DNA from: an uncultured Selenomonadaceae bacterium
GTDB taxonomy: Bacteria > Bacillota > Negativicutes > Selenomonadales > Selenomonadaceae
Length of the DNA stretch: 35,560 nt
Assembly (NCBI GenBank): GCA_905234235.1
Contig: CAJOHN010000016.1
Span: forward strand, 1-35,560
Direction: 5' to 3'
The notes beneath the pieces are model-generated. The model had not been told where the DNA came from. It was given only the letters and a program-made list of their open reading frames with translations, and ran no database searches. This document shows, piece after piece, positions 1 to 35,560 of this stretch; within the stretch, counting starts at the first letter, position 1, and every line of letters starts with the position of its first letter. A program made the translations under genes and the position numbers.

Positions 1-2891
1 CCGCCGTAGCCAATATCATAAGCCCAACCGTCGCCGCCGAATATCCATTGCGACCTTTTCACGAAGAAATCGCGATTATTATAGATTTTGTTAAGTAAAA
101 CGTCGTCATTCATCTGCGCGGCGAGAATTTCGGTTAATTTATCGGCGCGTTCGCGAGTATTTTCGCTTACGTCGCGATTATCGAGCCAATTTTTGAGTGC
201 GTCTTTAAGTTCGTCGGAAATATTGAGTTCGAGAGCCTTTTGAACGTCGGAAGCAAGCGTTTCGCGGACAGCTTTGACGCCCAAGAACATTCCAAGCCCG
301 TATTCGGCGTTATCTTCAAATAAAGAGTTGCCCCAAGCGGGTCCGTGCCCGAAAATATTCTTAGTATAGGGCATAGCGGGCGCAGACGCTCCCCAAATCG
401 ACGAACAGCCCGTAGCGTTGGCAATCATCATTCTATCGCCGAAAAGTTGGGTTAAAAGTTTGGCGTAAGGCGTTTCGCCGCAACCCGCGCAAGCTCCGCT
501 GAACTCAAAGAGCGGTTTTTCAAATTGCGAGCCGATAACGGTAGTTTTTTTAGTCGGATTAGCCTTTTGAGCGACTTTCAAGCCGAAATCGAAGATTTTT
601 TGGCGAGATTTAGCTTTGTCGTCGAATTTAACCATGCTGAGAGCCTGTTTCGGGCAAACTTGAGCGCAATTTCCGCAACCGAGACAATCATAAGTCGAAA
701 CTGCGATTGTAAGGTTATATGCGCCGCGAGAAATCTTCGACGGAATGCTTTCAAAGCCTTCGGGAGCGTTTTTGAGCTCATCATTGGTCGTTAAAATGGG
801 ACGAATCGCCGCGTGCGGGCAAACGAACGAACATTGGTTGCAACCGATACATTTTTCCTTATCCCACGCAGGAACTTTAATTGCAGTGCCTCTTTTTTCG
901 TAAGCAGTGCCTCCGACGGGGAAAGTTCCGTCCGCAAGCCCGACAAATTTGCTTACAGCGAGATTATCGCCCTCTTGACGGTTCATAACGTTTTGAATGT
1001 CGCTGATAAACGCGGGCGGGTCGATTTGCTGAGATTTTTGGTTCATACTGGTATCTTCAACGTCCCAAGTGCTAATATCGACCTTATGAAGTGCCTCAAT
1101 ACCCGCGTCAACGGCGGCGCAGTTCATATCGACGATATTTTGACCCTTAGAGCCGACAGCGTCGTCAATCGGGATAATCGCGGCGAGTTTGAAGAATGCG
1201 GCTTGCATAACCATATTAAAACGCCCGCCGAGACCGAGATCGCCCGCGATTTTGACTGCATTGACGGTATAAACTTGAATATCGTTGGCGATGATGTATT
1301 TTTTCATAGCGGGTTTAAGTTTTTTACCTAATTTTTCGTCGTTCCAGTCGGTATTGAGCAAAAAAGTACCGCCGCGCTTCATACCGGCGATTAAATTGTA
1401 ATGATGAACGTAACTTTTCTGCGAGCAGCTTACAAAATCGGGTTTAGTGATTAAATACGGGGAAGTAATGGGTTTTTCGCCGAAACGGAGGTGGCTCATG
1501 GTAATTCCGCCCGATTTTTTACTGTCGTAAGCGAAATAAGCCTGCGCGTAGAGATTTGTGTTGTCGCCGATGATTTTTATAGCAGATTTATTCGCGCCGA
1601 CAGTTCCGTCGGAGCCTAAGCCCCAGAATTTGCAAGCGGTGGTACCTTCGGGCGTCAAATCCACGTCGAGATGAGTAGTTTCGAGGGATTTATTGCTTAC
1701 GTCGTCATTTATGCCGATAGTAAAGCCATTTCGCGGCGAATCTTTCTTGAGTTCCTCAAAAACCGCCAAAAGTTGGTCGGGAGTGGTATCTTTGCCGCCA
1801 ATTCCGTAACGACCGCCGATAATCACGGGTTTAACGTCAGAATCGTAGAAAGCAGACTTCACATCGAGATAAAGCGGTTCACCGGGCGCGCCTGATTCTT
1901 TTGTACGGTCTAAAACGGCGATTTTCTTGACGGTTTTAGGAATTGCGTTGAGAAAATGTTTTACGCTGAACGGGCGATACAAATGCACGCTTACGACGCC
2001 GACTTTTTCGCCTTGAGCGTTGAGATAAGCCGCCGCCTCGTTAGCAGTCTGACAACCGGAGCCGATAGCGATAATTACGCGTTCGGCGTCGGAAACTCCG
2101 CTGTAATCGAAAATATGATGCTCGCGCCCCGTAATTTTAGCCACGTCCGCCATAATTTCTTCTACGAGGTCGGGAAGTTGCTCATAATTGTTGTTGACGG
2201 TCTCACGAATCTGGAAATAAACGTCGGGATTGGTTGCCGTGCCGCGCATGACGGGATGGTCGGGGTTAAGCGCGTTGCGACGGAATTTTTCTACCGCGTC
2301 GGCGTCCAAAAGCTTTTCGAGGTCTGCATAGTCAATCAGTTCGATTTTTTGAATTTCATGCGACGTTCTGAAGCCGTCAAAGAAGTTTATAAAGGGAATA
2401 CGTCCCTTAATCGCCGCGAGATGTGCAACCGCCGACAAATCCATAACTTCTTGTACGCTTGATTCGGCAAACATGGCGCAACCGGTTTGACGCGCCGCCA
2501 TAACGTCTTGGTGGTCGCCGAAGATTGAAAGCGTCGACGTTGCCAAAGCCCGCGCAGATACATGGAAGACGCCGGGGAGCATTTCGCCCGCGATTTTGTA
2601 CAGATTGGGAATCATCAACAAGAATCCCTGCGACGCCGTGTAAGTTGTGGTCAAAGCTCCTGCCTGTAACGAGCCGTGAACGGTACCTGCCGCGCCGCCT
2701 TCCGATTGCAACTCCACGAGCCGAACTTTTTGCCCGAAAATATTTTTGACGCCTTTCGCCGCCATAACGTCGACATCTTCAGCCATAGGCGACGACGGCG
2801 TTATCGGATAAATCGCGGCTACGTCCGTGAATGCGTAGGATACATACGCCGCCGCCTGGTTGCCGTCCATCGTCTTAAATTTTTTGCCCAT
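1..2891 (-). CDS. nifJ: Pyruvate:ferredoxin (flavodoxin) oxidoreductase, C-terminus cut by window edge
   Basis: Single-chain homodimeric PFOR, which oxidises pyruvate to acetyl-CoA and CO2 and passes electrons to ferredoxin in the cytoplasm. The visible 963 codons contain the N-terminal pyruvate-site motif PITPSSP (residues 29-35), two ferredoxin-type 4Fe-4S motifs (C681/684/687/691 and C736/739/742/746), the start of the proximal-cluster ligands (C801, C804, in CAGCGETPY) and the thiamine-diphosphate motif GDGW (953-956). Family members are about 1170-1200 residues, so roughly 200 C-terminal residues lie outside the window. The ATG at 2891 follows AGGAGAAC at a good distance. It sits 52 bases after tcdA but has its own promoter. 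An enzyme of strict or facultative anaerobes. Confidence 0.97.
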   Translation of the reverse strand, partial: MGKKFKTMDGNQAAAYVSYAFTDVAAIYPITPSSPMAEDVDVMAAKGVKNIFGQKVRLVELQSEGGAAGTVHGSLQAGALTTTYTASQGFLLMIPNLYKIAGEMLPGVFHVSARALATSTLSIFGDHQDVMAARQTGCAMFAESSVQEVMDLSAVAHLAAIKGRIPFINFFDGFRTSHEIQKIELIDYADLEKLLDADAVEKFRRNALNPDHPVMRGTATNPDVYFQIRETVNNNYEQLPDLVEEIMADVAKITGREHHIFDYSGVSDAERVIIAIGSGCQTANEAAAYLNAQGEKVGVVSVHLYRPFSVKHFLNAIPKTVKKIAVLDRTKESGAPGEPLYLDVKSAFYDSDVKPVIIGGRYGIGGKDTTPDQLLAVFEELKKDSPRNGFTIGINDDVSNKSLETTHLDVDLTPEGTTACKFWGLGSDGTVGANKSAIKIIGDNTNLYAQAYFAYDSKKSGGITMSHLRFGEKPITSPYLITKPDFVSCSQKSYVHHYNLIAGMKRGGTFLLNTDWNDEKLGKKLKPAMKKYIIANDIQVYTVNAVKIAGDLGLGGRFNMVMQAAFFKLAAIIPIDDAVGSKGQNIVDMNCAAVDAGIEALHKVDISTWDVEDTSMNQKSQQIDPPAFISDIQNVMNRQEGDNLAVSKFVGLADGTFPVGGTAYEKRGTAIKVPAWDKEKCIGCNQCSFVCPHAAIRPILTTNDELKNAPEGFESIPSKISRGAYNLTIAVSTYDCLGCGNCAQVCPKQALSMVKFDDKAKSRQKIFDFGLKVAQKANPTKKTTVIGSQFEKPLFEFSGACAGCGETPYAKLLTQLFGDRMMIANATGCSSIWGASAPAMPYTKNIFGHGPAWGNSLFEDNAEYGLGMFLGVKAVRETLASDVQKALELNISDELKDALKNWLDNRDVSENTRERADKLTEILAAQMNDDVLLNKIYNNRDFFVKRSQWIFGGDGWAYDIGYG

Positions 2892-2929
2892 AAGCTATCA
2901 AAGTTCTCCTCTCAAATGAATTGCAGGAA

Positions 2930-2958
2930 ATTATAGCACGCGGTTATAAAAAAGTAAA
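2930..2958 (-). promoter_or_regulatory. Promoter of nifJ
   Basis: On the minus strand TTTACT (2953-2958) and a perfect TATAAT (2930-2935) are separated by 17 bases. The -35 box overlaps the last codons of tcdA. The predicted transcript starts near 2923, leaving a leader of about 30 bases with the ribosome site. This lets the abundant central-metabolism enzyme be expressed separately from the upstream genes. Confidence 0.7.
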
Positions 2959-3630
2959 CAAATCCTTAACAACCTCGCCCGCCATAATCAAACCCGCGAC
3001 ACTCGGAACGAACGCCACGCTCCCGATAAAATTTTTCACGGGTTGCGGCTGTTCATCCGACCAAACAACTTTCAAATTTTTTATCCCGCGCAGTTTTAGT
3101 TGCTTACGCATGATTTTCGCGACGGGGTCGACGGACGTTTGAAAAATATCCGAGACTTTAAAACGCGTCGCGTCTAACTTATTGCCCGCGCCCATACTCG
3201 AAATAATTTTAATCCCGCGCCGCTGACATTCCTCGACTAAAAAAATTTTCGCCGTCAACGTGTCAATCGCGTCAACGACGTAATAATAACGGCTTATAAA
3301 AAAGTCTTCGGCGGGCTCGTTCGGTAATAAAAATTTCTGAATCGTATCAACCTGCGCGGACGGATTTATATCAAGAATCCTCTCGCGCATGACTTCAACT
3401 TTTGAACGCCCGACCGTCGAGCCGAGCGCGTGAATTTGTCTGTTAATGTTTGTTTCGTCGACGTTGTCCTTATCAATCAAAACCAAATGCCCGACGCCCG
3501 AACGCGCCAATGCCTCCGCCGTGAACGAACCGACGCCGCCAATCCCGAATATCGCAACCGTTGCCGAATTGAGCTTAAAAAAATTTTCTTCGCCGATTAA
3601 AAGTTTAAGCCTTTGAAATCTATCGTTCAT
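2944..3630 (-). CDS. tcdA: tRNA threonylcarbamoyladenosine dehydratase (ThiF/E1-like)
   Basis: ATP-dependent enzyme that cyclises t6A37 of ANN-decoding tRNAs to ct6A. The 228 residues show the E1-like Rossmann nucleotide site GIGGVGS (about 29-35), then DKDNVDETNINRQ, which contains the acidic and arginine ATP contacts, and HALGSTVGRSKV. It is shorter than E. coli TcdA (268). The ATG overlaps the ftsZ stop by four bases (ATGA), so translation is probably coupled; no good ribosome site of its own is visible. The same-strand cluster upstream encodes TsaB and TsaE, which make the t6A substrate. Other ThiF/MoeB-type enzymes share the fold, but the TNINRQ-HALGSTVGRSK pattern is TcdA-like. Confidence 0.9.
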   Translation of the reverse strand: MNDRFQRLKLLIGEENFFKLNSATVAIFGIGGVGSFTAEALARSGVGHLVLIDKDNVDETNINRQIHALGSTVGRSKVEVMRERILDINPSAQVDTIQKFLLPNEPAEDFFISRYYYVVDAIDTLTAKIFLVEECQRRGIKIISSMGAGNKLDATRFKVSDIFQTSVDPVAKIMRKQLKLRGIKNLKVVWSDEQPQPVKNFIGSVAFVPSVAGLIMAGEVVKDLFTFL

Positions 3631-4808
3631 TTTTTATCACGCGGACGGAAATTAAACGTCGGCATTTGGAATTTATTTTCGGGCGGAGCTTGAGGGGCGG
3701 GCGCGTCAAAGTTAAAGCCCTTCGACACCGTAACCGTTGACTTCGGAACTTCAATCGTCGGAGATTTGAGCGCGAGGCTGTCAGCAAAATCTGTCGCAAT
3801 TATCGTTGCTTGAATCATGCCGTTCATACTCTTATCAATAACCGTGCCGAGAATAATATTTACGTCGTCTTCGGTTTGGCTGAAAATGTAACTGGCGGCG
3901 GCGTTGACATCGTGAATCGGGAGCGTGTCGTCGCCGGTGATGTTCAAAATAATTCCGCGTGCGCCCTTCAAAGATTTATCAATCAGCGGGCTTTGAATCG
4001 CTTCCTGCACAGCTTTAACCGCGCTGATGTTGCTCCTGCCAATTCCCAAAAGCGCGTCGCTTGATTCACTCTGTCGGAAAATTGTAGTCATGTCCGCGAA
4101 GTCAACATTAATCACGCCGATTGTAAGAATCAATTCAGCGACACAACGAATCGCTTGCCGCAAAACAGAATCAGCCGCGTTGAAGGCGTCGACCATTGAT
4201 AGATTTTGATTTTCTGGGAGCTTCATGAGGTTATCATTCTTAACGACAATCAGCGCGTCCATGTACGATTGCATTCTGACGATACCCTCGTTGGCGATGC
4301 GTTGTTTACGGCGACCTTCAAAGCTGAAAGGCAACGTAACAACTCCGACCGTCAACATACCGAGTTCCTTAGCGAGACGAGCCACGACCGGTGCCGCGCC
4401 CGTTCCAGTACCGCCGCCCATTCCAGCCGTTATAAAAATCATATCCGCGCCGACCATCATTTCTTTAAGACGTTCGGAATCATCTTTAGCCGCCTGTTCA
4501 CCGAGCGCAACGCTACCGCCCGTACCGCGACCTTTAGTTAATTCTCCGCCGATTTGTACCGTCCGAATCTTATCCAAGTTTGAAAAGCTCAACGCGTGCG
4601 AATCAGTGTTGACCGCGACTAAATCAATCGCAAGAAAATCACTCTCGGCTATTCGTTTCAAAACGCTGTTACCGCCGCCGCCCACGCCGAATACTTTTAT
4701 CGTGACGAGGGCTTTTTTTATCGCCGCGTCGTCCGCCGCCTTCTGCTTTTCCTTGTTCAGGCGAAGTTTCTTTAACGCCTCCGTGAGTGCCGCATCATTA
4801 GCCCCCAT
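3627..4808 (-). CDS. ftsZ: Cell-division GTPase FtsZ, divergent form
   Basis: Tubulin-like GTPase that forms the division ring. With the ATG at 4808 (preceded by GAGAGGAAAG) it has 393 residues; a longer in-frame start at 4874 has no ribosome site and runs into the transporter gene. Visible parts: a Lys/Ala-rich helix of about 35 residues, VGGGGN (42-47), the tubulin signature GMGGGTGTG (130-138), the T7 catalytic loop NVDFAD (234-239), a linker of about 60 residues, and a terminal MPTFNFRPR resembling the FtsA/ZipA-binding tail. Departures from typical FtsZ include GRGTGG in place of G-x-GAGG and a changed segment before the T7 loop. It lies away from the usual ftsA-ftsZ neighbourhood and may be the only copy or a second paralogue. 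Confidence 0.93.
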   Translation of the reverse strand: MGANDAALTEALKKLRLNKEKQKAADDAAIKKALVTIKVFGVGGGGNSVLKRIAESDFLAIDLVAVNTDSHALSFSNLDKIRTVQIGGELTKGRGTGGSVALGEQAAKDDSERLKEMMVGADMIFITAGMGGGTGTGAAPVVARLAKELGMLTVGVVTLPFSFEGRRKQRIANEGIVRMQSYMDALIVVKNDNLMKLPENQNLSMVDAFNAADSVLRQAIRCVAELILTIGVINVDFADMTTIFRQSESSDALLGIGRSNISAVKAVQEAIQSPLIDKSLKGARGIILNITGDDTLPIHDVNAAASYIFSQTEDDVNIILGTVIDKSMNGMIQATIIATDFADSLALKSPTIEVPKSTVTVSKGFNFDAPAPQAPPENKFQMPTFNFRPRDKK

Positions 4809-4867
4809 ATATTTCTTTCCTCTCAAAAATATTTTCTTAAAGTTTCGACGCGCAGATTTATTTTCCT

Positions 4868-5746
4868 TCACCAAGACTTTTTAATCAACGTCCACTGCGT
4901 CACGAGCATTCCGATTAACATTAAGATACAGCCGAAAATTTCCCGCGCAGTCATGACTTCGTTTAGGAAAAACCATCCCGCCAATGCGCCGAAGATTGCC
5001 TCGAAACTCATAAGGATTGCCGCCGTCGAAGGCTCCGCGTATCGTTGCCCGTAATTTTGTAACGTGAACGCAACGCCCGAACTCATAACGCCGCCATAAA
5101 GTATCGGGAACCATGAATTTATCATCGCCGTTAAGTTCGGCGTCTCCAATGCGAACATCGCTACGAAACTTAAAATCGTCGTGATAAAAATCTGCGCGGT
5201 CGACAACTCCATTAAATCTACCTTCGACGCGAACTTGTCTATCAGTAAAATTTGTACAGTCCAGACGAATGCGCTTACAAATAAAATCACATCGCCCGCT
5301 TGCACAGAAAAATTTCCTCCGACTGCCAATAAATACAAGCCGACAATCGCCAAGCTCGCGCCTATCCAATTCTCCCGACGAATTATTTTGCCTAAAAATT
5401 TTGCTCCAAGCGGTACAAACACAATGTACAGGCAAGTGATAAACGCCGCCTTGCCCGCCGTCGAATACTGCAGAGCAATTTGTTGCATTGAAGTCGCGAT
5501 AAATAACACTACGCCGATTAACAACCCGATTAAAAATCCGCGCTGATAATTTTTTTGCCGACGTTCAACCGCTCGACTTTTACGCGTGTAAATCAAAACC
5601 GCCAGCAACGATAAGAAGCCCATTAAATACCGCGCCGCCGCGTAGGAAAACGGCTCCAGTTCGTCCATCCCCGTCAGTTGCGCGACAAACGTCGTCCCCC
5701 AAAAAAACGCCGCGCCTAACAGCATCAGCGTTCCTTTTATTTGCAT
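4868..5746 (-). CDS. EamA/DMT-family inner-membrane transporter
   Basis: A protein of 292 residues with about ten hydrophobic helices, the usual architecture of the drug/metabolite transporter superfamily with two EamA repeats. The N-terminus carries GAAFFWGTTFVAQ, a common EamA first-helix pattern, and the second repeat contains AEPSTAAILMSFEAIFGAL, the typical end-of-repeat pattern. The substrate cannot be told from sequence. The chosen ATG follows AAGGAGGA, which lies over the end of the diguanylate cyclase gene; an upstream in-frame start would overlap that gene by 65 bases without a ribosome site. It lies between signalling genes and ftsZ without an obvious functional link. Confidence 0.9.
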   Translation of the reverse strand: MQIKGTLMLLGAAFFWGTTFVAQLTGMDELEPFSYAAARYLMGFLSLLAVLIYTRKSRAVERRQKNYQRGFLIGLLIGVVLFIATSMQQIALQYSTAGKAAFITCLYIVFVPLGAKFLGKIIRRENWIGASLAIVGLYLLAVGGNFSVQAGDVILFVSAFVWTVQILLIDKFASKVDLMELSTAQIFITTILSFVAMFALETPNLTAMINSWFPILYGGVMSSGVAFTLQNYGQRYAEPSTAAILMSFEAIFGALAGWFFLNEVMTAREIFGCILMLIGMLVTQWTLIKKSW

Positions 5747-5762
5747 GAAAAATTTTTCCTCC

Positions 5763-6776
5763 TTAATCAGCGGCAATAACTCTGTTGCGCCCCGTCTCCT
5801 TTGCGCGATAAAGCCGAGCGTCCGCAACTTGAATATTTTCCTCGATAGTCAAACTCGAATCCATTTCAGTACAGCCGAAACTCATCGTCACGCGAATTTC
5901 TTTATCTTCAAACTTGCAAACCGAATCCATAATCGCAAGCCGAATCCGTTCCGCAACCGCCGCCGCCCCGTCGACATTCGCGCCCTCAAGGACTATTACA
6001 AATTCCTCGCCGCCCCAACGGTAAACGTTATCGCCGTCACGAATCTTCGACGCCAAAATTTTTGAAACGTGAACCAAAACCGCGTCGCCCGCGTTGTGCC
6101 CGTAAGTGTCGTTGACTTTCTTGAAAAAATCAATGTCGCAAATGATAGCCGACATAATCGACGTGCGCCGACGATAACGCTTTTGATAATCGCTGTGAAA
6201 GCCGAAACGATTTTTAAGCTCGGTAAGTTTGTCGCGCTGAGAATCCGCCATAAATATATCCGATTCAAGAGCCATGCCGCAGATAAACGCCGCTATCGAA
6301 AGCCGCTTGGTATCCTCGACTTCATCAAAACCGCCGTCGCCGAGCTTGTTTATAACTTGAAACGCGCCGATAATTTCTCCGCGACAATCGGACACCGGCA
6401 TAACCAAAATCGACTTGGTGACGTAGCCCGTTTTCTTGTCGACTGCAGAATTAAAATTTGGATTGTTATAAGGGTCGTTCGTGAGGACTGCGCGGTTTTC
6501 AGCGAGTGCTTGCCCGACGAGCCCCGTCTTATCGCTTATAACAATTTGACTCGTGCCCGTCGCCGCCGTCGTTATCAATAAATGTTGCCGCTTATCCCAA
6601 CGCCAAAAACTTGCTCTGTCCGCCTCGACTAACGTCCGCCCCAAGTCTGCAAAAATTTCAAACACCTTGAGGTGCCCGCCCGTTTTATTTTCATCCGAGC
6701 GCATTTCATCATACAAGCGTTGCATTATGTCAAAAATATTATTCAACATTTGCTCCGCAGAAATTTTTTCGTTCAT
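5763..6776 (-). CDS. GAF-GGDEF diguanylate cyclase
   Basis: Makes c-di-GMP from two GTP. Of the 337 residues, about 25-170 form a GAF sensor domain, with SFWRWD and the phrase GAFQVINK typical of GAF. Residues 180-337 form a GGDEF domain with the metal Asp motif CDIDFFKKVND (213-223), active-site signature GGEEF (255-259) and an inhibitory RDGD (246-249) exactly five residues before it, so product feedback is expected. No membrane segment is seen, so it should be a cytoplasmic sensor of an unknown ligand. The start follows GAGGAATTGG. It is 15 bases downstream of the MBL hydrolase and in line with the CHASE2 cyclase, giving a second-messenger cluster. Confidence 0.95.
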   Translation of the reverse strand: MNEKISAEQMLNNIFDIMQRLYDEMRSDENKTGGHLKVFEIFADLGRTLVEADRASFWRWDKRQHLLITTAATGTSQIVISDKTGLVGQALAENRAVLTNDPYNNPNFNSAVDKKTGYVTKSILVMPVSDCRGEIIGAFQVINKLGDGGFDEVEDTKRLSIAAFICGMALESDIFMADSQRDKLTELKNRFGFHSDYQKRYRRRTSIMSAIICDIDFFKKVNDTYGHNAGDAVLVHVSKILASKIRDGDNVYRWGGEEFVIVLEGANVDGAAAVAERIRLAIMDSVCKFEDKEIRVTMSFGCTEMDSSLTIEENIQVADARLYRAKETGRNRVIAAD

Positions 6777-6791
6777 AAGCCAATTCCTCTG

Positions 6792-7598
6792 TCACAATAA
6801 AAATTCGTCGCCCGACTTCGCAAAAGTTATCTTATCGTCGCGCCCGAATGTTCGTTCCAATTCGTCAAGTTCCGCGTCGCTCCGCAACGGCGCGTGATGT
6901 ATGAAAACTAACTTCCCAACTCCAGCGGCTTCAGCAACTTTAATTCCCTCTTGCGGAATCGAATGCCCGTAACCCCGACAACGTTCATATTCCTCCGGCG
7001 TGTATTGCGCGTCGTAAAGCAACAAGTCACAGCCCTTAGCAAAATTAATCAACGCCTCGCAAGCCTTAGGATTATGTTCAAAGTCCGTAGCGTAGACGAG
7101 AGATTTTCCTTGCCGCGTCAACCGATAAATCGTCGAGCCTGCAGGATGCGAGCCTTCCATCGCCTCAACTTCAACGTCCCCGATAGAAAATTTTTCCGAC
7201 AAAAGATTAAAGCGCGTCTTCGCAGGATAATGTTCAATCTTGCAGGGCCAAAAGGGATTTGAAATTAATTTATCAATCGCCTCTTTAGGCTGGAGCCCCA
7301 CGCGTTCATTTGCGTAAATATCAATCGGTCTTTCCTTTTCCGTCAGCGCGATAAAAAACGGCAACCCGACTAAATGGTCAAGGTGCATGTGCGTCAATAA
7401 AATCGTTATGTTCGTATTCCGCGCAGGCAATGCGCTAACTATTCCGGAGCCCGCGTCCAAATAAATTTCCTCGTCGCCCGCCAAAACTTTATAGCATGAA
7501 GTCGCGCCGCCGTATCGTGCAAAATTTTTTCCTTCGACAGGCACAGAACCTCGCGTGCCCAAAACTTTCAATCTGAGCGTTCCTAATTTTTGTTCCAT
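6792..7598 (-). CDS. MBL-fold metallohydrolase, possibly a cyclic-nucleotide phosphodiesterase
   Basis: Metallo-beta-lactamase fold protein of 268 residues. The dinuclear metal site is visible: H70-x-H72-x-D74-H75 (THMHLDH), H151 in GSHPAGS, D172 in TDFEH and a final HH near the C-terminus (FIHHAPLRSD). The N-terminal VLGTRGSVPV with later GGATSCY is typical of the RNase Z/PhnP/cyclic-phosphodiesterase-like branch. It starts seven bases after the adenylate cyclase, so hydrolysis of a cyclic nucleotide is an attractive inference but not proven. The ATG at 7598 has its AAGGAGG about 15 bases away; a TTG at 7571 with AGGA nine bases upstream would give a more family-like N-terminus. Confidence 0.88.
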   Translation of the reverse strand: MEQKLGTLRLKVLGTRGSVPVEGKNFARYGGATSCYKVLAGDEEIYLDAGSGIVSALPARNTNITILLTHMHLDHLVGLPFFIALTEKERPIDIYANERVGLQPKEAIDKLISNPFWPCKIEHYPAKTRFNLLSEKFSIGDVEVEAMEGSHPAGSTIYRLTRQGKSLVYATDFEHNPKACEALINFAKGCDLLLYDAQYTPEEYERCRGYGHSIPQEGIKVAEAAGVGKLVFIHHAPLRSDAELDELERTFGRDDKITFAKSGDEFLL

Positions 7599-7605
7599 AA
7601 ATTAA

Positions 7606-9423
7606 TCATTCGTCCTCCTTTAGTGCATTCAAAATCAAAACTTCAAAGCCGCTAGCCTTGCCCTTGAGCTTAACGGTATCGCCTAACGACGTGACATCTG
7701 CGCGGGAACCTAAAATATCAGCCACAACTCGCGAGATATAAATTTTGCCGCCGGGCGCATTAGCCTCCAAACGAGCCGCAGTATTAACCGTGTCGCCAAT
7801 CGCCGTGTAATCCATTCTGAACGGACTGCCGATATTTCCGACAACCGCCTTGCCCCAATGAACGCCTACGCCAAAAGCAATCTCGCGCCCGTATTTTTTC
7901 TTCAACTCCGCGATTAATTTCTCCGAACCTTTAATCATGTCGACAGCGGCACGGCAGGCAAGTAAGACAGGTTCATCTTGAGTAAGCGGCGCGTTCCAAA
8001 AAGCCATCGTGCAATCGCCGACAAATTTATCAAGCGTCCCGTGATGTCTTCTTACGCAATCGGTTGTAAGCGTCAAATATTGGTTGAGTATCTCGACGAC
8101 TTGCGGCGGCGTCAACTGTTCGCTCATCGTCGTGAAGCCGCGAATATCTACGAACAAAACCGCGATATTGCGCATCGTCCCGCCAACGTCTAAAGCATCA
8201 GCTCCGCCGCTTAAAAGTTGCCGCATAATCGTCGGGTCAACGTAGCGTCCGAAAGTAGCCGTAACTTTATCGCGTTCCGCGCGGGCGTGTACGTAGTTAA
8301 AAGAAACCGCGCCGATAAATAAAATGCTGACGGCAAGCGGCACCCATAAAATGTGGAGAATAATTTCGTTGTGATAACAAACTTGGCACGCGACGCCCCA
8401 ACCAAGACAAATAATCAGCCACGCCGCTAAAATGTTTTGCATCTTTCCGACCTTGAAAAACAAGCTCGAAATAAAACTTATGATGAACAGAATCACAAGC
8501 TGAAAATCCTGTGAGGCTTCGCGAGGGAAAAAATTTCGTTGGAAAGCTTGGATAGCGTTGGCGTGAATATTTATTCCATAAAGAGCCGAAGACCTATCTA
8601 AGACGGTAGAAAACTCGTCGCCCATGCCCGGCGCGTAGGAGCCAATCAAAATAATTTTGTCGCGATAAACTTCGGGATTAATTTTTCCCTCAACCAAATC
8701 AACAAAGCTAATCGCGTCGCCGTAATTTTTTGCGGTAAACGGCAGATAATAAAGCCCATTCTTATCAGTTTGCGGCGGAGGATTCGGAGTAATGTTCTTA
8801 GCTTGACAAAATTTTTCGTAGATAACTCTCGCAAACGAATACAGCCGCCCGCGCTCCTCAACATTTATGTAAAGCAGTTGATGACGAATAATCCCGTCCG
8901 CGTCGTAAGGCTCGCAAATGTGCCCCGTGTCAGCCGAATTAGCAAGAGCTTTAAACGGAGCATCCCAAGCCCAAGTTTTATTCCAAATAGCGTGAGGGTC
9001 TTCGCTGTTATCCATTTCTTCCTCGTCAACAATCGCCGCCGACGCAACCACAACATTGCCATACTTCGCGGCAACTTCGGCTAGCCTTTTGTCAACGTCG
9101 GGAGAGTCGGGATTATCGCCGGTAAAAAGTAAATCAATGCCGATAACAGCGGGGCGCGCATCCGAAGAATTCATCGAATCAATGACGTTTGCCATATCGC
9201 GGCGAATCCATGACGACATCGGACCGAGCTTGCTTAATGTGTTTGAATCAATCCCGACGACGATAATATTTGCGTCAGGCTCGCCCAACCTTTGATAAAG
9301 CCAATCTGAAATCCTTGAATCTAAATCTTCAAAAATACCAGCCGACGCCAACGCCGTTATAAAGAAGGCAACCCATAACGACCGCGCCCGAATCAGCAAC
9401 CACTTCCAACATTTTCTTAACAT
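7606..9423 (-). CDS. CHASE2-domain class III adenylate cyclase
   Basis: Membrane receptor cyclase of 605 residues. An N-terminal membrane helix (about 13-30) precedes an extracytoplasmic CHASE2 sensor domain (about 35-300, including VVGIDSNTLSKLGP and the terminal VYRDKIILIGSYAPG). Three closely spaced helices follow (about 305-375), then a class III catalytic domain (about 410-600). The metal-binding Asps are in LFVDIRGF (D426) and DKFVGD (D470), and the transition-state NTAAR is at 547-551. The lysine in DKFVGD and the Asp in MDYTAIGD favour ATP over GTP. It begins five bases after the LPP20-like gene, whose exported product might feed its sensor domain; that link is inference. Confidence 0.93.
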   Translation of the reverse strand: MLRKCWKWLLIRARSLWVAFFITALASAGIFEDLDSRISDWLYQRLGEPDANIIVVGIDSNTLSKLGPMSSWIRRDMANVIDSMNSSDARPAVIGIDLLFTGDNPDSPDVDKRLAEVAAKYGNVVVASAAIVDEEEMDNSEDPHAIWNKTWAWDAPFKALANSADTGHICEPYDADGIIRHQLLYINVEERGRLYSFARVIYEKFCQAKNITPNPPPQTDKNGLYYLPFTAKNYGDAISFVDLVEGKINPEVYRDKIILIGSYAPGMGDEFSTVLDRSSALYGINIHANAIQAFQRNFFPREASQDFQLVILFIISFISSLFFKVGKMQNILAAWLIICLGWGVACQVCYHNEIILHILWVPLAVSILFIGAVSFNYVHARAERDKVTATFGRYVDPTIMRQLLSGGADALDVGGTMRNIAVLFVDIRGFTTMSEQLTPPQVVEILNQYLTLTTDCVRRHHGTLDKFVGDCTMAFWNAPLTQDEPVLLACRAAVDMIKGSEKLIAELKKKYGREIAFGVGVHWGKAVVGNIGSPFRMDYTAIGDTVNTAARLEANAPGGKIYISRVVADILGSRADVTSLGDTVKLKGKASGFEVLILNALKEDE

Positions 9424-9428
9424 GTAAG

Positions 9429-10394
9429 TTAAGCCCTGAGTCCGCCGACTCTGTAACTTTTGGCAACCATCGAACCTCCTATGCTGTTGCCGGTTAAAAC
9501 TACCGCGCCGTCATCCAAGAAATGCGAGGCTTGATTTTCCGAGAGAATTCTATCGGCGTCGTCAGCAGAAATTATCGGGCAACTATTCTCATCGCTCATG
9601 CCCGTCGCCTTGATAACCAGCGGATTATTGCCCGCCCGCGACCTGCTACTTTCCGGATTCGGCGTCGTCAATAGCAATAATTTTTTCTTGATTATCGCGG
9701 TGTAACTTAACGGCAAACTTTTTTCTCCACTCGGATTCAACGGAATATTTTCAACGGTTGGCTCTCTGTAGGCGTAAGAAACCATTCCCTTCGACACGAC
9801 TTTATCATGATCAAGATTGTTGTAGCTGTAGATTGGAATGTTATTCGCGCTACGAATCACGGGAGTTAAAACGGGTTTCAAATCCGTTTCGCCGCAATCA
9901 ATGATAAGCCCGGTGTAACGCCCCGTCACAAGTTTACTGCCGCTCGGAGGCGGGAAATCTTTTTTGTCAACGGACTTGAAAGCAACATTAGCAACCGAAT
10001 CCGTCACGCCGTACACCGGAACGCACATTACGACTTTGCAGTTATTGTACTCGTCAAATTCCTCCGATAAAATTTGTGCGCCTTTAACGACGGCATCAAC
10101 TTTGCCCTCGACAATGTCGCCCGTTAAAATTTTGGAACCGATAGTACTTTCAGCCGTGATGTGAATCCCTTTTGCTTGTTCTGCTAATTGGCGGTAAGCG
10201 TCCATCATGGCGGCGCGGCGTGCCAAGATTTGAGCTCTGCGCGGATTTTCGGCATTTTCTTTTGGGAAACCGTAGCCTTCGGCGATAAGCATATTGTTAT
10301 CCCACCAATTTTCAACGACATTATCCTGCGCGTTTGCCGTGCAATGTAAGCAGAGGATAAAACAGACGAGCAGAAAAATTTTTTTAGCGTTCAT
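9429..10394 (-). CDS. Exported LPP20-like protein
   Basis: A protein of 321 residues with a classical signal peptide (KKIFLLVCFILCLHCTANAQ; cleavage after ANA is likely). The following segment, NPRRAQILARRAAMMDAYR followed by QLAEQAKGI, is characteristic of the LPP20/FlgP-type domain found in periplasmic or outer-membrane-associated proteins. The rest has a Pro/Ser-rich middle and no recognised catalytic motif. A cysteine in the signal region (LHC) does not form a convincing lipobox. The ATG follows AGGGGGAC. It lies between rimI and the CHASE2 cyclase, with gaps of 12 and 5 bases. Function unknown; a role in envelope sensing or structure is a guess. Confidence 0.75.
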   Translation of the reverse strand: MNAKKIFLLVCFILCLHCTANAQDNVVENWWDNNMLIAEGYGFPKENAENPRRAQILARRAAMMDAYRQLAEQAKGIHITAESTIGSKILTGDIVEGKVDAVVKGAQILSEEFDEYNNCKVVMCVPVYGVTDSVANVAFKSVDKKDFPPPSGSKLVTGRYTGLIIDCGETDLKPVLTPVIRSANNIPIYSYNNLDHDKVVSKGMVSYAYREPTVENIPLNPSGEKSLPLSYTAIIKKKLLLLTTPNPESSRSRAGNNPLVIKATGMSDENSCPIISADDADRILSENQASHFLDDGAVVLTGNSIGGSMVAKSYRVGGLRA

Positions 10395-10406
10395 GTTATC
10401 GTCCCC

Positions 10407-10862
10407 CTAAAGTTTAGTGTTCCACATGATTAGCGCGTCTTCGCCGTTGTCAAGATAATAACCCTTGCGCCGCCCGACACTCCTTAATCCGAAGCTCTCA
10501 TAAAGTCTAATCGCCGCCGTGTTGCTCGGACGAACTTCCAACGTTATCGCCGTCGCCCCGCGTGTTTTGACTGCCTTAATCAGCTCGCCGAATAAAATTG
10601 TTCCAATGCCTTGCCCGCGCAGATTAGGCTCAACCGCAACGCTCATGACTTCCGCTTGATTAAAAGAAACCCACGCGCCCGCGTACGCCACGATTTTTTT
10701 ATCAATCTCGCCGACGATATATTCCGCCAATTCATTCTTAGCCTCGCGCCAAAAATCCTCGCGGCTCCAAGGCATAGCAAAACTTTTCGCCTCAATCTCG
10801 GCAACAGCATCAGCATCGTCTTGCGTCATTGGGCGGAAGGTAAGCCGTGACGTTTCTCCCAT
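10407..10862 (-). CDS. rimI: Ribosomal protein S18-alanine N-acetyltransferase
   Basis: GNAT-fold acetyltransferase of 151 residues that acetylates the N-terminal alanine of ribosomal protein S18. Seen: the N-terminal FRPMTQDDADAVAEIE, PWSREDFW, the acetyl-CoA loop RGQGIGTILF, and the RimI-type tail EVRPSNTAAIRLYESFG followed by RRKGYYLDNGEDALIM. The gene overlaps tsaB by 37 bases, as often seen for tsaE-tsaB-rimI-tsaD groups; tsaD is not in this window. The ATG follows GGAGG. Its substrate S18 is encoded at 22592-22822. Confidence 0.93.
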   Translation of the reverse strand: MGETSRLTFRPMTQDDADAVAEIEAKSFAMPWSREDFWREAKNELAEYIVGEIDKKIVAYAGAWVSFNQAEVMSVAVEPNLRGQGIGTILFGELIKAVKTRGATAITLEVRPSNTAAIRLYESFGLRSVGRRKGYYLDNGEDALIMWNTKL

Positions 10863-11500
10863 AATACTTCAGCCTCCGAACGCCTGACGTAAAGCGGCTC
10901 CAAATTCATCACGTTATCGAATCTTCCCAATTCTTCCGCGCAGATTGCAACCGCTGACGCTCGCGGCATTCTTAAATTCGGCGGCGCAAGTCTGACGTTC
11001 GTCGGCAACGGAACTTTTATTTTGTGAAGAACATCGCCGCATAAAAAAATTTCCCCGTCAACTTTTCCAAGCTCCGCAACCAATTCATCTATCGGCTCAA
11101 TTTCTAAATCCGTCAGCGATAAACTATCGTCGAACAGCTGATGATACGCCCGATTTTTTTGCGCGTCTATCATCGGCACGACTTTTGCCTTAGGGAAGTT
11201 GTAAGACATTGCCGTTAAAGTCGGCACGCCGATTATTTTTATTCCCCACGCGTAAGCCAATGCCTTAGCCGTCGCCAAGCCGATTCGCAAACCCGTAAAT
11301 GAACCCGGTCCGATACTCACCGCCAACGCGTCAAGATTTTCAAACGCGCCAGATATTTTTATGATTTCCTCGACTTGCGGCATTAACGTTTCCGAAAAAC
11401 TCTGCGGCGATTCTCGATAACTTTCCGCTAAAATTTTCCCGTCAGAAATTACCGCAACTGAAGCCGCTCGCGTCGCAGTCTCAATCCCCAAAATCCGCAA
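10826..11500 (-). CDS. tsaB: tRNA t6A synthesis protein TsaB
   Basis: Non-catalytic ASKHA-fold partner of TsaD in the complex that transfers threonylcarbamoyl to A37 of tRNA. The 224 residues open with LGIETATRAASVAVI and contain the signature SIGPGSFTGLRIGLATAKALAY (read as two parts, about 62-83), both typical of TsaB. The start codon is TTG at 11500 behind AAGGATGATT, two bases after the tsaE stop. The 3' end overlaps rimI. The third member of the complex, tsaD, must lie elsewhere. Confidence 0.94.
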   Translation of the reverse strand: MRILGIETATRAASVAVISDGKILAESYRESPQSFSETLMPQVEEIIKISGAFENLDALAVSIGPGSFTGLRIGLATAKALAYAWGIKIIGVPTLTAMSYNFPKAKVVPMIDAQKNRAYHQLFDDSLSLTDLEIEPIDELVAELGKVDGEIFLCGDVLHKIKVPLPTNVRLAPPNLRMPRASAVAICAEELGRFDNVMNLEPLYVRRSEAEVLWEKRHGLPSAQ

Positions 11501-11502
11501 CT

Positions 11503-11985
11503 TTAATCATCCTTCGTAACGAAATCCTCAAGCTCGGCAATAAAATCCTCGTGTTCTTCGCCCACGCAATCAAAACTTATCCGCCGCATGTTCCGCGAAT
11601 CCTTAAGCCGCTCAATTTTTATCACGACATAATTCTCCGGCAAAGCTTCGGGAAATTTCTCAGCCCACTCAATGAAAACAATCCCCTCTGGAAAATCAAT
11701 GTACTCGTAAAAGCCGATGTCCTCCAATTCTTCCTCGCTGTGCAAACGATACAAATCAAAGTGAACAATCGGACAAAATCCCTCGTAAACACTCATCAAA
11801 TTAAAGGTCGGGCTTGTAACTTCGCCTTGAACGCCAAGCGTCCGCGCCATGCTCTGCACGAACAGCGTTTTGCCCGCGCCTAAGCCTCCCTCTAAACAAA
11901 TAACCGTGCCCTCACGTACGCGTTGAGCTACTTTCGCCGCCAATTTTACCGTCCCGTATGGGGACTGGGTTATGTGGGTAAACAA
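11503..11985 (-). CDS. tsaE: tRNA t6A synthesis ATPase TsaE
   Basis: P-loop ATPase that recycles the TsaB-TsaD complex during t6A synthesis. It shows the Walker A motif GGLGAGKT, the substrate-side SPTFNLMSVYEG and HFDLYRL, and the EWAEKFPE motif, all in TsaE order. Start choice: an ATG at 12009 lacks a ribosome site and would lie about six bases from the predicted transcript start. A TTG at 11985 lies ten bases after AGAGGAG and gives 160 residues, near the family norm, so I prefer it. First gene of the leftward cluster continuing with tsaB and rimI. Confidence 0.88.
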   Translation of the reverse strand: MFTHITQSPYGTVKLAAKVAQRVREGTVICLEGGLGAGKTLFVQSMARTLGVQGEVTSPTFNLMSVYEGFCPIVHFDLYRLHSEEELEDIGFYEYIDFPEGIVFIEWAEKFPEALPENYVVIKIERLKDSRNMRRISFDCVGEEHEDFIAELEDFVTKDD

Positions 11986-12021
11986 AACGCTCTTCACTCC
12001 TCTTGCCATTTTATTACGCGC

Positions 12022-12050
12022 AGTTTATCAGACGCCAAAAATTTTTTCAA
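12022..12050 (-). promoter_or_regulatory. Promoter of tsaE-tsaB-rimI cluster
   Basis: Minus strand TTGAAA (12045-12050), 17-base spacer, TAAACT (12022-12027). The predicted transcript start near 12015 supports the TTG start of tsaE at 11985 with its internal ribosome site at 11997-12003. Confidence 0.55.
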
Positions 12051-12070
12051 TAAGCAAGCGCGAATTGTGG

Positions 12071-12076
12071 TAGAAT
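12071..12076 (+). promoter_or_regulatory. Possible -10 box for the rightward operon
   Basis: TAGAAT lies 23 bases before the TTG start at 12099 and next to the divergent tsaE promoter. The matching -35 is poor (TTCAAT with a 19-base gap), so only the -10 element is proposed. Confidence 0.35.
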
Positions 12077-12098
12077 AAATCAAAAGGAGATGAACGCT

Positions 12099-12740
12099 TT
12101 GAAAGTTGAAGAAATATTTTTCCGCGATATGTACCGGCAGATTTGTTTGCTCAGCGGCGCGAACGTCGTTAAGCTCGTGAATCAGCGCGACGTGTTCGAT
12201 TATCCGCCCGATGAAAAACTCGACGGCTTCCTGACTTACGCTTACATTGACGGCGAGACTTTTGTTTTTGAAATTTTGGCGGGCGCGAGTCTCATCGGCA
12301 CAAAAATAAAAATGTCCATTGCCAGTTATAAAAAATCCGTCAAGCTCAAACGTGCGCAAGTCGACGACGCGGAGATTAAAATTGTAACGGACGAATATTC
12401 TTTGCCCTTCCGCGACCGAATCCAAATGATTATCGACAGAATTATTTCCGACGACACCCGCGAACAGACGCGCCTAATTAAAAATCTCGACGCCTTCCGC
12501 CACCCGCATTATCCCGACGACGTTGCTGTTTATTTTTTCAGCGCGGAGCATAAGCCCGAACTTTTATGGGTGCGTGGTTTAAGTGTCGACGAAAATATTT
12601 TGACGGGCGAACTTCTCAACGAGCCGCATAAAAATTTTGGTTGTCATGCGGGCGATAAGATTAAGTTTGGCGTCGCGCAAATTGGCGAGCAAAATATTTT
12701 GCTTTATCTTCCGACGACGGAGGGCAATTCTGTTGTTTAA
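12099..12740 (+). CDS. Unidentified protein with DUF2314-like C-terminal part
   Basis: A soluble protein of 213 residues with no signal peptide or membrane helix. I do not recognise the family with certainty. The C-terminal third reads LLWVRGL-x8-TGELLNEPHKNFGCHAGDKIKF, a pattern like the small beta domains DUF2314/DUF4026 (G-x-LLN-P-x-GD-x-I-x-F). The N-terminal half is mixed charged and hydrophobic. The start is chosen as TTG at 12099, nine bases after AAAGGAG; the ATG at 12090 abuts that site and is unlikely. It overlaps the FAD oxidoreductase by eight bases and begins the rightward operon. Confidence 0.75.
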   Translation: MKVEEIFFRDMYRQICLLSGANVVKLVNQRDVFDYPPDEKLDGFLTYAYIDGETFVFEILAGASLIGTKIKMSIASYKKSVKLKRAQVDDAEIKIVTDEYSLPFRDRIQMIIDRIISDDTREQTRLIKNLDAFRHPHYPDDVAVYFFSAEHKPELLWVRGLSVDENILTGELLNEPHKNFGCHAGDKIKFGVAQIGEQNILLYLPTTEGNSVV

Positions 12741-14292
12741 GAAAAAAAAATACGCAATAATAATCGGCGCGGGCGCGGCTGGTTTGACTGCCGCTCATTA
12801 CTTGTTGAAGTTCACCGACATCAAACCGATTGTCCTTGAGAAAGAAAATTTTGTCGGCGGGATTGCTCGCACAATGAATTTCAACGGCAACCGCATGGAC
12901 ATCGGCGGGCACAGATTTTTTACTAAGGACGCGGAGATTCTTAAGCTTTGGAATGAACTTATGCCCGCGCAGGGTGCTCCCGCTCTTGACGATAAAATTT
13001 TAGGGCGCGAATCTGTCTTGGTTGAAGGCGGCGCAGACCCCGAAGAAGTCGATGAAGTTTTCTTGAATCGCAATCGCGTGTCGAGGATTTTTTATCGGCA
13101 AAAATTTTTTTCCTATCCGGTGTCACTGAGTTGGCAGACGCTTAAAAATCTCGGCTTTACGGAGACGCTTTCAATCGGCGCGAGTTTTTTGAAGGCTAAA
13201 TACAACCAGCGCGAAGAAATTACGCTTGAAGACTTTATGATTAATCGTTTCGGGCAAAAACTCTACGAAACTTTTTTCCGCGACTACACGACTAAAGTTT
13301 GGGGACGGACGCCTAAAGAAATCGGTGCGGCTTGGGGCAATCAGCGAATCAAAGGATTATCACTTGGCAAAACTATTCTCGACTTCGTGAAGAAAACTTT
13401 CGGCTCTAAGGAGGGCGCGGGCGAAACTTCACTGATTGAACGATTTTATTATCCTAAGCTCGGTCCCGGTCAACTCTGGGAGAAATTTGCCGATGACATA
13501 AAAAAACGCGGCGGCGAAGTTTTGCTCAATTCCAAAGTTATAAGTTGCCACGTCGACGCCAATAAAATTATGAAGTCAGTCCGCGTTGAATCGCTTGCGG
13601 GTACTTTGACATTCCCCGCCGATTATTTTTTGTCGAGTATGCCGCTCAGTGAACTCGCCGAATCTCTGGATGACGGCTTATCATTGCGTCCGCTGACGAT
13701 TGCTCGCGGCTTGCCTTATCGCGACTTCATAACCGTCGGGCTTCTCGTCGACAAACTCCTCTTAAAAAATTTAACCAAAATAAAAACGCTCGGCGATATT
13801 GTTCCCGACTGTTGGATTTACATTCAGGAGCCGTCGGTTAAGCTTGGGCGTCTGCAAATTTTTAATAATTGGTCGCCGTATCTCGTCGAAGACCCGCAGA
13901 ATTCTGTTTGGCTTGGCTTGGAATATTTTTGTAACGAGGGCGACGAGCTTTGGCAGATGAACGAGGACGACTTTATAAAGTTCGCGACGGAGGAGCTGGC
14001 TTCGATTGGGATTATCGATAAAAACAGCGTTCGTTTTGGCGTGCAAGTTAAAGTTCAGAAGGCTTATCCCGCTTACTTCGACACCTACGAAAATATCGAC
14101 GAACTGCGCGGCGCACTCGACGAGATTAAAAATCTTTACTGCATCGGGCGCAACGGTCAGCACCGTTATAACAATATGGATCACAGCATGTTGACGGCGG
14201 TGGCGGCGGTCTGCGCGATTGTCGGCAAATTTCAAAAGGCTGACGTTTGGCGCGTCAATACCGAGCAAACTTACCATGAGGAAAAGAAATGA
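12733..14292 (+). CDS. FAD-dependent amine-oxidase/UGM-like oxidoreductase
   Basis: Flavoprotein of 519 residues. The N-terminal dinucleotide fold reads AIIIGAGAAGLTAAHYLLK, followed by the acidic VLEKENFVGG and DIGGHRFF, as in protoporphyrinogen oxidase-like and UDP-galactopyranose mutase-like flavoenzymes. The C-terminal FAD contact is IGRNGQHRYNNMDHSM. The middle KVWGRTPKEIGAAWGNQRI is typical of the NAD(P)-binding proteins found beside polysaccharide genes. The TTG at 12733 follows GGAGG by nine bases; the in-frame ATG 96 bases upstream lies deep in the previous gene. Its four-base overlap with the following polytopic membrane protein suggests action on a sugar or lipid-linked glycan, but the substrate is not determined. 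Confidence 0.88.
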   Translation: MFKKKKYAIIIGAGAAGLTAAHYLLKFTDIKPIVLEKENFVGGIARTMNFNGNRMDIGGHRFFTKDAEILKLWNELMPAQGAPALDDKILGRESVLVEGGADPEEVDEVFLNRNRVSRIFYRQKFFSYPVSLSWQTLKNLGFTETLSIGASFLKAKYNQREEITLEDFMINRFGQKLYETFFRDYTTKVWGRTPKEIGAAWGNQRIKGLSLGKTILDFVKKTFGSKEGAGETSLIERFYYPKLGPGQLWEKFADDIKKRGGEVLLNSKVISCHVDANKIMKSVRVESLAGTLTFPADYFLSSMPLSELAESLDDGLSLRPLTIARGLPYRDFITVGLLVDKLLLKNLTKIKTLGDIVPDCWIYIQEPSVKLGRLQIFNNWSPYLVEDPQNSVWLGLEYFCNEGDELWQMNEDDFIKFATEELASIGIIDKNSVRFGVQVKVQKAYPAYFDTYENIDELRGALDEIKNLYCIGRNGQHRYNNMDHSMLTAVAAVCAIVGKFQKADVWRVNTEQTYHEEKK

Positions 14293-15908
14293 ATAAAATT
14301 TTACTGTTTGTCCAAGCGGCGATATTATCAACGGGCGTGATAGTCAGGCAAATTTTTTTTGAACTAACCGAGAAAGCGGATACTTATTTCGTTATGAATT
14401 TAGGGCAGTACATTTTGGAGCATGGCTTCCCGTACGTCGACCCGTTCACGATTCACGAAAACTTACAGCTTGTAGCGCAACAGTGGTTAAGCGGCGTTTT
14501 ATTTTGGGAGGCGTATAAAAATTTCGGCGTCGACGGACTTTTAATCGTCGATACTATTATTGGCGCGGCGACGATTTTAATTTATTGGCGACTGTGCTTA
14601 TTCGTCAGCGAAGGCAATAAACTTTTATCGTTCGTGCTGAGTTTTATCGTCGGCTTGTTAATCGTAACGATGATTGTTCCGCGCCCGCATATTTTTTCGA
14701 CGCTGTTGCTTTTAATCGAAGTTTTTATGCTTGAGAATTTCACGCGCACGCAGGAGTTTAAATTTTTATTGACGTTGCCGCTCGTGAGCCTCGCGCTGAT
14801 AAATTTACATGCGGCGATTTGGCTGATGTCTTTGGTGGTATGCTTGCCGTTTTTGTTCGTGAAAAATTTTCGCCACTCCAAACTTTTACTTGCGGCGATG
14901 GCGGCAATATTTTTATGCGGGCTGATAAATCCTTACGGCGTCGAAGCGATGACTTACGTTTTCCGTTCTTACGGCGTCGAAATTATTAGCGATAACATCC
15001 CCGAAATGTTTACTCCGAGTGCGCATAATCTTCAAGGGAAAATTTTTTACTGTGTGGTAGCGTTCATAATAATTTCGCTGACGAAGTTTAAAATTCCATT
15101 GCGATACATTTTACTGAGCGGCGGGATAATTTTTATGTCGATAATGCACTGGCGCAATTTGATTATGTTTTACTTCCTAGCGACGTTCCCGCTTTCTTAC
15201 GTGTGGCGAAACTTCAAGCCGCCAAAAATTTTAGCTAAGGACGGCGAACTGTTGCTGACTTTTTTTCTGCTGATTTTTTTTAACACCGCCGCGATAGTAA
15301 CTTTACTAAAAGACAACCTCAACCGCCTCTCCATGCCGCTAGAAATTTTATTCTTTGCGTCTGTGATTTTTATACTCTACAATTTGCTCGCGTTGAGAGT
15401 TGAAGGGCGACCGTTGCACCCGTTGATATTGCCGCGAAAAATTTTATCGTTGTTCGTGACTGCGCTGATAATCTGCGGAATTTTTCTCACGACGACTCCT
15501 GAACAGAAAAATAAATCCGAAGAACCTTACACTGCCGCGATGAAATTTTTACTCCGAAGCGAACGCTCCGAAAATATTTCGCTGTACGTGCCGCAAGGCA
15601 TTGGCGGAATGGCAGGGACTTTCGGCATCAAATATTACATTGATTCGCGTTCGGAAGTTTTCATCCCAGCCAACAACGGGCAGAAAAATATTTTGGAGGA
15701 GTATCTGGACTTCACGCGGGGCAAAATTTATTACAAAGATTTTTTCAGCCGCTACGACTTCACGCACATTATTTTGACGAGCGAGACGGCGTTTCTGTAC
15801 AATCAGCTGACGGACGATAAAAATTTCCGCGTGGTTTACGAGAGTGAGCACGTTGAGGGGTATGAGGTTATTCATTGCAAAATTTTTATTCCACCGAAGA
15901 AGGATTGA
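14289..15908 (+). CDS. Polytopic membrane protein, GT-C glycosyltransferase-like
   Basis: An integral membrane protein of 539 residues with about ten to twelve hydrophobic helices and a C-terminal soluble part (about 425-539). The first loop holds EKADTYFVMNLGQYILEHG (about 28-46), then PYVDPFTIHE and AQQWLSG. An acidic residue in the first extracytoplasmic loop and a later soluble domain are the layout of GT-C lipid-linked sugar transferases, but no family signature is certain. It starts with ATGA overlap behind GAGGAAAAG and ends just before the SpoIID-domain gene. Together with the flavoenzyme this suggests envelope glycan work. Confidence 0.7.
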   Translation: MNKILLFVQAAILSTGVIVRQIFFELTEKADTYFVMNLGQYILEHGFPYVDPFTIHENLQLVAQQWLSGVLFWEAYKNFGVDGLLIVDTIIGAATILIYWRLCLFVSEGNKLLSFVLSFIVGLLIVTMIVPRPHIFSTLLLLIEVFMLENFTRTQEFKFLLTLPLVSLALINLHAAIWLMSLVVCLPFLFVKNFRHSKLLLAAMAAIFLCGLINPYGVEAMTYVFRSYGVEIISDNIPEMFTPSAHNLQGKIFYCVVAFIIISLTKFKIPLRYILLSGGIIFMSIMHWRNLIMFYFLATFPLSYVWRNFKPPKILAKDGELLLTFFLLIFFNTAAIVTLLKDNLNRLSMPLEILFFASVIFILYNLLALRVEGRPLHPLILPRKILSLFVTALIICGIFLTTTPEQKNKSEEPYTAAMKFLLRSERSENISLYVPQGIGGMAGTFGIKYYIDSRSEVFIPANNGQKNILEEYLDFTRGKIYYKDFFSRYDFTHIILTSETAFLYNQLTDDKNFRVVYESEHVEGYEVIHCKIFIPPKKD

Positions 15909-15909
15909 T

Positions 15910-16989
15910 ATGTTGAAGAAAATTTTTATGCTGATGATTTTATTGGTGATGAGCCGCGCAGAAGCGGGAGGTTGGTCGCCCGAAATGCGCATTGGAATTC
16001 TGAGCGGTGTCAACCAAGTTTCGTTGAAAGTCTCCGCGCCGTGCGTTATGATTAATGCCGCTAAGGGTAATGTGCTGGGTAAAATTCCGGCGGGCGGCAG
16101 TTTTATCGTCGACTTTGGACATTTGAAGCTTAACGCGATTGAAATTCGCCCCGAAAAAATTCCGCTCCAAAATTTACAGACTGAGATTGACGGGAAAAAA
16201 TATTTCGGCGGCGTGACGATTAACAAGGAAAAAAATTCGCTGACGGTTATAAATCTCGTGCCGGTTGAAGAATATCTGCGCGGGGTTGTATCAAAGGAAA
16301 TGTCGCCGACCTTCCCGATTGGGGCGTTGAAAGCACAGACGGTAGCGGCGCGTTCGTTCGCGTTAAAAAATCGTAAGCGGCACGTGGCGGAGGGCTTTGA
16401 TTTATGTAATTCGACACATTGCCAAGTTTATATCGGCGTGGCTGACTACGATTCGATTGACCGTGCGATTGACGAGACTCGCGGCGAAGTTTTGACTTAC
16501 AAGGAGAAAGTTGCCGATACGAATTTCCACACTGATTCGGGCGGCATGACTGCAAGCGCGGAGGAAGTTTGGGGCGGGAAAGTTCCTTACCTTATCGCCG
16601 TCAAAGAAATTATCGAGCGCGGCGAGGCTTGGACGGTTAAAGTTTCGGCTAAAGATTTTTCCTCGCGCTTCGGAGAAAATTTTGGCGACGTTCAATCCGT
16701 TAAGATAACCGACAAAACTTTTTCGGGACGTGTTCAGTCCGCGCAGATTGTCGGCTCGAAAAGAACTTTGACGCTTGCGGGCTCCGAATTTCGGCGGAAA
16801 TTTTCTTTGCCGAGTACTCTTTTTGATATGAAATTTACCGGCGACGAAATAATTTTTACCGGATACGGACACGGGCACGGTGTAGGAATGTCGCAAATCG
16901 GCGCGAGGGATTATGCGCGGCTGGGCTGGTCTTACGAAAAAATTTTGGCGCACTACTACAAAGGCACTAAGCTAAAAAAACTTTACTGA
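15910..16989 (+). CDS. SpoIID/LytB-domain exported protein
   Basis: Exported wall-associated protein of 359 residues. The signal peptide is KKIFMLMILLVMSRAEAG. The SpoIID domain is complete: VEEYLRGVVSKEMSP, LKAQTVAARSFALKN, the S-TH-CQVY segment, TDSGGMTASAEEVWGG, and the closing GHGHGVGMSQIGARDYA and Y-KGTKL. SpoIID is a lytic transglycosylase acting on denuded glycan strands; LytB relatives enhance amidases. The ATG at 15910 follows AAGGA; an earlier in-frame start lies within the previous gene. No sporulation gene is in view, so a role in vegetative wall remodelling is as likely as one in engulfment. Confidence 0.93.
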   Translation: MLKKIFMLMILLVMSRAEAGGWSPEMRIGILSGVNQVSLKVSAPCVMINAAKGNVLGKIPAGGSFIVDFGHLKLNAIEIRPEKIPLQNLQTEIDGKKYFGGVTINKEKNSLTVINLVPVEEYLRGVVSKEMSPTFPIGALKAQTVAARSFALKNRKRHVAEGFDLCNSTHCQVYIGVADYDSIDRAIDETRGEVLTYKEKVADTNFHTDSGGMTASAEEVWGGKVPYLIAVKEIIERGEAWTVKVSAKDFSSRFGENFGDVQSVKITDKTFSGRVQSAQIVGSKRTLTLAGSEFRRKFSLPSTLFDMKFTGDEIIFTGYGHGHGVGMSQIGARDYARLGWSYEKILAHYYKGTKLKKLY

Positions 16990-17006
16990 ACAACACGGGA
17001 GGATTC

Positions 17007-18044
17007 ATGTTACTAAGCGAATTTGATTACGAATTGCCGGAAGAATTGATAGCGCAACGTCCGATTGAGCCGAGAAATTTTTCAAGGCTGATGGTTCTCG
17101 ACCCTGCGCGGCAGACGATTGAACACGAACATTTTTACGACTTGCAGAAATTTTTACGGGCGGGCGATACGCTGATTTTCAACGACACGCGAGTTATCCC
17201 TGCGCGGCTGATCGGACGCAAGTTGACTGGGGCACGCGTCGAAATTTTTTTATTGCGCAGATTGGACGCCGTGACGTGGGAAACTTTAGTAAAACCGGGC
17301 AGGAAAATCACGGAGGGCGCAGAAATTTCCTTCGGCAGTGAGCTCAGTTGCAAAGTCATTGGGCGCACAGATTTTGGCGGGCGCGTTGTGCAATTCAAGT
17401 TCAGCGGCGTATTCGAGGAAATTTTGGACAGGCTCGGCGAAACTCCATTGCCGCCCTACATTCACGAGAAACTTGCGGACAGCGAACGTTATCAAACGGT
17501 TTACAATCGCGAACGAGGTTCAGCCGCCGCGCCGACTGCCGGACTTCATTTCACGACCGCGCAGATGAACGAGCTTAAAAATTCCGGCGTCAATCTCGGT
17601 TTCGTAACGTTGCATGTCGGGCTTGGAACTTTTCGTCCTGTGCAAGTTGAGACGATTGAACGGCACGAAATGCACGAGGAATTTTTTTCGATACCGCAAG
17701 AGACGGCTGAATTAATTCACGAAACAAAACTGCGCGGCTCAAGAGTTATAGCGGTCGGCACGACTTCAATCCGAACGTTGGAGGCGGCGGCTCTCGATAA
17801 AAATTCCGTAGCGGTCGGGAGCAGTTCGACGAAAATTTTTATTTATCCCGGTTACAAATTTAAAATTGTCGACGCGCTGATAACCAATTTTCATCTGCCG
17901 AAGTCGACGCTGTTAATGTTGGTGAGCGCGTTCGCAGGACGGGATTTTATTTTGCAAGCTTATCGCGAGGCGGTTGCGCAACGTTACAGATTTTTTTCTT
18001 TTGGCGACGCAATGTTTATCACGAACAAAAATTTAACGGACTAA
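17007..18044 (+). CDS. queA: tRNA preQ1(34) S-adenosylmethionine ribosyltransferase-isomerase
   Basis: Queuosine pathway enzyme that transfers and isomerises the ribosyl group of SAM onto preQ1 in tRNA, giving epoxyqueuosine. The 345 residues match the family length. Recognisable parts: FDYELPEELIAQRP, GDTLIFNDTRVIPARL, LPPYIHE, YQTVYNRERGSAAAPTAGLHF, HVGLGTFRPV, VGTTSIRTLEAA, NFHLPKSTLLMLVSAFAG. The ATG follows GGGAGGATTC. It precedes tgt by 55 bases, the classical pairing. Confidence 0.98.
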   Translation: MLLSEFDYELPEELIAQRPIEPRNFSRLMVLDPARQTIEHEHFYDLQKFLRAGDTLIFNDTRVIPARLIGRKLTGARVEIFLLRRLDAVTWETLVKPGRKITEGAEISFGSELSCKVIGRTDFGGRVVQFKFSGVFEEILDRLGETPLPPYIHEKLADSERYQTVYNRERGSAAAPTAGLHFTTAQMNELKNSGVNLGFVTLHVGLGTFRPVQVETIERHEMHEEFFSIPQETAELIHETKLRGSRVIAVGTTSIRTLEAAALDKNSVAVGSSSTKIFIYPGYKFKIVDALITNFHLPKSTLLMLVSAFAGRDFILQAYREAVAQRYRFFSFGDAMFITNKNLTD

Positions 18045-18087
18045 TAGATAAGGCGGGATGCTTTGACAAGTAACTTTGAATTTTTAA

Positions 18088-19517
<1,430 letters not shown>

Positions 19518-19531
<14 letters not shown>

Positions 19532-20090
19532 AAAAGTTTTACGGCGAGAATTTTTATCCAAGCGGGCGGCGGTTTCAATCTCGGAGCGCGACCGAATTAG
19601 TCACGAGTTGATAAAAAAATTTACGGCGACAGAAATTTATCGCGAGGCAAAAATAATTATGGCGTATGCTTCAATGCCCGATGAAATTCAACTCAATGAA
19701 CTATTTGCGGCGTGCTTTGTCGATAAAAAAATTTTGGCGGTACCGTTTATCGTCGGCAAAAGAGAAATGCAAGCCGTTGAAGTTCCGAACTTTGACGTGT
19801 TGGAGGTTGGCGAGTTCAATATCTTAAGCGTCAAGCAGAATCAAAATTTTATTGAGCCCGCGCAGATTGATTGCGTCGTAGTGCCGGGCGTGGCGTTCGA
19901 TAAAAATCTTAACAGGTTGGGCATGGGCGGCGGTTATTACGACAAATTTTTACCTCGCGCCGTCAACGCAAAAAAAATTGCCCTCGCTTACGACTTTCAA
20001 CTTGTCGACGCTTTGCCGATTGAAGAGCATGATGTCAAGGTTGATGTAATTTTAACGATTGATGGGAGTGTTTGTTATGAAGTTCACTAA
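19518..20090 (+). CDS. 5-formyltetrahydrofolate cyclo-ligase
   Basis: ATP-dependent enzyme (called fau/ygfA in E. coli) that converts 5-formyl-THF to 5,10-methenyl-THF. The 190 residues have the N-terminal basic helix KKVLRREFLSKRAAVS, AYASMPDEIQ, VVPGVAFDK and the signature LGMGGGYYDKFL followed by ALAYDFQLV. The ATG at 19518 follows GGAGG; the longer frame upstream lies inside yajC. It overlaps the next gene by 14 bases, so the whole run queA to the dipeptidase looks co-transcribed. Confidence 0.92.
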
Positions 20091-20784
20091 AATTTTTCTC
20101 GGCGCGTTAATGGCGCTGAGTTTATTCGTAACGCCCGCGCAGGCGCAACGTTCAACCGCGCCCGATGATCCGACGGGCTTTGTAGTTTTGGGCGAATTTA
20201 TCCCCGACATAATCCAAGAGATTCGCTATTACTCGACGTATAATTTTGTCGGCGAAAAGATTGACGGCTACGAAATGCCTTGCGCGTTGATGACGATTGA
20301 GGCGGCGGAAGCTCTTAAAGCCGTTTCAGATGACGTTATGAAAATGGGCTATCGGCTGAAAATTTTCGACGCGTATCGTCCGCAAATGGGCGTTGATCAT
20401 TTTATGCGCTGGGCAAAGAGTGACGATGTCCGCATGAAAGAATATTTTTATCCCGAAATTGCCAAAGACAGGATTATCCCCGAAGGTTACGTTGCCGTTA
20501 AAAGCGGGCACTCGCGCGGCTCGACGGTTGATTTGACGCTTTTTGATATGAAGACCGGCAAGGAAGTTGATATGGGCGGTACGTTCGATTATTTCGGCGA
20601 AAAATCTCATCCCGATTACAAAAAAATTACCAAGAAGCAATTCCAAAACAGAATGATTCTTCGCAACGTCATGATTAAGCACGGATTCAAGCCGCTTGAG
20701 GAAGAATGGTGGCATTTCACGTTAAAAAACGAGCCTTATCCCGATACTTACTTCACATTTCCGATAAATACGCTCAAACAATAA
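20077..20784 (+). CDS. Exported VanX-like D-Ala-D-Ala dipeptidase
   Basis: Zinc dipeptidase of the M15D family, 235 residues with a signal peptide (cleavage likely after TPAQA, about 24). The zinc site has the VanX spacing: H145 in SGHSRG, D152 in VDLTLF and the E210-x2-H213 pair in EEEWWHF. Earlier DAYRPQMGVDHF is also typical. An exported enzyme of this type usually recycles or trims wall D-Ala-D-Ala (DdpX-like) rather than giving vancomycin resistance; no vanHA genes are near. The ATG at 20077 follows GGGAG. Confidence 0.92.
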   Translation: MKFTKIFLGALMALSLFVTPAQAQRSTAPDDPTGFVVLGEFIPDIIQEIRYYSTYNFVGEKIDGYEMPCALMTIEAAEALKAVSDDVMKMGYRLKIFDAYRPQMGVDHFMRWAKSDDVRMKEYFYPEIAKDRIIPEGYVAVKSGHSRGSTVDLTLFDMKTGKEVDMGGTFDYFGEKSHPDYKKITKKQFQNRMILRNVMIKHGFKPLEEEWWHFTLKNEPYPDTYFTFPINTLKQ

Positions 20785-20800
20785 GAAACAATAAGAAATA
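20781..20800 (+). repeat. Short 10-base tandem repeat after the dipeptidase stop
   Basis: The unit ATAAGAAACA is followed directly by ATAAGAAATA, starting at the last bases of the dipeptidase gene and continuing into AT-rich sequence. Two units with one mismatch; probably replication slippage with no known function. Confidence 0.5.
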
Positions 20801-20820
20801 ATAAACTTTATGCAAATTTC

Positions 20821-20849
20821 TTGACAAAAAAGCCGTCGCGCAGTATATT
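20821..20849 (+). promoter_or_regulatory. Near-consensus sigma-A promoter of the 3D-domain gene
   Basis: TTGACA (20821-20826), exactly 17 bases, then TATATT (20844-20849). The start of transcription is expected near 20856, inside the 3' arm of the overlapping terminator. This is among the best promoters in the window. Confidence 0.8.
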
Positions 20850-20863
20850 ACGCGGCGGTTTTT
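20831..20863 (+). terminator. Rho-independent terminator overlapping a promoter
   Basis: GCCGTCGCG and CGCGGCGGT form a nine-pair GC-rich stem (two G-U pairs) around a ten-base loop, followed by TTTTT. It ends the rightward operon after the dipeptidase. The loop holds the -10 box of the next promoter and the 5' arm lies in its spacer. Confidence 0.75.
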
Positions 20864-20977
20864 AGGTGTAAAAAATTTTGTGTTTTGATTGAAAGGGGGA
20901 AGGCTGCTCCGAAGCAAAGAGGCGACTTAAGCGGTCGTCCTGCTTGGGACGCTACAGGATGTGGCGTAGGCGGCGGA
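20856..20977 (+). ncRNA. Structured 5' leader of the 3D-domain gene, class unknown
   Basis: GC-rich leader of about 120 bases between the promoter and the preferred start codon. Possible hairpins: 20905-20916 (4 pairs, CCGA loop), 20921-20939 (GGCGAC with GTCGTC, 6 pairs) and 20949-20967 (ACGCTAC with GTGGCGT, 7 pairs). An alternative CGTCC with GGACG pairing (20936-20951) excludes the second and part of the third. The 3' end holds the GGCGG ribosome site. I compared it from memory with c-di-AMP, c-di-GMP, cobalamin and other riboswitches and found no convincing match. Confidence 0.4.
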
Positions 20978-21610
20978 ATGATGAAGCGTAGAATATTTGA
21001 GGCACTTGAGAAGATTGAAAGAAAATGCGTGCTCACTCTTATGATAGCGGGTTTTACGGCGATAAATACGGGCTTTGCCGAACAGAATGAGGAAATCCCC
21101 GAAGAATCACCGATTGCGATTGAAGAGACGAGCGCACCACAACCGACAGCGATTGCAGTTGGCGAAAACGGACAGATACAACTTAGCGCGGATGACGAAT
21201 TAAGTCGTGCCTTCGCCGAATTGGTGGAACGTTCATTGGGGCAAGATTTAACCGCGAGCGTCGATGAGCCGTTTGAAGAATTGCCTCCGCCTGAAGAAGT
21301 CGTAGAAACTCCGCAGGGTTACATGTCTTACACGCAAGTTCTGGGCATGGAGGCGACGGCGTACTTACCGACGGACGGCAGTGCAGAGGGTTTGACGGCG
21401 ATGGGCATTCCCGCGACGTATGGGATCGTGGCAGTCGACCCGGATATTATTCCGCTCGGCACCAGAGTTTATATCCCGGGTTACGGCGAGGCTCTTGCGG
21501 CTGATACCGGCGGCGCGATTTACGGCTACAGAATCGATTTGTGCATGGAAGATTATTATCAAGCTATGGATTTCGGGCGGCGCACGGTTACCGTTTTCGT
21601 TTTGAAATAA
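20978..21610 (+). CDS. Exported 3D-domain cell-wall protein
   Basis: A protein of 210 residues: a basic N-terminus and membrane/signal segment (CVLTLMIAGFTAINTGFA), an acidic Pro/Glu-rich spacer, then a C-terminal 3D domain (about 120-210). It has the three aspartates in IVAVDPDIIPLGTRVYIPGYG, AADTGG and RIDLCM. This barwin-like fold is found in MltA-type and Rpf/YabE-type muralytic proteins. The ATG pair at 20978/20981 follows GGCGGCGGA. An in-frame TTG at 20885 would add 31 residues encoded by the structured leader and has no ribosome site, so it is disfavoured. A terminator follows. Confidence 0.88.
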   Translation: MMKRRIFEALEKIERKCVLTLMIAGFTAINTGFAEQNEEIPEESPIAIEETSAPQPTAIAVGENGQIQLSADDELSRAFAELVERSLGQDLTASVDEPFEELPPPEEVVETPQGYMSYTQVLGMEATAYLPTDGSAEGLTAMGIPATYGIVAVDPDIIPLGTRVYIPGYGEALAADTGGAIYGYRIDLCMEDYYQAMDFGRRTVTVFVLK

Positions 21611-21615
21611 ATAAA

Positions 21616-21656
21616 AAAATCCCTCGCCGAATTTTGACGGGGGGTTTTCGTTTGCA
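21616..21656. terminator. Terminator between convergent genes
   Basis: AAATCCCTCG and CGGGGGGTTT can form a stem of about ten pairs including G-U pairs, with T runs on the right and A runs on the left. It lies between the rightward 3D-domain gene and the leftward gene ending at 21664, so it can serve both. Confidence 0.6.
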
Positions 21657-21663
21657 AAAAATT

Positions 21664-22008
21664 TTACGAGAAATACTGCTGGTAAACGACGAACGCGAAT
21701 AACACAATCGCGAGTATCATTGCGGCGTAGCCTGCGCGTTCAATCCACATGTCTTGAACTGCGTTGAATTTGTAATGGCGTCTCGCGTAAGTCGACGACA
21801 ACGACACCAACAATGCCAGATAAAGTGCGCGATTAGCCGCCGTGAAATTCGACCAGCCGACGATTAAAAAGACGATTGTGAGCGCGAGGACGATAACCAA
21901 CAGATAATCTTTGCCGACTTTTTCTTTGACAGGTTGTTGTTTATTTTCGGGTTCAGCTTTTTTCTTGGGCTGAATTTTTTTTGCAATTTTTTTAGACTGC
22001 CGCGCCAT
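21664..22008 (-). CDS. Small membrane protein, function unknown
   Basis: A protein of 114 residues with a Lys-rich cytoplasmic N-terminus (about 1-34) and three hydrophobic segments (about 35-53, 58-76, 92-112). I do not recognise a family. Its ATG shares one base with the stop of the PilO-like gene (TAATG), so the two are translated together and may form a membrane unit. Confidence 0.7.
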   Translation of the reverse strand: MARQSKKIAKKIQPKKKAEPENKQQPVKEKVGKDYLLVIVLALTIVFLIVGWSNFTAANRALYLALLVSLSSTYARRHYKFNAVQDMWIERAGYAAMILAIVLFAFVVYQQYFS

Positions 22009-22541
22009 TAAGATTCTCCTTTCTTGGTGGCGAAGATTTTAAAGTTCAGTTCGCACGAGAGAAATTTCCCCTCCGATTTTTCCAAAGAAATTTTTTCCAA
22101 AGTTGCCAAGCGTTCGCCGTCGAGTATTTCGCGTATGAAACTCAGCAACGAAATATAATCCGCCTCTAATTTTATGTTGATAATCTGCGCGGAAATTTCT
22201 TTTGATGAAATTATCTCGCCCGTTTGCACGGAAATTAATCGCGCTCTATGCAAATCAGCCGCCCGATAAAGTTCGTCGATAAATTTATCTTGTTGAAGTA
22301 TCGGCGGTAAAAAATTTTGTGCCGCGTCGAGTTCAAGCTCTTTTGCCGCGACTAACGACGATAAATCTCCGTGCCGCGCCTTTAACGCTGAAATTTCCCG
22401 TTCAAGCTCGCGAAGTCGCCGCGTTTCAAGCTCCATACTTAAAATTTCGCGCCGCGCAGGTTCATAAATAAATTGTTGCCAGCCGACGAATAAAATTGCG
22501 CATAAAATGATTGTTATCGGCAGGAAAAATCGCTCGCGCAT
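22008..22541 (-). CDS. PilO-like membrane protein
   Basis: A protein of 177 residues: one membrane helix near the N-terminus (FFLPITIILCAILFVGWQQF), a coiled coil rich in Arg/Glu/Leu (about 33-70), and a C-terminal alpha/beta domain with ISLLSFIREILDGERLATLEKI. This matches PilO of type IV pilus and type II secretion platforms (inner-membrane alignment proteins). No pilM, pilN or pilQ is near, so it is an orphan or a PilO-fold protein with another role. The ATG at 22541 follows GAGGATTG; a TTG six bases upstream is a weaker alternative. Confidence 0.65.
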   Translation of the reverse strand: MRERFFLPITIILCAILFVGWQQFIYEPARREILSMELETRRLRELEREISALKARHGDLSSLVAAKELELDAAQNFLPPILQQDKFIDELYRAADLHRARLISVQTGEIISSKEISAQIINIKLEADYISLLSFIREILDGERLATLEKISLEKSEGKFLSCELNFKIFATKKGES

Positions 22542-22556
22542 TGTCAATCCTCAACG

Positions 22557-22583
22557 AAAAAAGGGAGCCGCTTCGGACTCCCC
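22557..22583 (-). terminator. Terminator of the rpsF-ssb-rpsR operon
   Basis: On the minus strand GGGAG-T-CCG and CGGCTCCC pair around a three-base loop with one bulged base, then six T. It lies just after the rpsR stop. Confidence 0.8.
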
Positions 22584-22591
22584 GTGAAATT

Positions 22592-22822
22592 TTAATCTGC
22601 AGTGAACGGCAAGAGCGCAATATTGCGGGCGCGTTTGATGGCGATTGTCACTTGACGCTGATGCTTGGCGCAGTTGCCCGAAATGCGGCGCGGAAGAATC
22701 TTACCGCGCTCAGTGGTGAAGCGGCGAAGTTTTGCCGCGTCCTTGTAATCTATTTTCTCAACTTTATCGACGCAAAACGCACAAACTTTTCTGCGCGGGC
22801 GTCGACCTCTTTCTCTGCGCAT
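22592..22822 (-). CDS. rpsR: 30S ribosomal protein S18
   Basis: Small-subunit protein of 76 residues that pairs with S6 on the platform. Basic [11 protein letters not shown] head, then C14-x2-C17 (CAFC) and VDKIDYKD-like core, [18 protein letters not shown] and a later cysteine in GNCAKH. The cysteines make this the zinc-binding (C+) form. The ATG at 22822 is seven bases after AAGGAGG; a TTG two codons earlier is inside that spacing and is rejected. Last gene of its operon. RimI, encoded at 10407-10862, would modify an alanine N-terminus, but here residue 2 is Arg. Confidence 0.97.
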
Positions 22823-22834
22823 CTTCAATCCTCC

Positions 22835-23281
22835 TTAAAACGGCGTGTCTTCGGGGTCAATGGGCTCGCCGCCGAAATTGTAATCATCATCTTTCTTCGG
22901 CGGAGCACTCTCGCGACGACTTTGATAGCTATCGTTTGACGGCTTGGAATAATTATTATCGCCGCCTTCGGCACGCTTGGCACCGGCAAACTCGATATTA
23001 TTAACCCAAATCTCGACGGAATTAACTTTGACGCCGTCTTTGTTTTCGTAACTCGACGTTTGGAGTTGTCCTTCAACCAACACGCGTGAACCTTTTGCCA
23101 AGTAGCGTCCGCAAAATTCGGCAGTCTTTTCCCACGCAACAAGATTAAAAAAATCAACCGAATCTTTATCCTTGTAGCGGCGATTAATAGCAATGCCCAT
23201 GCGCGCATAAGCTTTGCCCGCCTGCGTGTAACGGACTTCGGGGTCGCGAGTAAGGTTGCCGGATAAAAAAACTTTATTCAT
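22835..23281 (-). CDS. ssb: Single-stranded DNA-binding protein
   Basis: Protects single-stranded DNA and recruits repair and replication partners. The 148 residues have the OB fold (NKVFLSGNLTRDPEVRYT, FFNLVAWEKTAEFCGRYLAKGS, VLVEGQLQT), a Gly/Ser/Asp-rich disordered linker, and a C-terminal acidic tip ending DPEDTPF in place of the usual DDDIPF. It overlaps the rpsF 3' end by eight bases, the standard S6-SSB-S18 order. Confidence 0.98.
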   Translation of the reverse strand: MNKVFLSGNLTRDPEVRYTQAGKAYARMGIAINRRYKDKDSVDFFNLVAWEKTAEFCGRYLAKGSRVLVEGQLQTSSYENKDGVKVNSVEIWVNNIEFAGAKRAEGGDNNYSKPSNDSYQSRRESAPPKKDDDYNFGGEPIDPEDTPF

Positions 23282-23576
23282 CCTGAGCCTCTTTCTCGTC
23301 GGAACGAACTATCATGTGCTTAAGAATTTCGTCCGTAATTTTCATGACGCGATCGCACTCGGCAACGCAATTCGGCTCGCATTCCACGTAGAAAAGCACG
23401 TAGAAGCCTTCCGACTCCTTTTTGATGTCGTAAGCGAGGCGACGTTTGCCCCAGCGGTCTTCCTTAGTGATTTTGCCGCCGTTCGCCGCGATAAGATTTG
23501 CAAACTTATCAATCACGGCGTTGGTTGCCTCTTCCTCCATTGAGCGGATTATGAAGATAACTTCGTACTTCCTCAA
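23274..23576 (-). CDS. rpsF: 30S ribosomal protein S6
   Basis: Platform protein of 100 residues, heterodimer partner of S18. Typical pattern: RKYEVIFIIRS, WGKRRLAYDIKKESEGFYVLFYVE and ITDEILKHMIVRSDE. The start codon is TTG, placed eight or nine bases after GGGAGGTG; no in-frame ATG fits the family N-terminus. First gene of the operon, behind a leader that resembles the S6:S18 autoregulatory element. Confidence 0.97.
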   Translation of the reverse strand: MRKYEVIFIIRSMEEEATNAVIDKFANLIAANGGKITKEDRWGKRRLAYDIKKESEGFYVLFYVECEPNCVAECDRVMKITDEILKHMIVRSDEKEAQDE

Positions 23577-23584
23577 CTCGATAC

Positions 23585-23626
23585 ACCTCCCTTTGGTCTT
23601 CGGCTCGCATAAACGAGCAGAGAGTT
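23585..23626 (-). promoter_or_regulatory. Probable S6:S18-binding leader of rpsF operon
   Basis: In the rpsF leader, GCTCG and CGAGC pair around a short loop, the strand continues with a bulge-like CCGAAGACC, and the outer CTCTCT can pair with AGGGAG next to the ribosome site. The known S6:S18 leader motif is a hairpin with a bulged CCG copying the 16S site. Placement and the CCG fit; the fold was not computed. Confidence 0.5.
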
Positions 23627-23646
23627 TTTTGACTTAACGGCTAGAA

Positions 23647-23674
23647 ATTATATCACCCGAAAAATTTTTGGCAA
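23647..23674 (-). promoter_or_regulatory. Promoter of rpsF operon
   Basis: Minus strand TTGCCA (23669-23674), 16 bases, perfect TATAAT (23647-23652). It starts just after the stop of the upstream small membrane protein gene and gives a leader of about 65 bases. Confidence 0.8.
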
Positions 23675-23683
23675 GTAGAAATT

Positions 23684-24076
23684 TTATCTGCGCCGCGAAC
23701 GCATTTTATTACCCATACTGCGCGACCTGCCCGGAGCTCGCCAATCATCGTCTTCAGTTTGAACGGGCACGGGCTTTGGCTTTTTATTCAGCCAGTAAAG
23801 CGCACCGATAAAAACAATATCCATAACAAAAAGCACGCCAATGACGGTGGAGCTGTCGGCTTCGGCGCGTTCCCTGTCCTCGTAACTCATTGAGCCTTTG
23901 GAGCCGCCGATATATTTAGTCCAATAACTTTCAAGCTTGCCGACGCCCGTACGTTGCGAAATGCCCGCGTCGTAGGAGGCAATCGCCATCGTGTTGGAGT
24001 TAACGCGCCAAATCAGATAAACATTTGCGATAATCATTACAACCAAAAGGATTCTGGAAATGATTTTTTTATTCAT
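23684..24076 (-). CDS. Small two-helix membrane protein, function unknown
   Basis: A protein of 130 residues with an N-terminal helix ([19 protein letters not shown]), an external or periplasmic loop of about 55 residues containing [16 protein letters not shown], a second helix ([19 protein letters not shown]) and a Lys/Arg-rich tail ending MRSRRR. No family recognised. The ATG at 24076 follows AGGAG and overlaps the ung stop by eight bases, making it the last gene of the folate operon. A longer in-frame start at 24220 lies within ung and is rejected. Confidence 0.72.
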
Positions 24077-24767
24077 GGGAGGCTCCTTTCTCAAGGTTAG
24101 GAATTTGCCAATCGATTGGGGATTCGCCGCTTGATTCGAGGAATTGATTGACGCGTGAAAACGGGCGGCTCCCGAAAAATCCTCCGCTCGCCGATAACGG
24201 GCTAGGATGCGCCGATTCAATTATCAAATGGCGCGGGTTCGTTATCATAATTTTTTTACGCCGCGCAGGATTTCCCCATAGGATGAACGCAAGCGGGCGT
24301 TGGTGTTCGTTTAGGAGGCGAATGATTTTATCGGTAAAAATTTCCCAGCCGTGTCCGCGATGTGAATTTGCCGCGTGTGCTCTGACTGTTAAAACTGTGT
24401 TCAAAAGTAAGACGCCCTGCTCCGCCCAATACTTAAGGCAACCGTTATTCGGGATAAAACAGCCCAAATCGTCGCGCAACTCTTTGAAGATATTCATCAG
24501 CGACGGCGGCGGCGGCACGTTCGGCAGAACAGAAAAACTTAGTCCGTGTGCTTGCCCCGGCTCGTGGTAAGGGTCTTGCCCAAGAATCACAACTTTTGTA
24601 TCGGCGTAGCTCGTGAAGTGCAACGCGTTAAAAATATCGTACATGTTCGGGAAAATTTTTTTGGTGCTGTACTCGTCAATCAAAAACTTGCGCAACTCTT
24701 GATAATACGGCTCGTTAAGTTCGTCGGCTAAAAGTTCTTGCCAATCATTCCTAAAAATTTTTTTCAT
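24069..24767 (-). CDS. ung: Uracil-DNA glycosylase, family 1
   Basis: Removes uracil from DNA. The 232 residues have the catalytic GQDPYH motif (63-68, D65), the uracil pocket [26 protein letters not shown], and the DNA-intercalation loop HPSPLS (H187), all in the family-1 order. The ATG overlaps the stop of the folK-DHFR fusion by four bases. Placing ung with a folate/DHFR operon makes sense because low reduced folate lowers dTTP and raises uracil in DNA; the functional link is inference. Confidence 0.97.
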
Positions 24768-25672
24768 CGCGTGTATCTCCTAAACTCGAAACCGTCAAAA
24801 ATCTGCGCGGCACTCAATTTAAAATCTTCAATGTCAGGGAAGAAAGTATCCGCTTGAACTTCGGCGTCAACAACAGTCAAAAAAATTTCTTCGGCGTAGG
24901 GAATAAGTTCGTTAAAAACTTGCGCGCCGCCGATAATAAAATTTTCTTCCGCCGCGTCCAACACGTCAAATAATTCCTCAACGCTCCCGACGACTTCCGC
25001 GCCCAAAATGTTTTTCGACGAACAGCTTAAGATAATATTCCTGCGTCCGTCAAGCGGCTGTTGATTAGGGAAAGTTTCAAGCGTGCGCCGCCCGTAAATA
25101 ATCGTGTGATTCAAAGTCAGCGCACGGAAATTTTTTAAGTCTTCGGGAAGGCGGAAGAGCAAATTATTTTTATAACCAAGCCCGAAATTTTTATCGACGC
25201 AAGCAACGAGTTTGAACTTAAAATCAATCGGCGAGCCCGCAACCTTAACAACTTTATCGCCGCGCAGATTGACTTCCAACGTCGGGCAAATTTCTTTAAG
25301 CGGTATCAATGCAAAGTCGCGCTCAAATAAAAATTTATGAGGCACCGTTAATCGTTCACAAGAAATTTCCGCGCCGTAAAGAATATCCAAATCAATCGTG
25401 CGTGCGCCCCAATGTTCACGCCGTACCCTGCCCAACTCCAATTCAATCCGTTGCAATTCGTCCAGTAAGTTGAGCGGTTCAAGTTCCGTAGAAATTTTTA
25501 TCGCGGCGTTGATGAAGTCCGGCTGATTGACGACGCCCCAAGCCTCCGACTCGTAAAACGACGACACACGCTTAAGTTTGACGGCAGGAATTTTTTTTAC
25601 AAGTTCAATCGCCCGTCGCAAAGTCCGTTGACGTTCGCCGAGATTGGAGCCGAGCCCGATGTAATAAATCAT
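24764..25672 (-). CDS. Bifunctional HPPK-DHFR fusion (FolK-FolA)
   Basis: A single frame of 302 residues joining two folate enzymes. Residues 1 to about 155 are 6-hydroxymethyl-dihydropterin pyrophosphokinase: [47 protein letters not shown]-type signature ([15 protein letters not shown]) and [16 protein letters not shown]. Residues about 160-302 are dihydrofolate reductase: [28 protein letters not shown] with the catalytic Asp, [18 protein letters not shown] and FIIGGAQVF. The tryptophan usually found before the LP-x-D segment is Phe here. The joint is seamless with no internal start. It overlaps folB (ATGA) and ung (ATGA). Confidence 0.93.
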
Positions 25673-26031
25673 CTGTGCCGGAGAATCTCGACAGCCGCGC
25701 CACCAAATTTTTCTCCGACGGGAGGATTAGGCTTTTGAATTCTAACCTTAACGCCCTCCAAAAGCATATACCGCCTCAAAAGGAAGTCGGAAATTTCTTG
25801 CGCGACGGTCTCAATCAAATTGCGCGAGGTGCCGCCGACAATTTTTTTTACGTCGGAGAGAACAGCCGCGTAATCAATCGTGTCGCCGAGATCATCACTT
25901 TTGCCCGCCTGCCGCAAGCGTAAATGGAGTTCAATGTCGACGATAAAAAGTTGCAAATGCGCCCGTTCCTCCGCCGAACAACCATGCCGCCCCTTAACTT
26001 CGATGCCCGTTAAGATAATCTTGTCTGCCAA
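25669..26031 (-). CDS. folB: Dihydroneopterin aldolase
   Basis: Cleaves 7,8-dihydroneopterin to 6-hydroxymethyl-dihydropterin. The core is ADKIILTGIEVKGRHGCSAEER with later TIDYAAVLSDVKKIV, LIETVAQEISDFLL and VRIQKPNPPV, which match FolB. Start choice: TTG at 26031 is about eleven bases after GGAG and gives the family-like beginning MADKIILTG (120 residues). A GTG at 26040 overlaps the folP stop but sits only two bases from the ribosome site, and a still earlier start at 26073 is inside folP. Confidence 0.92.
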   Translation of the reverse strand: MADKIILTGIEVKGRHGCSAEERAHLQLFIVDIELHLRLRQAGKSDDLGDTIDYAAVLSDVKKIVGGTSRNLIETVAQEISDFLLRRYMLLEGVKVRIQKPNPPVGEKFGGAAVEILRHR

Positions 26032-26036
26032 AATAA

Positions 26037-26822
26037 TCACGTCTCCTTTAGTAATTTGTCTATCGTCAGACACATTCTTGAAATCAGTTTAACATTGTGG
26101 ACGCGGACGATGTCGACGCCCTTGCTTATCGCGTGAACGCAAATCGCGCCCGTTGCCTCGTCGCGTTCGTCGATAGGAAGCCCCGTCAACTTCCCAATAA
26201 AACTCTTGCGACTGACGCCCAGCATTAAAAAATTTTCTCGCCCGTCTAAATTCTTAAGCTCATCGAGGCGGCGTATAATTTCTAAATTTTCCTCGTACGT
26301 CTTGCCGAAACCAATCCCCGGGTCGAAAATAATTTGCCCGTCGAATTTAGCCAACGTACGTCTGAAAAATTTTTTAACGTCGTCGATAATGTCGCCGTCT
26401 GAACATTTTTCATTGTGCATGGCGATAACGGGCGCGCCGAATTTTTTAGCAACGTCAATCATGCGCGAATCTTCCAAGCCGCAAACGTCGTTGATAATGT
26501 CCGCGCCGAGTTCTTGAGCCTGCGCGGCGACTTCGGGCTTGTAAGTGTCGATTGAAATTGGAACGCCAAGATTTTTAACAGCGGGCAAAATTTTTTCCAA
26601 GCGGCTAAGTTCCTCGTCAATGCTAATCGGTGTGGCGTCAGGGCGCGTCGATTCGGCTCCAACGTCGATAATGTCCGCGCCGTCGTCGATTAATTTTTTT
26701 GCATGAGCCGTTGCCGCGTCGATAGAAAAATATTTCCCGCCGTCAGAAAAGGAATCAGGCGTCACATTCACAATCCCCATGACTAAAGTTTTCTCGCCGC
26801 GCAGATTTAAAAATTTCCCCAA
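26037..26822 (-). CDS. folP: Dihydropteroate synthase
   Basis: Joins p-aminobenzoate to hydroxymethyl-dihydropterin pyrophosphate; the sulfonamide target. The TIM-barrel signatures are present: GIVNVTPDSFSDGG, DVGAESTRP, ISIDTYKPEVA, GADIINDVCG, FDPGIGFGKT, LMLGVSRKSFIG and the final VRVHNV. The 261-residue form starts with TTG at 26822, nine bases after GGGAG; the TTG at 26831 abuts the ribosome site. First gene of the operon folP-folB-folK/DHFR-ung. Confidence 0.96.
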   Translation of the reverse strand: MGKFLNLRGEKTLVMGIVNVTPDSFSDGGKYFSIDAATAHAKKLIDDGADIIDVGAESTRPDATPISIDEELSRLEKILPAVKNLGVPISIDTYKPEVAAQAQELGADIINDVCGLEDSRMIDVAKKFGAPVIAMHNEKCSDGDIIDDVKKFFRRTLAKFDGQIIFDPGIGFGKTYEENLEIIRRLDELKNLDGRENFLMLGVSRKSFIGKLTGLPIDERDEATGAICVHAISKGVDIVRVHNVKLISRMCLTIDKLLKET

Positions 26823-26842
26823 AATACTCAACTCCCGCCCGC

Positions 26843-26871
26843 ATTATAGCGCATTGTTCGCGTAAGTTCAA
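26843..26871 (-). promoter_or_regulatory. Promoter of the folate operon
   Basis: Minus strand TTGAAC (26866-26871), 17 bases, perfect TATAAT (26843-26848). The start of transcription is predicted near 26836, at the edge of the ribosome site, so the leader is very short. Confidence 0.75.
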
Positions 26872-26872
26872 A

Positions 26873-26901
26873 TTGACATTTCGCCGCCAAAACCGTAAAA
26901 T
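26873..26901 (+). promoter_or_regulatory. Promoter of the RND efflux operon
   Basis: TTGACA (26873-26878), 17 bases, TAAAAT (26896-26901). Its -35 box lies one base from the -35 box of the oppositely directed folate promoter. No palindromic operator is evident around it and no regulator gene is adjacent. Confidence 0.75.
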
Positions 26902-26937
26902 TCTTTGTAGAATTTCAAGGAAATGGGAGGGGTCGAA

Positions 26938-28218
26938 GTGGTTTTATCGAAAGCAAAATTGATGGCACTGACTGCAATGCTGACGGCGTCATCAATGATT
27001 TTCGGCGGTTGTGGCGACGACAATAAACAACAACAAGCGCAAGTTCAAAAGGCGCAAGTAAAAGCGATGAAAGTCCTCCAACGCGATACGCCGCTCGCCA
27101 AAGAATACGCCGGACATTTGGTCGGCACGGAAGAAGTTAAGGTTCAAGCAAAAGTCTCAGGCAACGTCGTCGAGAAATATGTAAACGGCGGGCAGTTCGT
27201 TGAGCAAGGACAGCTCCTCTATCGAATCGACGACCGCCAATACAGATCCGCAGTCTTGAGAGCGCAAGCCGACCTCGCGCAAGCCGAAGCCTTACTCAAA
27301 CAATCGCAGGCGACTTACGAAAATTCTAAGGCAGATTTGGAACGCAATCAACAACTCTTAAGTGAGGCGGCAATTTCCAAGCAAGCGGTTGACAATCAAG
27401 AGGCTAAAGTCCGCGCAGATAGGGCGACGTGTGCTGCAAATGAAGCGTCGATAGATGCTTGTAGAGCCGCCCTCAGAACAGCGCAAGAAAATCTCGACGA
27501 CACAGAAATTTTCGCGCCAATGACAGGTCAGCTCGGCGTCGACGACGTAGCAATCGGCACCTTCATTTCGGCGGGGCAAACAACTCTCGTAACACTCGGC
27601 TCGCCCGACCCTATCTTTGCCCAGTTTTCTATCAGCGAATCAGATTATCTGCACTTTATGACTGTTCAGAACATGCAATCGGATCATAATCCAATTAACG
27701 TGACGATAACGCTCGCCGACGGCAAAATTTATCCGTTCGAGGGGCGCATCGTTGAAGTTGACCGCGAACTCGCCAACAGCACCGGCTCCCTTATCATGAA
27801 AGCGATTTTCCCGAATCCCAGCGGACTTTTAATGCCCGGTATGTTTGCTCGCGTCAAGTTAAGCGGCGAAGTCATTCCGAATGCGCTTTTAGTTCCTCAA
27901 CGCGCTGTCCAGCAACTTTTGGGCAAATCGTTCGTTATGGTTGTCGGTAATGAAAATAAATCTGAAGCTCGAACCGTTGAACTCGGCGATCAAGTCGGCA
28001 GTTATTTTGTTGTCAATAAGGGCATTAACACAAGCGATACCGTCGTCGTCGAGGGCTTAACCAATCTGCGCGAGGGCGTCGAGATGGATGTTAAAACCGT
28101 CACGGCGAGCGAAATGGGATTTACTTTGGCGAACGTAACCAGCACTTATAACGCGGACGCAGGACTTGACGCGCCCAATATCAATCCGAACGCGCCCGAT
28201 AATCTGCGCGGAAAGTGA
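26938..28218 (+). CDS. RND efflux periplasmic adaptor lipoprotein (AcrA/MexA family)
   Basis: Membrane-fusion protein that links an inner-membrane RND pump with an outer-membrane channel. The 426 residues begin with a lipoprotein signal (ALTAMLTASSMIFGGC, lipobox FGGC). A barrel/lipoyl half with VKVQAKVSGNVVEKYVNGG and LLYRIDDRQYRSAV follows, then a long coiled hairpin (about 100-175), then FAPMTGQLGVDDVAIGTFIS and the membrane-proximal part ending with VVEGLTNLREG. The GTG at 26938 is five bases after GGGAGGGG; the ATG 15 bases upstream abuts AAGGA. Twelve bases separate it from the pump gene. Confidence 0.95.
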   Translation: MVLSKAKLMALTAMLTASSMIFGGCGDDNKQQQAQVQKAQVKAMKVLQRDTPLAKEYAGHLVGTEEVKVQAKVSGNVVEKYVNGGQFVEQGQLLYRIDDRQYRSAVLRAQADLAQAEALLKQSQATYENSKADLERNQQLLSEAAISKQAVDNQEAKVRADRATCAANEASIDACRAALRTAQENLDDTEIFAPMTGQLGVDDVAIGTFISAGQTTLVTLGSPDPIFAQFSISESDYLHFMTVQNMQSDHNPINVTITLADGKIYPFEGRIVEVDRELANSTGSLIMKAIFPNPSGLLMPGMFARVKLSGEVIPNALLVPQRAVQQLLGKSFVMVVGNENKSEARTVELGDQVGSYFVVNKGINTSDTVVVEGLTNLREGVEMDVKTVTASEMGFTLANVTSTYNADAGLDAPNINPNAPDNLRGK

Positions 28219-28230
28219 GGCGTTGTCGAC

Positions 28231-31200
28231 GTGGCTAAGTTTTTTATACACCGACCAATATTCGCGATAGTTATTGCCTTGATAATTGTACTCGTCGGAA
28301 TCCTCGCGGCATTGCAACTTCCAATCGCGCAGTATCCGCAAATTTCTCCGCCGACAATTTCTGTCAGCACAACTTACACCGGCGCAAATGCTTCCGTCGT
28401 CAATGAAACTATCGCGCAGGTTATTGAGCAACAAGTCAACGGCACCGACGGCATGGACTACATGAGCTCCAACTCCGACGACACGGGACGTTACAGCCTA
28501 AGTGTTGTCTTCGATGTCGGAACTGATGACGATATGGACTCCGTTAAAGTTCAAAACAACGTCGCCATTGCCAACGCCAGCTTGCCTACAGACGTTCAAC
28601 GCGTCGGCGTCACCACCCGCAAATCTTCAAATGAAATGGCGTTGTTCTTGGCTATGTATTCTCCCGACGGCTCTTACGACCGCGCCTTTATGAAAAATTA
28701 TGCCGATATTTATCTCATGGACGAAATTAAACGTGTTGACGGCGTCGGCGACGTTCAAATCTTCGGCTCCGATTACTCAATGCGCATTTGGCTTAACCCA
28801 GATAAACTCGCCGAATACGATTTAACTGTATCGGAAGTTTCTGCCGCGATTAACGAACAAAACTTGCAAGCGGCGGCGGGTACTATCGGCTCAATGCCTC
28901 TGGCTCAAGGTCAAGAGAAACAATACACCGGCAAAGTTCAAGGGCGTTTGTCCGAGATTGAAGAGTTCGGCAATATCATCCTTAAGGCGAACAACGACGG
29001 AACTTTTATTTACATGAAAGACGTTGCGCGAATCGAACCCGGACAAAAAGCTAATAACGTCGTTGCAAAATTTAACGGCTACCCTTCCGTCGGCTTCGGC
29101 ATTCAGCTGACAAGTGACGCCAACGCTATGACGACTGTTCGCGGCGTTCAGAACATTATCGAACGTCAACGCCCCAATCTCCCGCCCGGACTTTACATTG
29201 ATGAAATTTTCGACAGCACAGATTTTATCCGCGCCTCGATTGAGGAAGTCGCGCACACATTTGTTGAGGCATTGCTCCTCGTCGTGTTTGTTATCTTCGT
29301 ATTCTTACAGAGTTGGCGCGCTACATTAATCCCGTTGCTCGCGGTGCCGGTTTCGCTTATCGGGACGTTCGCGGCGTTCATAATCCTCGACTTCTCAATC
29401 AACACGCTGACATTGTTTGCAATGGTTTTGGCAATCGGTTTGGTCGTCGATGACGCGATAGTTGTTATTGAAAACGTCGAACACCACATGGAAGAAGGAC
29501 TTCAGCCCGTCGACGCAACCGAACGCGCTATGGATGAAGTTCAAGGACCTGTCGTGGCGATAGCGTTTGTCTTGGCGGCGGTTTTCGTACCGGTCGCGTT
29601 CTTAGGCGGCATGATGGGCGTTTTATATCGGCAATTCGCGCTGACGATAGCAATTTCAATGGCGTTATCGGCATTCGTCGCGTTGACGTTGACGCCCGCA
29701 CTCTGCGCCATGATTCTTAAACCTAAAGACCCCGAAGCCAAGCAAGGTTTCTTTGATAAATTTTTTAACGGTTTTAATAACTGGTTTGACCGCACGAAAA
29801 ATTCTTACGTTGGAATTGTCGGGACGTTTATTAATGTGTCGAAGCTCGCGATAATTTTCTTGCTGATTGTCGGCGGCGCGACGTGGATTATTTATCAGCG
29901 GCTCCCGTCAACATTCGTGCCCGAAGAGGATCAAGGTTACTTCTTTACGTCGGTGAGTTTGCCCGAAGGAACTTCAATGAATCATACGGTTGAGACGATT
30001 GACAAGCTCGGCGCGGCGGTTATGAAGGAAATGCCCGGCTTGAAAAACTGCATGATGATAACGGGCTTTGATATTCTGTCGTTCGGCTCCAAACCTAGCG
30101 CGGGTATTATCGTCTGCGGTTTAGAGGATTGGACAAAGCGCGGTTCCGAAGCGTCGATTAATGCTTGTATCGGGACGATGTTTAGGCTCGGCGCAATGGT
30201 TGTTCCGGAGGCGCAAGTTATCGCGTTCAATCCGCCTGCTTTGCCCGGCTTAGGCAACGTCGGCGGCTGGTCTATGCAACTTCAAGATATGGCGGGACAC
30301 ACTGACATTGAGCTTGACGAAATAACTAAACGAATCGTCGCCAAAGCTAATCAACGTCCCGAAATGCAAGGCGTCCGCACGACTTTTAACATTGCCTCGC
30401 CGACCGTCGAATACGAGATTGACCGCGAGAAGATTAAACTTTTGGGTGTGAGTATTTCGGATGTGTTCGAGGCTCTGCAAGTCAACTTCGGCGGAATGCA
30501 AGTTAATGACTTTAACAAATTCGGCAGGACGTATAAAGTTATGCTTCAATCGGACGTGCTTTATCGCAGCGAGGCTGAGTGCGCAAGGTTTGTTTTTGTT
30601 AAGGGTTCGGGCGGGCAAATGGTTCCGCTTGACAGCTTAGTTATACCGCGCTACTCGACAGGTCCGACGCAAATTTCAAGATTCAATGCGGCACGTGCAG
30701 TTACGATTCAAGGGAACGCGGGCGCAGGTTATTCTTCCGGTCAAGCGATGAATGCGATTGAAGAAATTGTCCGCGAAGAGGCAGGCGTCGGATTCAATAT
30801 CGAATGGTCGGGGCAGTCTCGCGAAGAAAAGAAGGCGGCAAGTTCAACGGGGCAAGTTTTAGCGTTAGCGTTGGTGTTCGTCTTCTTAATGCTCGCCGCG
30901 CTGTATGAAAGTTGGAGCGTACCGTTCGCGGTGTTGCTGAGTGTGCCGACGGGACTTTTCGGCGCGGTTTTCTCCGAACTGTTTATGTCGTATGTTTCGG
31001 CGACAATGCACAACGGGCAAGCAAATTCGGGACTTCAAGATTCTGTGTACATGCAGATTGGAATCATCATGATAATCGGGCTTGCGGCGAAGAATGCGAT
31101 ATTAATCGTTGAGTTCGCTAAAGTTCGCGTCGATAGAGGAATGGAGGTTACAAAAGCGGCGTTGGAAGCGGCAGGTTTGCGCTTGCGACCAATTTTGATG

Positions 31201-31425
31201 ACGAGTTTTGCGTTTATCATCGGTTGCTTACCGTTAGCAATGGCAAGCGGCGCAGGCTCGGCGGCTCGTAACGGTATGGGTGTCGCGGTTGTCGGCGGTA
31301 TGTTGTTCGCTACCACGCTCGGAATTTTCGTTATCCCCGTGCTGTTCTTTATCACCGAATACATCGCCAAGAAACTCGGCTTCATGAAACAAGAGAGACA
31401 TAAATCTTCTGTCGACTACATGTAA
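28231..31425 (+). CDS. RND multidrug efflux pump, HAE1 (AcrB) family
   Basis: Proton-driven inner-membrane pump of 1064 residues with twelve membrane helices and two large periplasmic loops. Proton-relay residues D407 and D408 (GLVVDDAIV) fall at the AcrB numbers, and K954 in GLAAKNAILIVEF matches the relay lysine. N-terminal FFIHRPIFAIVIALIIV and LPIAQYPQISPP are typical of the family. The GTG start follows GAGG. No TolC-type gene follows; the operon ends at a strong terminator, so the outer channel must be encoded elsewhere. The substrate spectrum cannot be read from the sequence. Confidence 0.97.
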   Translation: MAKFFIHRPIFAIVIALIIVLVGILAALQLPIAQYPQISPPTISVSTTYTGANASVVNETIAQVIEQQVNGTDGMDYMSSNSDDTGRYSLSVVFDVGTDDDMDSVKVQNNVAIANASLPTDVQRVGVTTRKSSNEMALFLAMYSPDGSYDRAFMKNYADIYLMDEIKRVDGVGDVQIFGSDYSMRIWLNPDKLAEYDLTVSEVSAAINEQNLQAAAGTIGSMPLAQGQEKQYTGKVQGRLSEIEEFGNIILKANNDGTFIYMKDVARIEPGQKANNVVAKFNGYPSVGFGIQLTSDANAMTTVRGVQNIIERQRPNLPPGLYIDEIFDSTDFIRASIEEVAHTFVEALLLVVFVIFVFLQSWRATLIPLLAVPVSLIGTFAAFIILDFSINTLTLFAMVLAIGLVVDDAIVVIENVEHHMEEGLQPVDATERAMDEVQGPVVAIAFVLAAVFVPVAFLGGMMGVLYRQFALTIAISMALSAFVALTLTPALCAMILKPKDPEAKQGFFDKFFNGFNNWFDRTKNSYVGIVGTFINVSKLAIIFLLIVGGATWIIYQRLPSTFVPEEDQGYFFTSVSLPEGTSMNHTVETIDKLGAAVMKEMPGLKNCMMITGFDILSFGSKPSAGIIVCGLEDWTKRGSEASINACIGTMFRLGAMVVPEAQVIAFNPPALPGLGNVGGWSMQLQDMAGHTDIELDEITKRIVAKANQRPEMQGVRTTFNIASPTVEYEIDREKIKLLGVSISDVFEALQVNFGGMQVNDFNKFGRTYKVMLQSDVLYRSEAECARFVFVKGSGGQMVPLDSLVIPRYSTGPTQISRFNAARAVTIQGNAGAGYSSGQAMNAIEEIVREEAGVGFNIEWSGQSREEKKAASSTGQVLALALVFVFLMLAALYESWSVPFAVLLSVPTGLFGAVFSELFMSYVSATMHNGQANSGLQDSVYMQIGIIMIIGLAAKNAILIVEFAKVRVDRGMEVTKAALEAAGLRLRPILMTSFAFIIGCLPLAMASGAGSAARNGMGVAVVGGMLFATTLGIFVIPVLFFITEYIAKKLGFMKQERHKSSVDYM

Positions 31426-31435
31426 GAAACAATTA

Positions 31436-31467
31436 ATCGTCGGGCAAAACGCTCGGCGATTTTTTTG
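31436..31467 (+). terminator. Terminator of the RND operon
   Basis: ATCGTCGGGC and GCTCGGCGAT form ten pairs (two G-U) around AAAAC, followed by seven T. Confidence 0.9.
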
Positions 31468-31471
31468 TGTA

Positions 31472-31512
31472 GCTGTCAGCTAAATATATCAATCTGTTAG
31501 GCAGTCGACAGC
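31472..31512 (+). promoter_or_regulatory. Inverted repeat, possible operator of the XRE regulator
   Basis: GCTGTC (31472-31477) and GACAGC (31507-31512) face each other, with partial extension (CAGCTAA against TTAG-GCAG). The right arm overlaps the -35 box of the downstream regulator's promoter, as expected for autoregulation. Arms are short and far apart, so this is tentative. Confidence 0.35.
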
Positions 31513-31532
31513 GAAAAATTTTTTGGTAAAAT
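31505..31532 (+). promoter_or_regulatory. Promoter of the XRE regulator gene
   Basis: TCGACA (31505-31510), 16 bases, TAAAAT (31527-31532), about 30 bases before the start codon at 31563. Confidence 0.6.
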
Positions 31533-31562
31533 ATTTTCAAATAAACGTCGGGAGGTCAGCAC

Positions 31563-31949
31563 ATGAAAGAAGATTTTAGCGAGGAAATGCGCTGTATCGG
31601 AATGCGCATCGCCGGCTTTCGCAAGTTGCGTAATATGACGCAGGAAGAGCTGGCTTTTCGGCTCAACATGAACAAAAGTTATCTATCACAAATCGAGAGT
31701 GCCTCGTCGGGTAAAAATATTTCGTTGCCAATGCTAATCAAAATTTCTCGTGTCTTGGACGTGGAATTGGCTTTGCTCACGGATATTGATGGCGTGTACA
31801 AATCGGACTTGAAAAATTTTTGGAGCGACATGAAAGAAACATTCGATGTTATGAAAAAGCTTAACGACGACATGGACAAGATGCTTGAGACGTTCGAGAA
31901 GGCGGACAAAATTTTTTCCGGCGCAACCTCCGGCGACAAAGATAAATAA
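31563..31949 (+). CDS. XRE-family transcriptional regulator
   Basis: A DNA-binding protein of 128 residues. The N-terminal helix-turn-helix (about 14-70) reads RIAGFRKLRNMTQEELAFRL, NMNKSYLSQIESASSG, ISLPMLIKISRVLDVEL, a standard Cro/CI fold. The C-terminal half is a Lys/Asp/Met-rich predicted coiled coil (FWSDMKETFDVMKKLNDDMD), suited to dimerisation. The ATG follows GGGAGGTCAG. It precedes the PH-like gene by 27 bases and probably controls this small operon. Codons are more AT-rich than in neighbouring genes. Confidence 0.88.
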   Translation: MKEDFSEEMRCIGMRIAGFRKLRNMTQEELAFRLNMNKSYLSQIESASSGKNISLPMLIKISRVLDVELALLTDIDGVYKSDLKNFWSDMKETFDVMKKLNDDMDKMLETFEKADKIFSGATSGDKDK

Positions 31950-31976
31950 GTTTTTAAGTTGAAAGGCGATGATTTC

Positions 31977-33281
31977 ATGGCGGCAAACATTTTTGTTGAC
32001 ATCGCAGACACTCTTGAAGTGACGACGGGAAATATTATGTCCTTGTGCGAGTTTTTCAGACAAGATCTGTGCAGAAGGACGGAGCTTGACGTTAATAAAG
32101 TTAATACTGAGCCTTGCGTTGTTCGTGTTGATGATGATGTTCTTGAAATTTTTTCTTCAAGAATGAGTTTCAGGTTTAGTCCGTCTACAGGTATTCTTTA
32201 CAAGCCTTACGATTCCGCACGCAGTGAACGCGATATTTTTGAGGAATGCTTTGACAGTAACGTTGGTTACATTGCGAAAAACTATCGCAGAAACGCTTCG
32301 CCGGTTATATTTACGCTGATTACGATATTCATGATGCACTTTGACGGTGGCAATAAGGGTTTAAGAACTGTCGTGTCTGAGTTGTCAAAAGGTCGTTTTG
32401 ATTATACCCGGAATACACGCGACGAATGGTGTTTTTGGTATCGCAGAAATGACGGCGAGTGGGTTCGCAGTTCGTTATGTCGTTTTACGGATTATTTTTA
32501 CGACAGGACACGTTCGTTTAAGTACGAGGCAAGCGACGAATATTTCATGAGCGAGCTGTCTAAAAAAGGAAATTATCATCTGGGTTATCTTTTTGCAGCA
32601 CTTGCAGGTTTGGTAGCACGAGCGTCAGAGCGACGCGATACCGATGTAAAATCAAAACAAAATAAAACGGAAGTAACTCACGATAGTGAGCCGAAAAATC
32701 CTGTGCAGGATAAAGAAGAAAAGATTGAACCACAACCTCAGCCGGATAAAGCGGAAAAGATTGAAAATGTGTCGCCTCAAGTTGAGCAACCTGTTGAAAA
32801 GGTGACTTACCGCAAAAAAAAGCTTGATGAATTGACTATGGCTGATTGCAACGAGATGTCAAGAAAATATTTAAGAAAATTATACGAAACCGGTACCGAT
32901 AAAGTAAAAAAACTGTATTTTTGTTCGTTGCAAGACAGCAAAAGCCAGAAAAAATTTATGAACGCAATAAGGGCATATGCAAATCTCGTGCCTCATGAGA
33001 TTCCGATTTTATGTTTTGACGATACAGTTTTTGGCGGTGCAGAGGACGGATTTTTGGTTACAACTCACGGGATTCACATTCACAATTATAACGAGACTTC
33101 GGCGAAGTTCATCAGCTTTAAGGACGTAGAATCCATAACTTTGAACGAAGGCTTTGCACAGAGTGAACTTGTAATTAATGGCGAAATGAAAGCCGTTATG
33201 ACGGCATTGGATCATCCCGACTGTAACAATATTTGGGTTGCCGTCAATTTCATAAAAGTTTGTTTGGATGTATATGAGTAA
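31977..33281 (+). CDS. Unidentified protein with C-terminal PH-like domain
   Basis: A protein of 434 residues in three parts. The N-terminal part (1 to about 215) is rich in aromatic and charged residues (FTDYFYDRTRSFKYEAS) with no recognised motif. The linker (about 218-285) is Lys/Glu/Pro/Gln-rich and probably disordered. The C-terminal part (about 290-434) contains PILCFDDTVFGGAEDGFLVT then THGIHIHNYNE and FISFKDVESITL. That is the pattern of bacterial PH-like domains (D-T-x-FG-x-DGF-x-T-x-GI). No catalytic residues, signal or membrane helix are evident. The ATG at 31977 follows AAAGG. Codon use is AT-richer than the window. Function unknown; it sits with a regulator and a zinc ribbon. Confidence 0.7.
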   Translation: MAANIFVDIADTLEVTTGNIMSLCEFFRQDLCRRTELDVNKVNTEPCVVRVDDDVLEIFSSRMSFRFSPSTGILYKPYDSARSERDIFEECFDSNVGYIAKNYRRNASPVIFTLITIFMMHFDGGNKGLRTVVSELSKGRFDYTRNTRDEWCFWYRRNDGEWVRSSLCRFTDYFYDRTRSFKYEASDEYFMSELSKKGNYHLGYLFAALAGLVARASERRDTDVKSKQNKTEVTHDSEPKNPVQDKEEKIEPQPQPDKAEKIENVSPQVEQPVEKVTYRKKKLDELTMADCNEMSRKYLRKLYETGTDKVKKLYFCSLQDSKSQKKFMNAIRAYANLVPHEIPILCFDDTVFGGAEDGFLVTTHGIHIHNYNETSAKFISFKDVESITLNEGFAQSELVINGEMKAVMTALDHPDCNNIWVAVNFIKVCLDVYE

Positions 33282-33300
33282 AATTTGAGGAGTGATTGAT

Positions 33301-33462
33301 ATGGCTACAAAGAGCGTGAACTGTCCTCACTGCGGGCGCAAACTCGGTGCTTATCCCTTTGACACGCCGAGACCTCAGCGCACAAGCGGCACTTGTCCCA
33401 GTTGTGGCAAACGCTACACCGTCGAATACGGCAACAACAAGCTTAAGGTCAGCAAAGGTTAG
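33301..33462 (+). CDS. Small zinc-ribbon protein
   Basis: A protein of 53 residues. Two CxxC knuckles, C8-P-H-C11 and C32-P-S-C35, separated by 20 residues, form a typical zinc ribbon with a basic tail (NKLKVSKG). It begins 19 bases after the PH-like gene behind GAGGAG and ends 11 bases before the next small gene. Zinc ribbons of this size often accompany PH-like or TerB-like proteins; the function is unknown. Confidence 0.75.
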   Translation: MATKSVNCPHCGRKLGAYPFDTPRPQRTSGTCPSCGKRYTVEYGNNKLKVSKG

Positions 33463-33473
33463 GAGGAATTTTT

Positions 33474-33662
33474 ATGGGATTATTCAGTGATATTTATGAC
33501 AAAGGTACGGAATGGGCAGGAGAAATTCAAGAGTACTACCGCGAAGGAAAGCGTATGAGTCGCGAGGATTTGCGTGATGAACTCAGGCGTTAGCGCAGTA
33601 AGCCTACCAGTGCACAGTATCAGGGCTATAAAAAGGCGGCAGATGAACGCGGCATCAGATAA
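33474..33662 (+). pseudogene. Tiny gene interrupted by an in-frame amber codon
   Basis: ATG at 33474 follows AGGAGGAATTT and opens a frame of 39 residues (MGLFSDIYDKGTEWAGEIQ ... LRDELRR) ending at TAG 33591-33593. The same frame then continues for 22 codons (RSKPTSAQYQGYKKAADERG ...) to TAA 33660-33662, with similar charged composition. The likely ancestral product was about 62 residues, and TAG could derive from CAG by one change. It may be a truncated but working peptide, a nonsense mutant or a readthrough gene. Confidence 0.55.
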
Positions 33663-33684
33663 AAAAATCTTCGACAAAACTCTC

Positions 33685-33719
33685 AAGCTCAGCTGAAGAA
33701 ATTCAGCTTGAGCTTTTTT
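33685..33719 (+). terminator. Terminator before recA
   Basis: AAGCTC-AGCTGAA and TTCAGCTTGAGCTT pair over 13 positions with one bulged base, loop of four, followed by six T. It closes the accessory operon. Confidence 0.85.
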
Positions 33720-33720
33720 G

Positions 33721-33749
33721 TTGCCCGCGCAGATTTTTTTTTGTATAAT
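33721..33749 (+). promoter_or_regulatory. Promoter of recA
   Basis: TTGCCC (33721-33726), 17 bases, perfect TATAAT (33744-33749). The spacer contains the window's enriched 10-mer CCGCGCAGAT (33725-33734), overlapping the -35 end. No LexA-type palindrome (GAAC-N4-GTTC) is visible between here and the start codon. Confidence 0.75.
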
Positions 33750-33784
33750 TACTGCCCACACGTAAATTGCAAAGGAGAATAATT

Positions 33785-34837
33785 ATGGATAAAAAAGAAG
33801 CGTTGGCGGCGGCAATGAAGAAAATGGAAAAAGACTTCGGCAAGGGCTCAATCATGCGCTTAGGCGACGACGCGGCAAGAATGGATGTTCGGGCGGTGTC
33901 GACGGGAATTTTGCCATTGGACATTGCGCTTGGGATAGGCGGACTTCCTCGCGGCAGAATCACTGAAATTTACGGCCCGGAAGCGGGCGGCAAGACGACA
34001 GTAACCTTGCACATGATAGCCGAAGTTCAACGTCAAGGCGGGACGGCGGCGTTTATAGATGCGGAACACGCACTCGACCCCGTTTACGCAAAAAAGCTCG
34101 GCGTCGACGTGGATAATCTTCTTTTGGCTCAACCGGACACCGGCGAGCAGGGACTTGATATTGCTGAAGCTCTGATTCGTTCGGCGGCGATTGATATTGT
34201 TGTAATTGATTCGGTAGCCGCGCTCGTGCCCAAAGCAGAAATTGATGGCGAGATGGGCGATGCGAACGTCGGACTTCATGCGCGGATGATGAGTAAGGCG
34301 ATGCGCAAATTGGCGGGCGTCATAAGCAAGACGGATACGGTTGCGGTTTTTATAAATCAGATTCGTGAAAAGGTCGGGATAATGTTCGGCAACCCCGAAA
34401 TTACAACGGGCGGGCGCGCTCTGAAATTTTATTCGACGATTCGGCTTGAAATTCGTAAGGGCGAGGCGATTAAGCAGGGCACGGAAGTTATTGGCAATCG
34501 CGTTAAAATTAAAGTCTCAAAAAATAAAGTCGCGCCGCCGTTCCGTACTGCTGAGTTCGATTTGATTTACGGCGAAGGTTATTCACGCGTCGGGAGTATT
34601 TTGGATATGGGCGTTGCCTTCGAGATTGTGGACAAGTCCGGTGCGTTTTTTTCTTACAACGGTGAACGACTTGGGCAGGGCAAGGAGAACGCTAAAAAAT
34701 TTTTACGTGAGAATCCCGAAATCGCCAACGAAATCGACGGCAAAATTCGCGACGCCGTTTTGAAATCTTTTAAGCCAATGGAAACGTTGGAAACGGAAGA
34801 ATTTGACGAGGAAGAAAATTTTAACGGCGATGATTAA
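33785..34837 (+). CDS. recA: Recombinase RecA
   Basis: DNA strand-exchange ATPase of 350 residues. Walker A is GPEAGGKT (64-71), where many RecA proteins have GPESSGKT. Also seen are [38 protein letters not shown], and the L2-loop region [25 protein letters not shown]. The acidic C-terminal tail ([14 protein letters not shown]) is typical. The ATG at 33785 follows AAAGGAG; an in-frame start 18 bases earlier precedes that site. It overlaps recX by eight bases. Confidence 0.98.
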
Positions 34838-35270
34838 AGAAAAAAAATCCGCGTTGCAGAAAGCGGCGGATTTATTAGCAAATCAAGAACAAAGCTCGAA
34901 AATTTTGCGTCGAAAATTATTGTTAAGGAAATACGACGCGGCGGATGTCGACGAGGCTCTTAATAAGCTCAAAAAATATAATTATCTGGATGACGCGGAG
35001 GCTTGCCGACATCAATTTGAAAATCTTTATTCGGCGGGCAAATTGAGTGTCAATCAGATTATCGGCAAGTTGATTCAGCGCGGCTTCGACAAAAATTTTA
35101 TCGAGCAACTTATCCCCGACGACGTTGACGATTATGAATTCCAAACGGCAAAAAAATTACTCGCCAAAAAATTCCCCGACGCCGGAAAGTTTGACAGGGC
35201 TAAGGCGTGGCAATTTTTATTGGCTCGTGGCTTCGACGGAGAAATTATTTCGTCGCTACTAAGTGAGTAA
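34830..35270 (+). CDS. recX: Regulatory protein RecX
   Basis: Modulator that caps and shortens RecA filaments. The 146 residues form three-helix repeats: [38 protein letters not shown] and [15 protein letters not shown] followed by [12 protein letters not shown], and a last repeat ending [12 protein letters not shown]. The ATG at 34830 lies inside the recA 3' end (ATGATTAA), the classic coupled arrangement; the upstream TTG at 34803 also exists but has no ribosome site. Confidence 0.9.
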
Positions 35271-35275
35271 AAATT

Positions 35276-35560
35276 ATGAGCGTTAAAGAATTTGTTAAGC
35301 AATGGGCAAACATCAGCGGCGAACGCGCCAATTATCAAAAGTTTTGGCTAACGTTGATCCGCGACGTTTTCAATATCGACAAGCCCGAAAATTTTATCCA
35401 GTTTGAAGTTCCGATTCCGCACGGGTTTATTGACGTTTATTTTCCCGACTCAAATATTATCGTCGAACAGAAAAATTCTTCCGTGAATCTCGACGCAACG
35501 ACTTTTGCACAAGCCAAACGTTACAACGACGCGCTTGAATATTCGCGCAGGGCTCGCTAC
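35276..35560 (+). CDS. MmeI-like type II restriction-modification enzyme, N-terminus only
   Basis: Only the first 95 residues lie in the window. They contain FEVPIPHGFIDVYFPDSN followed by IIVEQKNSSVNLD, that is a D53 ... E64-x-K66 nuclease site, and FAQAKRYNDALEYSRR-RY. This matches the amino-terminal endonuclease part of single-chain MmeI/type IIL enzymes, which carry nuclease, methyltransferase and recognition domains in one polypeptide. It begins five bases after recX with only a weak ribosome site (GTGAG). The methylase motifs needed to settle the family would be downstream. Confidence 0.72.
   Translation, partial: MSVKEFVKQWANISGERANYQKFWLTLIRDVFNIDKPENFIQFEVPIPHGFIDVYFPDSNIIVEQKNSSVNLDATTFAQAKRYNDALEYSRRARY

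Follow-up and report, generated by a model that had tools for sequence, protein, structure and literature searches.

An abundant dispersed decamer in a Selenomonadaceae genome, probably a DNA-uptake signal of its lineage

Why does one short GC-rich word recur throughout a stretch of DNA from an uncultured Selenomonadaceae bacterium? A preliminary description of this stretch likened the word to DNA-uptake sequences or to cyanobacterial HIP1. We counted the word in the window (the whole stretch of DNA analysed, 35,560 nt), in the draft genome and in related genomes, and compared it with known systems.

Abundance of the word in the window and in the genome

The window has 17 exact copies of ATCTGCGCGG, seven on the forward and ten on the reverse strand, the first starting at 112 and the last ending at 33734 (Table 1); 100 dinucleotide shuffles gave a mean of 0.14 and at most 2 copies. 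Both the number and the mixed orientation agree exactly with the preliminary description. The core CTGCGCGG occurs 36 times (18 copies on each strand; shuffle mean 2.05, largest 7); the preliminary description gave about 34.

Table 1. Copies of the decamer and of its core in the window (all exact matches)
Word	Position	Strand
ATCTGCGCGG	112..121	+
ATCTGCGCGG	2550..2559	-
core CTGCGCGG	3086..3093	-
core CTGCGCGG	3352..3359	+
core CTGCGCGG	4943..4950	-
ATCTGCGCGG	5190..5199	+
core CTGCGCGG	6488..6495	+
core CTGCGCGG	7419..7426	-
ATCTGCGCGG	7696..7705	+
core CTGCGCGG	10237..10244	+
ATCTGCGCGG	10615..10624	-
ATCTGCGCGG	10936..10945	-
core CTGCGCGG	12965..12972	-
core CTGCGCGG	14104..14111	+
core CTGCGCGG	15954..15961	-
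ATCTGCGCGG	16274..16283	+
ATCTGCGCGG	16739..16748	-
core CTGCGCGG	17104..17111	+
core CTGCGCGG	17200..17207	+
ATCTGCGCGG	17557..17566	-
core CTGCGCGG	17730..17737	+
core CTGCGCGG	18590..18597	+
core CTGCGCGG	18877..18884	+
ATCTGCGCGG	19858..19867	-
core CTGCGCGG	20135..20142	-
ATCTGCGCGG	22183..22192	+
core CTGCGCGG	22452..22459	-
core CTGCGCGG	22791..22798	+
core CTGCGCGG	24261..24268	-
ATCTGCGCGG	24801..24810	+
ATCTGCGCGG	25260..25269	-
core CTGCGCGG	26520..26527	+
ATCTGCGCGG	26797..26806	-
ATCTGCGCGG	27411..27420	-
ATCTGCGCGG	28202..28211	+
ATCTGCGCGG	33725..33734	-

The draft genome (2.149 Mb, 46 contigs, 85.67% complete) contains 699 copies of ATCTGCGCGG (370 + 329) and 7 of the reversed word (2 + 5). 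The core is present in 2007 copies (1022 + 985; 0.93 per kb, strands equal), the reversed core in 278. In 422,585 bases no 10-mer scored higher than ATCTGCGCGG relative to an order-4 Markov model (150 observed versus 5.6 expected, 26-fold). An A precedes the decamer in 75% of 150 copies, so the earlier description of the 10-mer as ‘AATCTGCGCGG-like’ is right. Past this one base there is little conservation outside the decamer; hence, no mobile unit is seen.

In the open reading frames of 535,797 bases we found 456 copies of CTGCGCGG versus 36.9 ± 6.1 in 30 within-gene synonymous codon shuffles that left the proteins unchanged, a 12-fold excess. The copies occupy all six frames, unevenly (22 to 111 per frame). 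The excess survives synonymous shuffling; therefore, neither codon use nor peptides account for the word, as the occurrence in several frames had suggested earlier. That the word is a by-product of composition, codon use or avoidance of other words, or else a dispersed mobile repeat, appears extremely improbable. Several palindromes are strongly avoided (GGCC, observed/expected 0.02; GATC, 0.13; CCGCGG, 1 versus 354), which distorts expectations, and a second word, TCAGCGCG, is likewise enriched; however, the 12- to 20-fold excess over synonymous shuffles contradicts a full account of this kind, and the Markov excess and the lack of conserved flanks also stand against it.

Distribution along the genome

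Copies of CTGCGCGG are evenly dispersed in both orientations, within and between genes, as are the words of DUS and USS systems. The largest gap is 7.3 kb (expected maximum 6.6 kb), and 4.2% of gaps are shorter than 100 nt versus 9.3% expected. No intergenic excess was observed: 50 of 503 sites are intergenic, matching the 10% of non-coding DNA. Nor was there an excess of inverted pairs at terminators, a feature that is usual but not defining for DUS and USS; close pairs are rare and two of six are inverted. Genic copies are nearly equally sense (220) and antisense (233); this differs from the known uptake words, for which PMC2346458 describes a sense/antisense bias in genes. Uptake words are expected to be scarcer in newly acquired DNA; in the present genome, 10 proteins scanned in word-free gaps included products of accessory as well as core genes, and a 5-kb Zorya-like island with nine copies is not depleted. 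An AT-rich 3′ flank was considered as a USS-like feature and rejected: the octamer ranked sixth of 184 GC-rich words (z 1.9), some of the higher-ranking words overlapping the motif.

A short, GC-rich, abundant and evenly spaced word could also serve recombination or the chromosome, as a Chi, KOPS or nucleoid-protein site. We regard this as very unlikely. Orientation shows no strand bias along two contigs and no visible relation to their GC skew, and there is no genome-wide strand excess (1022 versus 985, in a draft with the origin unplaced), in agreement with the earlier remark that the mixed orientation is unlike Chi. Moreover, several species of the genus, and also sister genera, lack the word or have few copies of it, yet must perform these functions; its sequence also differs between sister clades.

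Word variants in related genomes

The bacterium lives in the ruminant gut, and its genus is probably the uncultured Quinella or its immediate kin. Of 66 genomes of the genus, 37 had 100 or more copies of ATCTGCGCGG; none of 123 genomes of other genera of the order did (largest count 63). With these 37 genomes and the 699 copies above, we obtained neither a near-expected genome count nor absence from the remaining genome and relatives, the outcomes that the preliminary description had held against its own reading. As a marker of the genus, the octamer is less sharp than the decamer: genomes of other genera have up to 587 copies of CTGCGCGG (G186; reversed word 343), and in some low-count genomes the ratio to the reversed word is 5 to 7 (136 versus 27 in G162, 101 versus 14 in G086). 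G039, from another family, has 33 decamers versus 1.

In some sister clades one-base variants, CTGCGCGA, CCGCGCGGA and CTGCGCAG, replace CTGCGCGG. Genome counts are 1242–2335 for CTGCGCGA (seven genomes), 2179 and 1482 for CCGCGCGGA (two genomes) and 477 for CTGCGCAG, with one genome as the sole clear case; in G102 the CTGCGCAG excess is weak (80 sites versus 12). Against 20 synonymous shuffles in their own genomes, the variants reached 102 versus 5.5 and 48 versus 10.1 (CTGCGCGA), 49 versus 4.2 and 41 versus 5.5 (CCGCGCGGA) and 25 versus 1.2 (CTGCGCAG). Enrichment over synonymous shuffles is mixed in G115 (CTGCGCGA, 25 versus 3.5; TCAGCGCG, 27 versus 4.6), and we place this genome in no dialect. 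TCAGCGCG was also tried as a dialect of G113; it is enriched in most tested genome sets and is thus a separate, second word.

We found no dialect in G013, G116, G003, G005, G101, G007 and G121 (17–91 kb each) or in G008, G120 and G105 (14–20 kb each). No clear equivalent was detected in other families of the class, in 15 genomes (∼20 kb each) and G039 (40 kb), a search that weaker words could escape. Some dispersed words are present in G026 and G039.

A ComEC tree was built for 34 of the 66 genomes, including three of the seven CTGCGCGA genomes and both CCGCGCGGA genomes. Both CCGCGCGGA genomes cluster (100/100), as do the three sampled CTGCGCGA genomes (100/98); as far as sampled, the dialects track the tree, as in DUS and USS. 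Between three pairs of relatives (83–88% DNA identity), 38 CTGCGCGA sites were shared and 12 were not, which puts this word at the top of 100 GC-rich CpG words and in third place among 496 words (Fisher p = 4.5e-8, uncorrected for control-word overlap). In CTGCGCGG genomes site conservation was not significant (p = 0.26 and 0.21).

All four dialects contain GCGC and two of them (CTGCGCAG, TCCGCGCGGA) are palindromic. Such a pattern could arise if GCGC were methylated and methylation-dependent mismatch repair created and kept the flanks, as proposed for HIP1. According to PMC4390886, HIP words reach 300–2700 per Mb, alternates replace them in some genomes and HIP1 extensions retain the palindrome; here, the two commonest dialects are asymmetric, palindromy being confined to the two minor ones. 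In addition, CTGCGCGG has 503 copies versus 144.8 expected with independent flanks on either side of GCGC, and the palindrome CTGCGCAG has only 26 copies in the same genome. Genes for C5 methyltransferases (PF00145) were found in 46 of the 66 genomes, which are incomplete; they were not found in the word-rich but incomplete genomes G010, G017, G012, G094, G123, G130 and G019, and are present without word excess in G013, G005 and G008. The HIP1 half of the earlier proposal is weakened because the main word is non-palindromic and, in this comparison of C5 genes in incomplete genomes, methyltransferases do not track it; we consider a HIP-type origin unlikely. The uptake half is favoured by abundance, concentration in one genus, dialects and competence genes.

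Competence and pilus genes

ComEC was found in 62 and ComEA (above cut-off) in 63 of the 66 genomes of the genus. In the genome under study PilT and ComEC exceed NCBIfam cut-offs and a PilC/GspF-type protein exceeds its Pfam cut-off; ComEA, a lone PilB/GspE-like ATPase, prepilin-like genes and a ComF-like protein below its cut-off are present as well. Competence genes, which the preliminary description suggested looking for, are thus present, and type IV pilus and Com genes accompany the word as in DUS and USS systems. They are not specific to word-bearing species: ComEC, ComEA and PilT are shared by species without the word, G013 among them, and the machinery is therefore no predictor of the word.

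A candidate word receptor, suggested by its sequence and a modelled homologue, is a minor pilin (L059:13032-13493, contig C29) with a prepilin leader and a C-terminal GRxR, a motif that contributes to DNA binding in FimT (PMC8897410). The GRxR ending is found in 13 of 17 distinct pilin copies; the second arginine is missing in four. The predicted structure of a homologue at L127 (65% identical; mean pLDDT 82.7) resembles FimU and EpsH. Pfam GspH matched weakly in one of eight members scanned. Of 21 loci, no more than 7 had the pilin cluster next to pilT; among these 21, such an arrangement was not found in CTGCGCGA-dialect loci or in the CTGCGCGG genomes G023 and G096.

Proposed mechanism and significance

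We think it likely that the word is a lineage-specific signal of the DNA-uptake-sequence type. On this reading, which is an inference, the cells would be competent, the word would bias uptake, a pilin would serve as receptor and molecular drive would operate. A minor pilin of the type IV pilus would bind double-stranded DNA better when it carries the species' own word; PilT would retract the pilus, ComEA and ComEC would import a single strand, and DNA of kin would enter the chromosome by recombination. The word would have spread through the genome because word-bearing fragments enter more often, reaching about one copy per kb by molecular drive, a process discussed for Haemophilus uptake words in PMC7811141. 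A shift of receptor preference in a lineage would shift the genome word and produce a dialect; loss of biased uptake would let the word decay.

The dialects look like mix-and-match half-sites: CTGCGCAG joins two CTGC arms, CCGCGCGG joins two CCGC arms and CTGCGCGG combines one CTGC with one CCGC. A FimT-type pilin receptor that is two-fold or paired, with two reading heads changing singly, would be consistent with this pattern. More tentatively, Quinella and its immediate kin may have evolved sequence-selective uptake separately from Proteobacteria, with four or more GCGC-based dialects, half-site arms and such a receptor; we hold this full scenario to be possible but doubtful.

To our knowledge, self-recognising DNA uptake through an abundant genomic word has been described only from two families of Proteobacteria. 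An independent instance among outer-membraned Bacillota, if true, would show that such words re-arise under biased uptake and would offer a third system for pairing receptor with word through natural dialects. It would also be evidence, from genomes, that DNA is exchanged in a rumen genus that lacks cultures (PMC9585023). In practice, DNA offered to such bacteria might have to carry the right word.

Comparison with known systems

Cyanobacterial HIP1 and alternate HIPs likewise have hundreds to thousands of copies, with other words substituting in some genomes (PMC4390886); HIP words are palindromic and associated with methyltransferases, whereas here the main word is asymmetric and no link to C5 methyltransferases was seen. 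Like FimT/GspH minor pilins, the candidate receptor has a prepilin leader, a FimU/EpsH-like fold predicted in its homologue and, in most copies, GRxR; on the other side, Pfam GspH matches one of eight members scanned, weakly, four of 17 copies lack the second arginine, and a role in DNA binding is putative. Veillonella parvula, of the same class, has a type IV pilus/T2SS-type competence locus with a PilT-like ATPase and pilins; in PMC5397411 an uptake word was judged an unlikely explanation of its DNA preference.

The USS of Pasteurellaceae (predicted receptor ComN/PpdA) resemble the present word in their short core, comparable density (200–800 per Mb) and two dialects with a common inner core (PMC12616744); USS carry a pair of AT-rich blocks on the 3′ side of this core, whereas the AT-rich flank here is weak after control. 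The DUS of Neisseriaceae (receptor ComP) differ in word and phylum; the present case, with a putative uptake bias and a candidate receptor, has no intergenic or terminator excess, rare close inverted pairs and two palindromic dialects. It is like DUS, as described in PMC3630211, in having about one word per kb on both strands, tree-congruent clade dialects with an invariant core, and type IV pilus and Com genes. CTG, the DUS core by the same source, is held by three of the four dialects found here.

Abundance and dispersal of the main word

The decamer ATCTGCGCGG, described preliminarily as enriched in the window, proved even more abundant than claimed: the whole draft genome (G000; 2,148,753 bases) holds 699 copies, against 7 of the same word read backwards, used here as the control. 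Its octamer core CTGCGCGG, the main word, occurs 2007 times (0.93 per kb; control 278). Within the window, decamer and octamer were found 17 and 36 times, with shuffle means of 0.14 and 2.05, respectively. The decamer is 26-fold above the order-4 Markov expectation and is the top-scoring 10-mer.

Codon or peptide bias had been judged insufficient to account for the word, and a protein-preserving control bears this out. The sample analyzed (535,797 bases in 27 pieces, 89.7% coding, with 463 ORFs of at least 100 aa) contained 503 octamers, 453 in genes and 50 between genes. After 30 shuffles of synonymous codons within each gene, 36.9 ± 6.1 octamers and 7.7 ± 2.6 decamers were expected in the ORFs, where 456 and 158 were observed. 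All six reading frames are used (22 to 111 octamers per frame). A by-product of coding is excluded as the source of the word.

The mixed orientation seen in the window holds genome-wide (1022 octamers forward, 985 reverse), and strand use does not correspond to GC skew on two contigs. The word is scattered: the coefficient of variation of its gaps is 1.0, gaps below 100 nt are rarer than expected and the widest is 7.3 kb. Just six pairs of neighbouring copies lie <60 nt apart, two of them inverted; therefore the word is not terminator-forming. A sample of 422,585 bases contained 150 decamers, of which 75% have A immediately 5′; further flanks are little conserved. At positions 1–3 of AATCTGCGCGG A, C or T is tolerated and G is rare. 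Single changes within CTGCGCG show no clear excess, save AATCGGCGCGG (12 versus 2.5 expected) and AATCAGCGCGG (5 versus 1.5).

Distribution and dialects

We surveyed 189 genomes of the order, 66 from the same genus and 123 from other genera. At least 100 decamers were present in 37 of the 66; the highest count among the 123 was 63. A mild excess is present in some other genera (e.g. 20–63 copies versus controls of 1–14 in g22). The octamer alone separates the genus less sharply, with an outside maximum of 587 (G186, control 343); in certain outside genomes with low counts, G162 and G086 among them, the ratio to control is 5 to 7. The PilT relative of the genus is also present in Quinella sp. 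1Q5, 1Q7 and 2Q5 (ruminant-gut Selenomonadaceae MAGs), and by our inference the genus is either Quinella or an immediate relative of it.

In another family of the class, genome G039 (L189–L190) has 33 decamers versus one control in 3.8 Mb. Its own dispersed words, e.g. GGCAATGACA (10 in 40 kb versus 0.3), are possibly another iterated word or repeat family.

In several genomes where CTGCGCGG is scarce, de novo counting (samples of 8–124 kb) put other words at the top. These dialects of sister clades each differ from CTGCGCGG by one base within the octamer. The CTGCGCGA dialect is found genome-wide in G006 (2335), G118 (2294), G004 (2206), G099 (1941), G112 (1532), G110 (1525) and G019 (1242), with backward controls of 165–431; the runners-up in the genus are G021 (796, control 540) and G119 (772, control 185). 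The palindrome CTGCGCAG has 477 sites in G111 (control 44), followed by G019 (98), G110 (92) and G102 (80). Matches to CCGCGCGGA, often lengthened to the palindrome TCCGCGCGGA, number 2179 in G124 and 1482 in G103 on both strands (controls 66 and 49), and at most 206 in every other genome of the order.

With 20 synonymous shuffles in each of 13 genome sets, every dialect far exceeded expectation in the genomes it belongs to; in the others it was mostly close to expectation. The exceptions were CTGCGCGA in G000 (67 versus 26.6, 2.5-fold) and G115 (25 versus 3.5, 7-fold), CTGCGCAG in G102 (8 versus 1.0), CCGCGCGGA in G111 (9 versus 2.2) and CTGCGCGG, about 2-fold over shuffle in G111, G113 and G115.

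History and maintenance of the words

The ComEC tree (34 rows from 35 of the 66 genus genomes; G116, a short fragment, was left out) groups the CCGCGCGGA genomes G103 and G124 (support 100/100) and the CTGCGCGA genomes G019, G006 and G118 (100/98). A 21-row clade (97/96) of CTGCGCGG genomes also contains G111, of the CTGCGCAG dialect, and G005, which has no word excess; CTGCGCGG dominates in G023 and G119 as well, outside this clade. The word-free G013 is sister of G122, with moderate counts, and the placement of two long rows, G003 and G102, is unsure. In the PilT tree (53 rows) G110, G019, G118 and G004 fall with loci L120 and L121 (92/80), and the word-poor G121, G101 and G007 (CTGCGCGG 31, 41 and 97 versus controls 10, 21 and 16) form one early branch (90/67). 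The word appears to be old in the genus, with at least three changes and more than one loss.

Three pairs of CTGCGCGA relatives at 83–88% identity have 38 shared and 12 unshared sites of that word, which ranks first among 100 GC-rich, CpG-bearing 8-mers (p 4.5e-8, the control words being mutually overlapping). Sharing of CTGCGCGG sites was no different from that of control words, both among CTGCGCGG relatives (15 shared versus 12 unshared, p 0.26) and for G000 (18 versus 41, p 0.21); therefore these sites turn over at roughly background rate. This would fit drive with turnover or decay, and also no maintenance.

Other overrepresented and avoided words

A second dispersed word, TCAGCGCG, occurs in pieces L031–L060 of G000 and in relatives; in 9 of the 13 genome sets, regardless of dialect, it exceeds synonymous shuffles 2.5- to 8-fold, and it shows no enrichment in G103, G124, G102 and G013. 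In 91 kb of genome G003 (L066–L068, L226–L228), AAAAAGATCC has 24 copies (expectation 1.0), which fall into 15 separate 1-kb bins. AT-rich words like AAAATTTTTTC are several-fold over Markov expectation in several genus genomes, e.g. G113 (L206, L221–L224).

In L031–L060 and the window, palindromes are avoided: GGCC and GATC have observed-to-expected ratios of 0.02 and 0.13, and CCGCGG (1 versus 354), GGCGCC (2 versus 185) and GATATC (2 versus 148) are nearly absent. Such extreme avoidance suggests strong restriction, past or present.

Uptake machinery and a candidate receptor

The competence genes that the preliminary description proposed to look for are present. ComEC was found in 62 of the 66 genus genomes, including all 14 with at least 90% completeness and at most 5% contamination; ComEA is above cut-off in 63 of 66, and G000 has both PilT and prepilin-like genes (table below). 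PilT is above cut-off in 149 of the 189 order genomes; the machinery can therefore be no more than a condition for the word, not its cause.

Features of the window and of the draft genome (L055, L059 and L060, pieces of G000; L059 on contig C29)
Feature	Location	Remarks
Longest word-free stretch of window	window:28212-33724	approximate limits
AcrB-type RND exporter	window:28231-31425	behind HlyD-type adaptor; within longest word-free stretch
CHASE2-cyclase protein	window:7606-9423	
ComEA	G000:C5:49710-49895	own copy
ComF-family protein	L060:3267-3965	below curated cut-off
Zorya-like genes	L060:11175-16200	adjoin comEC
PilT	L059:10136-11113	above TIGR01420 cut-off; PilC/GspF protein behind
Prepilin-like genes	L059:13032-14950	behind gene read by eye as ftsE
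First prepilin-like gene	L059:13032-13493	candidate word receptor
GspE/PilB-like ATPase	L055:15110-16252	lone

The Zorya-like genes beside comEC include one for a MotB/OmpA-type protein, whose ZorB1 match is weak and below cut-off, and one for a helicase-like protein (read by eye). With names likewise assigned by eye, a four-gene prepilin cluster stands behind an ftsE-like gene near pilT/pilC in loci L059, L079, L080, L086, L088 and L090; in L078, L083 and L077 an ftsX-like gene comes next after the ftsE-like one instead.

The product of the first prepilin-like gene is a candidate receptor of the word. Of 21 loci, 7 have a relative next to pilT (G111, G107, G095, G109, G129, G017 and G005), and the cluster is present in genomes of both the CTGCGCGG and the CTGCGCAG dialect; two loci, G106 and G123, end short of the pilin position. 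No relative stands there in three CTGCGCGA loci examined one gene at a time, nor in G023 and G096, and in G113 a pilin end with GRFRG lies at the contig edge. NCBIfam gave a weak ComGE match, and Pfam GspH matched one of eight family members. An AlphaFold2 model of the L127 homologue (16 rows, mean pLDDT 82.7) has a predicted fold nearest in the PDB to FimU (4ipu, E 7.7e-4, probability 1.00) and also near EpsH (2qv8, E 0.011, probability 1.00).

DNA binding by Legionella FimT depends in part on a C-terminal GRxR (PMC8897410). The motif ends 13 of 17 distinct pilin copies; L112 and L138 also have it, and it is absent from L102, L103, L105 and L107. Copies L103 and L105 group with G106, where the word is 1.5-fold over control, and L102 belongs to G107 (2.2-fold), so that loss of GRxR may accompany a weaker word; we note this only, given the counterexample of G005, which has no word excess and keeps GRxR.

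Comparison with known systems

The open-access papers searched yielded no report of a DNA uptake sequence (DUS) for Negativicutes and none on an overrepresented genomic DUS in Firmicutes. For uptake sequences and competence in Selenomonas they gave only a paper on a Streptococcus mutans phage, and the letters of ATCTGCGCGG occur there in papers on other subjects. The V. parvula competence paper considers a DUS unlikely in that species (PMC5397411); the main text of the Quinella genome paper does not mention competence, pili, pilus or transformation (PMC9585023). As the search covered an open-access collection, an earlier description of the Quinella word may exist.

The preliminary description left two readings side by side, an uptake word and a HIP1-type word. 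HIP1-type words are palindromes and have a methyltransferase link (PMC4390886), whereas the main Quinella word is non-palindromic and its presence does not follow that of C5 methyltransferase genes. The uptake reading is the best supported and probably correct, the step from word to uptake being one that we infer. In Neisseriaceae there are eight DUS dialects, which agree with the core-genome tree and have an invariant CTG core (PMC3630211); in Pasteurellaceae there are two dialects of the uptake signal sequence (USS), with an inner core common to both (PMC12616744). The Quinella words differ from these in sequence and phylum, but behave as DUS and USS dialects do.
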